DNA of 64,000 nucleotides from Actinomycetes bacterium (lineage in GTDB: Bacteria; Actinomycetota; Acidimicrobiia; Acidimicrobiales; Acidimicrobiaceae): positions 1 through 64,000 of the forward strand of contig JAJZFV010000037.1 of assembly GCA_021805205.1 (NCBI GenBank). The letters are read 5' to 3'. Position numbers and translations under genes: made by a program. Of this stretch, positions 1-64,000 are shown in pieces (position 1 is the first letter of the stretch; each line of letters opens with the position of its first letter). The notes under the pieces are model-generated. The model saw only the letters and a program-made list of their open reading frames with translations, was not told the origin of the DNA and made no database searches.

Positions 1-2
1 AT

Positions 3-539
3 GCAACAAGTGATGGTCGAGTATTGAAGTTCTTAAATGTGATCGACGAGTACTCTCGCGAATACCTAGCCACCCTCGTAGATCGTTCAATTGACGCAAA
101 GACTGTAGTCGCAGTACTCGATGGGATAGTTGCAAGCAGAGGAACACCAAGCTATATCAGGATGGATAACGGACCAGAGTTCATCTCAAAGGTCATAGAA
201 GAATTCGCATCTGAAATGGGAATTACGCTTTACTTCATCGACCCAGGCTCACCCTGGCAGAACGGAAAGTGTGAGTCGTTCAATGGAAGACTCCGAGACG
301 AGCTTCTGAATGGAGAACTGTTTCTAAGCGTTGAGGAAGCTCAAGTCCTAGCTGACAAATACCTCAAGAGATACAACGAAAGCAGGGCCCATAGTTCACT
401 TGGTTATCTAAGTCCACATGAATTCACAGCTCTTGGACTAACCGACCAGCGGGACATACTACGAGGATCTTCAAAGTGCAGAGAATTTTACGCAACTAGC
501 CACTTTCGGAAAAAGGCCGCAATGGCGACAAGCATATAA
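3..539 (+). mobile_element. IS3-family transposase OrfB, 3' part (integrase core), cut by window edge
   Basis: This is the C-terminal part of the DDE integrase-type transposase of an IS3-family insertion sequence, which would catalyse excision and insertion. The reading frame is open to the left edge (reading [19 protein letters not shown]), so the first TTG at 24 is not the true start. The D of VIDEYSRE, the D of MDNGPEF and the E of [13 protein letters not shown] form the DDE triad, and the tail [18 protein letters not shown] is typical of the family. The gene ends in TAA at 537-539. About 50 bases further on, the G-rich stretch at 574-595 may be the right inverted repeat. I cannot confirm that without the left end. 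Whether the element is intact cannot be judged here. Confidence 0.93.
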
Positions 540-692
540 GATCGACGATGTCGACTTACATAGGGAGTGGATCACCAATAGGGGGCCGTGCACACTCATT
601 GAACCTTGGGGTGGTATTTGGTAAAGAAGACGCTTATGACCGTTATCCTCGCTCGATCAAAGAGGCGACGATCTAGGAGAATCCTGATCTCC

Positions 693-1160
693 CTATATTC
701 CCCAGGCGTGATCGTCGTTGGGGATGGTTATGTCGTAGCGCTCTCCACGAGCTCTCTTTACCATTGAGGCCAAGGTGAAGGTATCAAGGTGATGGCGCAT
801 GTGCGAGCCGACCTCATTCCAAACCTCTAGCAATACACACTGACCCTCGTGTTCGCAGGATCCATTCTCATGAGGCAATCCAAAGTCACCAGCTTGTATC
901 GGTCCATCGACCGCACTTACGATTTGACCTAAAGTGATGCGTTCTGGCGCACGAGCAAGGACGTAGCCACCGCCAACGCCGCGCTTTGATTTAACGATGC
1001 CTGCCCCTTTTAGGGCTAGGAGAATCTGCTCTAGGTATGGTTGCGGCAACCCTGTCCGCTTTGCGACCTCTTGTACTGATGTGGGTCCGGGCTCATCTGC
1101 GTGCAAGGCAAGCGAGAGTAGTGCCCTCGATGCATAATCTCCACGCGTTGAAACTCTCAC
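693..1160 (-). CDS. Rrf2-family transcriptional regulator (IscR/NsrR-like)
   Basis: A winged-helix Rrf2 regulator of about 155 aa. The family senses redox or nitrosative stress, often through an iron-sulfur cluster. The N-terminus VRVSTRGDYASRALL matches the usual family start, so I place the start at GTG 1160 rather than the TTG at 1169. The helix-turn-helix covers roughly residues 25-60, followed by the wing motif KRGVGGGYVL. The cluster-binding loop holds only two cysteines with a CX5C spacing (about C102 and C108). The third cysteine usual in IscR or NsrR is not present at the expected place, so cluster binding may use a non-Cys ligand or be absent. A perfect 14-bp palindrome sits just upstream. 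The target genes are unknown; the neighbour on the other strand is the phosphodiesterase at 1514. Confidence 0.88.
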   Translation of the reverse strand: MRVSTRGDYASRALLSLALHADEPGPTSVQEVAKRTGLPQPYLEQILLALKGAGIVKSKRGVGGGYVLARAPERITLGQIVSAVDGPIQAGDFGLPHENGSCEHEGQCVLLEVWNEVGSHMRHHLDTFTLASMVKRARGERYDITIPNDDHAWGI

Positions 1161-1169
1161 ACATGCCAA

Positions 1170-1513
1170 TCTAGTTGCTCGTTTATGTCATGACATATCG
1201 AACTAGATCCGAATAATAGTAATTCTTATCACTTGAGTTGTCTTTCCATAACTGATCTGTCTCAAAGCGCTACTTTGCCTCTTTGTGCGCATATTGAAAG
1301 GGGTGTGCAAATGTGACTTCAAGGTATGGAGTTACTCTGAGGGACACCCGCTATATCTAACCTCGCACTGCTAGAGAAATAGGTCACAGTCCAAAGTTTA
1401 ATAAGATTTCCTGAGGTGTCGATGGATCAAGGGAGGGGCTGCGTTATGGTATCTTGTTTATGTTGGCTAATCGAACGCAACGATGCGTTTAGGGAAGGTA
1501 ACAAACTTTAAGG
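1170..1513. other. divergent intergenic region
   Basis: This 344-base spacer separates the minus-strand Rrf2 gene from the plus-strand phosphodiesterase and should hold both promoters. It contains the 14-bp palindrome at 1184-1197 and a small inverted repeat, AACGCA with a 4-base loop then TGCGTT, at 1474-1489 close to the phosphodiesterase start. I see no gene in it. Confidence 0.5.
1184..1197. promoter_or_regulatory. perfect 14-bp palindrome, candidate Rrf2 operator
   Basis: TATGTCATGACATA is identical to its reverse complement and lies about 24 bases upstream of the GTG start of the Rrf2 regulator gene. The position suits an autoregulatory operator. The assignment to this regulator is inference from position and symmetry only. 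Confidence 0.5.
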
Positions 1514-2704
1514 ATGAGAACCCCCAAGCCAGATTACGAAAACGGCTGCATATCGAATGTGATTGCTGCGACATCGTTGGCATTAGCCAAAAATAGAGGT
1601 GGCTACGACTGGCCCACAACCGACAGCCTTGAAGAGACCATCGCGGAGAGCGACTCTACTTATTCGTTTGACTGTTCTGAGTGGCTTCCCCGAAGCGTAG
1701 TGGAATCGAATCAGGTTGTAGTTTTAGTCGTGGACGGCTTAGGTGCGCTGCAACTGAGCCAACACTTAGGCCACCTCCCCAATATCTCCAAGCTGCGTGG
1801 TGGGGTAATCGATTCTGTTGCTCCAACTACAACTGCTACAGCGCTGACGTCTATCGCCACCGGTAAGGCGCCAATCAACCACGGAATCATCGGATATCGC
1901 ATCAACATTCCCGATGGCCATATTATGAATACCCTCACCTGGCGTTGCGATGGATTGGATGGACAGAGCGGTCCCGATCCATCGAGTATTTCTCTGTCAC
2001 GTAGTTTTTTTGACCTTGATGTAGCGGTTATCTCGAAGATCATCTTCAAGGACACATACTTCTCTAAAGCCTATTTGGGAGATAGAAACTTTCGATTTTT
2101 TCGAACAATCTCCTCCATGGTGGGCGAGATTCGAAGCTCTCTTCTAGGTGGAGCCCCACTGGTCTACAGCTACTACGAGGGAGTAGATAACGTAGCGCAT
2201 GAATTTGGCCTCGGCGACTACTACTCCATGGAGTTGGAGTTTTTGGACTTCTACGTCGGCGAGATCATGAGGGTCCTTCCCAAGGGGGCGTCGCTATTAA
2301 TAACCGCTGACCACGGTCAAGTAGAGATACCTGATAAGCCAATTCGAATGGACGACTTCGTCCTGGACCGCACCACTCGAATGAGTGGCGAAGGTAGATT
2401 CCGCTGGCTTCATTGTGACAGCTCTCAGATAGAAGCTTTATATCAGTGCACTAGCGACCTCTATGGTGAAGTTGGATGGGTGATAACCAAAGAGGAGGCT
2501 CTGGAAGATGGACTCTTTGGGAATGGTGCTCAAAGAAATCGCGATGTGGTTGCGTCGCGCTTGGGTGACGTTGCACTTCTTGCCCGTGGCGACGTCGCTT
2601 TTTATGATCCACTTGAAACTGGTCCGATGGAGTTGATCTGTCGTCACGGATCTCTTACAGATGCCGAGTTGAAGGTACCTCTTATCGGTTATCTGGCGGA
2701 TTAG
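1514..2704 (+). CDS. alkaline-phosphatase-superfamily phosphodiesterase / nucleotide pyrophosphatase
   Basis: A 396-aa metalloenzyme of the type I phosphodiesterase/nucleotide pyrophosphatase (alkaline phosphatase) superfamily, which hydrolyses phosphodiester or pyrophosphate bonds with two metal ions. The metal site is visible in order: VVLVVDGLG (first Asp, about residue 75), TTTATALTSIATG (the nucleophile Thr in the SVAPTTT region), YYEGVDNVAHEFG, and LLITADHGQVE with a final RHGSLT. No clear signal peptide is seen, so a cytosolic location is likely. The gene ends 75 bases before the proteasome activator gene. The substrate cannot be deduced; related actinobacterial proteins are annotated simply as alkaline phosphatase family protein. 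Confidence 0.85.
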   Translation: MRTPKPDYENGCISNVIAATSLALAKNRGGYDWPTTDSLEETIAESDSTYSFDCSEWLPRSVVESNQVVVLVVDGLGALQLSQHLGHLPNISKLRGGVIDSVAPTTTATALTSIATGKAPINHGIIGYRINIPDGHIMNTLTWRCDGLDGQSGPDPSSISLSRSFFDLDVAVISKIIFKDTYFSKAYLGDRNFRFFRTISSMVGEIRSSLLGGAPLVYSYYEGVDNVAHEFGLGDYYSMELEFLDFYVGEIMRVLPKGASLLITADHGQVEIPDKPIRMDDFVLDRTTRMSGEGRFRWLHCDSSQIEALYQCTSDLYGEVGWVITKEEALEDGLFGNGAQRNRDVVASRLGDVALLARGDVAFYDPLETGPMELICRHGSLTDAELKVPLIGYLAD

Positions 2705-2778
2705 AGGCTGATCGCTACTCCATTGTGGACAAGGCAGTGAGGCAAATAGCCGTTCTGACTTCTAGATTGTAAGGCGTT

Positions 2779-3273
2779 ATGAGTGACGAACTGAATTCAA
2801 AGTTAATTCCAATCTCTGCTCCCGAAGGAGATGCAGGGGACGATTCGAATAGTGACAGTGAAGAGTCGGGAGAAGGAATCTCCTCTCCAGCTAAGGTTCT
2901 TCGGGTCGGAACAATGGCCAAGACCCTTCTCGAGGAGTTGCGAACTCTGAACTTAGACGATCCGGCGAGGGCACGGCTCAAGGAGATATATTCGAGTTCT
3001 GTATTAGAGTTGAAGAGTGCCTTAGATAAAGGCCTCGCCGATGAACTCGATCGGATCTCGCTACCGTTTGTAACCGCTGACGATTTAACTGGTCCAGAGT
3101 TAATCATTGCTCATGCTCAACTCGTCGGATGGCTCGAGGGCCTCTTTCACGGTATTCAGGCGATGCTCTTTGCGCAGCAGGCCCAGGCCCGCAGCCAGAT
3201 TGAAGAGCTACGACGTAGGGGTCTACCAAGTGCGCCGAGTGAAGACGGAGCAAGGCCGGGGACATACCTCTAG
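2779..3273 (+). CDS. bpa: bacterial proteasome activator Bpa/PafE family (DUF2587)
   Basis: A 164-aa protein of the ATP-independent ring activator family of the actinobacterial 20S proteasome (Bpa/PafE, mycobacterial Rv3780 type). In that family a four-helix bundle forms a dodecameric ring and the C-terminal tail docks into the proteasome alpha ring. Here an acidic N-terminal region (residues 10-40) precedes a helical core containing GPELIIAHAQLVGWLEGLFHG and QAQARSQIEELRRRGLP, both characteristic. The tail ends PGTYL, where the family usually ends in GQYL. The docking Tyr-Leu is kept but the Gln is replaced by Thr. Its presence implies proteasome genes elsewhere in the genome. ATG 2779 is the evident start. 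Confidence 0.9.
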   Translation: MSDELNSKLIPISAPEGDAGDDSNSDSEESGEGISSPAKVLRVGTMAKTLLEELRTLNLDDPARARLKEIYSSSVLELKSALDKGLADELDRISLPFVTADDLTGPELIIAHAQLVGWLEGLFHGIQAMLFAQQAQARSQIEELRRRGLPSAPSEDGARPGTYL

Positions 3274-3340
3274 GGCTCGGTAGAAAGTCTCATTTTAGCG
3301 AGGCGTTTAGTTATTCTTTGATAGATGTTGGGAGTGGCAG

Positions 3341-3817
3341 ATGAAGATCGCAGTGGGTTCTGACCACGCCGGTTTTGAATTGAAGGGCGCGATTATTAGC
3401 CATCTCAAGCAAAACGGCTACGAGGTTATAGATCACGGAACCTTCACCCCTGATCCAATCGACTATCCGCAGATCTGCGCATCAGTTGCGAGAACCATTC
3501 GTGATGGTGGCTGTGACTTTGGCGTAGTGCTGGGTGGTTCGGGCCAAGGTGAGCAGCTAGCCGCCAATAAAGTAATTGGAGCTCGGGCGGCGCTATGCCC
3601 GGACGAGTTTACTGCGAGGTTGGCTCGAGCTCACAACAACGCCAACATTATCTCCATGGGTGCTCGGATTGTTGCCGAGGAGTATGCCATAGCGATCTTG
3701 GAGGTCTTTTTGAATACACCCTTTGAAGGTGGTCGCCATGAGGCGCGGCTGGCAAAGTTGCATCAAATTGAAGTAGATGAGGCTCGCACCTTCGTGGGTG
3801 GTGACGGGGGAGCTTAG
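3341..3817 (+). CDS. rpiB: ribose-5-phosphate isomerase B
   Basis: RpiB interconverts ribose 5-phosphate and ribulose 5-phosphate in the non-oxidative pentose phosphate pathway. The 158-aa protein starts MKIAVGSDHAGFELK, with the phosphate-binding SDHAG motif, and has the active-site loop VVLGGSGQGEQLAANK. In place of the Cys of the E. coli enzyme it carries Glu (E71) as presumed base, as in mycobacterial RpiB. HNNANIISMGARI completes the sugar-phosphate site. A Shine-Dalgarno-like GGGAG lies just before ATG 3341. The next reading frame overlaps its 3' end, which suggests co-transcription with the hydrolase. Confidence 0.95.
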   Translation: MKIAVGSDHAGFELKGAIISHLKQNGYEVIDHGTFTPDPIDYPQICASVARTIRDGGCDFGVVLGGSGQGEQLAANKVIGARAALCPDEFTARLARAHNNANIISMGARIVAEEYAIAILEVFLNTPFEGGRHEARLAKLHQIEVDEARTFVGGDGGA

Positions 3818-3824
3818 CTTTAAA

Positions 3825-4925
3825 GTGCCATCTCAGTCCTCCCGGGATCAACCATCAGCTCAAAGAGTTCTTCCTCCGCGTCGTCATCGTCTTATAAGGT
3901 CGACGCTCATATTTCTTGCGATTGTCATCATTGGTGTCATCGGGATAGTTTCACTTTCGCCCTCGCCATCGGTGACGACTACAATTTCTGGCGGCTCGAA
4001 TACAACTTCAACTACCGTTCCGCCTACCACCACGACAGTTGCATTGCCTGGTACCGTCCAAGGTGCAAGCCTATATGGGGTACAGAGCGACACCATGTCG
4101 ATATCGGAGGCCAACACCAACCTTTGCCTACCAAATGGGCAGGGGGGAACGCTCTGTGGTCCGCGAACGATAACGGTTGGGGTCTACTATCCCTATATCG
4201 CAAATGCCGCCAACCAAACTCCATATCGAGGCAACGATCGACTCCCCTTAGTCCTCTTTGCGCCGGGCTTTAATGAGCCCTACACCACTTATCTTCCACT
4301 AATCAACTCCTTGGTAGGTGATGGTTTTGTCGTTGCAGGTATAAATTTTCCGCTCAATACTCCATCGTCGCCAGGGGGTCCCAACGAGGCGGACATCGTC
4401 AATCAACCCAGCGACATGACCTATGCCCTTACTCAATTAATCGACGATGAGCAGAGTCCAACTTCGGCACTCTATGGACTCTTCGATCCTGCCAAAGTGG
4501 TGGCAACCGGACAGAGTGACGGCGGCGATACAGTGCTTGCTTTAGCTGATAACTCGTGCTGCCGCGATAAGAGAATCGATGCAGTTATCGTCTTTTCGGG
4601 TGCAGAGTTGAGCTCTTACAAAGGAACCTACTTCTCGGGGACGACGATTCCGATTTTGGTGATTCAAGGCACTAACGACGTAATAAATGTTCCAGCAGAT
4701 TCGGATCAGATCTATAGTGGCGCAAATACCCCAAAGTACTATCTGCACCTAATCGGTGCGGATCACCTCACCCCTTATACCTCGAATGACCAGTACCTAC
4801 AGGTTGTAAATAACGTCTCAGCTGACTTTATAGATGGCTATATTCTCGGTCAAACCAGCGCCCTTACTAAGATGATAAGCGACGGCACGGTGGCAGGTGT
4901 TGCATCGATCGACAATAGTCCATAG
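3825..4925 (+). CDS. membrane-anchored or secreted alpha/beta hydrolase
   Basis: An alpha/beta-hydrolase of roughly 366 aa with an N-terminal hydrophobic segment (STLIFLAIVIIGVIGIVSL) followed by a Ser/Thr-rich linker (TTTISGGSNTTSTTVPPTTT), so the catalytic part is probably outside the membrane. The nucleophile elbow is GQSDGG, with acid GTNDVINVP and a histidine in GADHLTPY. This is the arrangement seen in dienelactone-hydrolase and cutinase-like esterases. The frame is open from ATG 3777, inside rpiB. A GTG at 3825, just after the rpiB stop, is a more economical start and was used here, but no convincing ribosome binding site decides it. Substrate unknown. Confidence 0.82.
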   Translation: MPSQSSRDQPSAQRVLPPRRHRLIRSTLIFLAIVIIGVIGIVSLSPSPSVTTTISGGSNTTSTTVPPTTTTVALPGTVQGASLYGVQSDTMSISEANTNLCLPNGQGGTLCGPRTITVGVYYPYIANAANQTPYRGNDRLPLVLFAPGFNEPYTTYLPLINSLVGDGFVVAGINFPLNTPSSPGGPNEADIVNQPSDMTYALTQLIDDEQSPTSALYGLFDPAKVVATGQSDGGDTVLALADNSCCRDKRIDAVIVFSGAELSSYKGTYFSGTTIPILVIQGTNDVINVPADSDQIYSGANTPKYYLHLIGADHLTPYTSNDQYLQVVNNVSADFIDGYILGQTSALTKMISDGTVAGVASIDNSP

Positions 4926-5142
4926 GCGCCTGAGCAGTTTTATTGAGTACCGAGGTCGGCCCTTGTAATGCGATGGGGTAACCCTTGCGATTGTTTGTAA
5001 CTACCTCCGGGGCGGACAATCTCCTGGTTCGAATCATCTTCGGCTCAATACTTTATTTCACTGGTTTGAAAGTTCCTCTAGCACCGCCTAGTTATCTGTT
5101 GTCGCTATCGGTGGTAGAGTCAGATTAGGAAAAAGGTGAGAT

Positions 5143-6363
5143 ATGAGTGATGCATTCAACTGGCGAATAGGGGAAGATCTTTCTAAGGTTCGCAAGGGGG
5201 GTGCTAACGATCCACGAGTGGTGATAAAAGATATCCTCGATCTAGAGAGCATCGTGACTACCGTTGGTTCTCGTCTGATAGCGAGTCGGGGCGTCAAAGC
5301 TTCTACTGATGCTGCGAGCTTGGATTACATGGTCGATCGCGGCGTGACGATAGTGGGAAAGTCGAACTTGGTCGAGCTTGCCTTTGGAACCCAGGGAATT
5401 AACCCTTGGTATGGAACGCCTCTGAATCCAATTGACCCCACCCTGATACCAGGGGGTTCTTCTTCTGGTTCGGCCGTTGCCGCCGCAATTGGAGCCTGCG
5501 ACTTTGCCATTGGCACCGACTCAGGTGGCTCAATTAGAGTTCCCGCGGCGTGCTGTGGAATCTATGGCCTAAAGACTACTTGGGGGAGGATCTCGACCAA
5601 GGGATGCTATCCATTGGCGCCAAGTCTCGACACCGTCGGCCCCCTTGCCTCAACTATAGAGGGGATTGAGTTAGCCTGGTCCTACCTCGTAGTTGACATC
5701 CTTGACGTCAGCCTCGATGTCGAAAGGGCCAAAGTAGCAGTTTTAGAGGAGTTTCTCAATCCGGCAACAGCGGTTATGGTTGAGGCCTTCTTTGCCTCTT
5801 CGGGGTTGGGTTATGAACTAAAGGGTGGCCTCGATCGGGCATCGATCCATCGAAGTGCAACAGAACTTCTAGTTGCTGAGGCACTTTCAATCAATGAACC
5901 CCTTTTACAAGAGGGGCATCGACTCGATCCAATGGTTTGTAGGCGCTTGATTGCAGCTCACCAAAGTGAAGCTTCAATCTCTGCCGCCCTTGAAGAGCGC
6001 CACCACTTTAGCCACTTTATAGAGTCGCTCTTCGACGAGTTCAACTTTATCGTTGTGCCTACTCTAAATCATCGAGTCCCCACGATTCAAAAGGCCTACG
6101 ATGAGATATTGAATCTAAATACCCTTCCCTTTAACTTTGCAATGTTGCCGGCGATAAGCGTACCAGTATCTAAAAGTGTCGACGATGAGATCTGGAATTG
6201 GGTCGATGGAAAGCTGGCAAGTGCAGAGATCTCGATCGATGATTTAGGTGGACGAGAGAGGTGGCAGACGCCATTCTCACTCCAAATAGTTGCTCCATTT
6301 GGAAAAGAAGAGGCTTTGATCGCATACGCCAAAGCACTATCTAAAAAGGGAGTGTTGCGATAG
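5143..6363 (+). CDS. amidase-signature family amidase
   Basis: A 406-aa amidase-signature enzyme, the family that contains GatA, fatty-acid amide hydrolase and many acylamide hydrolases. The Ser-cisSer-Lys triad is visible: Lys29 in RVVIKDILD, the serines of PGGSSSGSAVAA (about 104-112), and nucleophile Ser130 in TDSGGSIRVPAA. The protein is shorter than the usual 450-500 aa, mostly because the N-terminal helical lead is short. GatA itself is unlikely, as no gatC or gatB lies nearby. A good ribosome binding site, AAAGGTG, precedes ATG 5143. It converges on the minus-strand mycofactocin-locus SDR gene. Substrate unknown. Confidence 0.85.
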   Translation: MSDAFNWRIGEDLSKVRKGGANDPRVVIKDILDLESIVTTVGSRLIASRGVKASTDAASLDYMVDRGVTIVGKSNLVELAFGTQGINPWYGTPLNPIDPTLIPGGSSSGSAVAAAIGACDFAIGTDSGGSIRVPAACCGIYGLKTTWGRISTKGCYPLAPSLDTVGPLASTIEGIELAWSYLVVDILDVSLDVERAKVAVLEEFLNPATAVMVEAFFASSGLGYELKGGLDRASIHRSATELLVAEALSINEPLLQEGHRLDPMVCRRLIAAHQSEASISAALEERHHFSHFIESLFDEFNFIVVPTLNHRVPTIQKAYDEILNLNTLPFNFAMLPAISVPVSKSVDDEIWNWVDGKLASAEISIDDLGGRERWQTPFSLQIVAPFGKEEALIAYAKALSKKGVLR

Positions 6364-6442
6364 GCAGTCGCAAGGTTCACCTACCCCTGCGACGGATATG
6401 TCTTAAATTATCTTGGCGCTAGTTAGCGCAGTTGTGAGAGGT

Positions 6443-7255
6443 CTAACTGCGTACCATCCCACCGTCGATCACCAACTCTGAGGCTACCATTGATGGATTT
6501 TGATGAAGCGATAGTATCGCTTGAGCTACTTCATCTGCCTCGATGATCCTTTTGCTAAGGTGATGGGTGGCAAATTCGTCGCTGCTGCTGAGGCCATAGA
6601 GGTCGCTTGAGGCGTCTAGCATCGCGCCGCGAGTTGAACCAGGGGCAACGATGTTTAGCCGGATCTCTATATCACTCAATTCAACTGCGGCTACCATAAG
6701 GTAGCTTCTAAGTCCCCCCTTTGCCGCAGAGTAAGATGCAAGACCGCGTAGCGCTTTGATCGAGGCGACTGAGGTGAGGGCAACTATGGATCTAGAGAAG
6801 GGGTTGGACCAGGGATCAGTAGTTAGGTAGGGGACAAATGCAGTTATGCAGTTGTGAACCGCGGTGAGGTTATTCGTAACGGCTTCGACTATTTCAGTAT
6901 CCGATAACTCGAGGAAGTTTCGGCCTCCATCGATAGCCCCAACGGTTATCGATAGTGTATCAATTGGCCCGTATTGGGCATTTATCTCTTGGGCGCATAT
7001 AGCTGTTGCCTTAGCATCTCGAAGGTCGACACCAAATGCGCTATATTCAGAGCTGAGGATCGATCCACTTTTGTAGACTCCTAGGTCAGATGGCTCCGGA
7101 AAATCTAGTACCACCACTTTGTGATCGAGGATCGAGAGTTGTTGTGCTACTTCTTTGCCGATACCGCGACCACCGCCGGCCACTATAGAGACCTTCTTGC
7201 GATCTATAATCCCAGTCAATCTGTCACCGTTATCTACAACTAGAGGGTCGGCCAT
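6443..7255 (-). CDS. SDR-family oxidoreductase of the mycofactocin locus
   Basis: A 270-aa short-chain dehydrogenase. The nucleotide-binding glycine motif is AGGGRGIG (residues 26-33), catalytic Ser162 is in LTSVAS and the YxxxK pair is Tyr175/Lys179 (ASYSAAKGG). The usual NAG motif is replaced by VGA. Its start overlaps the mftE gene by 16 bases, so it is translated in the same operon as MftE and ETF beta. Mycofactocin loci often carry SDRs thought to use a non-exchanged nicotinamide re-oxidised through mycofactocin. Placing this SDR in that class is inference from position. About 16 residues precede the Rossmann strand, slightly longer than usual. Confidence 0.85.
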   Translation of the reverse strand: MADPLVVDNGDRLTGIIDRKKVSIVAGGGRGIGKEVAQQLSILDHKVVVLDFPEPSDLGVYKSGSILSSEYSAFGVDLRDAKATAICAQEINAQYGPIDTLSITVGAIDGGRNFLELSDTEIVEAVTNNLTAVHNCITAFVPYLTTDPWSNPFSRSIVALTSVASIKALRGLASYSAAKGGLRSYLMVAAVELSDIEIRLNIVAPGSTRGAMLDASSDLYGLSSSDEFATHHLSKRIIEADEVAQAILSLHQNPSMVASELVIDGGMVRS

Positions 7256-8016
7256 GCTACCGGTGCGTGGATTACCGTAGCGTAAAAGCCATCGAAGTGT
7301 TCTACTAGCGAGTTGCTAAAGGCACCCAAGATCGCCGCCCCCTCCTCTTGGTTGGAACCTGTTGGGTCTCCTATTACGCCGTTAGTCGAGACCGCCTTGA
7401 CGCCGTAGTTGATCATATGGGGGAGAATCTGCTCGAAGTTACTGCTTCCTCCGGACTCTGCCCTATCGAGGTGCACCATATCTGGGGCGAGCGCCATCAT
7501 CGCTGAGGTCTCGGTTCTGCCAGCGTGAAGGTCGGGATGCTCTAATCCCCTGGCTTCGTCTGGTCCACTCCAGCGAAGTGCCGCTTGACGCAGGACCTCT
7601 TGGGTGGGCCACCAAGCTGTGACTCTGCGTTTTTCACCCTTTAGAATTTCTATCCCCCTTGCCATTGCTATGACGTTTCCACCGTGGGCGGTGATAAAAA
7701 GAGTGCCAGCAAAGCGGGAGGCGGATCTCCCAAGCTCTACCACCATAGAGGTCAATACCTCATTTCCAATGGAGAGGGTTCCAGGAAAATGTATGTGCTC
7801 GTGCGATGCACCTATGGTTATCGGAGGGGCCAAGATCGATTTGTCGGGTCGCCTCTGAGCGAGCACCTCTGCCAAAGCGTTAGTGATTATTGAATCGGTG
7901 AGAACTGGCAGGTGCGGACCGTGTTGCTCGGTAGAGCCGATTGGAATTATCAGTACAGAGGACTTCTCTACCTCCTCTACTTCGGGGTAGGTCATCGAGG
8001 TTAAGTGTCTCAACAT
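7240..8016 (-). CDS. mftE: mycofactocin precursor peptidase MftE (creatininase family)
   Basis: MftE is the creatininase-fold metallopeptidase that cleaves the modified MftA peptide to release the C-terminal Val-Tyr-derived AHDP. The 258-aa protein has the metal-binding pattern of the family: Glu30 and His32 in IGSTEQHGPH, Asp41, the histidine in FITAHGGNV and the glutamate in HAGRTETSAMM. The start ATG follows directly after the ETF beta stop codon, and the AGGAGG ribosome binding site lies inside the end of that gene, so translation is tightly coupled. It sits about 10 kb from mftABC, with two flavoenzymes and an ETF system in between, unlike the compact mycobacterial order. Confidence 0.9.
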   Translation of the reverse strand: MLRHLTSMTYPEVEEVEKSSVLIIPIGSTEQHGPHLPVLTDSIITNALAEVLAQRRPDKSILAPPITIGASHEHIHFPGTLSIGNEVLTSMVVELGRSASRFAGTLFITAHGGNVIAMARGIEILKGEKRRVTAWWPTQEVLRQAALRWSGPDEARGLEHPDLHAGRTETSAMMALAPDMVHLDRAESGGSSNFEQILPHMINYGVKAVSTNGVIGDPTGSNQEEGAAILGAFSNSLVEHFDGFYATVIHAPVAWPTL

Positions 8017-8811
8017 CTACCTCCTGATCTCGTCGATCTTCTCGAGGATAAGGCTAGCACCATCTTTGGGGTCGATAGCGGTAACGACTTTTGAGCGCTT
8101 GGGTGCTCCCTCCATCAGTTGATCCCTGCGAACTGATGCACTTTGGGCCACCGGAATACTTCGAATTGACGGTCTTATGTACTTCTCCACCGATGTGATC
8201 TCAACTGGCACTGAAATCGCATCGCCAATCGAAGTAGTGACCAATGCAACCTCCATGGCTCTAGCTGCTATCTCATCGGAGACTTTTGGCCGAAGCTCGC
8301 TCGAATTAGGTGTCATAGCGGCAAATGTCTGTCGCTTGCTGACAAGGATGATCTCGGATGAGGCGAGTTTCTGAGTGATATGGATCTGGTTACTCTCAAC
8401 CGATAGGGTAGAGACATTTGCAATGTACTCATAGCCCAAAATTGAGCTAGCGACGGGGGAGGGATCGATCACATTTAATCCTTGGGGATACTGCGGTATC
8501 AAGGTAAGTCCAGCGCCTAGGAATTGAACGGCGGATATGACTTCAGCAACTCCCCAAGAAGAGGTGCGATTCGATAAGGCACTGGCGTCGACGCAGATGG
8601 CGTCAGAGAAGCCATAAGCGCGACAGTAGGCGATCAGATTGCGGTCAATCTCGTCGCCAACGAGGACCACAGATGCTCTTTTGACCCTCGACTCTTTTAC
8701 CATCCGGGCTCCGACCAACATAACGTTGAGCTCACTCGGTGAAAGTCGGGTGAGTCTACTCCAGTCGCCTCCATCTCTTCGCTTACGATAGAGAACGGCC
8801 GCTAGATCCAA
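8017..8811 (-). CDS. electron transfer flavoprotein beta subunit, mycofactocin-associated (divergent EtfB/FixA)
   Basis: A 264-aa divergent ETF beta subunit. ETF carries electrons from flavin dehydrogenases to a membrane quinone oxidoreductase. The typical adenine-nucleotide fold is seen in ASVVLVGDEIDRNLIAYCRA and GFSDAICVDASAL; NVIDPSPVASSILGYEYIANV corresponds to the family's glycine-rich AMP-site segment. Similarity to canonical EtfB is modest, in keeping with a specialised subfamily found in mycofactocin loci. Start TTG 8811 has a strong ribosome binding site, GAGGAG. A gap of 249 bases separates it from the DUF2419 gene upstream, so it may have its own promoter; it is fused in expression with mftE downstream. 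Confidence 0.8.
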   Translation of the reverse strand: MDLAAVLYRKRRDGGDWSRLTRLSPSELNVMLVGARMVKESRVKRASVVLVGDEIDRNLIAYCRAYGFSDAICVDASALSNRTSSWGVAEVISAVQFLGAGLTLIPQYPQGLNVIDPSPVASSILGYEYIANVSTLSVESNQIHITQKLASSEIILVSKRQTFAAMTPNSSELRPKVSDEIAARAMEVALVTTSIGDAISVPVEITSVEKYIRPSIRSIPVAQSASVRRDQLMEGAPKRSKVVTAIDPKDGASLILEKIDEIRR

Positions 8812-9060
8812 TTGGACTCCTCTGATTAATACTTTCCTGAATTTAATTTACTTGATTGGGATATTCGATGTTTTGATACTCTCGCCCTTTAAGGAGTGGG
8901 ACGGGAAATCTCGATAATGTTAATTGCAATTTAGAGGTTTAGATGCTTTCTCGTAGACCAATTGATCTCAAACTTCCCTATGAAAGGGCGAATTGGTCCA
9001 CATGAAGGTCAATAGAGCCAAAATTCTCAACCAGCCATAGATCCCAAGGTGTCAGTTCGC

Positions 9061-10050
9061 TTAGTAGAAGGTGCATCGACATCTATGGCGAGGGGATTCT
9101 TTGTAGATCTTTTGTCTCCCCATGGACCAAAGGAGTTGGTCGAGTTCCCTCGGTGAGATGGTGATTTGGTGATCTAGATTCAGGTGGTTCACTATGGATT
9201 CGCACGCTACTACGGTCGCTGCTCGAAGCTCGACCTCGTCACTACTTCCTACCTCAAAGAGTTGCTCTGAAGCTATCTTTTGGGTGAGTTCTTCGCTAAA
9301 TTTGAGGACTCCTTCAACCCTAAGGAGATTTGGCAGGACGTTGTCGGCAAAGATTGTCAACCGATCTATATCTTTAAATTGTTTCGATTGACCCGCTGTT
9401 ACCAATGCAATATCGCTAGCTGCAATCTGGGCCCGCTTGTAGAAGTATGTTATCTCCGATCCTTCGATGACAAAGTCCTTGTAGAACGGCAATGAGGCCA
9501 ATATAGTTACCAGCTTGCCAGCGCTCTCACCAGCCTCTTCCACCAGATTCATTGCGTCGCCTTGGTAGTCCTCAATTAACAATTGGCCAAGCTGAAAGAG
9601 GGCGATACGATAGAGCTCCATCAACTGCCCAGCTTCGTCACTATTTTCTTGACCTAACATCTGAGCTACGGTATCGGTGGTGAGCGAACAGAGTTGGTTC
9701 GGTGTGGGTATGGCGTATTGCCTACAGTAGTTTGAAAGCGCGGTTGCGATAGATACAGCTCCCGAGCCTCCGTCGATTTTTTTCAAGTAGGGAAACCATC
9801 CCGATCCAAAGTTTATAGTATCGGCAATTAGGACGTAGTAGATCCCTGTGGTGATGTCATCAAAATCGAGGAAGAAATTGCTATCGACGGTTCCAATTAC
9901 CCCGCGGTCTCCGGCTGCTATCTTGTAGGCGAATTTTCCGATCGCCAGTTCGTCTATGGAGAGGTGCGACAACGACTTTGCCCTCTGGAGACAGCTTGTG
10001 CGCACCAACTCGTAGGGCTCTATTGAGTGAGCTAGATATTGCTTTTCCAT
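9061..10050 (-). CDS. queuosine salvage / queuosine 5'-phosphate N-glycosylase family protein (DUF2419)
   Basis: A 329-aa protein of the Q-salvage family (DUF2419, Qng1), whose eukaryotic and some bacterial members hydrolyse queuosine 5'-phosphate to free queuine. Family hallmarks are DFDDITTGIYYVLIADTINF with GSGWFP, then GGSGAVSIATALS, FYKRAQIAASDIALV, LTIFADNVLPNLLR and VGSSDEVELRAATVVACE. The C-terminal end HRCRCTFY corresponds to the family's HRTRTIFY. It lies inside the mycofactocin redox operon but has spacers of 369 bases upstream and 249 downstream, so it may be a separate transcription unit. A role in the mycofactocin system would be new; simple insertion is the plainer explanation. 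Confidence 0.85.
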   Translation of the reverse strand: MEKQYLAHSIEPYELVRTSCLQRAKSLSHLSIDELAIGKFAYKIAAGDRGVIGTVDSNFFLDFDDITTGIYYVLIADTINFGSGWFPYLKKIDGGSGAVSIATALSNYCRQYAIPTPNQLCSLTTDTVAQMLGQENSDEAGQLMELYRIALFQLGQLLIEDYQGDAMNLVEEAGESAGKLVTILASLPFYKDFVIEGSEITYFYKRAQIAASDIALVTAGQSKQFKDIDRLTIFADNVLPNLLRVEGVLKFSEELTQKIASEQLFEVGSSDEVELRAATVVACESIVNHLNLDHQITISPRELDQLLWSMGRQKIYKESPRHRCRCTFY

Positions 10051-10419
10051 CGCTGCCTTTCATGGTGACTAATCCAGCCAATTGGTAATCCTAGAACCAG
10101 CGAATCGAATAAATAAGACATTTTGCTTTGGGGGGGTTGGTTACTTCTAATGGTCTATTTGATTTGGAAAGTATAAGTTGACATCGACTTCATGGCACCG
10201 ATTTTGGGGATAAAGGTAAGCGATAAGCTATCGAAGAAACTTGCATTATCGAGGTTAATTTTTACAATTTGGACGAACAACTGAAAATTGTGTCGACCGA
10301 ACTCAATTCAAGATGACCCAAACTTTTCGGTGCGGTAGTCGAGTTATGGCCGCGGAGCATGCATTTGGGAGCAAGAAAAATATTGAGTCATTTTAGCGAA
10401 AGGTTCCCCGATTGCGCTC
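10051..10419. other. spacer upstream of the DUF2419 gene
   Basis: A 369-base spacer between the FixX-type ferredoxin gene and the DUF2419 gene, presumably holding the promoter of the latter. AAAGG lies 6 bases before its start codon. I looked for a preQ1-type riboswitch and saw no matching structure. No gene is seen. Confidence 0.4.
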
Positions 10420-10824
10420 CTAGCCGTGTTTGAACGAGACTCCGTATCCGCCAGTTGGATACGACCAGTTGACATAGGTGGGGCAAGCAATTTCGCACGC
10501 ACCGCATTCAAAGCAGCCTTCGTAGTTGAATAGAATCGATTGATCTGCGGTGAGTATAAAGAGATTCGCAGGACAAACGTATAGACAAGCTTTTGTCGAA
10601 CATCCTCCACAGCCATCGTCGACTACTCGAATGTGGGCGGTTGAGGAGGTTCTGAAGGCCACTGCCACGGAGAGGTCGTCGAGTAAGTGACGAAGAGAGA
10701 CCTCAGTTTTAGAAGCCTTATCTTCTTCATCGTCGAAACTGGTTTTTCCTTCGATCTCACCTTGGCTCTCCGCAAGAGGGGCCCTTTGAAAGTCGAACTT
10801 TGGACTAGATGATGACTTTGTCAT
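10420..10824 (-). CDS. fixX: FixX-type ferredoxin partner of ETF:quinone oxidoreductase
   Basis: A 134-aa ferredoxin that probably passes electrons from ETF through FixC to quinone. About 65 acidic, low-complexity N-terminal residues precede the iron-sulfur domain. Two cysteine groups are visible: CGGCSTKACLYVCP (CX2CX4CX3CP, one spacing longer than canonical) and CFECGACEIACP (perfect CX2CX2CX3CP). Classical FixX has one canonical cluster, so this protein may carry one or two. It is read 72 bases after the fixC-like gene in the same direction. The N-terminal extension is unusual for FixX. Confidence 0.85.
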   Translation of the reverse strand: MTKSSSSPKFDFQRAPLAESQGEIEGKTSFDDEEDKASKTEVSLRHLLDDLSVAVAFRTSSTAHIRVVDDGCGGCSTKACLYVCPANLFILTADQSILFNYEGCFECGACEIACPTYVNWSYPTGGYGVSFKHG

Positions 10825-10899
10825 TTATTTTCTGATCCTTCGCCAAATAGGGTTTTAGCAGCTGCAAGTCATTAGAGTTCATCTCGTCGATCAAATTCA
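10804..10899 (-). CDS. possible 31-aa ORF between fixC-like and fixX-like genes
   Basis: A short frame starts with an ATG overlapping the fixC-like stop codon (ATGA) and runs through the whole gap into the start of the fixX-like gene, ending in TAG after 31 codons (begins MNLIDEMNSNDLQLL, ends INDKVII). The stop-start overlap is typical of coupled genes. A frame this short is open by chance fairly often, and I do not recognise the sequence. It may only serve to couple translation of the ferredoxin. Confidence 0.25.
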
Positions 10900-12246
10900 T
10901 TTAAATATACGAAAGCCGCTAATGAGACTACGAGCCATTTCGGCTCTAGTTATCTTTGCCTCTTTCATTGCAAACTTCAAGGCTCCTGCAAATCCAATCT
11001 TTGTCTCAGGATCGTTCACGGTAAAGACCTTATCAGCAAAGTAGTTAGCTAACTTAGGCAGCTTATCTTGGGCGAAATCCGATGAAGCGAATTCGAATGC
11101 TCCAGAGAGGCGCTTGTGGTTTATACCGATAAACGACCTTGATATCCGTGATGCTAAAGTAACCAGCTCGTCAAAGTTATTTGATAGAACGGTATCTGCG
11201 ATAAGGCGTGCTACCTCGATTCCCGATGCTATTGCGTAGTTAACTCCTTCGAGGTAGATTCCAGCAGCTAGTAGCGTTGAAGCAGAGTCACCGGCGAAGA
11301 CGACTCTTCCTATCGGCGACTTTGGAAAGTTGCGATATCCGGCTTCATTTAACAAGTGTGCCCCATACTCAAGGCGAGTTCCCCCTTTGATCAGGGGTGC
11401 AATCGAAGGATGGGACTTGAACGATTCGAGGAGATCCTCGGGGCGTCGCTTTTTAGAGGCAAGGTCGTCGATGTCGACAACTAGGCCGATTGAGATGGAG
11501 CCATGGTTGGTGTAGATAAAGCCTCCCCCCGCCACATCGTCGGTCGCGCCGAGGACTTCGATATCGACACCGCTAGTGCGATCGACACCAAAGCGTTCAT
11601 CGATGATCGTGGGATCGAGGGAGATAGTCTCTTTGACCCCAAGCGAAAATACCGGCGCCTCCCCCTTTTTCCCGCTGATCTTCTCTAGAAGGTGTGGATT
11701 TGAACCCTCTGCTACGACGACGTATTTTGCACTAATTACTTCGGTCGAACCATCTCCATTCGAGACCGTTACTTTGGCATCTTTACCACGGTCGCCCGGT
11801 TCGATATCGGTTACAAGTGCCTCAAGGATCAATGTGGCACCTCGGTCTTGGGCTATCTTTGCTAGAAAGCCGTCAAACTCTCGTCGATGCGAGGTGATGG
11901 CATTTGGGAGGCCTTCTGTCCAGCTAGGGTTGTCGACTGAGAGCGATATCGCTCGATCCCTATCCAAAATCATCGTGGTGCGGCGATAGATCTTTCGCTC
12001 GAAGGGTATTTTTGCAATTTCGGCCTCCTCCAAGAGCTCCCGAAGGATTGATAGGTATATAACCCCACCGTATAGGTTCTTGGCACCGACGTAGCTGCCA
12101 CGCTCCAAGATCAATACTTTTAGTCCCTTGCGCGAAGCAGTAGCCGCCGCCGCAGCTCCAGCTGGCCCACATCCTACGACGATAAGGTCGAATTGCGACT
12201 CACCATTGGGCTCGAAAGAGTGTTGTTGCTGGACGTTATTGATCAT
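10897..12246 (-). CDS. fixC: FixC-type electron transfer flavoprotein:quinone oxidoreductase
   Basis: A 449-aa FAD protein of the FixC/ETF-QO family, which accepts electrons from ETF and reduces the membrane quinone pool together with FixX. The FAD-binding motif is FDLIVVGCGPAGAAAAA (residues 20-36), followed by ILERGSYVGAKNLYGGVIY; the second FAD motif is RVVFAGDSASTLLAAGIYLEG. The N-terminus reads over the end of the ETF alpha gene by 11 bases, so both are made together. In this locus it gives the mycofactocin flavoenzymes a direct route to respiration. This is an inference from the operon, as no biochemical evidence is visible in the sequence. Confidence 0.88.
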   Translation of the reverse strand: MINNVQQQHSFEPNGESQFDLIVVGCGPAGAAAAATASRKGLKVLILERGSYVGAKNLYGGVIYLSILRELLEEAEIAKIPFERKIYRRTTMILDRDRAISLSVDNPSWTEGLPNAITSHRREFDGFLAKIAQDRGATLILEALVTDIEPGDRGKDAKVTVSNGDGSTEVISAKYVVVAEGSNPHLLEKISGKKGEAPVFSLGVKETISLDPTIIDERFGVDRTSGVDIEVLGATDDVAGGGFIYTNHGSISIGLVVDIDDLASKKRRPEDLLESFKSHPSIAPLIKGGTRLEYGAHLLNEAGYRNFPKSPIGRVVFAGDSASTLLAAGIYLEGVNYAIASGIEVARLIADTVLSNNFDELVTLASRISRSFIGINHKRLSGAFEFASSDFAQDKLPKLANYFADKVFTVNDPETKIGFAGALKFAMKEAKITRAEMARSLISGFRIFK

Positions 12247-13345
12247 CTTGTTCCATTACTATTCGATAGAGGTGCTCTAGCACCTCTTGTCCATCGCTAA
12301 TGAAGGCATTGTCGACGAAGGTGTTGATCGGCGCACCTTTATCGAGGTTGAAAGATATCCCCTCGCCGACATTCTCAAGACCACCGAGGTGTTGTGGTTG
12401 GCCCGATACTCCTAGGGCGATATAGAGCTCGGGGGAGATCGTTATCCCAGTTGTTCCGATTTGACGGGAGTGGTCCATCAATCCGGCATCGCATATCACC
12501 CTGGTCGCTCCGTAGCCGACGTTGAGTTTTTCCGCGATTGCGACGACCTTTTTAATCGCATCAGCGCTCTTTAGGCCGCCGCCTACCACCAGAACGACCT
12601 CTGAGGTGGCAAGGGAGGCGGTGGTGCCTGAGGTCTCGATAATCTCAAATGAATCAAACCGATTCAAAGAACTTTGACCGTCGTTATGTATATGTGGCGC
12701 CGTGCTAGAAGGAGTTGGACCTTCGACATCAGATGCTAATTCACCTGAGGTGTCATCTTGATGATCATTTTGGCTTGCCCCGTAGACCTTAGGAGACTCG
12801 TTGTCTGGCGAACCTGTTCCTCGTCGTCTCGGATCAATGGTAGTTATCACATATCCGCTAGTTCCGCTACGTTCGTAGTAGGTGGCACCAATGTCGTAGT
12901 TGGTTGTGGCTATGCGATCGTTGTAGATCGCAGCTATAGCACCGACAAAGGCGAGGGCGAAGGTTGTAGCTAGCTTGGCGCTGATACCAATTGCGCGGTG
13001 GTCACCCATTACCAAAATCGAGTCAGGTATGGAATAGCTGTAGCCGGCACCACCCAGAAAAGAGTGGGAAGCCGACTGAATAGTAAGAGCCACGTCCGTC
13101 GGATAAAGGTTCTGTGGCGCGAATACCTTAAACCTCAGACCAATTTCGCTACGACGCCTACAGCTGTTGCAGTCGAATAGACCAGGAGCCTCAGTAGCTG
13201 GGTCATCGTCCCATTGGTCGACCTCCAAAAGGGGAGTGTTTGGGCCAAGTTGGCTACAGATTAATTGATCGTGGCCACCCCATAGTGAAATCAGCAAAGT
13301 TTGGTGATCTTCTCTTTGATCGATGAGATTCAAAGTTAGCCCCAA
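12236..13345 (-). CDS. electron transfer flavoprotein alpha subunit, mycofactocin-associated (EtfA/FixB-like)
   Basis: A 369-aa divergent ETF alpha subunit. The C-terminal FAD domain (about 240-360) is well kept: VVLVVGGGLKSADAI, GYGATRVICDAGL, RQIGTTGITISPELYIALG, VSGQPQHLGGLENV and NLDKGAPINTFVDNA align with the EtfA signature (Arg, QVGQTG, SGAIQH and NKDPDAPIF in canonical proteins). The middle (about 180-235) is an unusually long Asp/Ser/Pro-rich linker between the two domains. The start is a TTG at 13345, since an in-frame stop lies just upstream. A small ORF overlaps the start by 10 bases. The partner is ETF beta at 8017, about 4 kb downstream and not adjacent as in most etf operons. 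Confidence 0.85.
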   Translation of the reverse strand: MGLTLNLIDQREDHQTLLISLWGGHDQLICSQLGPNTPLLEVDQWDDDPATEAPGLFDCNSCRRRSEIGLRFKVFAPQNLYPTDVALTIQSASHSFLGGAGYSYSIPDSILVMGDHRAIGISAKLATTFALAFVGAIAAIYNDRIATTNYDIGATYYERSGTSGYVITTIDPRRRGTGSPDNESPKVYGASQNDHQDDTSGELASDVEGPTPSSTAPHIHNDGQSSLNRFDSFEIIETSGTTASLATSEVVLVVGGGLKSADAIKKVVAIAEKLNVGYGATRVICDAGLMDHSRQIGTTGITISPELYIALGVSGQPQHLGGLENVGEGISFNLDKGAPINTFVDNAFISDGQEVLEHLYRIVMEQDDQ

Positions 13346-13488
13346 CTTTCATTCGATGATGCGTATTGAATTGATTCAACCGAGATCACAAGTGAGGTAT
13401 TGGGGAAGGTGATGTAACCTTTGCCTTTGAAGCTAAGTTTGGATAAGTCTTCAACGGTCAAGCGTTGTTCAAGGTCTACTTTTGCCAC
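13336..13488 (-). CDS. candidate 50-aa protein between OYE and EtfA genes (unknown)
   Basis: A 50-codon frame that fills the apparent gap between the second FadH/OYE gene and the ETF alpha gene. Its GTG start shares a base with the TAG stop of the OYE gene (TAGTG), and its TAA stop lies 10 bases inside the ETF alpha frame. It would thus be translationally coupled on both sides. The product begins with Met-Ala-Lys-Val-Asp and a short Lys/Glu-rich helix-like part, then GKGYITFPNTSLVISVES, which looks like a beta-hairpin, and ends NESWG. I do not recognise a family. The frame could be a spacer or a small accessory subunit for the OYE or ETF proteins. Confidence 0.5.
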   Translation of the reverse strand: MAKVDLEQRLTVEDLSKLSFKGKGYITFPNTSLVISVESIQYASSNESWG

Positions 13489-15548
13489 TATGGTCTCCAA
13501 AGTTCCTTTTCGACCGCTTCGACGACGTCGCTACCTTCGATTATCGCAGAGTGCGCCCGTCTAGGGGCAAGGCTATCGCCGATCTTTACTGAGGCAATTG
13601 CGGCCTCTTTGGCGATCTCATCAAGGTCGTTCAATGGCAGGCGGGCGGTACTTAGTATTAGGAAGTCCGCTTCAAATTGCCTCGGCACTCCGTTGATGTG
13701 GTTGACGGTCGATATGGTCTTGTTATCTATTGCAGTGATAATGGTGTTTTTGACGATCTCTGCGCCGCCTTTGGCCATCTTGATCCTCCACCACTCCAGA
13801 TCAAGAGTTAGCGAGATCCCACTTGCCGCTGAAAGTGCCGGTGTTATATAGGTAACACTCGCCCCTCGCTCCAGGGCGAATAGTGCATTCGAGGTCGCGT
13901 CGTGGAAGCCGACTTCATCGAAGATGACGACACGCTCTCCCTCTTTCAGATCCTTTAGTCCAGCAAAACTTTCGTACGAGTCGTATATCTCTAGAGCAGT
14001 GGCGACCGATTCGTCACTGTCTATTTGTGGTAGAGCCATCGGATCGCTGTAGTTAGCGACGTAGTAGGGCTTCTTCTTTTTCGATCCGGTAGCGATGATC
14101 AAAAGATCTGGCGAAAGATCTGCTAAAAGCTCTCGATCTACTTTGGTAGCGAGGTTGTAGTTGATCTTTAACTCAGATAATTCCCGGGCTAAGTTTCGAA
14201 TTAGGTCGTAGATCTCAGCACGCGATGGCCCCATAGCGGCGGTTGTAATCGCCCCTCCTAGTTCCCCCCTTGCTTCAAATGGTGCTACCAGATAACCTTG
14301 CCGAGCTAGGGCAATGGTTGCCGCCATTCCGGCTGGGCCACCTCCAGCGATGACAACCTTTGCCTTATGGGATGTTTTCGCCTTTGAACTACCGGGAAGT
14401 GATATCGAAGGTTTTGATCTTCTCTCTAACAGATACTCTCTACCGGCACTTCGGTTTTCGATACAACCCAACCAACGATTTACTCCCATGCGCCCGACGC
14501 ACTCCTGATTGCATGATAGGCACGTCCTAATGGACTCCGTTTCATCTTGGTAGAGTGCTTTGCGGGCGAAGTCGGGATCGGAGATCTGTCCCCTCACTAC
14601 TCCAATCAAGTCGCAGTCTCCATTTGCGAGAGCCTTCTCACACTGCAGTGGATCTTTGAATCTTCCAACTCCGACGACCGGAAGGGTTACTCGTCGCCTA
14701 ATGGCATTAGGAATAAAGAGGCTATACGAAGGCGGAACAGCCATTGAGGCTTCGATGGCATAGAGGCTATAGGTAGCGACTCCGATTGAGGTGTTGATGT
14801 AGTCGACCATTCCAGTCGCCTCCACCATCGCTGCGACTTCAACGGTCTCCTCGATGGTTATGCCACCTTCAATCAGTTCGTCTCCGCAGAGGCGAACCCC
14901 CAGGGCCAACTCCGGTCCAATTGCCCTTCTGACCCCCTCGATGATGCGCAGGAGAAGGCGGCATCGGTTCGTAAGAGGTCCGCCGTATTGGTCGGTTCGT
15001 TGGTTGGTTGCATTAGATAGAAATGCCCTGACGATTGAGCTGTGGGAGCATTGGAGTTCAACCCCATCGAAGCCTCCGGCCGCGACGTTGGACGCCACAG
15101 TTTCATAGCCCTCGACTATCTCGTCGATCTCGCTTAGGTCGACTTGGTGGGCCACCTCTTTGAATAGGGGATCGATAGTTGGCGACGGCCCCCAAACTTC
15201 GCGACCGCTGTAGCGACCTGAACCTTGGCCTCCATTGTGGTTTATCTGGGCGAAGATCTTGCAGTCGTATTGGTGCACCGCATCGGTGATCCTACGATAT
15301 CCTTCGACGACCTCGCTCCGAAAGCCGGCTATCAACTTCTCATAAGGCCAATCAGTGGGGTGAGTTGAGTGTTCTTCGGTGATAATTAGTCCAGCCCCAC
15401 CTCGTGCCCTGGCACGGTAGTAGGCAACGTGACGCTCAGAGGGCATCTGTTCTTCGGCGTAGTTAGTTAGGTGGGCGGCAAAGACGATTCGATTTTTTAC
15501 CTCGACCCTTCCAATCTTTATCGATGAGGAGAGAATTGGATACTTCAT
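13488..15548 (-). CDS. mycofactocin-system FadH/OYE-family oxidoreductase (second)
   Basis: A 686-aa flavoenzyme of the 2,4-dienoyl-CoA reductase (FadH)/trimethylamine dehydrogenase type. The N-terminal Old-Yellow-Enzyme barrel (1-340) binds FMN and contains FAQINHNGGQGSGRYSG. The cysteine cluster CLSCNQECVGRMGVNRWLGC binds [4Fe-4S]. The FAD/NAD(P) domain follows (KVVIAGGGPAGMAATIALA, near 395, to the end). Such enzymes reduce conjugated double bonds or oxidise amines. Two subfamilies are recurrent neighbours of mycofactocin genes. Its ATG overlaps the stop of the first OYE gene by 4 bases. The substrate is unknown. Its electrons could move to or from the adjacent ETF system. Confidence 0.9.
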   Translation of the reverse strand: MKYPILSSSIKIGRVEVKNRIVFAAHLTNYAEEQMPSERHVAYYRARARGGAGLIITEEHSTHPTDWPYEKLIAGFRSEVVEGYRRITDAVHQYDCKIFAQINHNGGQGSGRYSGREVWGPSPTIDPLFKEVAHQVDLSEIDEIVEGYETVASNVAAGGFDGVELQCSHSSIVRAFLSNATNQRTDQYGGPLTNRCRLLLRIIEGVRRAIGPELALGVRLCGDELIEGGITIEETVEVAAMVEATGMVDYINTSIGVATYSLYAIEASMAVPPSYSLFIPNAIRRRVTLPVVGVGRFKDPLQCEKALANGDCDLIGVVRGQISDPDFARKALYQDETESIRTCLSCNQECVGRMGVNRWLGCIENRSAGREYLLERRSKPSISLPGSSKAKTSHKAKVVIAGGGPAGMAATIALARQGYLVAPFEARGELGGAITTAAMGPSRAEIYDLIRNLARELSELKINYNLATKVDRELLADLSPDLLIIATGSKKKKPYYVANYSDPMALPQIDSDESVATALEIYDSYESFAGLKDLKEGERVVIFDEVGFHDATSNALFALERGASVTYITPALSAASGISLTLDLEWWRIKMAKGGAEIVKNTIITAIDNKTISTVNHINGVPRQFEADFLILSTARLPLNDLDEIAKEAAIASVKIGDSLAPRRAHSAIIEGSDVVEAVEKELWRP

Positions 15549-17608
15549 AGACCCGCTCCCGAAGTTGAACGATTGAGTGCCACCGCCACCTCGTCGATGA
15601 GGCGGCTACCTTCTGCTATGGCGCTTCGAATCGACCGTGGCGCTAGTGCGTCCCCAATCAAAAGGCCACGTCCGTTTCGAAAGGTTTGATCTTGTGCAAA
15701 GTAACGATTCGACTCAATGAAGTAGTCGAAGTCAATGACTCGTTGGTACTGACTGTAGATCTCTTCAACTAGACAAGAGCGATCCTCCAAAGCACCTACC
15801 TTCGCTTCGAAGATTAGTTCGGCACCACTCCTAATGAGCGTTGCATTGCCCTCAACAAGGCCATGTGATAGTGCGAGCTGGCTAAATGCGACAGGATCGG
15901 GACAGATATAGGTAAATCGGAGGCCAAGTGTGATAAGGCGTTTGACTATCGCCCTTGAGGAGTCGTCGCCAACAACGTCGTAGAAGATTATCTTTGAATC
16001 GGTATCGAGGCTAATTGATATCTTTGGGTCAAATAAAAGCATCGGATCGAGTTGACCCATAGCTGAGTTAGCTTCTATGGGGTTTGTCACTTCAAAATTT
16101 GCAATCGAAGCCGATGTCCGCGGGCGGAATCTGGCACCTGTAGCTACAACCACTTCATCAAAGTCGTCTAAATCGCTGTAGTTGGATACCAACGCCTCAA
16201 GCTCTAATTTTATCTTCGACTCATTTACCTCGTTTGTGAGCTGGTTCAGAAGATTTGCCAGCCTTTGGTTTGGATGCGTTGTGGCAAAGCGACGCAATTG
16301 CCCGCCCAATTTGGAGCTTTCTTCAAATAGAGTCACTTGGTACTTCGTCTCGGAGAGCTTTAGAGCTGCAGTGATTCCAGCTACTCCGCCACCTACTACT
16401 GCAATCTTCGCAGCAGCGGCGCTAGATGGAGGCTTAGCCCCTCTTCGAGACAGCCCCAGGCGTTTCGGAGCCTCTATCTCCGGTGCGATAGTGGGATTTA
16501 CGGCACATGAGATTGGGAAGTTCCGTGAATCTCCGACTAGGCACCCCTGATTGCAGGCGATGCAGCTTCTAGGTGCGTGGTTGGGATCTAGGAGGTAGGG
16601 ATCGGCTATTATTGGACGAGTTAGATCGATCAATTCGACTTTGCGGCTTCGGGAAAGTATCTCTTCTATGTCCCCATCGTCATAAATCCCGCCGGAGTCG
16701 ACGATCAGAGGCCTGTCATCGCCGAGGACTTCACTGATTCGGTGTAGATACCTATCAGTCGCCTCGACGTTGTAGAGCGACCCCGCGCTATAGTCAGCCT
16801 CGGTCTCAGCCGTCGAAAAGATCGAGCCTCGCTCGCAGAGGATGTACCCAATGGTGCCGGGAACTTCTTTTTCGAGCTTCACGACCTCATCTGCAGCCTC
16901 TTCCGGGCCAAATCCACCCCATGGAGCGAGCTCGTCGATGGATTGGCGAACTCCTATGATCCCGCCCTCTGCGGATTTGGAGATCCTTTGAATCACCGAG
17001 CGAAGTAACAACCCTCGGTCCCAACCATATTCATCATTGCGTTGATTCGTTAGGGGAGATAAGAATGCTCGAATGATCGAATATTGACCCGCCGCGATCT
17101 CTATGCCGTGGAATCCAACTTCTATAGCGATCTTTGCTGCGGTTACATAGTCGTCGATGAGCTCTTCAACTTGGCCCATTGTGGCCTCGGCGCAGACTTC
17201 ACCGGAGGTTACGTCGAGGTACGGGGTAGGGCCAAGAAGTGCCCTCTGCGATAGCGCACTAGAACCTTGTGGTCCCCTGTGGGCTAAGGATAGAAAAAAT
17301 TTGGTCTTGGGAAATTCACTCTTGAGTTTTGAGAGCTCTGTTGCAATCGATCTAGCAGCCTCGGCGAGAAGTGGCTGATACTCATAGGAGTACTCATTTG
17401 GTGCGATAGATGCCCCCTCAAAGACGAAGACCGCAACTTGATCGCCCGATAGGACCTTCCGACAGAAGTCAAAGTAACCTCTGGTATAGCGATCTCTTCG
17501 ATTCAAATTGGTTATGACCGGTCCAAAGTAAGACCGATTAGCAACCTTCAAGCGCGAGCTCGAAACCTCTTGCCGTACCCTCTCGATCGCGATCCGATAG
17601 TAACTCAT
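15545..17608 (-). CDS. mycofactocin-system FadH/OYE-family oxidoreductase (first)
   Basis: A 687-aa paralogue of the following gene with the same three parts: an OYE barrel (1-340; FFLSLAHRGPQGSSALSQ), an iron-sulfur loop CIACNQGCLVGDSRNFPISC, and a pyridine-nucleotide-disulfide-like domain (KIAVVGGGVAGITAALKL). The barrel is more divergent than in its partner: the active-site NHNGGQG segment reads AHRGPQG, and the second dinucleotide motif lacks the glycine-rich signature. The two proteins may therefore form a heteromer with one less active member, which is speculative. It is the first gene of the lower mycofactocin arm; AAAGG precedes ATG 17608, and 467 non-coding bases lie upstream. Confidence 0.88.
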   Translation of the reverse strand: MSYYRIAIERVRQEVSSSRLKVANRSYFGPVITNLNRRDRYTRGYFDFCRKVLSGDQVAVFVFEGASIAPNEYSYEYQPLLAEAARSIATELSKLKSEFPKTKFFLSLAHRGPQGSSALSQRALLGPTPYLDVTSGEVCAEATMGQVEELIDDYVTAAKIAIEVGFHGIEIAAGQYSIIRAFLSPLTNQRNDEYGWDRGLLLRSVIQRISKSAEGGIIGVRQSIDELAPWGGFGPEEAADEVVKLEKEVPGTIGYILCERGSIFSTAETEADYSAGSLYNVEATDRYLHRISEVLGDDRPLIVDSGGIYDDGDIEEILSRSRKVELIDLTRPIIADPYLLDPNHAPRSCIACNQGCLVGDSRNFPISCAVNPTIAPEIEAPKRLGLSRRGAKPPSSAAAAKIAVVGGGVAGITAALKLSETKYQVTLFEESSKLGGQLRRFATTHPNQRLANLLNQLTNEVNESKIKLELEALVSNYSDLDDFDEVVVATGARFRPRTSASIANFEVTNPIEANSAMGQLDPMLLFDPKISISLDTDSKIIFYDVVGDDSSRAIVKRLITLGLRFTYICPDPVAFSQLALSHGLVEGNATLIRSGAELIFEAKVGALEDRSCLVEEIYSQYQRVIDFDYFIESNRYFAQDQTFRNGRGLLIGDALAPRSIRSAIAEGSRLIDEVAVALNRSTSGAGL

Positions 17609-18075
17609 CTGACCTTTCGTTCAATAGTGTCCTACTGCACCGTTAATTTGATTACCTCTGATATCGCCACCCCGAATGGTGAAGGGGGGAGTCGCAGAAG
17701 TAAAGTCCGTCTTTTTTGTGCTCGCGAAGTTTGCATCGCCGCTATCGAAGTAAGCCCTTGATTGAGCGGCGGCTTTTCAACTTTCCGACCTAGTCGATAC
17801 TACTCAAAAGCGCTCCATTTAGATGGTCAATTGAACGTTGTAGCGATTGCAATTCCGCCTCGAATTCATCTTCTCCCTCGGCCAAGGTGGTTGAAGCTTT
17901 TTGGCGGTGATGACCATCGGTCGAGATTTGCCGCTCATTTACCTCTTTTACCTCGACGACTTTGATTTATGCGAATAACATCTGTTCAAGGTGGCTTGTG
18001 TAAGCCAAGGTCCGAAAGTTCAAGAGTCGAATCCTTCGATTCTTTTAAGATTGGCCATCTGATTAGGGGTTTAGT
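17609..18075. other. divergent promoter region between OYE operon and SDR gene
   Basis: A 467-base spacer from which the OYE/ETF operon is read leftwards and an SDR gene rightwards. It should contain the promoter of the whole lower mycofactocin arm. Short C-rich and G-rich tracts occur at 17668-17692. I see no gene and no convincing operator. Confidence 0.45.
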
Positions 18076-18849
18076 TTGACAAATATCGCTTCGAAGAGGA
18101 TTGTTATTACCGGTGGAACGAGCGGACTTGGCTTAGCCATGGCTCGAGCACTTGCAGCTACGGGACACCAAGTTGCCATTACCGGCCGCGAAGTCGAAAG
18201 GGTACTGCAAGTCGCATCTTCAATAGGTGGGCGAGTCTTGGGTATTGCCATGGATGTGAGAGATGAAACTTCGGTAGCTAGTGGTTTGGCATCGATAAAC
18301 CAAGCCTTTGGCGGCATAGACATGCTTGTTAACAACGCTGGCCTTGGAATGGTAAGTGTAAATCCTAGGTTCATGAGCGAACCAGCCCCCTTCTACGAGG
18401 TAACCAAATGGGGATTTGAAGGAGTTATCGACAGCAAGGTGCTGGGAACTTTTCTTGTAACGAGGTCGGTTGTTCCACAGATGTTAGCTAATGGTGGCGG
18501 GAGGGTCGTCGTCATCTCGATGAACTCACAGACTATGGAGCGAAAGGGTTTCATACCTTACGGACCAGCCGGTGCCGCAGTTGAAGCTATGGCTCGCATC
18601 ATGGCTGCTGACTTGTCCGATTCCGTTGTAAGGGTGAATATCTTGCTTCCCGGCGGTGCAACTGCCACTGGAATGATTCCTCCAGATCTACCTGGAAAAC
18701 TTAAGGATCAGCTTCTCGACCCCTCGATAATGGCAGATCCAATAGTCTTCTTGGCATCAGATGAGGCAAGGGATGTGCATGGGCAAAGGATAGTCGCAAC
18801 TGAATTTCAGGAGTGGTTGGCGGAATTTAGGGTTGTCAACCACTCCTGA
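18076..18849 (+). CDS. SDR-family protein with degenerate active site
   Basis: A 257-aa short-chain dehydrogenase-like protein, the only plus-strand gene inside the mycofactocin region. The cofactor motif is TGGTSGLG (residues 12-19) and the NNAG motif is intact (86-89). Tyr162 is present in IPYGPAGAA, but the residue four positions on, normally the catalytic Lys, is Gly166. Related SDRs with a YGPSR motif are known to depart from YxxxK, so this may be a family trait and not decay. The start is TTG 18076 with a weak AGGGG upstream. Its last codons and stop lie in a 16-bp inverted repeat. Function unknown; a regulatory or mycofactocin-linked role is possible. Confidence 0.8.
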   Translation: MTNIASKRIVITGGTSGLGLAMARALAATGHQVAITGREVERVLQVASSIGGRVLGIAMDVRDETSVASGLASINQAFGGIDMLVNNAGLGMVSVNPRFMSEPAPFYEVTKWGFEGVIDSKVLGTFLVTRSVVPQMLANGGGRVVVISMNSQTMERKGFIPYGPAGAAVEAMARIMAADLSDSVVRVNILLPGGATATGMIPPDLPGKLKDQLLDPSIMADPIVFLASDEARDVHGQRIVATEFQEWLAEFRVVNHS

Positions 18850-18852
18850 AAT
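18804..18852. terminator. 16-bp perfect inverted repeat spanning the SDR stop codon
   Basis: The arms at 18804-18819 and 18837-18852 are perfectly complementary over 16 bases with a 17-base loop. The TGA stop of the SDR gene (18847-18849) is inside the right arm. It lies between the convergent SDR and mftC genes. No T-run follows on either strand, so it may act as a processing or factor-dependent termination hairpin and not as a classical intrinsic terminator. Confidence 0.55.
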
Positions 18853-18877
18853 ATGCAGCTAACTAAGGCGCCATCTG

Positions 18878-19981
18878 TCACCTCTGGTGGGAGAGCTCAA
18901 GGCGTTGTGGTCGTCTCGATATCGTAATTAGCGCAGTATTTGACTGAAGATCCTTCGAGTTGGCGCCGAGGCCCTTGGCGCAATCTGGGTCCGGGTCGTC
19001 GAGCGAGAGGCCGGTGAAGTACTTAGTTGCCATGCAACCCCCATTGCAGGCGGCAAATGCGCTGCAGTTAGTGCAAGAAGTTGGTCCTTCGGTCTCGCGG
19101 AAGGATTGAAAGAGGGGAGAACCTTGCCATATCTCTTCAAAGTCGCGGTCTCTTATATTTCCGGCTTTGAAGTTGTCGTCGATTGTAAATGGGCAGGCAT
19201 AGACGTCGCCGACCGGATCTATCAGGCAAACTACGCGCCCGGCTCCGCACATATTGAGTCCGTCGAGTGGCTCTCCAAGGGGCGAGAGATGAAAGAATGA
19301 GTCGCCGGTGAGGACGTCGCTTCGCCCCGAAAGCCACTGGTAGAGACGATGTTGCTGGTTAGAGGTTGGATTTAGGTAAGAGTAGGAGTCGACTCCTCTC
19401 CCCGAGGGTCTAAGGCGTGTTATGCGTAGTTGAGCCCCATACTCCTTAGCAATTGCGTCGAGCCCATCTAAGTGCTCGACCGAATCCCTAGTTGCGACGA
19501 CGGAGATCTTAGGGGTATCGAAGCCGGCTTCTTTGAGGTTTGAAAGGGCTCGGATCGCCATCTCAAAGGCGCCGTCACCTCGGATGGCGTCGTTCGACTC
19601 TCTGTCGTGGCCGTCGATGGAGATCTGCACGTCTAGATAATCCATTGCAGCTAAGCGGCGGGCGCCATCTTTGTCGATCCTCGAGCCGTTGGTCGAAAAC
19701 TTTACTCCAACCCGGTTAGTAGTGGCGTATTCGATGATCTCAAAGAAGTCACGGCGAATCATTGGTTCGCCACCTCCGATGTTGACGTAGAAGATCGACA
19801 TCTCACGGAATCGATCGATCAACGTCTTGGATTCGGCGGTGGTTAATTCGTCGGGGCGACGCTTTCCTGAGCTTGAGAGGCAGTGAACGCATGAGAGGTT
19901 GCATCCGTAGGTAATCTCCCACGTCAAGCAGATTGGCGAAGCCAACCCTCTGCGCATCTGATCTCTAAGTTCACCATTCAT
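18878..19981 (-). CDS. mftC: mycofactocin radical SAM maturase MftC
   Basis: MftC is the radical SAM-SPASM enzyme that decarboxylates the C-terminal Tyr of MftA and then cross-links it to the preceding Val. The 367-aa protein has the radical SAM cluster Cys27, Cys31 and Cys34 (CNLSCVHC) within ITYGCNLSCVHCLSSSG. Auxiliary-cluster cysteines follow in the SPASM part (GDVYACPFTIDD, TSCTNCSAFAACNGGCM and DPDPDCAKG). These match the length and layout of the family. The start overlaps the end of mftB by 4 bases, so the chaperone and maturase are coupled. It is the last gene of the upper mycofactocin arm. Confidence 0.95.
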   Translation of the reverse strand: MNGELRDQMRRGLASPICLTWEITYGCNLSCVHCLSSSGKRRPDELTTAESKTLIDRFREMSIFYVNIGGGEPMIRRDFFEIIEYATTNRVGVKFSTNGSRIDKDGARRLAAMDYLDVQISIDGHDRESNDAIRGDGAFEMAIRALSNLKEAGFDTPKISVVATRDSVEHLDGLDAIAKEYGAQLRITRLRPSGRGVDSYSYLNPTSNQQHRLYQWLSGRSDVLTGDSFFHLSPLGEPLDGLNMCGAGRVVCLIDPVGDVYACPFTIDDNFKAGNIRDRDFEEIWQGSPLFQSFRETEGPTSCTNCSAFAACNGGCMATKYFTGLSLDDPDPDCAKGLGANSKDLQSNTALITISRRPQRLELSHQR

Positions 19982-20271
19982 TGGGAGGTCTCCTTATTGG
20001 GTGGACACTCTACCGACGTATCTTGGTCCGTTAAAATCCCCTTGGCCATCAATTGATCCAAGGTGGCTTCAATCGATTGGGGAGTAAAGTCGTCGAGAGC
20101 CTGATCGGATAAGATCTCAGCCTTGCTAAGCGGACTTGTTGCGACCAAATCCATCACCTTGACTGTTATCTTCGACTTTGCAAGTAGAAGTTGGCGAGTA
20201 TTGAAGTTATAGAAGAGGCCACCAAATTCTTCTTTGCGATACGAAAAATCTTTGGAGATTGTAATTGTCAT
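19978..20271 (-). CDS. mftB: mycofactocin peptide chaperone MftB (PqqD-like RRE)
   Basis: A 97-aa RiPP-recognition protein that binds the MftA leader and presents it to MftC. The sequence has the small winged-helix pattern of PqqD/MftB proteins: FGGLFYNFNTRQLLLAKS forms the beta-hairpin strands, followed by helices around LVATSPLSKAEIL and QSIEATLDQLMAKGIL. A strong GGAGG ribosome binding site precedes ATG 20271. The gene follows mftA after a 143-base leader and overlaps mftC by 4 bases. Identity rests on size, fold pattern and position between mftA and mftC. Confidence 0.92.
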   Translation of the reverse strand: MTITISKDFSYRKEEFGGLFYNFNTRQLLLAKSKITVKVMDLVATSPLSKAEILSDQALDDFTPQSIEATLDQLMAKGILTDQDTSVECPPNKETSQ

Positions 20272-20298
20272 AAATCTCCCTCCACCCTTTAATTAAAT

Positions 20299-20324
20299 CC
20301 ATTGGGCGAACTAAGCCCAAATGG
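20299..20324 (-). promoter_or_regulatory. hairpin in the mftA-mftB spacer, possible attenuator or processing site
   Basis: The arms CCATTGGGC (20299-20307) and GCCCAAATGG (20315-20324) pair with one bulged base around a 7-base loop. On the transcript, the CCATTT at the start of this stem can instead pair with an AAATGG 17 bases earlier, giving two mutually exclusive structures. No T-run follows. Such a site could raise the level of the precursor mRNA over that of the enzymes; this is inference. Confidence 0.4.
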
Positions 20325-20414
20325 CTATATCTAGACCATTTAAAAAGTCACACGTGATTTAGCTTTGCTAACATCGGTACCCGAGGTGGCCGATCCAAAT
20401 TAGTAGAGATGGTC

Positions 20415-20543
20415 CTAGTAGACGCCGCACATTGAATCGATAGAGATCTCCTCTAGAATCAGCGCTTCGGTCACTTTGCCACCTTCGCCGCTTGATGTTT
20501 CAGCCTCGGCTTCTTTGGCAGCTTCAACCTTATCTTCTTCCAT
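20415..20543 (-). CDS. mftA: mycofactocin precursor peptide MftA (42 aa)
   Basis: The substrate peptide of the pathway, which is too short for most gene finders. The 42-codon frame begins MEEDKVEAAKEAEAETSSGE and ends LEEISIDSMCGVY, then TAG. The acidic leader and the terminal core with the final Val-Tyr, which MftC decarboxylates and cross-links, are diagnostic of MftA. The widely conserved end IDGMCGVY here has Ser for Gly. A strong ribosome binding site, AAGGAG, lies 7 bases before ATG 20543. mftB and mftC follow in the same direction after a 143-base structured spacer. Only the Val-Tyr pair ends up in the cofactor; the substitution could affect leader recognition or MftE cleavage. Confidence 0.95.
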   Translation of the reverse strand: MEEDKVEAAKEAEAETSSGEGGKVTEALILEEISIDSMCGVY

Positions 20544-20760
20544 ATCTTTCTCCTTTTTTATCCTTCTCGTGGTAGATCAAAGTCGTTTCAAGACCCTAGG
20601 CGACCACTCTTTTTTTCTTGGCACTGAGCCGTTTTGACACCTTCAACCCTAAATCTACCAAAGGTTCGATGGGTCGTATGACCAACAGTCACGATCAATC
20701 GGTAATAAGGCAAAATCGGATTCCAGAGCTAACGAATAGTAGCTTTCGATGTCACCATTG

Positions 20761-21732
20761 CTAGAAGCTGAGGAGAACCTTGCCAATACTTTTTCGAGAT
20801 GAAATTAAATTGTGGGCCTCGCGAACTTGGTCTAGCTTCATCACCTCACCGATCTCTAGGGTTACTTGCCCGCTCGTAAGATATGTCAAGGCCTTTTGCA
20901 TCAATGGTTCGACCAGTTCCGGACGGTTCCGGCGTAGATTTCCAAATGAATAGCCGATTACTGCTCGAGAAGTGGGATGAAGCATGTTAGAGGCGACTGT
21001 TCCGGGGCGACCACTTGCCATTCCAAAGACTAAAACTCGGCCAAAACCGTTTGTAACTTTTAGATCCTCTTCGAGGGTAAAGCCTCCGATTGAATTTAGC
21101 GAGAGGTCGATTCCGCCTCCGAGCGCCTCCCGAACTCTTGGGGCGTATTCACCTTCGTCACCGTAGAGAAGGCCGATCGCTCCTCTGTCTTCAACTACCT
21201 TTACCTTCTCCTCCCGTGATACCAGTGCGGCGATCTTTGATGCCCCATCGGCAGCGGCCATTGAGATCAAAGTAGTACCGACCCCACCTGCCCCAGCGTG
21301 AACCAAGATCGCATCACTTTGTACAATCTGAGTAGCGCTATGCAATAGGCCATAGGCGGTGCCGAGAAGCAGTGGTGAAGCAGCGGCTTGTAACTCGTCG
21401 GTACCATCTGCTACTTCGAAGAATTGTCCCATGGTAGCGAGGCAATATTCGCTATAGCCACCTTGGTCAACGAAGGCAATTACCCTCTTTCCTATCCAAG
21501 TGGAGTCGACCTCGTCGCCCACCTCAACGATGGTGCCATAGGCATCGATGCCGGGGGTAAACGGTGGCGTACCAACGGCGTAGTTTCCTGCGACCGCCAT
21601 GATATCGGCGAAGTTTATCGAAGCGTACATGGTCTCAATTAGGACTTGGTGGCTATTTGGAGTTGGTTTAGGGAGGTCGCCGATCTCCATCTTTGACGAA
21701 TCACCGTGCTCGCGAACTATAACTGCCTTCAT
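20761..21732 (-). CDS. zinc-free MDR-family quinone oxidoreductase-like protein
   Basis: A 323-aa medium-chain reductase of the NADPH:quinone oxidoreductase type, lacking zinc ligands. It has the N-terminal GroES-like fold (MKAVIVREHG; INFADIMAVAGNY; PGIDAYGTIVEVG) and the nucleotide motif ILVHAGAGGVGTTLI near residue 145. Such enzymes reduce quinones or enones with NAD(P)H. It lies 217 bases upstream of mftA and in the same direction, downstream of an aminotransferase gene. Whether it is a client of mycofactocin or an unrelated neighbour cannot be told from the sequence. Confidence 0.85.
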   Translation of the reverse strand: MKAVIVREHGDSSKMEIGDLPKPTPNSHQVLIETMYASINFADIMAVAGNYAVGTPPFTPGIDAYGTIVEVGDEVDSTWIGKRVIAFVDQGGYSEYCLATMGQFFEVADGTDELQAAASPLLLGTAYGLLHSATQIVQSDAILVHAGAGGVGTTLISMAAADGASKIAALVSREEKVKVVEDRGAIGLLYGDEGEYAPRVREALGGGIDLSLNSIGGFTLEEDLKVTNGFGRVLVFGMASGRPGTVASNMLHPTSRAVIGYSFGNLRRNRPELVEPLMQKALTYLTSGQVTLEIGEVMKLDQVREAHNLISSRKSIGKVLLSF

Positions 21733-21897
21733 TGAGGGGTACCTACCTACTTATCTTCACTTGTATCAGATTTGACTTTTTCACATGGCATTAGAGCTCC
21801 TCGGCTGAGGGTCGCTTCCTACCTTATGGAAGTAGGATAGGTCGGTAACCCTATATGGCCGAAGCTAGAGCTTAGGGAGTCATGTCGTTACTCAAGA

Positions 21898-23145
21898 TTA
21901 TCGGTCGGCGGCCTTCAATGCATCGACGAATGCACTTCCTAACCGCTCTAATTCATCTTCGGTTGCAGTGAGCGGGGGAGAGACCGCAATGGATGAAACT
22001 AAGGGTCGAACCAAAAATCCCCGACTTCTCATCTCCATCTGAACTCTGCCCATGACCCCTGGATCGACTTGACGGCGCTCTTTTGAGAATTCGATGGCTC
22101 CCAGAAGGCCAAGTCCGCCTCTTACCTCTTCGATAAGGGGTGAGTCGCTAGATCCATCTAGAGCCTCCTTGAGATGACCCTCTAACGCTTCGCCCCTTTT
22201 TATCAGCCCCTCTTTTTCTAAGAAGGTGCAATTAGCTATACCAGCCGCCGCCGCTAGTGGGTGGCCAGCATATGTCGGGCCATGGCGAAAGATGACGCCT
22301 CTATTGAAGAATGGATCGGAGACTTCGCCCGATACCACGACTCCGCCGAGGGGTACGTACCCAGAGGTTATACCTTTGGCAAAGGTAATCATGTCTGGCA
22401 CTACACCGAAGCGTTCTGGTCCAAACCAGTAACCGAGTCGACCGAAGCCGCAGATCACCGAGTCGACGATCATCAGAGCGCCAATCTCTTTTGTTATCTG
22501 CCTTATTCTCTCGAGGTAGCCCTCCGTTGGAAGGTGCACTCCACCTGCGCCGATTACCGGTTCAACAAAGATTGCAGCAACTTTATCCGCACCGACAGAA
22601 TTTGCTAGGCGCAGCAGGTCTTCGGGGTCGTCTCTATCTACGAGTGCCACATCCGGTATTAACTCTCCCCACCCAACCCGATTCGGATCGATTCCAGCTA
22701 ACGAGGTGCCAAAGCCATGGGTTCCGTGGTAGGAGTCTTTTCGACTAACGATTACGGTTCTTTGGCTCTGCCCCAACTCAACAAAAAACTTGCGCGATAG
22801 CTTGGCGGCGGTTTCGATGGCATCGCCGCCACCGGAGACGAAAAAGACCTTGGAATTTGCCATAGGAGATCTTTGGGCGACAAAGTCGGCAAGCTCCTCG
22901 ATGGGTTCGTTGGTTATGTCACCAAAGGTGGAGTAACAGGTGAGGGTATCTGCCTGAGCCTTGATGGCGTCGACTATCTCGGGTCTGCCGTACCCTGCAT
23001 TGGCATACCACAGTGAAGCAGTTGCATCGAAGTAGCCTTTGCCGTCTTTATCGAATACGTAGTTCCCCTCCCCTCGTACGATGGTAAAACTCTTGTCTTT
23101 GACGTCAGTCATGTTCGCAAATGGGTGCCAGAATGAAGTTGCCAA
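21898..23145 (-). CDS. class III (omega-amino acid type) aminotransferase
   Basis: A 415-aa PLP-dependent class III aminotransferase, the family of omega-amino acid:pyruvate and diamine aminotransferases. N-terminal FWHPFANMTDVKD, the phosphate-binding segment FFVSGGGDAIETAAKL (SGGGD where most members have SGSEA), the cofactor Asp in LMIVDSVICGFGRLG and the PLP Lys in MITFAKGITSGYVPLGG are visible. The start is TTG 23145. It is flanked by a PucR-type regulator and the quinone reductase-like gene, which suggests an amine or amino-acid catabolic unit nested between mftF and mftA. Substrate unknown. Confidence 0.87.
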   Translation of the reverse strand: MATSFWHPFANMTDVKDKSFTIVRGEGNYVFDKDGKGYFDATASLWYANAGYGRPEIVDAIKAQADTLTCYSTFGDITNEPIEELADFVAQRSPMANSKVFFVSGGGDAIETAAKLSRKFFVELGQSQRTVIVSRKDSYHGTHGFGTSLAGIDPNRVGWGELIPDVALVDRDDPEDLLRLANSVGADKVAAIFVEPVIGAGGVHLPTEGYLERIRQITKEIGALMIVDSVICGFGRLGYWFGPERFGVVPDMITFAKGITSGYVPLGGVVVSGEVSDPFFNRGVIFRHGPTYAGHPLAAAAGIANCTFLEKEGLIKRGEALEGHLKEALDGSSDSPLIEEVRGGLGLLGAIEFSKERRQVDPGVMGRVQMEMRSRGFLVRPLVSSIAVSPPLTATEDELERLGSAFVDALKAADR

Positions 23146-23265
23146 CGTAGTGCCCTCTAGTCGGTTGTATTTAATTGGTCCCCCTACGATACACCCGTGG
23201 CGCTAGGTAATTATATTCAAAAATCAGGGTAATAATTGGAGATTTTTATAAACATCCCTCGAATC

Positions 23266-24930
23266 TTAACTGCGACGGTGGCGCTTAAGTGATAGGTAGA
23301 CGTCGACTAACTCTTCGAAGTCGTCTAGGTCGATACCGAGGCCTTCGCGCACTTTATTGAGGCGGTAGCGCATCGAGTTGGGGTGGATTGCTAGGCGTTT
23401 TGCCGCTTCAGTGATGTCGAGGTTGCACTCGAGATAGGCGATCAAAGTTGCAACGGTGTGCTTTTCAATCTCTAACTGCTCTACCTTTGTCTTTTGTTTA
23501 GCCTCTAGGGCCACTGGTTCTACCTGCGCAAGGAGCCATGTAGCCATCTTTACATCCTCAAAACGAATTAAATGCTGCCAGTTGAGGCTCGACGCTTTGC
23601 GGTTATTCGCTTCGAGCTCCGAGAGTGCCGAAAGCGCCTCGCGATAACCAAGTACAAGGCCATTTGGACCGTCTATTGCCCTCGATATTCCTGTAAATGT
23701 AGAAGGGTAGTTGGCGTCGAATTGGCTTACCAGAGGCTCAATAGATGCCTTTTCGCACTGGATTAGGGCGATTAATCTTTCGTCATGTACGTCGTCGATC
23801 TCGATCGCACCTGTCTCCTCTGACCTTCGTCTAAAGTCAGCTTGGTGACGTTTTAAATCGTCCGAGGATGATACGGCTACAAAGACGGGCTTGGAAAAGT
23901 CGATCCCCACAGTTATCAGGCGTTCTAATGAACCCCGCCCACCTCGAATCGAGGATGCTCGAGTTGGCTTGATCGCTAGTGATTCGATGAGTAGAGCCCT
24001 CTCAAGTGCACGCTTTTCGTTGGCTCTTTCGTTGCGTGTCTGAAGTGCAATTGATAGGATGTGGCCGGCTGATCGAATAAGCGGGAGCGAGAGGTGAAAA
24101 CCAACTTCTCCTGGGATGGCATTCGTCTGCACTAGCGTTAACCAAGAGGGATCTCGATCGCCATCGAGGACTGCCAGTGCCAACCCCGGGCCAAAGTCGG
24201 TTTCAAATTCAAATATTTGGGTTAATGTGACGCTTTGGTTCTCGGCCGCCCCTTTACCTCGACTGCCACTTCGCGCTTTGGCATTTGCCTTCTCGATCTC
24301 TACATGGCGCGATACCTCGATCAATATCGCATTTAGGACTTCGCGTCGAATGTTGTCTGATGTAAAGCCAACAGCTAGCTCTCGAGTGACAAAGGCAACC
24401 TCAGAGGAGACCAATGGTGCAAGGCGTTCTACTAACGATCTGATCGGTGACTGCGACAGCAGGGCATCGATGAGGTAGTCCTGCACCGAGACGAAGCGTC
24501 GAAGTGCTCCTACATTTGGAGAGAGAAGGCTTTGGTTGATAAATGCAATGATCTCTGCGAATCCGGTAGCAAACGGCACCGTGAAGAGGGGTAGTTCAAA
24601 CTCTTTAGCTGCTTCGATTAAGGCAGTTGGGACCTGTTTGAAGTTGATATCGAGGGCGAAGCCTAGGGCGCAGATGTTGGCGTTCGCCAGCTCTTCTACC
24701 AACAGGCGCTGCTCTTCTGGCTTTCCCTTCAACCGTAGTCCTGTGGTAAGGGCAATCCAATGGGATGAGAACCATCGAGTTGGGTGTGAAATCTCAAACG
24801 AGTGGGCACCAGTTACAGGGCGAAGCTTGTCGCCTTCGACTCCACTGATCAGAGTGAGGCCCAGCGATGGTTGTGACAGTACCTCACCAAGCGTGAGCTG
24901 ACTTCCGGTTGCCGGCTTTTCGAGCGGCAT
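23266..24930 (-). CDS. PucR-family transcriptional regulator
   Basis: A 554-aa regulator with the PucR layout: an N-terminal sensory domain (LTLGEVLSQPSLGLTLISG; HPTRWFSSHWIALTTG; ICALGFALDINFKQVP), a long central GGDEF-like region and a C-terminal helix-turn-helix (LDITEAAKRLAIHPNSMRYRLNKVREGLGIDL). PucR-type proteins often activate catabolic genes next to them in response to a substrate. Here the likely target is the aminotransferase gene 120 bases downstream, and possibly the mycofactocin genes, because no TetR-type MftR was seen in the window. Ligand unknown. Confidence 0.87.
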   Translation of the reverse strand: MPLEKPATGSQLTLGEVLSQPSLGLTLISGVEGDKLRPVTGAHSFEISHPTRWFSSHWIALTTGLRLKGKPEEQRLLVEELANANICALGFALDINFKQVPTALIEAAKEFELPLFTVPFATGFAEIIAFINQSLLSPNVGALRRFVSVQDYLIDALLSQSPIRSLVERLAPLVSSEVAFVTRELAVGFTSDNIRREVLNAILIEVSRHVEIEKANAKARSGSRGKGAAENQSVTLTQIFEFETDFGPGLALAVLDGDRDPSWLTLVQTNAIPGEVGFHLSLPLIRSAGHILSIALQTRNERANEKRALERALLIESLAIKPTRASSIRGGRGSLERLITVGIDFSKPVFVAVSSSDDLKRHQADFRRRSEETGAIEIDDVHDERLIALIQCEKASIEPLVSQFDANYPSTFTGISRAIDGPNGLVLGYREALSALSELEANNRKASSLNWQHLIRFEDVKMATWLLAQVEPVALEAKQKTKVEQLEIEKHTVATLIAYLECNLDITEAAKRLAIHPNSMRYRLNKVREGLGIDLDDFEELVDVYLSLKRHRRS

Positions 24931-25193
24931 TCTATCGTTACCCCCTACGGCGAATTATCCCTCGACGACGACGCTATGAGCCACCGAATTAGCCAATGGC
25001 CCATGTAATATCGGTCGAGACCACGCGATCACCCCATTGTGACCCCGAACAGTTTGACACTCGCAATTTGTTGTTTCTACAAACTAGCGAGGGGTGCATA
25101 GCAATCTGACTATCGGTAATTGTGAATTAAAGAAATTTGAAACTTTTGGAAAATACAGGGTTAAATAGCAGCTTAGGATAGGCGAAGTTCTCT

Positions 25194-26897
25194 TCACAAT
25201 TTTGAAATTGGAAGCGTTCGCTCGCGCAAAGAACCAAAGGCGACTCCTGCGCCATATGAGATGTCATAGACGATCGAAACCAAGGCTGCGCTAGTTATCG
25301 ACCATTTTTCGATACAGCCCTGGTTGGTAGTATCAAGTGCAATCTGGGGATCTTTTCTGGTGGCATTTTGGTTGAAGTTTGCCCCGTAATTTACTTCGCT
25401 TCGCCGCTCTTCAAAATTTGATTTGAACTCCATAACCGAGACGATTATCTGCAGTCCTGCTTCAACTCCAAATGCAATGACCGCAGCCCTGCCTCCTGTA
25501 AGTCGCCCCCTCAAACTTTTGGCATTGGTGGTACCGAATAACTCCAAATCGCCGTGGCATTCGGTTTGGGTCTTCAACTGGTTGAAGAAAATGGCTCTAG
25601 GAGTTTTCGACTTTGACGTTGACCGCAGCACGATCGTTGCAATTGTCGCCTTGATCAATATCTCTGCAAGGCCATAGGTGCGTCTAAGAGAAGAAAGCGA
25701 GCTATCTCTCTCGCTCGTAGCTTTAAGAGTTTGACCTGGAATATCACTAAAGTTAGATCGTTGGCGCCTCATTGCAAGTTGTTGGAGGAGGAGTGACGCG
25801 GCGATTGTCGATATCGGTGAAAGGTTGATCCAACCCCTAGATAGCTGAAAGATCTCGCCGTCGGTGGAGCGATGAAGGGTGGCCATTGAGGAGCCGTAGT
25901 GGAAGGCCTGCTTTGAAAGATCTTTGAGACCTTGCCTTGGCGGATGGGTCGCTATGACCGAAGAGTCGTAGTAACACCTACCTGAGTTCCGTGCCACTCG
26001 TTTTACAAAGTCGACGTCTTCTCCATATCGCATCTTTTCATCGAAGCCGTTGTGAGCCTCAAAAGTTGCACGATCTACAACCAGCAGGGTCGATGGAAGA
26101 TAGTGGGGGCCACCTTCGCCTACCCTTCCCCGATGTGGCCCTAGATCGAGTGGAAAGTGAACTTCTTGGAAGAGGAGAGGGCCACTTATGGTGCAGTTGG
26201 TACCCTCTGGGACAATTCTAGGAGCAGCCACCTGAGCAATTGAGGAGGAGACGAGGTAAAGTAGCCTTTCAACCGTAGAGGCGAAGGTTACTCCGCAGTC
26301 GATAAAGGCGATTATCTCGCCAGTGCAATGTTGTGCACCGACATTGCGGGCTCTTGCAGGGCCGCCGTTTTTGACTATCGTAATTAGCGATATCGGCATT
26401 TGCGTCTCTTTGGAGCGCGCTGCATACCCTCTACTGGCTTTTTCGATGATCCTTTGGATCGTTTCAATGTCTTTAGATCCGTCGTCGACGACGATCACCT
26501 GGGCGATGATTTGGTCCTGGTTATGGTCGATGAAGTCGGTGATGTATTTTAAAGTATTTTCAAGTCCCGATGGATCGTTGTAGTGGGGGACCACAAAAGA
26601 GATCGAGAACGTAGGACCTGGCTCTGTGATGTCGTCATTTGACACTTGTTGATCTCGAAGTGGGATGGCCCTTGCGACGCCAATGTCGAGCAGCCTTAGA
26701 AAGAATGAAGTCTCCTCTGGCGAGGTAGGCAGATATGGTCGCACCCTAGCTACCTCGACTAGTTGGCGAGCAAATTGCGATAGCCGAAGAGCTCTCTGTC
26801 GGGTGGGCGCAAGGAGATAATCTTCGTGGAAGAGCGCCTCTTCAATTAAAAATGCGACTTTGGCTCTCAATTCACCGTTATTCACATATGACGTCAA
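25194..26897 (-). CDS. mftF: mycofactocin glycosyltransferase MftF
   Basis: MftF adds beta-1,4-glucose units to the AHDP/PMFT core to give mycofactocins. The 567-aa protein has a short N-terminal winged-helix-like part (about 30-75, ending LLDIGVARAIP), a GT2 domain (about 95-330) with FVVPHYNDPSGLE, VIVVDDGS, NGGPARARNVG, LDLGPHRGRVGEGGPHYLPS and GFDEKMRYGEDVDFVKRV, then a C-terminal hydrophobic-helical region. The last motifs are specific for MftF. The usual metal-binding Asp-x-Asp appears as FIDCGVTF, lacking the second Asp. Start TTG 26897 has a poor ribosome binding site. It stands alone, 263 bases from PucR and 367 from the ADH gene. Confidence 0.9.
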   Translation of the reverse strand: MTSYVNNGELRAKVAFLIEEALFHEDYLLAPTRQRALRLSQFARQLVEVARVRPYLPTSPEETSFFLRLLDIGVARAIPLRDQQVSNDDITEPGPTFSISFVVPHYNDPSGLENTLKYITDFIDHNQDQIIAQVIVVDDGSKDIETIQRIIEKASRGYAARSKETQMPISLITIVKNGGPARARNVGAQHCTGEIIAFIDCGVTFASTVERLLYLVSSSIAQVAAPRIVPEGTNCTISGPLLFQEVHFPLDLGPHRGRVGEGGPHYLPSTLLVVDRATFEAHNGFDEKMRYGEDVDFVKRVARNSGRCYYDSSVIATHPPRQGLKDLSKQAFHYGSSMATLHRSTDGEIFQLSRGWINLSPISTIAASLLLQQLAMRRQRSNFSDIPGQTLKATSERDSSLSSLRRTYGLAEILIKATIATIVLRSTSKSKTPRAIFFNQLKTQTECHGDLELFGTTNAKSLRGRLTGGRAAVIAFGVEAGLQIIVSVMEFKSNFEERRSEVNYGANFNQNATRKDPQIALDTTNQGCIEKWSITSAALVSIVYDISYGAGVAFGSLRERTLPISKL

Positions 26898-27264
26898 CGC
26901 TTTGATGATAACGGCTTTATCCTAAGGCGCCTTCTCGGCTAAGGGAACTTTTTTAGCTGTTTTACGTAAGATCTATCGTAAATGGCAATTTACCGTTCTT
27001 AGAAAATACCATTTTATGCGCTGCAGCTGCCATGCTTTGCGGAAGGCTCTAACGCGGAAGATAGATACGCCCTCCCTCTCGACCCAGATGGCGTCTGGGA
27101 CCCTTAAAAAGCAGATAGCCACCGGTATGATCCAAGTGGCTATCTGCTGAGAGTGCTAAAGGACGTCTTTATCCCCATGGTACAACTACTAGCAAAGCTT
27201 CAACTTATCGCCGTTCGCGATGAGGCTACGGCTTATAGCTTCCCTGTGTTCTGGAGGTATGAGA
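26898..27264. other. spacer with terminator, upstream of mftF
   Basis: A 367-base spacer between the ADH gene and mftF. It contains the terminator at 27108-27146 and presumably the mftF promoter to its left. No gene is seen. Confidence 0.5.
27103..27146 (-). terminator. rho-independent terminator of the NDMA-type ADH gene
   Basis: A 13-bp perfect stem (27108-27120 with 27134-27146) and a 13-base loop, followed on the minus strand by TTTTTAAG. The T-run lies on the minus side, so it ends transcription of the alcohol dehydrogenase gene and separates it from mftF. Confidence 0.85.
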
Positions 27265-28374
27265 TCAATCGAAGAGAATGACTCCTCGGATATTTCTTCC
27301 GTCCCTCATGTCGGCATACCCCTCGTTGATTTGATCCAAAGTGTAGGTCTTGGTGATCAGGTCGTCGAGCTTCAAGATGCCATCACGGTAGAGATCCAAG
27401 AGGCGCGGAATGTCGTGTCGTGGATTGGCCGACCCAAAGATTGATCCGCGGAGCTGCTTTTGAAAGAGTGTCATATCTAGAAGGCTGATTTTGGCGTCGA
27501 TCTGCATCAACGGAGAGATAGATGTCATTACTAAACGACCATTCTTGCCGATTAGCCCCATCGCACTAGCGATTATCTCACCTTCGCCGACTCCAATTGC
27601 GATGACTGCGGCATCTGCCATGTGACCGTCGGTGATGTCTAGTACGATAGCTCGCGCTTCGTCAATTGAGGTAGCGGTATGCGTGGCCCCAAATCTCTTG
27701 GCAGTGTCGAGCTTCGATGGAGTTGGATCGATAGCTACGATATATCGAGCCCCCGCAATCCTTCCTCCTTGCACTGCGTTCATACCGATTCCGCCAACAC
27801 CGATCACGCAGAGAACGTCCCCCGCTTTTACCTCGGCGGTGTAGACCGAGGAGCCATAACCAGTAGTCACGCCGCACCCAACTAGGGCAGCTTTGTCTAG
27901 TGGGATATCGCCTCGAACTTTTACTACTGAATTTTCGTGGGCAACTACATAAGGTGAGAAGGTGCCCAGGCAGCACATAGTTCCAACGCCCTGGCCCCGT
28001 GCAGTAATTCTTTGTCCTCCGGCTAGTTCGCTGCCGGATAGGATCAATGCTCCTAGTTCGCACAGGTTTTGGTGGCCTGTGGAGCAGGCGCGACACCTAC
28101 CACACGACGGGATGAAGCTCAAGACTACAGGATCGCCCTCTTGTACAGTGGTGACGCCTTTACCGACTGCTTCTACCCACCCGGCACCCTCGTGGCCGCC
28201 CACAATTGGAAGTGGTGCGGGTAGATCACCTGTAAGTAGGTGTTCATCAGAGTGACACATTCCGGAGGCGGCGAGCTTCACCCGCACTTCGCCTGGAAGT
28301 GGATCTCCAAGATCGACCTCCTCGACGCTCCACTGCGTTCCCGCTTCCCAAAGTACTGCTGCTTGAGTCTTCAT
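27265..28374 (-). CDS. NDMA-dependent, mycofactocin-linked alcohol dehydrogenase
   Basis: A zinc-dependent medium-chain alcohol dehydrogenase of the group whose tightly bound NAD(H) is recycled by N,N-dimethyl-4-nitrosoaniline in vitro and by mycofactocin in vivo. Catalytic zinc ligands are the Cys of SGMCHSDEH and His-Glu of GGHEGAG, with the third Cys in VGCGVTTGYGSS. Structural zinc ligands are in PSCGRCRACSTGHQNLC. The nucleotide motif is VIGVGGIGMNAVQGG. The end FGSANPRHDIPRLLDLY and IRGVILFD is typical of the NDMA group. I start at the ATG of KTQAAVLWEAG (28374) and not 12 bases earlier. It ends in its own terminator and likely starts the upper mycofactocin arm. Confidence 0.9.
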   Translation of the reverse strand: MKTQAAVLWEAGTQWSVEEVDLGDPLPGEVRVKLAASGMCHSDEHLLTGDLPAPLPIVGGHEGAGWVEAVGKGVTTVQEGDPVVLSFIPSCGRCRACSTGHQNLCELGALILSGSELAGGQRITARGQGVGTMCCLGTFSPYVVAHENSVVKVRGDIPLDKAALVGCGVTTGYGSSVYTAEVKAGDVLCVIGVGGIGMNAVQGGRIAGARYIVAIDPTPSKLDTAKRFGATHTATSIDEARAIVLDITDGHMADAAVIAIGVGEGEIIASAMGLIGKNGRLVMTSISPLMQIDAKISLLDMTLFQKQLRGSIFGSANPRHDIPRLLDLYRDGILKLDDLITKTYTLDQINEGYADMRDGRNIRGVILFD

Positions 28375-28386
28375 AATTCCCCCCAA

Positions 28387-29158
28387 GGACGATTTTTAAA
28401 ACGGCGTCGCCGCCGTGTTTGAAGACCTTCATCGAAGGGATTTGATCAAACCAAGCAGAAACGCACTCGTGCGGTTTACGACCATTGCACTAACCCGATG
28501 ATAGACAGATAAATTGGAAAAGTTCGGTCAAAGAAGAGATTTGCTAAATCTTCGACCTTCACCTATCTCTATTGCTAAATGTACGATCGCTATTTGGCGG
28601 AAAAGACGGAGGTCTGACTCTCATTATCTCGTTCCAGGCACTGTGTTTAACTAATGAGATCCAACACAGCCACTGCCATCAACCCTTCTCTCCGCTTGAT
28701 TTTCGATCTGTCTACTGGGATTAGCGATGAAGTTGGTCTCTCTGTGCAACTTCCAACCCGATCTTGACTGACTTTGCGATTTGTAGATTGAGGGTTGAGT
28801 CCTAAAAGACATGGGTTTGAACAGGACAAAACGACGGTGAACCAATCCGGACCCTACTAGCTATCGGTTTCGATGGTGCTGCCCCTCGCAGTTTCGATGC
28901 GATGGTTTAGCCTTTTGGTCGCCGCCACTAGAGTTAAAGCTAGATATTTCGATCTCTGTGAGCGAACCAATCCTCGCTCCTCTACTGCTAAGTGGCCACT
29001 GGACACGACCCTTTGCATGTTGTGTGACCACAATAATGCCTAGGTACGACTCTTCGAAATTTCGCCCTAGTGGTATTTGATCGCCATTGTAACTCGATTA
29101 GGCGTGGAATATACCACGTCTAATCGCGAACGTTTGACTAGAAGCTGGTCTGATAGAA
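28387..29158. other. divergent spacer between ADH gene and MFS gene
   Basis: About 770 bases without a convincing gene. It must hold the promoter of the mycofactocin-linked ADH (leftwards) and of the MFS transporter (rightwards). A near-perfect 32-base inverted repeat lies at its right end (29095-29126). Short open frames inside look like chance. Confidence 0.5.
29095..29126. promoter_or_regulatory. near-perfect 13-bp inverted repeat upstream of MFS gene
   Basis: The arms CGATTAGGCGTGG and CCACGTCTAATCG surround AATATA, with one mismatch. It ends 32 bases before the ATG of the MFS transporter. Position and size suit an operator for a dimeric repressor; the regulator is not identified. A hairpin in the 5' leader is the alternative. 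Confidence 0.55.
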
Positions 29159-30400
29159 ATGACACAACTAGATCACGAATCGAGAGTGACCGATCTCCTA
29201 AAGATAGATCGGCCGGCACAGAGGCTACTGGCAAGTTCAGGTTTGGTTCTTGGCGGCTATGCCACCTCGACCATCTTTGTGTCGCTCTTCTTTTATGTTG
29301 CAAGTGGAAGCGTCTATGAGATGGCCCTTTATGGATTGGGGCGCTACGTTGCGCTGATCCTGGTGTCGATGATCGTCATTCGTGCCTTTCCGGAGATCTC
29401 GCCTCGTCAACTGTTTCGAATTGGAATTGTCCTCACCGCTATCTTTTATTTGACTTTGATTTTGTTGCGAACCAGCGCCGTAGAGTTGGTTGTTCCCCTT
29501 GGCCTCTTCAATGGATCGGCCTCTGCGATCTATTGGTTTGGAAATAATACACTCGCCTTCGATGTGCTCGAGCCAAGCCAGAGGAGTCACTACTACGGAT
29601 TGAGCTTTGCAATGTTGAGTGTCCTCAACGTCGTGATGCCCCTAATCGGTGGCTATGTCATCTCGAGAATCGGCGGTGAGATAGGTTACATATCCGTCTT
29701 TGCCATCGCCACGGCCAGTTTTTGTCTGGCATGGTTTGCCTCTAGGAGATTGAAGTCGAGCAGCGGAATAGGCGCGGTCTCGATGCGCCATGCCATGATC
29801 ATACCTCCGCGTCGCAAAGGGTGGACTCTGGTATGGAGTGCGATAGCACTCCATGGCTTCAAGCAAGGTGGCGCAGATCTATCGATGATAGTTCTGGTCG
29901 AAGTAGCGACCCATAGCTCGAGTGCCCAAGGTCTATTCGTCTCTGCTGCATCGCTAGCCGGGGTTATCAGCTCGGTTATCGCTGGTCGCCTGCCCCGCAG
30001 ATATCGTGGAGTAACGATGTGGGTAGGTTCGATTGCCTATGGCGCTTCCTTGATCTTGCTTGCATTTGGCTCGAGCTATCCCATACTTCTTACATACGGT
30101 CTGATTACAGGGTTTGCCTATCCGGGATTGATGGTTCCGCTCTCTAGCGTGGTTCTCGATGTGATGGATAGCGACCCATCGGTCAATCAGTTAAGGGGGG
30201 AGTACGTTCTCTCTCGCGAGATTTCGACGAACTTTGGTCGAATCGTTGCTATCTGCTCTCTGATATTGCTGATGCGCTTTTTGACGGTGGTCGACTCGGT
30301 AATCGTGGTTCTACTATTTGCCGCGGCCTTCCAACTTATTGCCGCATACTTAGGGCGACGTGCATCGATACGATACGGAAATAGCAACGGCTTAACATGA
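29159..30400 (+). CDS. MFS transporter
   Basis: A 413-aa major-facilitator membrane protein with about 12 hydrophobic helices, beginning after a 25-residue polar N-terminus (SSGLVLGGYATSTIFVSLFF) and with a central cytoplasmic loop near residues 195-225 (ASRRLKSSSG, RHAMIIPPRRKG). No substrate-specific motif is recognised; the family exports drugs or metabolites or imports nutrients. The gene stands alone behind an inverted repeat, suggesting dedicated regulation. Confidence 0.85.
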   Translation: MTQLDHESRVTDLLKIDRPAQRLLASSGLVLGGYATSTIFVSLFFYVASGSVYEMALYGLGRYVALILVSMIVIRAFPEISPRQLFRIGIVLTAIFYLTLILLRTSAVELVVPLGLFNGSASAIYWFGNNTLAFDVLEPSQRSHYYGLSFAMLSVLNVVMPLIGGYVISRIGGEIGYISVFAIATASFCLAWFASRRLKSSSGIGAVSMRHAMIIPPRRKGWTLVWSAIALHGFKQGGADLSMIVLVEVATHSSSAQGLFVSAASLAGVISSVIAGRLPRRYRGVTMWVGSIAYGASLILLAFGSSYPILLTYGLITGFAYPGLMVPLSSVVLDVMDSDPSVNQLRGEYVLSREISTNFGRIVAICSLILLMRFLTVVDSVIVVLLFAAAFQLIAAYLGRRASIRYGNSNGLT

Positions 30401-30531
30401 AGTTGGCGAAAGATGGGTTTTAGCTCCTGAGGTAGCCTAAGTTTTGTATTGGATACGGTCTCTTTGAACCGCAAGGATAGATACTTCGCCTTAGGCATGC
30501 ACAATTGAGCCGATCGTGGAACTAGGAGAAA

Positions 30532-31002
30532 TTACTCGTCATTTGGTCGTCTCCGTGCAGCCTTTTGAAGTGAGGCCTTCCTCTTGCTGTCGAGTCGCCT
30601 CTGGGTAGATCCATGGGTAGGTTTGGTGGGACGGCGTTTGCGTTGAATATGAGTGGTCGCCTCCAGCTTTTCCACCAGGAGGCGCAAGGCGATCTGCCTA
30701 TTTTGAAGTTGGGACCTCTGCGAGGATGCGGTAACTCGAAGTTCACCTCCGTAGCGAGCAATGATTCGATCCAGATCAACCTGAGAAGCTCGCAGTTGGG
30801 TTAGGTCACAGATCAACTCCACCTTGGTGTCACTGGTGTTGACGTGTTGACCCCCGGGTCCCGAACTCCTAGAGAATCGCCAGGTAAGTGCAGACTCTGG
30901 TATCTCAATCCTACTATTTGACTCCAAAGTCACATTACTCACCTCGATTCCCTCAAAATTAAATCGTCCATTGGTAGCCAGAGAAGCGGAAATCATTGTC
31001 AA
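30532..31002 (-). CDS. arfB: ArfB-like peptidyl-tRNA hydrolase (release-factor GGQ domain)
   Basis: A 156-aa protein with the GGQ domain of class I release factors (FSRSSGPGGQHVNTSDTKVE, about residues 43-62) and a basic C-terminal tail (RRLDSKRKASLQKAARRRP), the layout of ArfB/YaeJ. ArfB rescues ribosomes stalled on mRNA without stop codons, with the tail entering the empty mRNA channel. The start is TTG 31002 or ATG 30996. No codon-recognition domain is present, so it is not RF1 or RF2. Confidence 0.9.
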   Translation of the reverse strand: MTMISASLATNGRFNFEGIEVSNVTLESNSRIEIPESALTWRFSRSSGPGGQHVNTSDTKVELICDLTQLRASQVDLDRIIARYGGELRVTASSQRSQLQNRQIALRLLVEKLEATTHIQRKRRPTKPTHGSTQRRLDSKRKASLQKAARRRPNDE

Positions 31003-31163
31003 TGACCATCTTTGAATACGGCGGAAGCAGGACCCAAATAGACGCCAAGTCTATAACCCTCAATCGTCGCTGTTATTTCGAGATCTCAGCGAACTCTACA
31101 TAGTAGGGCTATTTGCCGGTCATTCGGAGGTGATAAGTATCAAATTACGGCTTCGTCGACCGA

Positions 31164-31781
31164 TCAGGAGAGTATTTCGAGTTCTTTGAGGACCCTCTGA
31201 CACCCTTCGACTCCGTTTACCTGGAAGGCTTGGATCCCGGATTGAATCGCTGCATCGACATTGATCTGGTTGTCGTCTAGGAAGATTATTTGGTTCGGCT
31301 TGCGCCCTGAAACCGCGGTTAGATACGCAAAGATCTCTGGGTCAGGCTTTAACATTCCGACTTGAAAGGATAGAACTGGATAGTCAAAAAGCTTCACGAA
31401 GTCCCAGTGGGAGATGGTATTAGTCCAGTGGGGTTCATTGGTATTGCTCATGCATCCGATCTGTATCTTCTCCTTAATCGATGACAACAACTCGAAGGCT
31501 CCATCGATTGGTCCCTTTACCCAACTTAAAAACTGATCCTTGAATTCATTGGGTGAGATTGAGAATTCCCACTCCTTAGCAATCTCGACCACGAAGCGAT
31601 CCAGACTTGTGCGTCCAGATTCAAAGTCGCGAACGCTGGGCGACGATAGCCATCGATGCCAAAGTTCTGCATCGTCCTTCAGTGAAGAGATTTGGTGGAG
31701 GGTGCTAATTCCCCCGAAGTCGCCAAGGACTCCACCCAGATCGAAGAATATAACTTGATTGTGCTTGTCGGTCTCGTTCAC
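31164..31781 (-). CDS. HAD-superfamily hydrolase (HAD-IA)
   Basis: A 205-aa haloacid-dehalogenase-superfamily phosphatase. Motif I is FFDLGGVLGDF, with the second Asp of the usual DxD replaced by Gly as in YihX-like epoxide-hydrolase N-terminal relatives. Motif II is GCMSNTNEPHW and motif IV is IIFLDDNQINVDAA. The DLGGV form is common in this subgroup. Start is GTG 31781. Likely acts on a small phosphorylated metabolite. The neighbour ArfB gene is 161 bases downstream and probably independent. Confidence 0.85.
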   Translation of the reverse strand: MNETDKHNQVIFFDLGGVLGDFGGISTLHQISSLKDDAELWHRWLSSPSVRDFESGRTSLDRFVVEIAKEWEFSISPNEFKDQFLSWVKGPIDGAFELLSSIKEKIQIGCMSNTNEPHWTNTISHWDFVKLFDYPVLSFQVGMLKPDPEIFAYLTAVSGRKPNQIIFLDDNQINVDAAIQSGIQAFQVNGVEGCQRVLKELEILS

Positions 31782-32728
31782 AGTGACAGTTTACGGCTAC
31801 GGCTCTCCTCTGGCGCATTTTGAAATGAGCAAAGGCGCATGTGGAACCCTAACTTCCTGTTCATCGGAGCTATCAGTGTTTCCCGCTGAGCCTACAGTTT
31901 GGCTAGGTCATATTATGTTTTTTTTGATAAATCGAGTGCTGTGGCGCTTCGATCCTTTGCTTTGTTAGATCGGGAAAAGAAGAGACTAGCGCAACTGTGA
32001 AGCACTGCAATTGGCAAGTGAAGGGGCCATTGATGGAAGATCCCGCTCCAGTGAGATATGAACGGCGGTACCCAAATGTCCGTGTGGTCCATAGGTTTCA
32101 TTGAGACCAGTTTTGTGCTCGCCCTTGCAGATCCTGCCACGCTGTACCGTGCTACCTGGGGCTCTAGGGTTAGTCAATCTTCGAAGGTTGGAGAGTAACG
32201 CACCACTTTAGAACATTGGGAGTTTAGGACATTGGGGAGGAGCTGTGAGGGCATCTATTTATTGGGAGACGAGACCGCAAAGACGTTAACTGATTAAGTT
32301 ACGAGCCTTCGACTCTGTGACTATGCACCATCAATAAAACTCTGAATACGGAAGTTCGTAGTCGGGCAAATCTTGCCTCGTGGCTACTTTCTCCGAATAT
32401 TCCTTAGCGCAAGCGGGTAGCCGACAAAAGAGCCTGCTTTTCTGGCGCAAACTCGTGCGATGGTATCAACACAGAGAACGACGGTAATCAAGGCTCAAGG
32501 TTCACTTTAAAACCAAAGGTGGCCTGTAAGGTGGCGAAGTTGACATTCGAAAATTACTCCTGCAAAATTGCACTTACGGTGGCTCGCTCTACAGCGTTGA
32601 ATTGGCTCTAAAGATGGCTTTGACTTTGATCTTTATTCATCAGGATACGCATTATCGCTTCGATCGCCAGAAGCTTGCGTTCTTGAATTACAAACCGCTG
32701 GATCGAGCGACTCTAGTAGTGTGGAGCA
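31782..32728. other. long spacer without recognisable gene
   Basis: About 950 bases between divergent genes. The possible frames are short, overlap each other and resemble no protein. Short direct repeats of ACATTGGG occur near 32214-32236. It may be the remains of a lost gene or an untranslated region; I see nothing I can name. Confidence 0.4.
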
Positions 32729-33661
32729 ATGAAGTTAAGAATTTTTGTAGAGCCTCAACAGGGCGCCAGTTACTTGCAACAATTGAAGGTCGCCCAAAGG
32801 GCTGAAGAGCTTGGTTTTGATGCATTCTTTAGGTCGGATCACTATTTGAGGATGGGAGATGGCTCGCCACTTCCAGGCCCAACTGACTCCTGGGTTACCT
32901 TAGGTGCAATTGCTAGAGAGACCTCAACAATTCGTCTTGGAACCTTACTTACTTCAGCGACATTTCGTAATCCTTCAGTACTTGCGATTTCGGTAGCTCA
33001 GGTAGATGAAATGTCGAACGGTCGTATAGAGCTGGGTCTCGGAGCAGGTTGGTTTGAGGCCGAACATAGCGCCTATGGCATCGAGTTCCCTGACACCTCC
33101 GAAAGATTTGATCGTCTCAAAGAGCAGTTGGAGATAGTGACTGGCCTTTGGAAGACCAAGGTCGGCGATAGCTTTAGCTACAGTGGCAAGTACTTCAAGC
33201 TTGCGAACTCTCCGGCACTACCCAAGCCCGTCAGTAGTCCCCATCCACCCATCATTATTGGTGGGCGTGGACCAAAGAAGACACCTGCCTTAGCCGGAGC
33301 CTTTGCTCAAGAGTACAACGTGCCATTTGCCTCGATCGAAGCGTGTAAGGCGCAATTTGACCTAGTAAGTCTTGCCGCGACTAATTCAGGTCGATCACCA
33401 TCTGACATAATCAACTCCGTCGCTCTAGTTGTGTGCCTTGGCAACGATAGTGAGACTCTAGCTAAGCGGGCTAGTAGGATTGGCCGTTCTATCGATGACC
33501 TAACCGAGAATGGACTATGCGGTTCCGCAAATCAGATAGTGGAAAAGATCTCTCTCTACCAAGAGGCCGGTGCAGAGCGAGTCTACCTTCAGGTACTTGA
33601 CTTTGATGACTTGGATCATTTGAATGAAGTAAGTGATGGTGTAAAAAGTCAATTTGTATAA
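32729..33661 (+). CDS. LLM-class (F420-dependent type) oxidoreductase
   Basis: A 310-aa luciferase-like monooxygenase-superfamily protein. The N-terminus KLRIFVEPQQ, AEELGFDAFFRSDHYL, the ATFRNPSVLAISVAQVDEMS segment with GRIELGLGAGWFEAEH, and HPPIIIGGRGPKKTPALA are typical of the actinobacterial F420-dependent group. Such enzymes oxidise or reduce small substrates with the deazaflavin F420. Its presence suggests that the organism makes F420. GGAG precedes ATG 32729. No operon partners are evident; the next gene is convergent beyond a hairpin-rich spacer. Confidence 0.88.
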   Translation: MKLRIFVEPQQGASYLQQLKVAQRAEELGFDAFFRSDHYLRMGDGSPLPGPTDSWVTLGAIARETSTIRLGTLLTSATFRNPSVLAISVAQVDEMSNGRIELGLGAGWFEAEHSAYGIEFPDTSERFDRLKEQLEIVTGLWKTKVGDSFSYSGKYFKLANSPALPKPVSSPHPPIIIGGRGPKKTPALAGAFAQEYNVPFASIEACKAQFDLVSLAATNSGRSPSDIINSVALVVCLGNDSETLAKRASRIGRSIDDLTENGLCGSANQIVEKISLYQEAGAERVYLQVLDFDDLDHLNEVSDGVKSQFV

Positions 33662-34009
33662 GTTCGAATGAATCTAAAAGTGCGGTACCCCTGTTGGTGG
33701 CAAGTTTTCTACTACCTTCCTCACCGTGCCACGAGGGCCACAAGTAAGAAGTAAGAAAGCTTAAGCGCCACAAAGACGGCTCACTTATCTAAATTGGTAT
33801 GTCCATGGATAAGTGAGCCGCTCGTGGCGAAGGGCTGTGGCTCTCTTATCTAAAAGTGATGTCTGCTGTTCGCCTAAACCACGTTGACCTTAATCCATGG
33901 CCCATTCTGCGGCGAGTAATTGAGGTGGGGCTTAGCCATGATTTCGGCGGCATCGATCGAATTAATTTTCGTACCTTCAGGCTTATAAGAGGCAAGTTGG
34001 CGCTTGTCT
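33662..34009. other. convergent spacer with repeat-rich hairpin
   Basis: This 348-base spacer between two convergent genes holds the long hairpin at 33766-33829 and a third copy of its arm at 33839-33854. Otherwise I see nothing coding. Confidence 0.5.
33766..33854. repeat. composite inverted repeat with an extra direct copy
   Basis: CGCCAC (33766-33771) and a 13-base arm CGGCTCACTTATC (33777-33789) pair with GATAAGTGAGCCG (33808-33820) and GTGGCG (33824-33829). A third copy, GGCTCTCTTATCTAAA (33839-33854), repeats GGCTCACTTATCTAAA (33778-33793) with one change. It could be a bidirectional terminator or the footprint of a small mobile element. Confidence 0.6.
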
Positions 34010-34912
34010 CTATGGCCTTCCGCCGCGACCTGTCTCAACCTTGGTGACGAGAAGAACTGCATCATTACTGAGAATTCGATTGGCCTCTAAGAAATCAGGG
34101 GCAGCGCAAGCGAGTAGGGTTTTGCCATCGGAGCCCCCAAGCATGCAGGCAAAGAATCCGAGCCCTTCTGGAGCTTTGACCTCTTCGAGAATTTCTCCTC
34201 CTTCTGCAATGTGTAAAAGGCGATTGCCGAGGGCATCAGCCATCCATATGTTGCCATCGGAGTCCATTCCACAGCCATCAGGTGCAACCGTAATTTGAGG
34301 CAGAACCTCCGTGAAGGCGCCTAGTGTTGGGCTCGGACCTAACTGGGCAAATACCCTTCGATTAGACAAAGTGCCGTCATCGTTTATGTCGAATGCGCTA
34401 TAGCGACACCCCAGTGTCTCGCCGACTACGAGGCTCTTTTCGTCATCTGTAATTACCATTCCGTTTGGAAAGAGCATTTGGTCTGCGACTACCTTGGCCT
34501 CGCCACTTGACTTTACTAAGACAAGATTGGTTGGGGAGGGGTCTTGAAACCCCATCAAGTCGAAACCAAAGTCCCCAACCCAAGCATTTCCCTTGCTGTC
34601 AACTACCAAATCATTTAGAGGACCGTTGCAGTAGTCGCCTAGACGAGCGTGGACGGTTACGGATCCGTCTACCCCTTTGCGTAATATTGAATGATCCTTC
34701 ATCGAGACCACCAACATCGAACCATCTGGAAGCCAGCCGATTCCGCTTGGCTGATTCTCAATAGTCATCTCAATTTGAACTGAACCCTCTTCAGTGACCG
34801 ATACGACCTGATGGTGATAGAAGTCCGATACAAACCACCTTCCATCGTGCCAGCGCGGTGATTCGAAGAAACCTCCACCGGTAAGAAGTGTTTCGAATTG
34901 ACGGTTTGACAA
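34010..34912 (-). CDS. SMP-30/gluconolactonase family protein
   Basis: A six-bladed propeller of the SMP-30/gluconolactonase/LRE family. FFESPRWHDGRWFVSDFY near the N-terminus (metal Glu), QPSGIGWLPDGSMLVVSM, CNGPLNDLVVDSKGNAWVGDFGF (metal Asn) and FPNGMVITDDEKSLVVGETL (metal Asp region) are the diagnostic blades. Members are calcium- or zinc-dependent lactonases. I place the start at TTG 34912, five bases after AGGAG, and not at TTG 34927. It is a single gene between two long spacers. Confidence 0.87.
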   Translation of the reverse strand: MSNRQFETLLTGGGFFESPRWHDGRWFVSDFYHHQVVSVTEEGSVQIEMTIENQPSGIGWLPDGSMLVVSMKDHSILRKGVDGSVTVHARLGDYCNGPLNDLVVDSKGNAWVGDFGFDLMGFQDPSPTNLVLVKSSGEAKVVADQMLFPNGMVITDDEKSLVVGETLGCRYSAFDINDDGTLSNRRVFAQLGPSPTLGAFTEVLPQITVAPDGCGMDSDGNIWMADALGNRLLHIAEGGEILEEVKAPEGLGFFACMLGGSDGKTLLACAAPDFLEANRILSNDAVLLVTKVETGRGGRP

Positions 34913-34927
34913 ATTGACTCCTCTCAA

Positions 34928-35758
34928 TGGTCGGTACTTAAATCGCGATTGAACCGATCCTACACCTAGGTGGATCGTGATTTATTTTGAATAGCAGATT
35001 GGATGACTATGGAAATGTAGAAGTGAATCTTTGAGCTTGTACTCCAGGCGCTAACGATAAGAAGAATTGTTACTTGGCACTATCTTCAAAGGCAGTGACC
35101 CATGTGGCGGAAGTTCATTTAGGATTCAACTTGAAGCGACGAGTGCGGTGGACCTCATCCTAAAACACCGTCCGCATCACTTTGAATCCGAGGCTACACC
35201 TTCGCTGAAAGTTAATTATTCACTTTCCACTTCAAGCTAGCCAATTTTTTTTCTAAAGGTATCCGTATCTAACTCGGGTTCACTTTTGACTGAGGTACTT
35301 TATTAGTTGGATGCAACATGGGAATTTTCGATTAGCTGCTTCTACCAAATTGGCCGATCAGCCTTGACGAACTGCGCATAGCCGAGCTAAATCAGCTGTG
35401 GAATTTTTAGCCAATTGGAGCTTCAAGAGCCAACTTGGCTTTGATCTCGGATCTGTACTTATTTGTTTATGCCAGCATTGGCGTTTTTTAGAAGTCAGTT
35501 CCAATCGTAAGCTCAGGTTGTTGTCGAAAAAGCAGGACGCTGTTATTTGCTCGCCATGGCAATTGAAAGAGTGCCGATTCTACCTTTTATCGCTGCGCTT
35601 CGATCGGGCAGGTTTTCAAGGGTCGTTATCGAGTTGGATCGCTTCGTGTTTCACTTGGCTACCTATTTAAACGGAGCGTATTGAATTGTCGGATGCTATC
35701 AATTTTCGAACTCCATTCTGATTGTTATCTTCATAAGTGGCGTGTTACATTTGCCCTT
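34928..35758. other. long spacer without recognisable gene
   Basis: About 800 AT-richer bases upstream of the GlcD-like gene. A 90-codon frame at 35398-35670 has no family resemblance and no ribosome binding site and is not called. The promoter of the GlcD/TPP-enzyme unit should be here. Confidence 0.4.
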
Positions 35759-37147
35759 GTGAAGAATTCTGATTCGATAGATACCTTTATTGAGCGAGCA
35801 ATTCAACTGTTAGGCGATGGTCGCGTACTCGTCGGTGGTGACATTAGTGAGGACTATTCCCACGACGAATCTCTCGGTCTCGAAAGAATTGCTCCACACT
35901 GCCTCATATATATCCATTCGGCCAAAGAGTGCGCGGATATTGTCGCCATAGCCAATGAACTTTCAGTGTCCGTGACCGCTCGGGGTAGTGGGAGCGGATT
36001 GAGCGGAGGAGCGATAGCGACAGCAGATGGAGTTCTACTCTCGTTCGAAAAGATGGATAGGATTCTAGAGATTGATACCCTGAATCACACTGCAACACTA
36101 GAGGCGGGGGTGACTCTGTCGAAGTTGTCCCAAGCCCTAGCGGAAGTAGGCTTTGTCTACCCCGTCTACCCTGGCGAACTATCGGCTTCGATTGGTGGCA
36201 ACATCGCCACTAATGCTGGTGGCATGAGGGCCGTCAAATACGGTGTTACTCGCCACAACGTTTTGGGCCTTGAGTTCGTCACAGCGAGTGGAAACGTTAT
36301 CGAAAGTGGTGGCAAGTTTGTTAAATCTTCGAGTGGTTATGATCTTTGCCAATTAATCATGGGTTCTGAAGGAACTCTAGCCCTAGTAACTAAAGTTACA
36401 GTCGCGATAACGCCGGTGGCTGATTCAACGGTAACGCTGTTAGTCCCATTCGCCAGCGTTGGGGCGATCTCGAGTGCAATTCCTGAGGTTTTGCGATCTA
36501 ACTTCACGCCCTCAATACTCGAATATGTCGAGGGCTCCGGATTGATGGTCATGGCCTCAAGGGAGGGTCTCAATTTAGGGATACCAAAGTCTGTGGCTGA
36601 TGGAGCTAGGGCCTACCTAATTTGCATGCTCGAAGAGTCAGACCAAGAGACACTAGAGCGACAGCAATTGCGCATTTCGGATCAACTAATCGAATCCGGA
36701 GCCCTCGACGTATTTGCACTCTCTGCTAGTCAGGCACTTCATCTTCTAGCAGCTAGAGAGTCGGCCTTTTGGGTCGCAAAAGATCTAGGGGCGACCGAGA
36801 TGATAGACATCGTCGTGCCTAGGTCAGAGGTTCCTACTTTCATGGAAAAAGTCGGAGCAGTCGGTGAACGATATGAAACGCTCATAACAGCCGTTGGCCA
36901 CGCCGGTGATGGAAATATTCACCTTTCGGTATTTGAGAGCGATCCCAAGCTCAAAGACCACATCATGTCAGATCTATACAAGGTAGGCGTTGAGCTGGGG
37001 GGTGAGATCTCAGCGGAGCATGGGATTGGTACAGCAAAGAAGAAGTACTTTATTGAACATAGCGATCCCGCAAAGATTGCTTTGATGAGGGAGATAAAAC
37101 GCGCCTTCGATCCAAATGGCATCTTGAATCCGGGAAAGGTCTTCTAA
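35759..37147 (+). CDS. FAD-linked oxidase, GlcD (glycolate/D-lactate dehydrogenase) family
   Basis: An FAD-binding-4 (PCMH/VAO) dehydrogenase of about 462 aa. The FAD pyrophosphate region reads SVTARGSGSGLSGGAIATADG and GELSASIGGNIATNAGGMRAVKYG; the C-terminal GlcD domain shows AVGHAGDGNIHLSVF and GGEISAEHGIGTAKKKYF, with the usual His and Glu residues. Such enzymes oxidise 2-hydroxy acids (glycolate, D-lactate, D-2-hydroxyglutarate). The frame is open from TTG 35681; GTG 35759 gives an N-terminus of usual length and is preferred. It abuts the TPP-enzyme gene with no gap, pointing to a shared 2-oxo or 2-hydroxy acid pathway. Confidence 0.87.
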   Translation: MKNSDSIDTFIERAIQLLGDGRVLVGGDISEDYSHDESLGLERIAPHCLIYIHSAKECADIVAIANELSVSVTARGSGSGLSGGAIATADGVLLSFEKMDRILEIDTLNHTATLEAGVTLSKLSQALAEVGFVYPVYPGELSASIGGNIATNAGGMRAVKYGVTRHNVLGLEFVTASGNVIESGGKFVKSSSGYDLCQLIMGSEGTLALVTKVTVAITPVADSTVTLLVPFASVGAISSAIPEVLRSNFTPSILEYVEGSGLMVMASREGLNLGIPKSVADGARAYLICMLEESDQETLERQQLRISDQLIESGALDVFALSASQALHLLAARESAFWVAKDLGATEMIDIVVPRSEVPTFMEKVGAVGERYETLITAVGHAGDGNIHLSVFESDPKLKDHIMSDLYKVGVELGGEISAEHGIGTAKKKYFIEHSDPAKIALMREIKRAFDPNGILNPGKVF

Positions 37148-38719
37148 ATGAATGGTGCTGAGTTTCTCCTAAATCGTCTGGTTGACCGTGGAGTCGAGGT
37201 CTGTTTTACTAACCCAGGTACCTCGGAGATGCACTTTGTTGCAGCGTTAGATAAAGTTCCGGCGATGCGTGGGGTGCTTTGTCTGTTCGAGGGAGTAGCA
37301 AGTGGAGCTGCCGATGGGTACGGAAGGGTAGCAGGAAAACCAGCTTCGACCCTTTTGCACCTAGGTCCGGGAATGGGAAATGGTTTAGCAAACTTTCACA
37401 ACGCAAGGCGCGCCAAGACCCCGATCATAAATGTCGTAGGTGACCATGCAACCTACCATCTCAAATACGACGCGCCACTAACAAGTGATATCGCCGGAGT
37501 CGCTAGATCGTTTTCCAAGTTTGTTGGAACCGCTCATCAGGCGAACCAAATTGGTTCATTGGTCGACGTCGCCCATAGAGAGGCAACTTCGTTTGATAAG
37601 GGAATAGCATCCCTTATCATTCCCGCAGACGCTAGTTGGGATGACGTCGGTTCTGACTTTGGTGCCTCCTTCGAGGGCAACTTATGGATCTGTGAGAAGG
37701 ACAAGATCGAGACGATCGAGCTAGAACTAGCGCGAAAGATAATCGCCCAAGGGAGCGATACACTACTGTTGCTCGGCGGCGATAGCTTACGTGCTGAGAG
37801 CCTCGATTTGATTGAAAGAATTGTCGCCACCTACGGCGTTCGGGTACTAGCTGAGACATTTCCCTCCGTAATTGACCGAGGAGGGGAGTTATTATCGATA
37901 GATCGCTTGGCGTATTTGGGCGAGATGGCCTCTGCGCAATTGTCGGGAGCAAAGAATATCATCACAATTGGTGCCAAAGAGCCGGCTTCCTTCTTTGCTT
38001 ATCCCAATGCCAGAAGCCTCTTAGCTCCACAGGACGCTCACATATTTCACCTAGTAGGCGGCGATGAAGATCCGCTAGCAAAGATTAAAGAGCTGGCTGA
38101 TTCGATGGTGCTATCGGATCCTCAGGAGCGACAGAGCTTTGCTCGCCCCGAGATTCCTGTTGGTGAACTGTCGGCCACCAAGGTTGCCCTGACCATAGGC
38201 GCACTGCTACGTGAAGGAACCATCGTGGTAGACGAAGCCAATACGTCTGGGTTTTCTTTGCCGTCAGCCACCAAAGGGGCACCGCGGCACCGGTGGCTCA
38301 CACTTACCGGAGGCGCCATCGGTCAAGGAATGCCTCTAGCCACGGGAGCTTCGATAGCAGATCCCGATGCACGAGTCCTTTGCCTTGAAGCAGATGGTTC
38401 GTCACTCTACACATTTCAGGCGCTTTGGACCCAAGCACGCGAGAATCTAAATGTCACTACAGTGCTCTTTAATAATCAGAGCTATGCGATACTCGAGCTT
38501 GAGCTCGCTAAGGTAGGCGCACTGGAGTCGAGCCCCAGTGCCAGAAGAATGCTCGAATTGAATGGACCTTTGATTGATTTCTGCAAGCTTTCGCGCTCCA
38601 TGGGTGTTGATGCAGTTAAGGTGACGTCAGTGAGCGATCTATCGAAAGCCTTGATTCGGTCATTTGATACTCCCGGTCCGTTTCTAATAGAAGTGGTACT
38701 TCCCGCTGGTATATCTTGA
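37148..38719 (+). CDS. thiamine-diphosphate enzyme, acetolactate synthase-like (IlvX/benzoylformate decarboxylase type)
   Basis: A 523-aa ThDP-dependent enzyme. The catalytic Glu is in CLFEGVASGAADGYGR; the FAD-type middle domain is reduced; the ThDP motif reads EADGSSLYTFQALWTQARENL followed by VTTVLFNNQSYAIL, with Glu-Ala replacing the first Gly of GDGS. It resembles the IlvX/MdlC-like group of catabolic large subunits more than anabolic IlvB, and no small subunit gene is near. It starts directly after the GlcD-like gene. Taken together the pair could oxidise a 2-hydroxy acid and then decarboxylate the 2-oxo acid. This is inference. Confidence 0.85.
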   Translation: MNGAEFLLNRLVDRGVEVCFTNPGTSEMHFVAALDKVPAMRGVLCLFEGVASGAADGYGRVAGKPASTLLHLGPGMGNGLANFHNARRAKTPIINVVGDHATYHLKYDAPLTSDIAGVARSFSKFVGTAHQANQIGSLVDVAHREATSFDKGIASLIIPADASWDDVGSDFGASFEGNLWICEKDKIETIELELARKIIAQGSDTLLLLGGDSLRAESLDLIERIVATYGVRVLAETFPSVIDRGGELLSIDRLAYLGEMASAQLSGAKNIITIGAKEPASFFAYPNARSLLAPQDAHIFHLVGGDEDPLAKIKELADSMVLSDPQERQSFARPEIPVGELSATKVALTIGALLREGTIVVDEANTSGFSLPSATKGAPRHRWLTLTGGAIGQGMPLATGASIADPDARVLCLEADGSSLYTFQALWTQARENLNVTTVLFNNQSYAILELELAKVGALESSPSARRMLELNGPLIDFCKLSRSMGVDAVKVTSVSDLSKALIRSFDTPGPFLIEVVLPAGIS

Positions 38720-38875
38720 GATGAAGTGTTGGAATAGAGATTTTTGCAAATGTTTCCTTGACAAGATGGCAATTTAAACCAAGAGAGAGCGATGCTTGAC
38801 TGAGGCTTTAGTCACGAGATAAAGATATAGCTCGCATCAGGTGAAGGTTGGCGTCAATAGAAAGTGAGTTTGAAA

Positions 38876-39274
38876 ATGGCAGATCTTGAAAAAGTAGTCT
38901 CCGGAACTATGGAAGAGGTAGAGTCCGAAGTCAGAAGCGCACTCAAAAGTGTGGGGTTCGGTGTTCTAACGGAGATTGATATGGCAGCTACCTTAAAGGA
39001 AAAGTTGGGTGTTGAAAGAACTCCAATGAAGGTTCTAGGCGCTTGCAATCCTAAGTTTGTAAATCAAGCGCTAAACATGTCGACCTCGGTCGCACTCTTC
39101 GTACCTTGCAACGTGGTTTTGCAAGAGGTTGAGGGAGGCATAAAGGTCGCTGCGCTAGATCCACTTACTATTATGTCGTCTCTTGAGATGGAAGAGTTGG
39201 GAGTTCAAGCCAGAGATCTTCTTGCTGGGGCTATAGCCTCCCTTGAGGGTGCCACCAAATCGCTCGCGAACTAA
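38876..39274 (+). CDS. DUF302-domain protein
   Basis: A 132-aa protein with the DUF302 fold: VLTEIDMAATLKEKLGVE, KVLGACNPKFVNQAL and SVALFVPCNVVLQEV match the family pattern. The domain is widespread in bacteria and of unclear function, sometimes linked to redox or sulfur metabolism; a Cys in LGACNP and one in VPCNVV are conserved features. ATG 38876 was taken; GTG 38864 is in frame 12 bases earlier. It follows the TPP-enzyme gene by 156 bases. Confidence 0.88.
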   Translation: MADLEKVVSGTMEEVESEVRSALKSVGFGVLTEIDMAATLKEKLGVERTPMKVLGACNPKFVNQALNMSTSVALFVPCNVVLQEVEGGIKVAALDPLTIMSSLEMEELGVQARDLLAGAIASLEGATKSLAN

Positions 39275-40159
39275 ACATCATGTAAGGCTGATGAAACCGG
39301 GTCGGTTGTTTTGGAGTCGGTAAATTGAAGGCAGCGATCTCTACCCAAGGGAGAAACTTAGCCTAACTTGGATAATTGATCGTCTTGCTGGTAGTAACGG
39401 TAGACCAAGTTGCAGGCCACCTCTGATTAGCATTTATGAATTTCTCCGATATCGTCTAGATCGCGATCACGAGTTGGATAGATCAACGCTTTTAGGGAGA
39501 TCCCACGAGAAAGTTCTTTGTCGAGGTAAAACAGTAAATCTGGGCCAAATTTAGAGATCGTTGGCTCGCTTGTCGCCTGAACTGAAAGGCTAAAATGCCA
39601 CGGTGTTCCCATTGCACAGCTCGGCTTCAATAGTCATCAATGCTCGATCGACTGAATTTTTGTAAACTCTCAAAAGTAATCTCAACGAGACAAAGCTTTC
39701 AACAGTGAGCTAATGTTACTTTAAACTATAACTTTTCAAAATATTGCCAATTTCGTTCCTCGGTTGGAAATGCCGTTTTGACCTTGGCGCAAATCCTCGT
39801 TAATTATGGGAGAATTTGAATTGAATTTGCAAATCTATTTCGGCCAAGATTATGTTTCCTGAATTGATTATCAGGCGGCTAAAGACCGACGGAGGGGATC
39901 TGCTCGCGAGTTGCGACAGCGAATTTAGCACCTAACTTTGCTCTTTCATGGGTCGTGGGGACCTATAGAAGCTTTGTCGTGGCCGATTATAAGCTGAAGC
40001 CGACAATAAGTGTATCGAGTCAGAATTCAGTCGACTGTCAGCGTGATCTTCCCCGGAATCATCAATCTGAATCTATAGGTGTTTACTTCGATTCGGTTAT
40101 TTGTGATTTATAAGAGTGGAATAAGGTTGAACCTTAATTTATTTGTCCTGTCATGAAAG
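39275..40159. other. long convergent spacer
   Basis: About 885 bases between convergent genes, AT-rich in the middle. A 10-bp palindrome CAGTCGACTG is at about 40028. No gene, tRNA or clear terminator seen. Confidence 0.4.
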
Positions 40160-40840
40160 CTAGCCTGTCAAAACACTAAATACTACGATATTTGACTCAT
40201 AGCTGCCGGTAAAGTGGTTGAAAGTTCCCCCGCAGGTTACTAACTGAAGTCCTCGAACCCCAGTCGATCCATAGACTAACTCATCTGGAAAGAACGCTTT
40301 AGAGTACTGTTCAACTTTGGTTACGAGAAACTTTTCGATTATTCCATCCGCCAGAACGACGTCTATTGCATCTCCCTGTTGTAGGGATTTGAGATTGAAG
40401 AACGTACCGGGTCCGAGGTATGAATCGACGTGTCCAAGAATAACAGCCGATCCAACTTCTCCTGGTGTCACCCCTCCGGTATACCAGCCAATTGTGTGGC
40501 TACTGGAAGGTACCATTACTTGTCCGTTACTTTGCAACCCCAACTTTCCGACGCTTGAATAGAGGCCGATCGCAGGGATGATTAATTCAATCGGCGGGGA
40601 AGATATTACGGTGCTTGAAGTCAAACTAGCAAGCGGCTTAGCGTTATTTACGCCTTGAAGAGTTGAAAACGGCGGTTGTTGCAAAGCTACAGAGGGTGTC
40701 AACTGCTTTTTGTGCGGATCACTCACTGGAAAGGTTCCAATGAGTGATATGGTCGCAATGGTAGCTGCAAGTCCGCAAAATGCCCACCAAAATCCTTCAT
40801 GCCTTTGGTGCTTCGCATAGTGTATAGGCCGACTTGGCAT
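40160..40840 (-). CDS. class F-like sortase
   Basis: A 226-aa sortase. An N-terminal membrane helix (FWWAFCGLAATIATISLIGTF, about 17-37) is followed by a linker and the sortase barrel. Catalytic His137 lies in VILGHVDS and Cys203 in QLVTCGGTFN. In class F enzymes an Arg follows in a YRDN-type motif; here that stretch is SYESNIVVF, with Glu215 at the Arg position. The gene lies 9 bases downstream of a surface protein with a sorting-signal-like tail, its likely substrate. The enzyme would cleave the sorting signal and attach the protein to the cell wall, if active. Confidence 0.85.
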   Translation of the reverse strand: MPSRPIHYAKHQRHEGFWWAFCGLAATIATISLIGTFPVSDPHKKQLTPSVALQQPPFSTLQGVNNAKPLASLTSSTVISSPPIELIIPAIGLYSSVGKLGLQSNGQVMVPSSSHTIGWYTGGVTPGEVGSAVILGHVDSYLGPGTFFNLKSLQQGDAIDVVLADGIIEKFLVTKVEQYSKAFFPDELVYGSTGVRGLQLVTCGGTFNHFTGSYESNIVVFSVLTG

Positions 40841-40849
40841 AGCTACTTT

Positions 40850-41965
40850 CTACCTACTTTGTCTACGAGTTTTGATGGCGAATGCACCTGCACCAAGGGT
40901 CGCTAGGAGTGCAGCAAATCCTATTAGCACTAACTGACGTTTGGTCGGTCCAGCGGTACCACCTCGACCTGTGGCCGGTGCGCCTACTGGTATCGTCGTA
41001 GCGCTAGGTAATGAATTGCTAATTAGTACTGTCGTAGCGCTTGGCACTGTCGTAGGACTGGGTATCGTCGTAGGGCTAGGTACTGTGGTAACTGAACTAG
41101 CTGAAGTTGTTGCAGTTGCAGATGTGGTCGTAGTCGCAAGGGTAGTTGAAGTTGCGCTAGTCGATGAAGCTGCACAGACTGGAACGGTTATGGTATTGTT
41201 TCCTAGGGTTACTGCTCCTGTTTGCGCCAGAATTCGACCATCAACGTTAGCTCCAGTATCTAGGGTTGCCGACGTCAGTGCCAGGATCGTACCTGAGAAA
41301 TTGGTGGTGGTACCTAGGGTTGCCGAACTACCTACCTGCCAGAATACGTTACAAGCCTGCGCTCCATTTTCCAAAAGTACCTTGCTCGATGAAGCCGTAA
41401 CTAAAGTCGAGTCGCTTTGAAAGATAAAGACTGCATTGGCGTCTCCATTTCCATTCAATGTCAGGGTTCCGTTTATGGTGAGCGTCGAATTGTGGTAGTT
41501 GCCTGGAAGGAGGGTGGTCCCCCCGAGTGAACCTGCCGCTACCGTGGCCGCGGGCGTGGCATTTGCTACAACACCGTAAGCGGCGGTGGCAGATGTTTGG
41601 GCTGCAATTGCTGCAGAGTTACCGCTATTGGTTGTTCCTGAGATAATCCCAGGTGGAAATCCGGTTATCGATGTTCCAGATGAAAGTCCAACGTCTCCAT
41701 TAATTACCGACGAGCCGGTATTGGTTATGGTTGACCCTGCAATTATGGCGTAAGACTGCGCTGATCCAAGATTCACAGTGGTTGCTGCGAACGCCGGCGA
41801 GCTAGTCGCAAGCAAAATTGCCGCTAATCCAAGTGAAGATATTGCAATTATTGCTACTCTTCGATGGCGAACTACTGAAACTATAGGGCGTCCCACGACC
41901 TTTGTTATTGTTTTTCTTGGGGGAGAAAATGGTGTGACGCCGTCGGCATCGAGAATTTGAACCAT
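40850..41965 (-). CDS. DUF3494 ice-binding-like surface protein with sortase signal
   Basis: A cell-surface protein of 371 aa. After a basic N-terminus there is a signal-like helix (VAIIAISSLGLAAILLATSS). The DUF3494 beta-solenoid domain follows: VNLGSAQSYAIIAGSTITNT, GDVGLSSGTSITGFPPG, LTINGTLTLNGNGDANAVFIF and TNFSGTILALTSATL. A Thr/Ser/Pro repeat linker (SPTTIPSPTTVPS) leads to a C-terminal APATG motif, a hydrophobic helix and KTRRQSR, the plan of a sortase substrate. Members bind ice in cold organisms, but many, as probably here, act as adhesins. The start at 41965 is preferred; an ATG at 42037 is in frame. Confidence 0.87.
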   Translation of the reverse strand: MVQILDADGVTPFSPPRKTITKVVGRPIVSVVRHRRVAIIAISSLGLAAILLATSSPAFAATTVNLGSAQSYAIIAGSTITNTGSSVINGDVGLSSGTSITGFPPGIISGTTNSGNSAAIAAQTSATAAYGVVANATPAATVAAGSLGGTTLLPGNYHNSTLTINGTLTLNGNGDANAVFIFQSDSTLVTASSSKVLLENGAQACNVFWQVGSSATLGTTTNFSGTILALTSATLDTGANVDGRILAQTGAVTLGNNTITVPVCAASSTSATSTTLATTTTSATATTSASSVTTVPSPTTIPSPTTVPSATTVLISNSLPSATTIPVGAPATGRGGTAGPTKRQLVLIGFAALLATLGAGAFAIKTRRQSR

Positions 41966-42037
41966 GAGATTGATCGCTTTCAGGAGAGAATTATTCTCTA
42001 AGAATTTTTGAAGATATTTCTTCTCCGTGAATCTCAT

Positions 42038-43047
42038 TATAGCGTAATTTTAGGTAGTCATAATAAAATTTTTATTGAAATTAAATAATTTATAAGACCT
42101 GAATTTTTGTATTGGCGACTAATTAGTTGCCGGCTTCTAAGAATTTCCCAGCTAGAACCTTCTAGGTATTGGCCTGACCCCTCGGAGATCGAATAAAATT
42201 CGCTAAGACACGCCGTTATAATAAGTTAGAGCTAAGTTTTTCCTTATCTAAAGCGTAGAAATTGCGTGGTTCAAAATTGATTTCAACGCTCTAATTAGAT
42301 CAAAAAAACCGATGCTTACCTAGATTTTCTTCAGGGGTATCTCCGTTGAAGCCTAGAGTCTCAGGTGTCTCGAGAAGCACCTCCAAACTCGAGCTAGATG
42401 TTGCGGCTGTGCGTCGAGTCATTGTATAAGACGCATCATAAATCCTTGCTGATCCAAGCCCTTGGGCGATTGGTCAAGCTGCCTTCACTGGATTTGCCTC
42501 TATTAAGTTTCATCCTTATAGATCGACGAGTCAACTATTTCGAACGAAAATGACGAAGCTCCAGGTTCCTCGGTCGTAGGTTTCGATGCGCCTCGGAGGG
42601 AACAGCGTGCCTGTGTAGTAAGAGAAGAGCCTCGGGCGCTACCACGAGGAATTGCAGCCCTAGATCTTTCAATGCGCTTTAGCAGCTACGTTTCTTTGTA
42701 CACGCAGTAGGTGTATATCAATTCGAATGACTTTGATAGAACGTGTCTAGACGGGGTTCGGGTAGGCAGTGTAGTTCGACTTAGCTAAGAAAAGATCGTT
42801 TGAATATATCCACAGCGGAGATTTAGTCCTCTAATGAGTCTGCAATTGATGGACGTCCCAAGATTGCAAAGTGCTTGATAGTTTCAATTTCATTATTTTT
42901 TCAAGGATCGCTTCTAAACATCACCAGCTGAAGGTAGATTTCTAAGACTTTTCATAACTTAATGTGAAATAATTTGCTGCTTTTTACTAATTAAAGGTCG
43001 AGCTTTTGGTAAATTCGGTCCATTATTCCGATTGGGGGAGAAAATAT
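42038..43047. other. 1-kb divergent spacer
   Basis: A long AT-rich spacer between the surface protein (leftwards) and the S53 peptidase (rightwards). It contains promoters for both. CTTATCTAAA at about 42243 recalls the repeat at 33778 but is likely chance. No gene, riboswitch or terminator is recognised. Confidence 0.4.
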
Positions 43048-44463
43048 ATGGGGAAAATGAAGGGCGCAAGACTTCGCATTGCAAGGAGCAAAGTATTTGT
43101 AGCCGTAGGAGCCTCAGCACTTGCACTGGGCGGCGTTGCAGTATCCGGAGCAGTGTCGGCTTCAACTACTGCAAATACGTCACCGATCGTATATCAAGTA
43201 AATCCAATTGCCATTCAGGCAAGTTCGTCTTTGTCGGCGAATGGATTTGATCCGGCGACCTGCATTGCGCAGGTTGGTTTAGCTTGTTATGGTCCAAGTC
43301 AATTCCATGCGGCCTATAGAGTGCCATGGAAGATCAACGGTCAGCTTGCAGGTACCGGAGAACAAATTGCGATTATCGACGCATATGGAAGTCCAACAGT
43401 TGCATCTGACCTCGCAACCTACGACGCCGAGTTTGGGTTGCCGCCGGCAAAACTCAACATCTACTATCCCGATGGACAGCCAACCTACAATCCGTTGCAA
43501 CATGCAGGGGAAACTGGGTGGGCCGAAGAGACGAGCCTCGATGTTCAGACGGTCCACGACTTAGCGCCTGGCGCAACGATTAACTTGATTGTGGCGTCGT
43601 CGCCAAACGGCAACGACCTCAACGTCGCCGAGCGATATGCGGTCTCGAACCACCTTGGTGACGTGATGTCGATGAGTTTTGGTGCTCCGGAAGCTGCGAT
43701 CGCAGGCGGTGGTAACAACTTGCAGCTCACCCAAGCGGATAGCATCTACCAGCAGGCTGCAGCAGCTGGAATTAGCGTCTTTGCCTCTTCAGGCGATAGC
43801 GGTGCTAGCGCTGGATATGCAACTGCAAATGCATCATTCCCTGCTTCTGATCCAAACGTCACCTCGACTGGAGGAACCGACCTCTTCTTGAATAAGAAGG
43901 GCGGGTATGGCTCTGAGTACACCTGGAACGACTCGGATCCAGCGACGTGTCCATTTGGATGCGCCTACGGTACCTTTGGGGCAACGGGCGGTGCTCCAAG
44001 CGTCGTCTATAGCGCAGCGCCATACCAGAGTGCAGTTTCGGGAATGTCAGCTAGGACAACATCTGATGTATCCTTCAATGCCTCGGTTTATACTGCTTCG
44101 ATGATCTACCTCGGATTCCTCGGTGCTGGTCAGAATAACTTCTACTTCTTCGGTGGAACAAGTGAAGCCTCCCCCGCATGGGCGGCGATCACAGCGGATC
44201 TCGATCAAGCAGTTGTCGAGGCTGGCGGACATGACCTTGGTCAGCTCAATTCGACACTTTATTCACTGGCGTCGAATCCCAAGACCTACTCTTCCGACTT
44301 CCATAACATCACGGTGGGAAATAATCAGCTGCCATATCCAACTGCACCAGGTTATTCTGCTGGTAAGGGGTATAACCTCCCAACTGGACTCGGTACGCCG
44401 ATCGTCTCTGGGCTACTCAATAGCCTCGCGCCAAGTGCGACTTTGAGCTTTACTCAGCCATAG
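43048..44463 (+). CDS. secreted S53 (sedolisin/kumamolisin-type) serine-carboxyl peptidase, lacking a long propeptide
   Basis: A 471-aa acid-active endopeptidase. A signal peptide (KVFVAVGASALALGGVAVSG) leads directly to the catalytic domain. Glu161 and Asp165 in WAEETSLDV, Asp250 in SSGDSGAS and nucleophile Ser372 in FGGTSEASPAWAA form the sedolisin set. A calcium site near the C-terminus is expected and partly visible (SDFHNITVG, GYNLPTGLGTP). The usual propeptide of about 180 residues is missing; only some 70 residues separate signal and catalytic domain. ATG 43048 follows GGGGGAG. A strong terminator is just downstream. Confidence 0.9.
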   Translation: MGKMKGARLRIARSKVFVAVGASALALGGVAVSGAVSASTTANTSPIVYQVNPIAIQASSSLSANGFDPATCIAQVGLACYGPSQFHAAYRVPWKINGQLAGTGEQIAIIDAYGSPTVASDLATYDAEFGLPPAKLNIYYPDGQPTYNPLQHAGETGWAEETSLDVQTVHDLAPGATINLIVASSPNGNDLNVAERYAVSNHLGDVMSMSFGAPEAAIAGGGNNLQLTQADSIYQQAAAAGISVFASSGDSGASAGYATANASFPASDPNVTSTGGTDLFLNKKGGYGSEYTWNDSDPATCPFGCAYGTFGATGGAPSVVYSAAPYQSAVSGMSARTTSDVSFNASVYTASMIYLGFLGAGQNNFYFFGGTSEASPAWAAITADLDQAVVEAGGHDLGQLNSTLYSLASNPKTYSSDFHNITVGNNQLPYPTAPGYSAGKGYNLPTGLGTPIVSGLLNSLAPSATLSFTQP

Positions 44464-45223
44464 TAAATAGGAACAGCGCCACAACGATCTAATGTGAGCA
44501 GAATGCGATGCGACGGAGTTTCAAGACTCCGTCGCATCACTTTTCTATTGCGACTTTCGAGGTGGTAGGATTTCTATGGACACGGATAAAAAAATGTTTT
44601 GCCCTTCAAGTAGGGATCGTCCACATTTGCTCTTTTTTGGTGATGGTCCTTGGGTGGTGGAGCTCCAAGGCTGTTGTGGTTTTACGTTTTGAAATGGCGG
44701 CATTGGTTATGGTTCGAAAGTTGTAACCTGGCAACTATCGGCGTTAACTGACCGTGAACTTCGATTGGATCTATTTGACTTAGCGCTATGGCCTCGGTTG
44801 TACCTTTTGATGGAGTTTGCGTCTACCTCGTGAAGTGACAAGTGATTGCCGAAATCAGGTTCGGCATCGGCTTAAATCGTAATCGTAGCATCAATTTGAG
44901 CCCAGATAACTTTCATCGCCGTGCCGATTAAAGTATCGATTGGGAAAGTCGTCACATTTTTTTGAGTCCGACGGCTCTTGGTCGCAAGGGTTTGACCAAC
45001 TGTTCGTCAAGGCGAGACTTTGAAGTCGACGAAATTTCAGTCGAGGATTCGAGTTGAATCGCCCTTTGGTCCTTTATGAAATAGTAAATAGACCTGCGCT
45101 ATTTCACGCGCTTGGATCTACCAGATGCTATTGCATGCCGGGATATATGACGTATGCGAGATCCCAAACTGAGATTTCTAATTCAGTTTGCTACAGGTTT
45201 AAAGTTAGAAAGCAGATAAAGAT
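44464..45223. other. spacer with terminator, upstream of broken ADH gene
   Basis: About 760 bases; holds the terminator at 44507-44538, then unremarkable sequence. No gene recognised. Confidence 0.45.
44507..44544 (+). terminator. rho-independent terminator after S53 peptidase
   Basis: A perfect 13-bp stem (44507-44519 with 44526-44538) and a 6-base loop, followed by ACTTTTCT, 44 bases after the peptidase stop codon. Confidence 0.88.
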
Positions 45224-46258
45224 ATGAAAGCAACAAAGATTTACGCAGCAGGAGATGTACGGGTTGAAGAGGTTCCCGATCCCAAAATTGAGGTTCCTAC
45301 CGATGCGATAGTGAGTGTTGTAACCGCATGCATCTGTGGGAGCGACCTTTGGCCATATCGCTCTTTACCGCCGGTAGCAGCTGGACAACGTATCGGCCAC
45401 GAATTTCTAGGGGTGGTCGAAGACGTTGGCAAAGAGGTTAGAGGTTTGCGTCGCGGGGACTTGGTTGTGGCGCCCATTGTTTAGTCAGACAATACCTGTG
45501 ATTTCTGCCGTGAAGGGCTGCAGACTTCTTGTCTGCACGGAGGTTTCTGGGCCAACAATGGTGTTGACGGTGGGCAAGGAGAGGCGGTTAGGGTCCCTCA
45601 TGCCGATGGAACCCTAGTAAAGTTATCGGTTTCGCAAGATTCGGAGTTAATACCAGCTCTACTTTCGCTCTCTGACGTTCTACCGACGGGGTATCACTGC
45701 GCCCATAAGGCCGGAGTTTCAAAGGGATCGACCGTGACAGTGATTGGTGACGGCGCAGTCGGTCTTTCTGCTGTTATCTCCGCATAGAGGTTAGGCGCCG
45801 AGCAGATCATCCTCATTGGGCGCCATAAGGATCGCACCGATCTAGGACTTAGATTTGGGGCGACCGATATCGTCGCCGAACGCGGTGATGAGGCGATTGC
45901 CAGGGTAATGGAGTTGACAAAGGGAGAGGGCACCCACAAGGTCCTCGAGTGTGTGGGCCTCGATGATGCGATTGCGACCGCATTTGCTGTAGTTCGCGCC
46001 GGCGGAGTTGTGAGCAGGGTTGGTGTCCCGCAATACGGTACCGTTCCGATGGACCGAAGTGTCTTTCTGAGAAATATCACCTTGACCGGTGGAGTCGCAA
46101 CGGCTCGAGCATACATCGAGGAGCTGTTGCCAGATGTCCTGGACGGAACTATTGAGGCAGGCCTAATCTTTGACAAAGAGGTGGCACTAAAGGACATTGC
46201 AGTTGGATACGAAGATATGGCTGAGCGACGAGCGATTAAGGTGCTGGTAAAGCCTTGA
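45224..46258 (+). pseudogene. zinc-dependent alcohol dehydrogenase gene with two in-frame TAG codons
   Basis: The whole span is one reading frame of a 344-codon medium-chain zinc dehydrogenase, interrupted only by TAG at 45482-45484 and TAG at 45785-45787. Before, between and after the stops the family motifs run on: VVTACICGSDLWPYR and IGHEFLGVVEDVG (zinc site), SDNTCDFCREGLQTSC (structural zinc), VTVIGDGAVGLSAVIS (nucleotide motif), HKVLECVGLDDA. In relatives the first site is typically an aromatic residue (Trp, one base from TAG) and the second a Lys. No frameshift or deletion is seen. Other genes here stop at TAG, so TAG is a normal terminator and the gene is most simply a recent pseudogene. 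Confidence 0.85.
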
Positions 46259-46917
46259 TTGCGAGCATTTTGTTGAGTGATAGTTGCGGTTAGAAGTAAA
46301 AGTTGTGGAGCCATCTTTCGCTGACTTTCGATCACCCATGATGTAAAGTTGGTTGGCTCTTCGTTGCAATCAAAGGTTTATCGTTGCCAGTTCAATCAAC
46401 GTCGAATTGACTCGCTCCCAACCTCGTCGCGTGGAACTCTGAATGAACTCCACGCCTAACTTGAATTAGTTCTCTAGAGGTCGAGTCAAAAAACGTAAAT
46501 CTACACAATCAAGTCACGGTTGATTGTGTAGTAACGACGATTCTAGGCTTTGGAAAGTTGCCTCGATTCTGTAGATTGGATGTAAGTAGTAGTTGAACCT
46601 GGGGTCGATGATAGGTGGCCATTACCAATGTTCAATGGACTATGGTCCATGACTTAGTTGAGGTGTACTCTTTTCCCAACGGGTCGGTTTTTTGAAATCG
46701 AAGTCGACCCGCCGCATTTGGATATTGTTCAACTAAGTGGTTTTTTGTGACGGGTAGCATACTGAGCAGACTTTCGATCCGAAGGCTTCTCTGGCCATTC
46801 CGAGGTACTTTTAGTGGGTTGGTTGTCGATTGGAAGTGGCACTGTTAGGTGCTAATTTTGGCAAACTATAGAGATGAACTTCAATTTTGATTTTCACTAG
46901 TCAAGGGGAGGCAACAA
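46259..46917. other. spacer with several inverted repeats
   Basis: About 660 bases without a gene. Inverted repeats: GCGTGGA at 46429 with TCCACGC 14 bases on; a perfect 12-bp stem at 46501-46531; and CGGGTCG (46680-46686) with CGACCCG (46705-46711) enclosing a T6 tract. They may be processing or termination hairpins or remains of a mobile element. Confidence 0.5.
46501..46531. repeat. perfect 12-bp inverted repeat
   Basis: CTACACAATCAA and TTGATTGTGTAG flank the loop GTCACGG. No T-run follows on either side, so an intrinsic terminator is unlikely; an operator or structured RNA is possible. Confidence 0.6.
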
Positions 46918-47304
46918 ATGGAGCTCAATAGGAATAGCGCTACATTGAAAGGGCCAAATGAGATGTTTACCGGCGACGTCTATATTGATCGCCTCTCAAA
47001 TGGTAACGATCTCTCCCCGATGTCGGTTGGGGCAGTGCACTTTACTCCTGGATCAAGGTCAGCTTGGCACTCGCACCGAGGTGGCCAGACCTTGTATGTA
47101 ACCGAAGGTCGCGGCCTAGTTCAATCCCGCGGCGGAGATGTTGTAAAAATTAAGGTCGGGGACGTAGTCGTAGCAGGGGATGGCGAAGAGCATTGGCATG
47201 GATCCGATCCGGACCACTTTATGACTCATATTTCGATGACCATTGGTGAGGCTACATGGGGACCGCATATTACAGATGGCGAGTACTACGGTACTCAAAA
47301 GTAG
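46918..47304 (+). CDS. cupin-domain protein
   Basis: A 128-aa single-domain cupin. Motif 1 reads PGSRSAWHSHRGGQTLYVTEG (two His and the Glu-like position occupied by Gln-Thr) and motif 2 GDVVVAGDGEEHWHGSDPDH, giving a typical metal site of histidines. It resembles the cupins found with carboxymuconolactone decarboxylase-like proteins. AAGGGGAGG lies 6 bases before ATG 46918. No operon partner is adjacent. Function unknown. Confidence 0.87.
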   Translation: MELNRNSATLKGPNEMFTGDVYIDRLSNGNDLSPMSVGAVHFTPGSRSAWHSHRGGQTLYVTEGRGLVQSRGGDVVKIKVGDVVVAGDGEEHWHGSDPDHFMTHISMTIGEATWGPHITDGEYYGTQK

Positions 47305-47903
47305 ATGCGATAATCAGGTCACCAAAGGTCTTTGCTAATACCTATATAGAGACTTTGCTTTGGATCTTTGGTGAGTTCGATGGATACCTTTGGCCAAGTG
47401 TTGCTTTCAATTGCTTGAACCAAGTGGTTGACGACGTTTATCGATACGATTCAATAGCAGATCGAAAAGATAATTACCTCGAAGATTTCATTGCGGGCAT
47501 CTCGGGAGGTAGATCTTCTTGGTTGCGATTGGCTACTTTGTAGTTAGCGCTTCCGGTTGTACGGCTCTCCGATTTGCTCCGCGAGCCGTTTGCTTGCACC
47601 TATTGAATTGGCTCGGCTGAAGTGTCCGCTGTGCCAAGCCCTAATAGGCTTTTGGTCCGATTCCTATAATCGCAGGGAGTTGATTTTGAGTCAATCGAGG
47701 GATACCAGGAAAAAAAATTGGCAAATTTCGCTGAGACATTTCCCCACTACAACCAATCTTTCTGCAGCTAGAGGGCGTGTGGCTCACGGAATTTTAAGTA
47801 GTAGGATCTTCGAATACCAACGATGTGATTTCGCCTAACATCTACCTGCGATGGGTACGACCAAGTTAGAGCTAATTTGAGTGAGCGTATGGGAGGTAGC
47901 TAG
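47305..47903. other. spacer upstream of dnaE
   Basis: About 600 bases. Small frames present (for example 47256-47543 and 47557-47838) look like chance. The dnaE promoter should lie here; GGGAGG is 7 bases before its start. Confidence 0.4.
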
Positions 47904-50900
47904 TTGGATTCATTTGTACACCTTCACAACCACACTGAGTTTTCGATGCTCGATGGCGCTTCAAAGATTGAAGCAGCCATTGCAGCAGCTGTTGCAGATG
48001 GTCAAAGTGCCATGGCAATTACAGACCACGGCAACATGTATGGTGTTCTTCCCTTTTACAGCGAAGCTCGTAAAAAGGGAGTAAACCCCATCATCGGGAT
48101 CGAAGCTTATATGTCGGGTGGTTCTCGCTTTGACCGTCCGTCGCGTCGTGGCAAGGTGGACGAGTCCAGTGAATTTAGCGCTACTGAGAAGCTCTACTAC
48201 CACATCATTCTTTTGGCCGAAAACAATGCGGGCTACCATAATCTGATCCAGCTCTCTTCTCTGGCTTACCTCGAGGGCTACTACTACAAGCCAAGAGTTG
48301 ACTATGAGTTGCTCGCTAAGTATTCAGAGGGTGTCATAGCTACAACTGGATGTCTTGGAGGGTTGGTTCTTCAAGCGTTGGCTCGCGATGATATCAAGGG
48401 TGCATATGAACACGCCAGTACTCTAAAGGACATCTTCGGAAGAGATAACCTCTTTGTTGAGGTCCAAGACCATGGACTTGAGCTCCAGCGTAAGACTAAC
48501 CCGATGCTAAAGGAGATGGCAAAGAAGCTCGATCTGCATCTTCTTGCCACCAATGACTCGCACTACATCTCAAGAACTGATCACGTTCACCACGACGCCC
48601 TTCTTTGCGTCCAGACCAATGCTACCCTAAGTGACCCAAATCGCTTCAAGTTCGAAGGTGACGAGCACTATATCAAGACGGCTCGGGAGATGCGTGACCT
48701 CTTTGCTGAATTTGAGGGGGCGTGTGATAATACCCTTTGGATCGGCGAGCGCGCCAAGGTCGAGATCGAATTTGGTAAGCCAAGATTGCCCGAATTCGAA
48801 GTTCCAGAGAAGTTTCGTCTAGCCACATACGATGAATCTGCCTCAAACTATCTCAGAGAGCTCTCCTACGAAGGTGCGCGCAGTCGTTACGGAAGCGAAC
48901 TTCCACCCGAGGTAGTCGAACGCCTCGACTATGAGCTAGACGTAATTGGGCGGATGGGATTTAGCGCCTACTTCCTAGTGGTGTGGGATCTTATTAGATT
49001 TGCAAAGAGTCGAAAAATTCGGGTAGGACCTGGTAGAGGATCAGCGGCTGGATGTTTGGTGGCCTACACCTTGGGAATAGTTGACCTCGATCCGATCAAG
49101 TATGACCTGCTCTTCGAGAGGTTTTTGAATCCAAGTCGAGTCTCTATGCCAGACATCGACATGGACTTCGACGAACGTTATCGCCAAGACATGATTCGTT
49201 ACGCCTCGGAGCGTTACGGCAGCGATCACGTGGCTCAGATCGTTACATTCTCTAAGATTAAGGCTCGAGCAGCTGTGCGAGATGCGGCGCGTGTCTTGAA
49301 CAAAGACTATGCCGTTGGAGACAAGGTAGCAAAGGCGATGCCGCCGTTGGTAATGGGTAAAGATACGCCCTTGGCTGCCTGTCTAGAGCTAAAGCCCGGA
49401 TACGAAAGTGGTTATGCCGCCGCTAGTGAACTGCGCAAGATGATCGAGACCGATAGTGATGTCCGCGAGGTTGTTGATGTGGCAAGGGGGCTCGAAGGGC
49501 TACGGCGTCAAGATGGCATACACGCCGCGGCCGTCGTGATTACCCATGAGCCCCTTACCAACTACCTTCCGATCCAGCGGAAGGGAGATACTGCACCAAA
49601 TGGCGAAGCCGCACCAGTCGTAACTCAATATGAGATGCACGGAGTGGAAGATCTCGGCCTTTTGAAGATGGACTTTCTCGGCCTTAGAACGCTCTCGGTT
49701 ATCGATCGCGCACTTGAAATAATTAAAGAGACCACCGGCGACGAGGTCGACATCGATAATGTCGCGCTCGACGATGAAAAGACCTTCAAGATGCTTCGAG
49801 ACGCCGATTCGATCGGAGTCTTCCAGTTGGAAGGCAATCAAATGCGGGCCCTGATGCGATCGTTGGCTCCAACTCGATTCGACGATATTGCGGCGCTCGT
49901 GGCACTTTATAGACCGGGGCCGATGGCTGCAAACATGCACAACGACTACGCCGATCGAAAGAATGGCCGAACCGAGATTAAGTACAGCCACCCCGACTTA
50001 GAAGAGATCTTGAGCGACACCTACGGCCTAATGATCTATCAGGAGTCGGTGATGCGAGTCGCCCAAAAGTTTGCCGGTTATACCTTGGCGGAGGCGGACG
50101 ACCTCAGAAAAGCGTGTGGAAAGAAGATCAAAGAGATCATTCAGGGTCACAGGGCTAAGTTCGTTGAAGGCTGTGCAAGAAATGGATATGGAGAGGCCCT
50201 CGGTACTGAACTCTTTGACATCATTGAACCCTTCGCCGACTACGCCTTCAATAAATCTCACTCCTATGGCTATGGATTTGTCTCGTACCAGACCGCGTAC
50301 CTCAAAGCAAACTATACAGAGCAGTATCTTTGCGCCTATCTAACCTCGGTAATGGACGATAAGGACAAAGTTGGAATCGTACTGTCGGATGCTAGAGAGC
50401 ACGATATCGTCGTTCTGGTTCCAGATGTAAATGAGTCTCGTAGCGACTTTTGGCCAACCACCTACGATGGCAAGAAGGCTATTCGTATTGGCCTAGCCGG
50501 TATTCGTAACGTCGGAGACGGTGTCTCTGAGTTGATTGTGAAGGAGCGCTTAGAAAACGGGCGCTATAAGAATCTAAGCGATTTTTTCATGCGGGTGGAT
50601 CTGTCACTCCTGAATAAGAGAGCCATTGAAGCGCTGATTAGGGCTGGAGCATTTGACTCGTTTGGCCATAGCCGCAGGGGATTGTTGGCGATCTTTGATG
50701 GACTAGTCGATAGAGCTATTCGTAAGCGGCGTGAGATCGCTGAGGGAGTAATGGGCCTCTTTGATGCTCCATCTATAGATGACTCGCCAACATCGGTGGA
50801 CCTCGAGATAGTTGTTCCCGATGACAAAGACGTCATGAGCGATATTTTGGCGATGGAGCGGGAGATGCTTGGTATGTACGTCACCGATAATCCAATAGCA

Positions 50901-51473
50901 ATGGCTCAAGGGATCATCCGTAAAAGGGTAGCGATGACGATTGGTGAGCTGGTTGAGGCTAAAGCCAATGGTGGGGGACCCGAGGATGGAAGCGTAATCG
51001 AGCTCGGCGGTATTATCTCAAAGTACTCGCTCCGTCTTACCAAGAAGGGCCTTCAGATGGTAAGGTTCGTCTTGGAAGATACAACTGGTTCTATCGATGT
51101 TATGGTCTTCCCAAGATCTGTAAATGAGCAATTTACTAGGCTCCGTGACGACCTTATAGTCTTTGTCAGGGGAAGAGTTGATACTCGCGACGATGAATTG
51201 AAGATTTCTGCGATCTCTTGTGAGGTGGTCAATGTGGAGCAAAAGTCACGAAGCGAGTTGACGATTCGTATGGATATTGAAGACCTTGATAGCTCACTGT
51301 TGCAAAATCTTGCAACAGTGATTTCGCGCCATAGAGGTGAAATTCCTGTCTTCCTAGAGGTTGCTGGAATGCGTGCAGACCTAGGTTTAGACTTTCAAAT
51401 CGATGGTGAAGACGAGTCATTTATGGGTGAATTGCTAGAAGTTCTTCCAGCTGACAGCTTTGCTTGGAGTTGA
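47904..51473 (+). CDS. dnaE: DNA polymerase III alpha subunit
   Basis: The replicative polymerase catalytic subunit, 1189 aa. The PHP domain is at the N-terminus (FVHLHNHTEFSMLDGASKIE). The polymerase active-site aspartates are in RVSMPDIDMDFDERYRQDM, the palm/finger motif VGPGRGSAAGCLVAYTLG, a helix-hairpin-helix region near LLNKRAIEALIRAGAFDSFG and the OB fold near IELGGIISKYS. The length is that of DnaE1, not DnaE2. The start is TTG 47904 with GGGAGG upstream. The following gene at 51583 is an unknown that may be co-expressed. Confidence 0.97.
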   Translation: MDSFVHLHNHTEFSMLDGASKIEAAIAAAVADGQSAMAITDHGNMYGVLPFYSEARKKGVNPIIGIEAYMSGGSRFDRPSRRGKVDESSEFSATEKLYYHIILLAENNAGYHNLIQLSSLAYLEGYYYKPRVDYELLAKYSEGVIATTGCLGGLVLQALARDDIKGAYEHASTLKDIFGRDNLFVEVQDHGLELQRKTNPMLKEMAKKLDLHLLATNDSHYISRTDHVHHDALLCVQTNATLSDPNRFKFEGDEHYIKTAREMRDLFAEFEGACDNTLWIGERAKVEIEFGKPRLPEFEVPEKFRLATYDESASNYLRELSYEGARSRYGSELPPEVVERLDYELDVIGRMGFSAYFLVVWDLIRFAKSRKIRVGPGRGSAAGCLVAYTLGIVDLDPIKYDLLFERFLNPSRVSMPDIDMDFDERYRQDMIRYASERYGSDHVAQIVTFSKIKARAAVRDAARVLNKDYAVGDKVAKAMPPLVMGKDTPLAACLELKPGYESGYAAASELRKMIETDSDVREVVDVARGLEGLRRQDGIHAAAVVITHEPLTNYLPIQRKGDTAPNGEAAPVVTQYEMHGVEDLGLLKMDFLGLRTLSVIDRALEIIKETTGDEVDIDNVALDDEKTFKMLRDADSIGVFQLEGNQMRALMRSLAPTRFDDIAALVALYRPGPMAANMHNDYADRKNGRTEIKYSHPDLEEILSDTYGLMIYQESVMRVAQKFAGYTLAEADDLRKACGKKIKEIIQGHRAKFVEGCARNGYGEALGTELFDIIEPFADYAFNKSHSYGYGFVSYQTAYLKANYTEQYLCAYLTSVMDDKDKVGIVLSDAREHDIVVLVPDVNESRSDFWPTTYDGKKAIRIGLAGIRNVGDGVSELIVKERLENGRYKNLSDFFMRVDLSLLNKRAIEALIRAGAFDSFGHSRRGLLAIFDGLVDRAIRKRREIAEGVMGLFDAPSIDDSPTSVDLEIVVPDDKDVMSDILAMEREMLGMYVTDNPIAMAQGIIRKRVAMTIGELVEAKANGGGPEDGSVIELGGIISKYSLRLTKKGLQMVRFVLEDTTGSIDVMVFPRSVNEQFTRLRDDLIVFVRGRVDTRDDELKISAISCEVVNVEQKSRSELTIRMDIEDLDSSLLQNLATVISRHRGEIPVFLEVAGMRADLGLDFQIDGEDESFMGELLEVLPADSFAWS

Positions 51474-51582
51474 TGGATCCGCCTAAAGGCGTGTAAGTGA
51501 ACTTAAGCGACCATACAAAGACTAGGATGTATATGGCGTTCGCATCCGCATTCGGTCTTTGCTCAAGGAGAGTCTCGAAGGT

Positions 51583-52260
51583 ATGTCATTCGAAATTATT
51601 ACCCGTGATTGCAGTGTTCTAAGCGATGGAGAATTAAGTCAAATGGCTGACTTAGTTGCATCGAATGAGGCCAACATTGACTTCGGGTACTTGTCGAAGG
51701 CCAGAGAAGAGTGGGTTCTTGTTACTGAAGTTCGTGATGGAGCGAAGTTAGTGGCTTTTTCCTTCTATACGCTCGAGCGGATAGGCGGCACTCCTGCAAT
51801 TATCGTTGGTGTTCTTTGTGTGGACCACAACATTAATGCCAGAGATGGTCTATATGCTCTCCGGCAGGGCCAGTTCCGTAAAGCACTTCTAGCCTTCCCA
51901 GACGAAGACGTCCTAGTTGGAGCCAAGTTGGCCAATAACGGCGGATTTGAAATCTTTGAAGAACTCGTTGATATCGTTCCCCGACCGGGCCACAAGACAT
52001 CAGGTGAAGAGCGGGCTTGGGCCAGAAGATTGGCCAAGCGATATGGCGGTGAGAATCGAGTCGATGATCGAAGCTTTATCTTCTCTGGAAGCAATGAAGT
52101 CTGTGGATATGCAGCATACGAGCCAAATTCGCGCTCTGACCAATTCGCAGAGTTTGAACAATTCTTCGCTAGTCTAGACCGAGAACGCAATGACACTTTG
52201 ATTGCATTCGGTTGGGTTATGGCTGAAGAGCTGGTAAAGTTCCAAGTCATCGACGACTAA
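51583..52260 (+). CDS. unknown protein downstream of dnaE (possible GNAT-like fold)
   Basis: A 225-aa protein that I do not recognise with certainty. The first half (LSQMADLVASNEANIDFGYL, LVTEVRDGAKLVAFSFYTLE, AIIVGVLCVDHNINARDGLY) has the alternation of strands and helices of an acetyltransferase-like fold. The second half carries FVDIVPRPGHK-like (LVDIVPRPGHKTSGEERAW) and YGGENRVDDRSFIF segments. I use ATG 51583 as start; TTG-type start 51559 is in frame. It lies 109 bases after dnaE, followed by a strong palindromic terminator. A role in DNA metabolism is only a guess from position. Confidence 0.75.
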   Translation: MSFEIITRDCSVLSDGELSQMADLVASNEANIDFGYLSKAREEWVLVTEVRDGAKLVAFSFYTLERIGGTPAIIVGVLCVDHNINARDGLYALRQGQFRKALLAFPDEDVLVGAKLANNGGFEIFEELVDIVPRPGHKTSGEERAWARRLAKRYGGENRVDDRSFIFSGSNEVCGYAAYEPNSRSDQFAEFEQFFASLDRERNDTLIAFGWVMAEELVKFQVIDD

Positions 52261-52408
52261 GGAGATTGCGAGTTACTTTTTTAGGTTGGTTAAACCTTGG
52301 TTAAAGTTGCGACCTGTAAATTTTGTCTAGATCCTCTACGTCTAAAACTTTTTACCTAAATTAGTTCTCTGGGCAAAAGTTAGTTATCGGGTAAGATCCA
52401 TCGACTGT

Positions 52409-52448
52409 AAGGCTCCGATCGCATATGCGATCGGAGCCTTTTATCTTT
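52409..52448 (+). terminator. perfect 32-bp palindrome, probable terminator
   Basis: AAGGCTCCGATCGCAT is followed at once by its reverse complement (52409-52440), then TTATCTTT. It lies about 150 bases after the unknown gene at 51583. A hairpin with A-tract on one side and T-tract on the other could terminate transcription in both directions. Confidence 0.8.
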
Positions 52449-52717
52449 AAATCGGTGGTTCTTCTCAATCATGCTCTTGTCGGTTGATATCGAACGCTAC
52501 CTCAGCTATCGCGATCTCTCAAGGTTGAACTCGTAGGGCATCGTCGCTTTTTGCTTGACGCAAAGAGTAAAAAGTATCCCTTTAGGTAACGATCAAAAGC
52601 GAAAAAATAACTTGGTTGTTGTTATCTCTTTTATTCCGATGGCATAGGTGTGATTTAAAGGAACCGAGTCCACGAGCTAAGTTCGATTCTGACGGGTTTT
52701 TCATTTATTTTTGGTGT

Positions 52718-52739
52718 AATGTAAAGTTTGGTTTACATT
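52718..52739. promoter_or_regulatory. operator-like inverted repeat before the XRE/PBP regulator
   Basis: AATGTAAA and TTTACATT are perfectly complementary with a 6-base spacer (GTTTGG). The site ends 13 bases before the likely GTG start at 52753. An autoregulatory site for the XRE-type protein is the natural reading. A second inverted repeat with 6-base spacer, AACATA/TATGTT (53706-53723), is upstream of the binding-protein gene. Confidence 0.6.
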
Positions 52740-52752
52740 TATGGAGGTAATG

Positions 52753-53706
52753 GTGTCGAATCGGGTGGCCCAAAGGAGGCGCGAGTTAGAGCTAACCCAA
52801 GCTCAACTCGCAACACTTGTTGGCCTCTCTCGTCAGTCCATTTCGGCAATTGAGTCAGATGGCGAATCACCACGGCTACAAGTGGCCAAGCGTCTTGCAG
52901 CGGCTCTAGAGACCTCTCTCGACTATCTCTTTGGTAGCGAAGAGGAGGCGCAAGTTGCTACTGGTATCTACCTTGGTTACCTAAATGGCAGTGCTATTTT
53001 CAGAGAGACCACCTCTGCGGTTGTGACCAGTCATTTTCCAAATGCTCTTCGCACGGGAGGATCATCGACGCTTTTGGATCGTCCCTTCGTCTTTGTTGAC
53101 GGGTGCGATCCTCTCTTGGCCTTCCTCACCAGAATGGTATCGGAAGAGAGCCACTTCCGTTACCTTTGGACCTCTACTACGAACAAGGAGGCGGTTGAAA
53201 GTGTGATCTCGGAGCGTTGCCACATCGGATTGGTTCACTTTGGTGAGGAGAATTGGATCAATAATCTTCCCGATGGTTTGACCTCGTTTGCGTTAGCCGA
53301 TTGGAACTTAGTCCTAGCTACTAAGCGAAATTCGATCTATTGCAATATTGACCTCTCATCATTAGGGGACGAGGCGATCCGCTTCGCACTTCGCAAGAGA
53401 GGTTCTGGAGTACGAGGCTTCTACGATTCAATCGTAGGCGGATCTTCGGAAGCCGCTGAGACCTTCGATAGCCATCAAGATGTTGCCAATGCAGTGCGGT
53501 TCGGAACCTATGATGCCACCTTGACGATGGAGTCGATCGCAGTGAACGCCGACCTTGGATTTAAGGTGGTACAAGCCCAAAGATCGTATTTGGTTGTTCG
53601 GAATTGTAACTTCGAACTTCCCGAAGTACGGCTCTTTGTTGAGATGGTGACCAATAGAAGGTTGAAGCGTAAGATCGACCTTCTTGGCGGATATAGCTCA
53701 ATCTAA
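52753..53706 (+). CDS. XRE-family regulator with periplasmic-binding-protein-like domain (probable molybdate/tungstate sensor)
   Basis: A 317-aa regulator. The N-terminal XRE helix-turn-helix (RRRELELTQAQLATLVGLSRQSISAIESD, split over residues 6-34) is followed by a PBP-like ligand domain (about 85-310; FVDGCDPLLAFLTRM, CHIGLVHFGEENWI, GSGVRGFYDSIVGG, DVANAVRFGTYDATLTMESIA). This architecture is common among regulators next to molybdate/tungstate ABC transporters, whose genes follow directly. I use GTG 52753, five bases after GGAGG; an ATG at 52741 is also in frame. It probably represses or activates the transporter genes according to oxyanion supply. Confidence 0.88.
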   Translation: MSNRVAQRRRELELTQAQLATLVGLSRQSISAIESDGESPRLQVAKRLAAALETSLDYLFGSEEEAQVATGIYLGYLNGSAIFRETTSAVVTSHFPNALRTGGSSTLLDRPFVFVDGCDPLLAFLTRMVSEESHFRYLWTSTTNKEAVESVISERCHIGLVHFGEENWINNLPDGLTSFALADWNLVLATKRNSIYCNIDLSSLGDEAIRFALRKRGSGVRGFYDSIVGGSSEAAETFDSHQDVANAVRFGTYDATLTMESIAVNADLGFKVVQAQRSYLVVRNCNFELPEVRLFVEMVTNRRLKRKIDLLGGYSSI

Positions 53707-53768
53707 ACATAATCAAATATGTTCATGCGTACGAAAACGATAACAGTAACAATAGCGAGAAATAAAAG

Positions 53769-54713
53769 TTGATTTCTTCAAAGTACTTTACAAGAGCAAG
53801 AGCCGGTGTTTTTTTGACCGCGGCGGCCGCTACGGTTGTATTATCAGCCTGTGGAAATGGATCTGCAGCTAGTGGATCGAATGCGACCACCGCTACAACC
53901 TCAAGCCCCCCTCTTACGTCAATCGGTGGTACGGTTCGGGTTGCCTATGCCGGCTCTTTAGTTGGAGCTATGGTAAACGACATTGGCCCGGCCTTTGAAA
54001 AGGCGACTGGCATCTCCTTCTCCGGAGTTCCAGGAGGTTCGACCGGATTGGTGAATCAAATCAAGACGGCACCAAGCCAATTCGACGTCTTCATTTCGGC
54101 CTCGAAGAAGGCTAACGATCCACTCATGGGTGCCGCAAATGGAAATTTGGAAAATTGGTATATAACTTTGGGTTCATCTCCACTGGTTGTTGGCTATAGC
54201 CCGAGTTCGCCCTTCGCAAGTCAATTCAAGAGCTCGAAGTGGTATCAGGTAATGGAGCAGCCTGGAATCAAGATTGGCCGAACCGATCCTGCGACTGACC
54301 CCAAAGGTATTCTCACCGAGACTCTAGTAACCAAAGAAGGGCAAGCTCTGTCGCAACCGAATCTGGTTAGCAAAATCCTTGGTCCAGTTGAAAACCCAGC
54401 CCAAGTATTTCCGGAGCAGACCCTGGTGGCTCGTCTTCAGGCTGGTCAGTTAGATGCAGGATTTTTCTATACCAATGAAGCGGTACTTGCTCATATCCCA
54501 TATGTTTCAACTGGCTTAAATCTCGGTGCGTCATTTACCATCTCGATTCTTTCATCGGCGGCAGATAAGGCTCAAGCGGTCGCATTCGTCAACTTCATCT
54601 ACTCAAGTGCTGGCCAAGCCCTTCTAAAAAAAGTCGGAGTGTCTCCCGCTCCTGCGGTTGTAACTGGAAATCTAGCGGCGGGCCCATCGGGGATACAGAT
54701 TGCACAACCCTAA
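53769..54713 (+). CDS. molybdate/tungstate-binding lipoprotein (ModA/WtpA family)
   Basis: The extracytoplasmic binding protein of an oxyanion ABC transporter, 314 aa. A lipoprotein signal with lipobox LSAC (Cys28, VVLSACGN) anchors it to the membrane. The mature domain has VRVAYAGSLVGAMVNDIGP and FSGVPGGSTGLVNQI for the oxyanion site, then IKIGRTDPATDPKG, a WtpA-like motif that favours the tungstate/molybdate group over phosphate or iron binders. TTG 53769 is the start. Fused permease-ATPase follows. Confidence 0.88.
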   Translation: MISSKYFTRARAGVFLTAAAATVVLSACGNGSAASGSNATTATTSSPPLTSIGGTVRVAYAGSLVGAMVNDIGPAFEKATGISFSGVPGGSTGLVNQIKTAPSQFDVFISASKKANDPLMGAANGNLENWYITLGSSPLVVGYSPSSPFASQFKSSKWYQVMEQPGIKIGRTDPATDPKGILTETLVTKEGQALSQPNLVSKILGPVENPAQVFPEQTLVARLQAGQLDAGFFYTNEAVLAHIPYVSTGLNLGASFTISILSSAADKAQAVAFVNFIYSSAGQALLKKVGVSPAPAVVTGNLAAGPSGIQIAQP

Positions 54714-54893
54714 GCACCTTTTGAGATCTTCTGAGGAATTTGGAAATAGATTCCATGGTATTTGATTGAAAAAATCAATTTCGAATTCCACTGGTTGCAA
54801 ATCGCTGGTGTTACCTAACCTATAGTTGGAGAGGGTAGTAGTGCGGAAATAGGTAAATTTACGGGCAAAGGAGCGAGCATCTTCAGACGTTGG

Positions 54894-56657
54894 TTGATAG
54901 GCGGAGCGCTATTTGTTTCAGCCGCTTTTATCGCAGTTCCAGTTGGTGCCCTCGTGGTCTACTTTTTTTACCACCATCAACTACCGCTCGCTCCCTCCGA
55001 CTTTATAGCTGCGTCGATCGATTCGGCGATACCGTCGATAATATCGATTCTGCTATCGTTGCTCCTCGGCCTCTTCTCGGGATACTACCTGGCGACTCGT
55101 AGTAATCGGATTGCAAAGCTAGGCACCCTCCTCTTTCGAATTCCCCTTGGAGTGCCCCCCTTAATTGCTGGAATCATGTTGTTGATTTCGCTTGGTCCAA
55201 ACTCGCCGATCGGAAAAGTTTTTCATGGACGATTGACTGACTCTTTGGTTGGGGTAACCATCGCACAGCTCTTTGCGGCGCTTCCATTTACGATCGAGGG
55301 ATTCCGCGGAGCCTTCGCTCTCCTCGAGACTGAGGCTCAGGTAGTTGCCGATTCGCTGGAGATGAGCGAAGTAACCCGCTTGCTAGTTATCTTTACACCA
55401 CTTATCTGGCCCTCTCTGCGGTCTACCTTGGTTAGCAGCTACTTGAGGGCCTTCGGTGAGTTCGGCGCGGTACTTATCGTCGCTTATTCTCCAGCTTCAC
55501 TACCGATCTATACCTATGTTTCATTTGAAGGAAGCGGTCTACCAGCGACAGTTATACCGGTCGTAGCTACATTACTGATATCAGGCGTTTTGGCATTTCT
55601 TATCTCTAAGGTGAACTGGCCGAAATCGATCCGTCTTTGGCAGCTGTCGGGGTTGCTTAGACACCGCAGTCGTAGAGATCCAACCGTGGGGGGAGAGGTG
55701 GCTGTAACCATAGAGGGGAAAGTTGGTGATTTCGTTATTGACATGCACCTTGCGATTACTGAAGGAGCGACCGCCATCGTTGGCCCTAGTGGGTCGGGTA
55801 AGACTCTCACACTGCATTCGCTTGCCCACCATAGAGTCGACGGGTTGCAAGTAGAGCTGGAACCCCGTGAGAGCTCTTTTACGCGGCGGATAGGTTACGT
55901 CCCTCAAAAGGGTGGCCTGTGGCGTCACTTAACCCTTCGAGAAAATATCGACCTAGCGCTGTCGATCGCCGACTCGCAATACACAACTGATCAGCTAATA
56001 GACCTCTTTGGGGTGAGAGGATTTTCCGATGCTCCAGTTCCGTCGCTTTCGGGAGGGCAATATCAGAGGGGGGCAATAGTTAGAGCATTTGCCTCAAATT
56101 CAGAGGTGATGATCCTCGACGAACCCCTTTCGCAGATTGACGTGGCACGTAGACGGGAGGTGATCGACTTTATCTCAGAATATGTAGTCCCTAGGGTAAG
56201 GTATCTGGTTCTGGTTACTCACGATATCGACGAGGCAATACTTCTAGCTGACTTTGTGAACATCGTAAGTGCAGGTAGGGTCGAAGGACGTGTCGCTACC
56301 ACCAAGGTTCTTACTGCCACTATGTCTAGGGCTTCGGCAAGTGCACTAGGGTTCGTTAACTTCGTGGAGCGAGAGGGTTCTCGGTTTGCATTTTTAGAGT
56401 CTGATGCCAAGATAATTTCTACCGACGAGGCTGAGGTGCTAGACGGTGGCGACTTCATAGTCATTGGCGATCTTCAGGTTGATCGCATTGTACATACAAC
56501 TAAAGGAAAGGTTGCGAATCTTAGAACTAAGGGTGACCTCAAATTTGTGTCCCGCTTCAATGTTAAGATCGAAGACGACGGCGATGAAACTACGTCCAAG
56601 GGAGACGTTGTCGCAATTTCGGTTCCAAGAAAGCGACTCGCCTTGATAGTCGACTAG
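54894..56657 (+). CDS. fused molybdate/tungstate ABC permease-ATPase (ModB-ModC)
   Basis: A 587-aa single-chain transporter. Residues 1-245 are a ModB-like permease with about five membrane helices and the EAA loop region (EMSEVTRLLVIFTPLIWPSL). Residues 260-480 are the ATPase: Walker A GPSGSGKT, Q-loop YVPQKG, signature LSGGQYQRG, Walker B VMILDEP and the H-loop LVTHD. A C-terminal MOP-like regulatory part follows. The stop lies near 56657. TTG 54894 is the first conventional start, but the well-spaced AAAGGAG at 54867 points to ATC 54879, which would add FRRW.. basic residues ahead of the first helix. Confidence 0.88.
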   Translation: MIGGALFVSAAFIAVPVGALVVYFFYHHQLPLAPSDFIAASIDSAIPSIISILLSLLLGLFSGYYLATRSNRIAKLGTLLFRIPLGVPPLIAGIMLLISLGPNSPIGKVFHGRLTDSLVGVTIAQLFAALPFTIEGFRGAFALLETEAQVVADSLEMSEVTRLLVIFTPLIWPSLRSTLVSSYLRAFGEFGAVLIVAYSPASLPIYTYVSFEGSGLPATVIPVVATLLISGVLAFLISKVNWPKSIRLWQLSGLLRHRSRRDPTVGGEVAVTIEGKVGDFVIDMHLAITEGATAIVGPSGSGKTLTLHSLAHHRVDGLQVELEPRESSFTRRIGYVPQKGGLWRHLTLRENIDLALSIADSQYTTDQLIDLFGVRGFSDAPVPSLSGGQYQRGAIVRAFASNSEVMILDEPLSQIDVARRREVIDFISEYVVPRVRYLVLVTHDIDEAILLADFVNIVSAGRVEGRVATTKVLTATMSRASASALGFVNFVEREGSRFAFLESDAKIISTDEAEVLDGGDFIVIGDLQVDRIVHTTKGKVANLRTKGDLKFVSRFNVKIEDDGDETTSKGDVVAISVPRKRLALIVD

Positions 56658-56931
56658 GTCTGCCACTTCTCGGAAATTGATCTACAGGTTTCTTATCCGA
56701 AGCACCTGGGATAGTTTGTTATGACTTATTTGGAAAACTTGCCTTAGCTGTGAGCAATAATTAGCGACTCTGCCACTAGCCCTGCTCTGCAATCCCGATT
56801 TTTGTGGGTTTTGCGAGTAGATCGATCGAGTTGTTTTCTTCGGTTATGGCGGATTTAAGATCGCACTAAAAACTTAGAAGGAGCCGTTGATTTAATCGGA
56901 GTATATGATTTGCTTGATTCTTCAATAGATC

Positions 56932-57537
56932 ATGGCTAGGCTCGGCGAATTTAGCGGAAAGAAAGGTAAATTGACGACTCTTCTCAATTACATAAATTCC
57001 CTCAAGTGGTTTGGGTTAATTCTTTTCGTGATGATATTTTTCAGGCCACAGGTCATCGGCATTTTAAATCGCCTTACGTCATTTAAGGTGAGCGTTGGTG
57101 GGGCCCAAGTCGAAGTTGACTCGTCAGCTCCAACTGCCACTACTTCACCCAATAGTGAAAAGGAAAAACCAGCGGTATTCGATTCCGCGGGCCATCAAGT
57201 GGGTGCGACCTTGCACCAGACAAGTTATGTGGCTCGCCCATCTCAGTCAAAGCTTGAAATTAGGGTGGCGCGTTGGATTTCAACTGGAGGCAACCTCTTT
57301 GTTGAGTTTGAAGCTATAAATCAAACTGGAGATGAGATCGCAAACTTAATTGCAACCGCCACCCTGACGATCGGCGAAAGCACCTTCGAAAACATTCACC
57401 TCGCATTCCCGGGTAATGTTGCAAACGGGGGCACGGTGTATCAGATCTCCTTTGTAACTGACTCTGCTGATATCGATGAATCGTCAGAGATGGCTATCGA
57501 CGTTAAATCCATCAGTAGATATTCAATTGTGAGGTGA
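56932..57537 (+). CDS. unknown membrane-anchored protein
   Basis: A 201-aa protein with one N-terminal membrane helix (WFGLILFVMIFFRPQVIGIL, about 26-45), a basic cytoplasmic start, a short linker (SSAPTATTSPNSEKEK) and a beta-rich C-terminal domain (GNLFVEFEAINQTGDEIANL, TATLTIGESTFENIHLAFPG, TVYQISFVTDSADI) resembling DUF4352-like immunoglobulin-type folds. No family assignment is certain. It stands alone between two spacers of about 270-290 bases. Confidence 0.65.
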   Translation: MARLGEFSGKKGKLTTLLNYINSLKWFGLILFVMIFFRPQVIGILNRLTSFKVSVGGAQVEVDSSAPTATTSPNSEKEKPAVFDSAGHQVGATLHQTSYVARPSQSKLEIRVARWISTGGNLFVEFEAINQTGDEIANLIATATLTIGESTFENIHLAFPGNVANGGTVYQISFVTDSADIDESSEMAIDVKSISRYSIVR

Positions 57538-57828
57538 CCTTTGAACCACCCTTCGCCTCCGATTCCACGGTTAGCGATTGAAGTGTTGTCAAAGGCCTCG
57601 TTCGAAGGCGTTGATTGGTCAATTTGAGGTAGCTCGTAGCAGCCTGGTATGTGACTGTAAAGACGGTCCGATAAGTACAAACTAAGCCACCCTTTAGAAC
57701 CTTCCTGTTACGACGGCAGTTATAGTTTGGGCGGTGCTCAATCCTGTGACAACTTGGACCCATTAGATCATATCTAGGCCACGTCTGAATTTTAGGCTTG
57801 ATAAGGTCTTTACGGATGGTGATTTAAG

Positions 57829-58914
57829 CTGAGCGAAGATAACTTTAAGAATGAGGCCGAACGAGAGAAGAAGCGGTACGAGTGGGAGGAACCTGGCGCT
57901 TACGAGGTGGCACCCAATGTATTTAGAATCCCTCTTCCGCTTCCAGGAGATACCCTGCGAGCTGTAAATGTCTACCTGCTCCTCGAAGCTAATAGTGCGG
58001 TTCTAATTGATTCGGGGCAATTCCTTGAGGTGGCTAGGAAGCAACTAGAGCAATCCCTTGGATTGGTGGGGGTTGAAGTTGGGGATGTTTCAGAGTTTCT
58101 CATAACCCATATCCATCGAGATCACTACACGCAGGCAGTGGCACTTCGACGTGAATTTAAGAGCAGAGTTCGAATTGGAATTGGGGAGAAGTCATCATTC
58201 GAAATAATCGAGAGACGTATCGAAACCTCCTTTGAAAGGCAGTTCGGTCTTCTAAGCGCCTGCGGAGCGGATGATCTTTACAAAGAAGCACGCGTCTTCT
58301 CTAGGGGCGACGATGAGATAGCAAAGCTGTACGAGAGGCCCGACGACTGGCTCTATGAAGGAATGGCTCTTCAAATTGGTGGCCGTACTTTAGATGTCGT
58401 TGCCACCCCAGGCCACACTCGCGGACACGTCGTCTTTCACGACAGGGAGGCAAAGCTTCTCTTTGCCGGTGACCATGTGCTTCCCCACATAACCCCATCG
58501 ATTGCACTTGAAGCAGATCGACCACCCCTTCCCCTCGGTGACTACTTGGGATCCTTGGCCAAGGTAAGGCAGCTTCCAGATGCTCGACTTTTGCCCGCCC
58601 ACGGGCCCGTTATCGAAAGTGGCCACCTTCGAATCGATCAATTGATCACCCACCATGACCTCCGCCTTCGTCAAACATACGACGCACTTGGAGATCGTCG
58701 CTGTAGCGTCTATGAGGTAGCTCACATACTGAAGTGGACTAGACGTTTGAGGGACCTTTCGGAGATGGACCTCTTTAATAAGATGCTCGCGACCTTTGAG
58801 ACAAAGTACCATCTCGATCTCCTCGTTGCTATGGGAATGGTAATTGTCGCCGAGGAGGAGTCGATCTTGACCTACTCGAAGAGCGGTCGAGCCTACGACG
58901 TAAGTTTGAGATAG
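57829..58914 (+). CDS. metallo-beta-lactamase-fold hydrolase
   Basis: An MBL-fold enzyme. Metal motifs: THIHRDHYTQAV (HxHxDH), PGHTRGHVVFHD, FAGDHVLPHITPS and PAHGPVIESG. A winged-helix-like C-terminal tail (RRCSVYEVAHILKWTRR) is typical of the LACTB2/RNase-Z-like hydrolase group acting on thioesters or nucleic acid. The conserved N-terminal part continues 26 codons upstream of GTG 57907 to a CTG at 57829 that has GGTGA 6 bases before it; the frame has no other start there, so a CTG start is proposed. Substrate unknown. Confidence 0.83.
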   Translation: MSEDNFKNEAEREKKRYEWEEPGAYEVAPNVFRIPLPLPGDTLRAVNVYLLLEANSAVLIDSGQFLEVARKQLEQSLGLVGVEVGDVSEFLITHIHRDHYTQAVALRREFKSRVRIGIGEKSSFEIIERRIETSFERQFGLLSACGADDLYKEARVFSRGDDEIAKLYERPDDWLYEGMALQIGGRTLDVVATPGHTRGHVVFHDREAKLLFAGDHVLPHITPSIALEADRPPLPLGDYLGSLAKVRQLPDARLLPAHGPVIESGHLRIDQLITHHDLRLRQTYDALGDRRCSVYEVAHILKWTRRLRDLSEMDLFNKMLATFETKYHLDLLVAMGMVIVAEEESILTYSKSGRAYDVSLR

Positions 58915-59117
58915 TTACCGCTTGCTGATAAGAGGTGTCGAGTACTTTAATATCCGGCACGGTATGGTGGCGATATCTCGAAGTAGCCCCTTTTAGCCAG
59001 CGAAATTTTGGTATTGTCTCATACCTTCATCTCCTCTACCTTGGTAAGTGGAAGATTATCCTCTTGGAAATCTCGAATCATGTGAGCTTTGCTACTTCTC
59101 TAGGCTAACTTTGGTCT

Positions 59118-60281
59118 ATGGGCGAAATTAACTCAGATTCTGTTTTTGTTGAGGATGGCTTTGGCGAGGTGGTCGATGTCTTCCGCAGCCACTTAAAAGA
59201 TGGACTAGAGGTAGGTGCCTCTGTGGTCGCCTATGTTGGAGATAAAAAGGTAGTAGATATTGCTGCTGGCTATCGTGATATCGCTAGAAGCCAACCGTAT
59301 ACCTCTTCGACTCCGGTGGTGGTCTTCTCATCGACCAAGGGAATTACGGCCATCGCTATCCACATTGCCATCTCTCAAGGGCTAATTAGTTACGAGACTC
59401 CAATCGCTGAGGTATGGCCATTCTTCGCACAGGGAGGCAAAGGATCGATCATGCTTGGCGATACCCTCTCGCACCGATCAGGCGTCGCAATCGTGGATAA
59501 TGATTTCCTTACCCTCCCTGATGTACAAGGTTGGGATTTGGTGATAGAGGCGCTTGAGCGCCAGGTTCCTATTTGGGAACCGGGTAGTCGCCACGGATAT
59601 CACCTTCGAACCTTCGGCTGGATCCACGGTGAGGTGCTTCGTAGACTCTATAACAGAGATGTCCCATCAATCTTTAACCAACTAATTGCGGTTCCCCTCG
59701 GTGTTGAGCTCGACCTATCTTGGAGTCAAAAACTCGATGGGTCGATCGCGGAGATTGTTACTGATCCACCTTCGGTAGATGTTGAAGCACAAATCGATCT
59801 CGAAAGAGAAGCTGGACTATCTCAGTATTCAATAAGTGCGATTCATGGCCCGGGAAGACTCTTTGCCTATGATCAACGATGGAATGAAGTTGGGTATCGA
59901 TCCTTGGCCATGCCCTCCTCGAGCGCGATGATATCTGCCGAGACACTGGCAAGTATCTACAAGGGGGTTGTCAGCGGTCACAACGGGATAAAGCTTCTCA
60001 GTGATGAAATCATTAAAGAGGCGATCAGAGAGCGCTCCCGTGGAGTCGATGAAATTCTAGGTCGGGAGACGGCATTTGGTATGGGCTTTGCCCTTGCGCC
60101 GATGATCGGAGAGTCGCTTCCTCCAAGTGCCTTTGGCCATCCAGGTGCTGGTGGAAGTCTAGGCTTTGGTGATCTTGAAGCCGAAGTTAGCTTTGGCTAT
60201 ACCATGAACAAGATGGCAAGCGCTCTGATTAACGATCAGCGTTCCAACGAGCTTGCGGCGGCACTCTATCGCTGCCTTTAA
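59118..60281 (+). CDS. serine beta-lactamase-family esterase (class C-like)
   Basis: A 387-aa serine hydrolase of the EstB/beta-lactamase class C-like family. The catalytic SxxK is Ser71-Ser-Thr-Lys74 (VVVFSSTKG), the second motif is in the LSHRSGVAIV region with the Tyr of EPGSRHGYHLRT, and a His in SAFGHPGAGGSLGFGD stands for the third element. No signal peptide is seen, so an intracellular esterase is more likely than a lactamase. No operon partner adjoins. Confidence 0.88.
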   Translation: MGEINSDSVFVEDGFGEVVDVFRSHLKDGLEVGASVVAYVGDKKVVDIAAGYRDIARSQPYTSSTPVVVFSSTKGITAIAIHIAISQGLISYETPIAEVWPFFAQGGKGSIMLGDTLSHRSGVAIVDNDFLTLPDVQGWDLVIEALERQVPIWEPGSRHGYHLRTFGWIHGEVLRRLYNRDVPSIFNQLIAVPLGVELDLSWSQKLDGSIAEIVTDPPSVDVEAQIDLEREAGLSQYSISAIHGPGRLFAYDQRWNEVGYRSLAMPSSSAMISAETLASIYKGVVSGHNGIKLLSDEIIKEAIRERSRGVDEILGRETAFGMGFALAPMIGESLPPSAFGHPGAGGSLGFGDLEAEVSFGYTMNKMASALINDQRSNELAAALYRCL

Positions 60282-60591
60282 ACATTTGTTCCGCTGGTAT
60301 CGGCTATCTACAATCGATATCTCGCAATTCGTCGAACGATAAGATGAGCCATAATCGGTGGTCTTTCCCGGACCTTCTTTCACATATTTAAGCGTCGTGG
60401 TCGCCGCTTTTTCAGATTAGTTCCAAGTTGAACAAAGTTAGATGCAATTGGAGTTGCAGTGCTTAGCGATCAGCCGTGCTTCTAAAGGTGGTATTTATGG
60501 CAGTGTTCAAAGTGGGCAAAGAGGGCAAAGAGGGCAAAGAGGGCAAAGAGGGCAAAGAAGGCAAAGAAGGCAAAGAGTCGAAGATCGAGTT
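60282..60591. other. convergent spacer with tandem repeat
   Basis: 310 bases between convergent genes. The 9-bp tandem repeat at 60514-60576 lies just beyond the stop of the AhpD-like gene. No gene seen. Confidence 0.5.
60514..60576. repeat. 9-bp tandem repeat, 7 units
   Basis: Five exact GGGCAAAGA units followed by two AGGCAAAGA units, head to tail, 15 bases past the AhpD-like stop codon. Units are multiples of three, so the frame is kept in all directions, but no real gene spans it. A slippage-prone minisatellite. Confidence 0.92.
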
Positions 60592-61161
60592 TTAGTACTT
60601 GCGGCCCATGGTGTAGAACTCTCTGTTCGGCCGTAGTTGAGTAAAGCCTGCGATTCGATTCGACATAGCAAACATTGCGCTTATAGCTCCAATATCCCAA
60701 ATCTCATCATCGGTGAGGCCGACGGAGTAACATGCGTCGTAGTCTTCTTCGTCGATAGAGTCGGCCGAGACTGCAACCCTTACTGCAAAGTCGCAGATAA
60801 CCCTTTCTCTTTCGCTCAATTCCGCTAGGCGATAGTTAGTTGCAATTTGGTCGCTAATGGTGGAGTCTTTGGAGTAGATCCGAAGAATGGCTCCGTGTGC
60901 TACAACGCAGTAGAGGCAGTTATTTTGTGCCGAGGTAACGACGACGATCATCTCTCGCTCTTTTTTGGAAAGTCCACCTTCCTTCGACATTAGGGCGTTG
61001 TGGTATGCGAAAAATGCTCGAAATTCATCGGGTCGCAGTGCAAGCTTGGTAAAGACCGCCGGAACGAAGCCTGTCTTGTCCCCTACTGTGATGATCGTCT
61101 CGCGAATGTCTGGCTCTACATTATCGAGGTTTACTACTTCGTCTATGAACTTTGGGTACAT
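60592..61161 (-). CDS. AhpD-like / carboxymuconolactone decarboxylase-family peroxidase-related protein
   Basis: A 189-aa CMD/AhpD-fold protein. The redox-active Cys82-x-x-Cys85 with His89 (NNCLYCVVAHG) and the preceding LSKKEREMIVVVTSAQN are diagnostic of peroxidase-related alkylhydroperoxidase-like enzymes. It could detoxify peroxides by disulfide exchange. GGAGGAAG lies before ATG 61161. A 9-bp tandem repeat follows its stop. Confidence 0.9.
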   Translation of the reverse strand: MYPKFIDEVVNLDNVEPDIRETIITVGDKTGFVPAVFTKLALRPDEFRAFFAYHNALMSKEGGLSKKEREMIVVVTSAQNNCLYCVVAHGAILRIYSKDSTISDQIATNYRLAELSERERVICDFAVRVAVSADSIDEEDYDACYSVGLTDDEIWDIGAISAMFAMSNRIAGFTQLRPNREFYTMGRKY

Positions 61162-61467
61162 CTAACTTCCTCCAATTGGCGATCTTATGATCGGGGTGGC
61201 TTAGATCAATGAGGTTGCTCAAGAAGTTGGACTCATTTGCTTCAAAGCGCACATCTTGGCTCTATCATATCGAGCAATCTCGGTGAATTTTACTTTGACG
61301 ATTGCCTTCGCCGGTGCCGATGTACCTGCCACTTGCTTCAAGGGCTATCAGAGCAATAATTTCCTTGGCCGACGAGATCCTTGCAAAGCCACTTTGGCTC
61401 AAGTCAACTATAAGATGCGCCAATCTCTTTGTTGGGTTGACTTCCTAGAGGTCTTCAAAGGCAACTG
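61162..61467. other. spacer upstream of the AhpD-like gene
   Basis: 306 bases. Holds the ribosome binding site and promoter of the AhpD-like gene and the 3' flank of the next unit. No other feature seen. Confidence 0.4.
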
Positions 61468-62109
61468 CTAGGGTTCAGGAAGGGCGGTGACCGCTACCTT
61501 CTTGCAGTATCCCTTATATACCTTGGCCAGAGCTATAACCAAGAAGGCGGGGCTAAAGCCTAGAACCTCTGCAATCTCTTTGCTTCGATCCATGATCGGA
61601 CATTCGCGAGGAAAACAAGCTACCACTCGAGGATCACGTATTGGGGTAGTCATTATCACCGATCCAAGGGGATAGGTAACCGATATCCTTGAGCTCTTCG
61701 GGTCAATGCCAATAGCGAATTTTTTGCGAATATCTACGATGGTGGTAGACGGTCTGTTCCCATCTAGTTGACCGTATGGAACCGATGGCCCTAGCGATCC
61801 CAATAGCGCACTGGTGGCCGAGGTGTCTAGCTCTTCTAAGATCTGGCCTATCTTTGACTTTGAAATCTTTGAGCTATTGGGTTCGATCCTTTCAAAACCA
61901 ACTAGTTCGGGTCTAGATGGGTCAGCCAGTGCATCTCTCTTGCGCCCGTATCCGGTGAAGGGGGTGTACAGAGGCATGTCACTCGGGAATGGCTCGCTCG
62001 ACTCAATACGCAAGATTGATCGATGATCGATGCTTAGTGCGAAGATCTCACTTTGAAGGTGGCCCAAGTAGATGAATTCGTTGGACTGATTTGCCTCGGC
62101 TTTAGCCAT
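61468..62109 (-). CDS. unknown protein, coupled to the thioredoxin-domain gene
   Basis: A 213-aa protein without a family I can name. It has GHLQSEIFALSIDHRSILRI near the N-terminus, YGQLDGNRPSTTIVDIRKKF, RISVTYPLGSVIMTTPIRDPR in the middle, and a hydrophobic stretch near PAFLVIALAKVYKGY at the end. ATG 62109 overlaps the end of the upstream thioredoxin-domain gene by 8 bases (an ATG at 62130 would overlap by 29), so the two are translated together. A partner or substrate link to that protein is likely. Confidence 0.7.
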   Translation of the reverse strand: MAKAEANQSNEFIYLGHLQSEIFALSIDHRSILRIESSEPFPSDMPLYTPFTGYGRKRDALADPSRPELVGFERIEPNSSKISKSKIGQILEELDTSATSALLGSLGPSVPYGQLDGNRPSTTIVDIRKKFAIGIDPKSSRISVTYPLGSVIMTTPIRDPRVVACFPRECPIMDRSKEIAEVLGFSPAFLVIALAKVYKGYCKKVAVTALPEP

Positions 62110-64000
62110 TACGCCTTCCAGTCTTTTCAAGTTGCAATGTGGTTTCTAATGTGCCACCCTCGCTGATTGGAAGCTGGCAGGCATAATTTACACAGATATA
62201 TGCCAAGTTTGGATCTCGATATGAATAGAGGGGACCACTTTTGTCGTCTCCGGTAGCGATCAAAGTTCCGGCTCTAAAGTAGCGGCGCAATTTATCTACG
62301 AGATCTCCTTGATAGGCGGTGACGACTATCTCGGAGGGTTCATTCGCTAGACCGAGAATTAGCGCCGTTAGCGGAGCAAAGTGTTCGGGGGTTCGCTGAA
62401 CTAAGGGTGCGAGGGGCGCAAGTGCCTCCAGCGCTATCTGCTGATACTTGTCTTCTCCAAGGACGTGGTTGGCGAGTAAGAGGCAGCTAATGGCGGTGGC
62501 ACTGGCTGAAGCGTAGGCACCGTCGAGGTGATCACTGCTTTTGATAAAGAGGCTACTTTGACCCTTTGCGCTTAGTGAGAAGTTTGAGGTTTCCTCGTCG
62601 TAGAAGTCTTCGATCATCTTGTCTAAGAGTGGGACTATCTTCGACGGATCTTTTATCTCAGATCCAAGTAGGTATGCGGTCAAATAGGCTTCGATGAAGT
62701 TGGCGTAGTCAACGAGTGTTGCCGGTACCTCGTTTGGACTTGCGCCGCCGATACGGGCTGCAACATCGAAGATCTGCGCCCTTTCAACAAGCACCCCGAG
62801 ACAGCGTTGCGCAGCTTGGGTATACCTCGGTTCGTCAAGTCTAAAGCCAGCTTCGAGTAGGGCAACGATCATCATCGAGTTCCACTCGACGATCGCCTTG
62901 TCGTCACGGGCAGGTTTGTTGCGCTTAGATCGGAGTTGGCGCAACTTTTGAAGGCCATCTTGGATGCTTTGATCTCCCTCGATTGACTTTGCATTAGGGC
63001 GGTGGATAATGTTGCGCCCTTCAAAATTTCCGGCCTTGGTGATGCCAAGCTGACGTTCGAGTTCGAGGTCTTCCCCTTCGAATGCCTCTCGGATCTCCTC
63101 TATTCGAAAGATATAGAAGGCTCCCTCCTCGCCGTCGGAGTCGGCATCGTAAGAGGATACAAATAGACCATCTTCAAGAGTCATCTCATCTAGGACGAAG
63201 TCGCACGTCTTTCGTACTACGTACTCGAAGTCACTATCGTTGGATTCGACGAATCCAAGGAGATATGCCCTGACATTTAGGGCCTGGTCGTAGAGCATCT
63301 TTTCGAAGTGTGGAACCATCCAGAAGGCATCGGTTGAATAACGTGCAAAACCGCCACCCACGTGGTCGAAGAGACCGCCTGAGGCCGCGAAGCGTAGAGT
63401 ATGGTTGGCAGCCTCGACTAACTGGTTGGAGATAGTGCTATCTTCGGCTAGGTCCGCGATTTCGTAGATTGCTTTGACCATGTGAGGTTGTAGGAACTTC
63501 GGTGCTCTACCGACCCCTCCCCACTCCTTGTCGTACCTTTTAGCGTAGCCACTTCTAAATGAGGTGATAAGAGCGTCGACGTCGATGTCGAGTCCGGAGG
63601 TGGTTGCTAGGACGTTCCGTTCCTTGAGTGCCTCGGCTACGTTCGCAGCATTTTCTTCAACCTCATCACGGGATTCGTAAAAGAGGTGGGCCATGGTCTT
63701 GAGGACTCGCTCGAAGCTTGGAATGTGGCCACCCTCCCGGGGAGGAAAGTAGGTACCACCGAAGAATGGTTTTCCATCGGGAGTGCAAAAAAGATTGAGC
63801 GGCCATCCACCGTGGTCCGCCATTGTAAGCAGAGCATTCATATAGGTGGCATCGACGTCCGGATGCTCTTCTCGGTCTACTTTGATTGCTATAAAGTTCT
63901 CATTGAGAATCTCGGCAATCTTTTCGTCTTCAAAGGATTCGTGGGCCATTACATGGCACCAGTGGCAGGAGGAGTAGCCGATAGAGATAAATATCGGTCT
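62102..64000 (-). CDS. thioredoxin-domain protein, YyaL/DUF255 family, cut by right edge
   Basis: The N-terminus lies beyond the window. The frame continues from ATG 63949 to 64000 (RPIFISIGYSSCHWCHVMAH), so the visible part is 632 residues and that ATG is not the true start. The CxxC (CHWC) thioredoxin-like motif and ADHGGWPLNLFCTPDGKPFFGGTYFP are typical, followed by a six-hairpin glycosidase-like alpha toroid (GLFDHVGGGFARYSTDAFW, VPHFEKMLYDQA, SSYDADSDGEEGAFYI). Some relatives are linked to spermatogenesis-associated protein 20; the bacterial function is unclear. Confidence 0.9.
   Translation of the reverse strand, partial: RPIFISIGYSSCHWCHVMAHESFEDEKIAEILNENFIAIKVDREEHPDVDATYMNALLTMADHGGWPLNLFCTPDGKPFFGGTYFPPREGGHIPSFERVLKTMAHLFYESRDEVEENAANVAEALKERNVLATTSGLDIDVDALITSFRSGYAKRYDKEWGGVGRAPKFLQPHMVKAIYEIADLAEDSTISNQLVEAANHTLRFAASGGLFDHVGGGFARYSTDAFWMVPHFEKMLYDQALNVRAYLLGFVESNDSDFEYVVRKTCDFVLDEMTLEDGLFVSSYDADSDGEEGAFYIFRIEEIREAFEGEDLELERQLGITKAGNFEGRNIIHRPNAKSIEGDQSIQDGLQKLRQLRSKRNKPARDDKAIVEWNSMMIVALLEAGFRLDEPRYTQAAQRCLGVLVERAQIFDVAARIGGASPNEVPATLVDYANFIEAYLTAYLLGSEIKDPSKIVPLLDKMIEDFYDEETSNFSLSAKGQSSLFIKSSDHLDGAYASASATAISCLLLANHVLGEDKYQQIALEALAPLAPLVQRTPEHFAPLTALILGLANEPSEIVVTAYQGDLVDKLRRYFRAGTLIATGDDKSGPLYSYRDPNLAYICVNYACQLPISEGGTLETTLQLEKTGRRNG

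Follow-up and report, generated by a model that had tools for sequence, protein, structure and literature searches.

A flavoprotein cassette takes the place of MftD in the distribution of mycofactocin loci, suggesting a second way to make the cofactor

How can a mycofactocin locus complete its cofactor when MftD, the enzyme that forms the redox-active ketoamide of mycofactocin, is not encoded, and what is the function of the OYE, ETF and FixC/FixX proteins found in its place? This question is raised by a locus in a window of 64,000 nucleotides (the whole stretch of DNA that was analysed; contig JAJZFV010000037.1, assembly GCA_021805205.1) from a member of the class Acidimicrobiia. MftD-type clusters, known from mycobacteria, Thermomicrobium and others, have in common with this locus the MftA core, MftB, MftC, MftE, MftF and the nicotinoprotein clients; they carry MftD, whereas the window locus is devoid of it and displays an OYE/ETF/FixCX cassette instead. 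In these clusters MftD deaminates AHDP, as stated in PMC11778925; according to the same paper, MftG ties mycofactocin chemistry to the respiratory chain. Since NCBIfam already names mycofactocin-associated OYE1, OYE2, EtfA and EtfB families (TIGR03996, TIGR03997, NF038209 and TIGR04503), the association itself is not new; these names give no function. The RefSeq annotation of a Streptomyces plasmid also shows an OYE/ETF-type mycofactocin locus.

According to the original prediction, mftA, mftB, mftC, mftE, mftF, an NDMA-type ADH, EtfA and EtfB, FixC and FixX, and two OYE proteins are located in this region, and all of them were found there (Table 1), with MftA, MftB, MftC, MftE and MftF encoded together as a biosynthesis set. 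The cassette follows the gene order OYE1-OYE2-EtfA-FixC-FixX-EtfB, with the mft genes and the ADH on its flanks. NCBIfam cut-offs were exceeded by MftC, MftE, MftB and the ADH, and were not reached by MftF, OYE2, OYE1 and EtfA; the FixC protein additionally matched the ubiquinone-binding domain of ETFQO (PF21162, 1.7e-9). The description of these genes as one coupled operon stands in part: overlaps occur in the pairs OYE1-OYE2, EtfA-FixC and MftE-SDR, and EtfB directly adjoins MftE, but the other neighbours within the cassette are separated by intergenic gaps of 72 to 369 bp, and a plus-strand SDR gene stands between the cassette and mftABC. The SDR gene adjoining mftE has the same position in two relatives (G134 and G214). 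Between mftA and mftF lie a quinone reductase-like gene, an aminotransferase gene, also present at the mft locus of G134, and a PucR gene, also present on the mft contig of that relative. No TetR-type protein, the type to which MftR (TIGR03968) belongs, was detected among the locus proteins scanned with family profiles.

Table 1. Genes of the mycofactocin locus, with window coordinates and the evidence for each assignment.
Feature	Position	Strand	Evidence
SDR oxidoreductase, mycofactocin-coupled-like	6443..7255	-	best match NF040491, 133 bits, below cut-off 265
MftE peptidase	7240..8016	-	TIGR03964, 223.7 bits, above cut-off 172
EtfB-like subunit (predicted), strongly diverged	8017..8811	-	synteny and predicted fold
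Queuosine-salvage protein PF10343/DUF2419 (Q_salvage)	9061..10050	-	PF10343, 7.5e-50
FixX-like 4Fe-4S ferredoxin	10420..10824	-	best match NF011993 FixX, 4.2e-11, below cut-off
FixC-like flavoprotein, ETF:quinone oxidoreductase part	10897..12246	-	FixC NF007542, 193 bits, below cut-off 610
EtfA-like subunit	12236..13345	-	PF00766, 7.8e-25
OYE2, FadH/OYE Fe-S flavoprotein	13488..15548	-	TIGR03997, 789.6 bits, cut-off 793.15
OYE1, the second and highly diverged FadH/OYE Fe-S flavoprotein	15545..17608	-	TIGR03996, 288 bits, cut-off 628 (627.9)
SDR oxidoreductase, opposite strand	18076..18849	+	SDR family matches
MftC radical SAM maturase	18878..19981	-	TIGR03962, 549 bits, above cut-off 265
MftB chaperone	19978..20271	-	TIGR03967, 45.2 bits, above cut-off 33
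MftA precursor peptide, C-terminus IDSMCGVY	20415..20543	-	ORF list; recognised by core, no model
PIG3-like quinone reductase/ADH-family protein	20761..21732	-	TIGR02824, 182 bits, below cut-off 296.8
Class III aminotransferase	21898..23145	-	best match NF005682, 333 bits, below cut-off
PucR-type regulator	23266..24930	-	PF07905 and PF13556
MftF glycosyltransferase	25194..26897	-	TIGR03965, 154 bits, cut-off 280
NDMA-dependent alcohol dehydrogenase, client enzyme	27265..28386	-	TIGR03989, 545 bits, above cut-off 440

Several cassette proteins are diverged, and their family membership was assessed by neighbourhood, phylogeny and predicted fold. EtfA matched the mft_etfA model NF038209 through its C-terminal part only (124 bits, cut-off 240 not reached), and its gene neighbours are the same as those of family members over the cut-off. 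The EtfB candidate had no NCBIfam or Pfam match, including TIGR04503 mft_etfB (cut-off 200 bits); it occupies the position of TIGR04503 members in relatives, and the best PDB matches of its predicted fold (pLDDT 73) were ETF beta chains (1efv_B, E 2e-10), synteny and modelling together marking it as a predicted EtfB-like subunit. These fold matches included 7koe, an electron bifurcating Fix/EtfABCX, which, together with the EtfABCX-type gene content, would suit a bifurcating complex driving ferredoxin or NAD reduction instead of simple quinone delivery. However, human and Paracoccus ETF chains matched slightly better than 7koe and TMADH-bound ETF about equally well, and the module holds Fe-S flavoproteins from a superfamily with known ETF donors, making bifurcation a very improbable explanation.

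In the OYE tree, the window OYE2 is placed within the OYE2 clade, its TIGR03997 score being just under the cut-off, and OYE1 forms a long branch. Among PDB folds, the OYE2 model (pLDDT 70.9) matched best with 6l6j, an entry entitled 6-HPON amine oxidase of P. geniculata N1, with match scores on this model being near ties and identities in the structure matches of 23-26%. Both OYE families scored higher against profiles of NCR and 2,4-dienoyl-CoA reductase than against those of amine dehydrogenases, which speaks against an amine dehydrogenase but is not decisive between the two enzyme types. At the position of the GCGGIG motif of E. coli dienoyl-CoA reductase, in its second Rossmann fold, both OYE1 and OYE2 carry an Asp, and so does histamine dehydrogenase; GxGxxG is absent there in 16/16 OYE2 and 15/15 OYE1 rows of the alignment, which was read by eye. 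Neither family has the classical NAD(P)H loop, an absence shared with TMADH and histamine dehydrogenase; OYE1 mostly displays a glycine-rich DPxGGP loop at this place. The flavin-binding Cys of TMADH and histamine dehydrogenase is missing, which counts against an amine dehydrogenase (AHLTN in OYE2 and mostly PHxTN in OYE1, versus PHCN in histamine dehydrogenase).

The distribution of the cassette was then compared with that of MftD in 70 mftC-positive genomes picked regardless of OYE or MftD, 52 from the class and 18 more from the phylum. OYE2 was present in 23 and MftD in 46 of these, both in none and neither in one (Fisher p 1.3e-17); of the two OYE families, these counts refer to OYE2 (TIGR03997), and FixC and FixX were sought near mft genes only. 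In the host genome MftD was over its cut-off nowhere in the assembly (2.62 Mb, 89% complete), the best TIGR03966 match, on another contig, reaching 221.5 bits of a 470.85-bit cut-off. Among 12 mftC-bearing plasmid records, 4 carried MftD and 8 carried OYE2 or an OYE2-like protein, two of the latter being haloarchaeal. Exceptions were found in 3/50 genomes selected for OYE2, which carry MftD as well, and MftD-type genomes do encode other OYE proteins, the highest score of which with the OYE2 model was 562 bits (cut-off 793). Switches between the two locus types number 11 on an MftC tree with 63 rows, and well-supported branches force at least 7 of them; a sign test gave 7/7 opposite pairs (p 0.016), which is no evidence in addition to the switches, since each tree row bears a single label. 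As the first labelled gene to follow mftC, an OYE gene occurs in 21/26 OYE-type loci and mftD in 13/41 MftD-type loci, and Saccharopolyspora ipomoeae harbors two mft loci, mftB-C-D-E and mftB-C-OYE-OYE-etfA-fixC-fixX. In genome G417 the mft locus yielded just one OYE. The MftA core, searched as CGxY with each locus counted once, was found at 40/41 MftD-type and 40/45 OYE-type loci, all ending in CGVY, and the same AHDP should therefore need deamination in both types. In distribution the cassette takes the place of MftD, not of MftG; the observations comprise which genes are present and how they are linked, the nearly complete mutual exclusion of MftD and the cassette, the repeated switches of type and the shared precursor core.

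These data also bear on whether the cassette is a client pathway that uses or travels with mycofactocin, AHDP being deaminated by some other, unrecognised enzyme. The OYE superfamily does contain reductases of unrelated substrates, the best by profile score, and a class III aminotransferase occurs in the locus in the window's family. Such an arrangement, however, would predict neither that 69/70 mftC genomes have OYE2 or MftD but never both, nor an OYE gene so often following mftC, and an aminotransferase lies near mft genes in only 2/21 OYE-type class genomes, a count on which it was also rejected as an MftD substitute; we regard this explanation as distinctly unlikely.

The original prediction had assigned the ETF:quinone branch to the role of MftG. 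No MftG was detected over the TIGR03970 cut-off (387.45) in 247 class genomes, hence in none of the 30 MftD-type ones, and no TIGR03970 match at E <= 1e-60 was obtained in the whole host assembly, in agreement with the anticipated absence; these counts rest on TIGR03970, the MftG paper naming TIGR04542 and NF038210 as further models. Outside the class, 7/16 MftD-type genomes carried MftG over the cut-off. The mft_etfA family was over its cut-off in 18/247 class genomes, all 18 within the 52 mftC-positive ones, which upholds the assignment of a dedicated ETF/FixCX/OYE module to the mycofactocin system and is contrary to the refuting case of a beta-oxidation ETF that lacks mft linkage in related genomes. 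Further, all 18 had at least two ETF-alpha matches (the location of the second being listed for 9/18), so the mycofactocin ETF appears to be additional; the host genome had a single match in its 89% complete assembly.

The part of the prediction in which the branch substitutes for MftG, considered here with an OYE acting as a mycofactocinol dehydrogenase and reduced mycofactocin being re-oxidised into the quinone pool as in mycobacteria, fared less well. In its favour, MftG was over the cut-off in 0/2 OYE-type genomes drawn from the phylum and in 1/50 selected for OYE2, ADH-profile genes lie near mft genes in 14/21 OYE-type class genomes, and PMC11778925 poses as an open question how the mftC genomes that have no MftG (25%) cope. 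Nevertheless, MftG is also missing from the MftD-type class genomes, which have no cassette, and for this reason substitution is not favoured; moreover, the cassette follows the absence of MftD, and no enzyme would be left for AHDP deamination. MftG is a GMC oxidoreductase whose likeness to the cassette is the link to respiration, and its occurrence does not track that of the cassette. We consider substitution for MftG unlikely as the primary function, and an additional role of the cassette in recycling the reduced cofactor is conceivable.

The explanation that we favour, with moderate confidence, is that mycofactocin loci come in a second type, in which an OYE Fe-S flavoprotein, EtfAB and FixC/FixX replace MftD. 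MftC and MftE would produce AHDP in the usual way, and we infer that a Fe-S flavoprotein of the OYE/trimethylamine-dehydrogenase superfamily, instead of MftD, would oxidatively remove the AHDP amine to give premycofactocin, OYE2 being the preferred candidate, perhaps together with OYE1. FMN would then hand the electrons to the 4Fe-4S cluster, from which first the dedicated EtfAB and then FixC/FixX would carry them to the quinone pool. By analogy, the OYE proteins are best read as acting on AHDP like the amine dehydrogenases TMADH or Pno. As described in PMC7688666 and PMC5500553, Pno of Agrobacterium S33, a TMADH-family protein with FMN, 4Fe-4S and ADP, catalyses the oxidation of an amine with EtfAB as electron acceptor; Euo then re-oxidises EtfAB with CoQ, and etfAB and euo belong to the same cluster. 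The P. geniculata N1 homologue of Pno binds FMN non-covalently (PMC7688666). Pno, TMADH and histamine dehydrogenase are OYE-superfamily Fe-S flavoproteins oxidising amines, and the first two reduce ETF; the window OYEs differ in their low identity to them (23-26%), the occurrence of two paralogues, the lack of the flavin Cys, and a predicted substrate that is a peptide-derived cofactor intermediate. The presence of two OYEs has no explanation in the replacement of MftD as such.

A broader proposal, which we find possible but doubtful, is that one OYE converts AHDP to premycofactocin and the other re-oxidises mycofactocinol, both discharging into the same EtfAB-FixCX. Making and recycling of the cofactor would then be merged in a respiration-linked, oxygen-independent module, another ancient version of the cofactor system, which would have replaced MftD, or been replaced by it, many times in bacteria, and which would also serve haloarchaea.

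No paper was retrieved with the terms mycofactocin and "electron transfer flavoprotein", and no statement of the exclusion between MftD and the cassette was found in the available portions of the papers searched; the new observation here is that the cassette complements MftD and not MftG. A set of flavin proteins probably performs the MftD step and hands the electrons to respiration, suggesting a second way to make mycofactocin. If true, such a replacement enzyme system would explain how mftC genomes without MftD (24/70) complete the cofactor, would give functions to four families so far only "mycofactocin-associated", and would change the annotation of mycofactocin clusters; it also bears on the published question of respiration coupling in mftC genomes without MftG.

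A minor observation concerns the PF10343 gene inside the cassette, overlooked in the original prediction. Q_salvage was rejected as mycofactocin machinery, being present in 4/52 mftC-positive versus 52/195 mftC-negative class genomes and seen in the vicinity of mft genes solely in the genus of the window, namely in the host genome and in G214, where it also lies beside mftE-SDR. It is probably a passenger of this genus.

Our results are best explained by a cassette (OYE1-OYE2-EtfA-FixC-FixX-EtfB) that would replace MftD in part of the mycofactocin (mft) loci, converting AHDP to premycofactocin and passing electrons to quinone; FixC and FixX together correspond to ETF:quinone oxidoreductase. 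On the minus strand, the window locus runs NDMA-type ADH, MftF, PucR regulator, class III aminotransferase, PIG3-like quinone reductase, MftA, MftB, MftC, OYE1, OYE2, EtfA, FixC, FixX, queuosine-salvage protein, EtfB, MftE and SDR. All genes named in the original prediction were found, although the PF10343 queuosine-salvage gene had been overlooked. OYE1-OYE2, EtfA-FixC and MftE-SDR overlap, EtfB and MftE abut, and the remaining cassette neighbours are separated by 72 to 369 bp.

Coordinates of features in the window
Feature	Positions	Strand	Remark
mft locus	6443-28386		NDMA-type ADH to last SDR
PF10343 gene	9061-10050	-	E 7.5e-50
OYE1	15545-17608	-	
SDR	18076-18849	+	between mftC and OYE1
MftA	20415-20543	-	
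PIG3-like quinone reductase, class III aminotransferase, PucR regulator	20761-24930	-	between mftA and mftF
Molybdate-binding-like lipoprotein	53769-54713		by-eye reading; precedes next
ABC-like frame	54894-56657		587 aa

Several proteins of this lineage (window genome G000, contig C53:1-64000; assembly of 2.62 Mb, 55 contigs, 89% complete) are diverged and scored below the curated cut-offs: EtfA (124 bits, cut-off 240), OYE1 (288, 628), MftF (154, 280) and OYE2 (789.6, 793.15). EtfB had no family match in profile searches; it occupies the position held by mft_etfB (TIGR04503) in relatives, and its AlphaFold model (pLDDT 73) best matched ETF beta chains (1efv_B, E 2e-10) and also TMADH-bound ETF (1o94_C, E 2.3e-8). 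Since the model's alignment contained related EtfB sequences, this match supports, short of proof, an ETF beta identity. OYE1 in this lineage and in G134, a genome of the same family, displays extreme divergence from other OYE1 with its Fe-S cysteines kept, and its role there may differ.

The association of the cassette with mycofactocin is already known, as names: NCBIfam contains mycofactocin OYE 1, OYE 2, mft_etfA and mft_etfB, and a RefSeq-annotated Streptomyces plasmid locus reads mftA-B-C, FAD oxidoreductase, OYE 2, mft EtfA, FAD oxidoreductase, 4Fe-4S protein, mft EtfB, SDR, mftF, mftE. Among 247 Acidimicrobiia genomes, mft_etfA exceeded its cut-off in 18, all within the 52 carrying mftC (chance 4e-14), bearing out the co-occurrence of mft-type ETF with mft genes. 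All 18 displayed at least two ETF-alpha matches (position of the second given for 9), and the mft-linked ETF thus looks like an addition to another ETF. G000 has a single match (E <= 1e-15), which may stem from assembly incompleteness; each of its family members G214 and G134 gave three.

MftD exceeded its cut-off in 31 of the 247 genomes, 30 of them with mftC, and in none of the 18 with mft_etfA. Four mftC genomes had neither: G000, G214 and G134 carry a diverged cassette, and in G197, whose assembly is fragmented, mftC sits at the edge of a contig. Sampling across the phylum added 18 mftC genomes, 16 with MftD; the other two (G286 and G417) were precisely the two with OYE2. Combined, these 70 genomes comprised 23 with OYE2, 46 with MftD, none with both and one with neither (Fisher p 1.3e-17). 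Of the 23, 20 exceed the cut-off and the other three, G000, G134 and G173 (cut by a contig end), score 764-788 bits; the next-best match to the OYE2 model in any genome reached 580 bits. Other OYE proteins occur in MftD-type genomes, at up to 562 bits, and no OYE, etfA, fixC or fixX was found in the stretches covered around mftC (up to 10 kb on either side) in the 30 MftD-type class genomes. OYE2 tracks MftD absence slightly more closely than mft_etfA, as seen in G417, which has OYE2 but gave no match to mft_etfA at E <= 1e-60; the etfA adjoining its fixC and fixX is diverged. Its locus is the most diverged of the OYE type (mftC, one OYE, etfA, fixC, fixX), and the genome has nine matches to the OYE_2 profile.

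The exclusion is strong but not absolute. An OYE2 search of GTDB contigs gave 80 loci (313 relatives in all); of 50 genomes tested (one repeating a class genome, G161), all had mftC, 48 had mft_etfA over the cut-off and three also had MftD. Saccharopolyspora ipomoeae carries two separate mft loci, one per type, plus another MftD elsewhere; in S. endophytica, MftD lacks other recognised mft genes in the surrounding 20 kb fetched; and in one MAG, MftD lies on a 6.6 kb contig.

Locus type is partly inherited, as the MftC tree of 63 unselected rows, whose bootstrap is not fully settled, displayed 11 type changes (of which well-supported branches require at least 7) versus about 18 with shuffled labels. 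An 87-sequence tree gave 15 changes, with 3 rows not tested for MftD. No row bears both types, so a change in one necessarily entails a change in the other. In one family, the order in G231 is mftB-mftC-OYE-SDR-OYE-etfA-fixC-fixX; in five of its relatives, mftC is immediately followed by mftD.

The MftA core could be located at 40 of 41 MftD-type and 40 of 45 OYE-type loci, always ending in CGVY; in the six other loci, mftC or mftB lies at the end of a contig or close to it. The window core, IDSMCGVY, has Ser where the other 79 have Gly (IDS in G000 alone, IDG or VDG elsewhere). MftC and MftE yield AHDP, which MftD deaminates to premycofactocin (PMC11778925); given the common core, AHDP is expected in both locus types, and some enzyme would have to deaminate it. 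OYE1 and OYE2 share a superfamily with the amine-oxidising Fe-S flavoproteins TMADH, histamine dehydrogenase and Pno, of which TMADH and Pno pass electrons to ETF. Pno of Agrobacterium S33 (FMN, 4Fe-4S, ADP) reduces EtfAB, and Euo then re-oxidises EtfAB using CoQ; the nicotine gene cluster includes both etfAB and euo (PMC7688666, PMC5500553); a TMADH-ETF complex has also been described (PMC8097209). The second Rossmann fold, mostly DELGFH in OYE2 and DPxGGP in OYE1, is closer to histamine dehydrogenase (YDDDHYY) than to E. coli dienoyl-CoA reductase (IIGCGGIG). The window OYE2 model (pLDDT 70.9) best matched 6l6j, titled amine oxidase HisD, of Pseudomonas geniculata N1, closely followed by NCR, histamine dehydrogenase, dienoyl-CoA reductase and TMADH. 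Because these fold matches are near-equal and reductases rank first in profile scores, the suggested amine-dehydrogenase activity rests mainly on gene partners and the exclusion with MftD.

The ETF branch had been predicted to do MftG's job, or to take OYE and ADH electrons. MftG (TIGR03970) exceeded its cut-off in none of the 247 class genomes, MftD-type included. Outside the class it did so in 7 of the 16 genomes with MftD, and a second set of 52 OYE-type genomes contained it once. With this distribution, MftG is no counterpart of the cassette, although one OYE may act in cofactor recycling. The MftG paper names two narrower models, for Gordonia and Dietzia, and leaves the case of the MftG-less quarter of mftC genomes open (PMC11778925). 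The accessible portions of the open-licence literature on mycofactocin and premycofactocin synthase yielded no account of MftD replacement by OYE/ETF.

On plasmids, mftC (E <= 1e-60) was present in 12 of 72,556 records. Four carry MftD (Mycolicibacterium chubuense NBB4, Streptomyces sp. NBC_00080, Tsukamurella tyrosinosolvens, Thermomicrobium roseum), and the remaining eight have OYE2 or a protein resembling it. Six of these are Streptomyces plasmids, whose OYE2 shares 73-75% identity with the Amycolatopsis query; the OYE2-like proteins, at 38%, are encoded by Haloterrigena turkmenica pHTUR01 and by a plasmid of Halolamina. Two more OYE-like matches, in Rhodococcus rhodochrous and Shinella oryzae, lack mftC. 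The haloarchaeal loci contain OYE, EtfA, a FixC-like FAD oxidoreductase, a 4Fe-4S ferredoxin and an ETF alpha/beta subunit, adjoining a glycosyltransferase, mftC, mftB2, mftA and a creatininase-family gene (glycosyltransferase and creatininase-family gene being annotated mftF and mftE in Haloterrigena). Both have two OYE-type flavoproteins, several mycofactocin-coupled SDRs, and flanking AAA-ATPase and VWA-domain genes.

Among the other window genes, the aminotransferase and PucR regulator are also present on the G134 contig that carries mft genes, and may represent a client pathway or local regulation. G214, which belongs to the window's genus, likewise has a PF10343 gene next to mftE-SDR (L096, 10005-10982), at a different position and with only 28% identity; PF10343 is rarer with mftC (4 of 52 class genomes versus 52 of the other 195). 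Outside the mft locus, the single 587 aa frame resembles, by eye, a fusion of an ABC permease with its ATPase.
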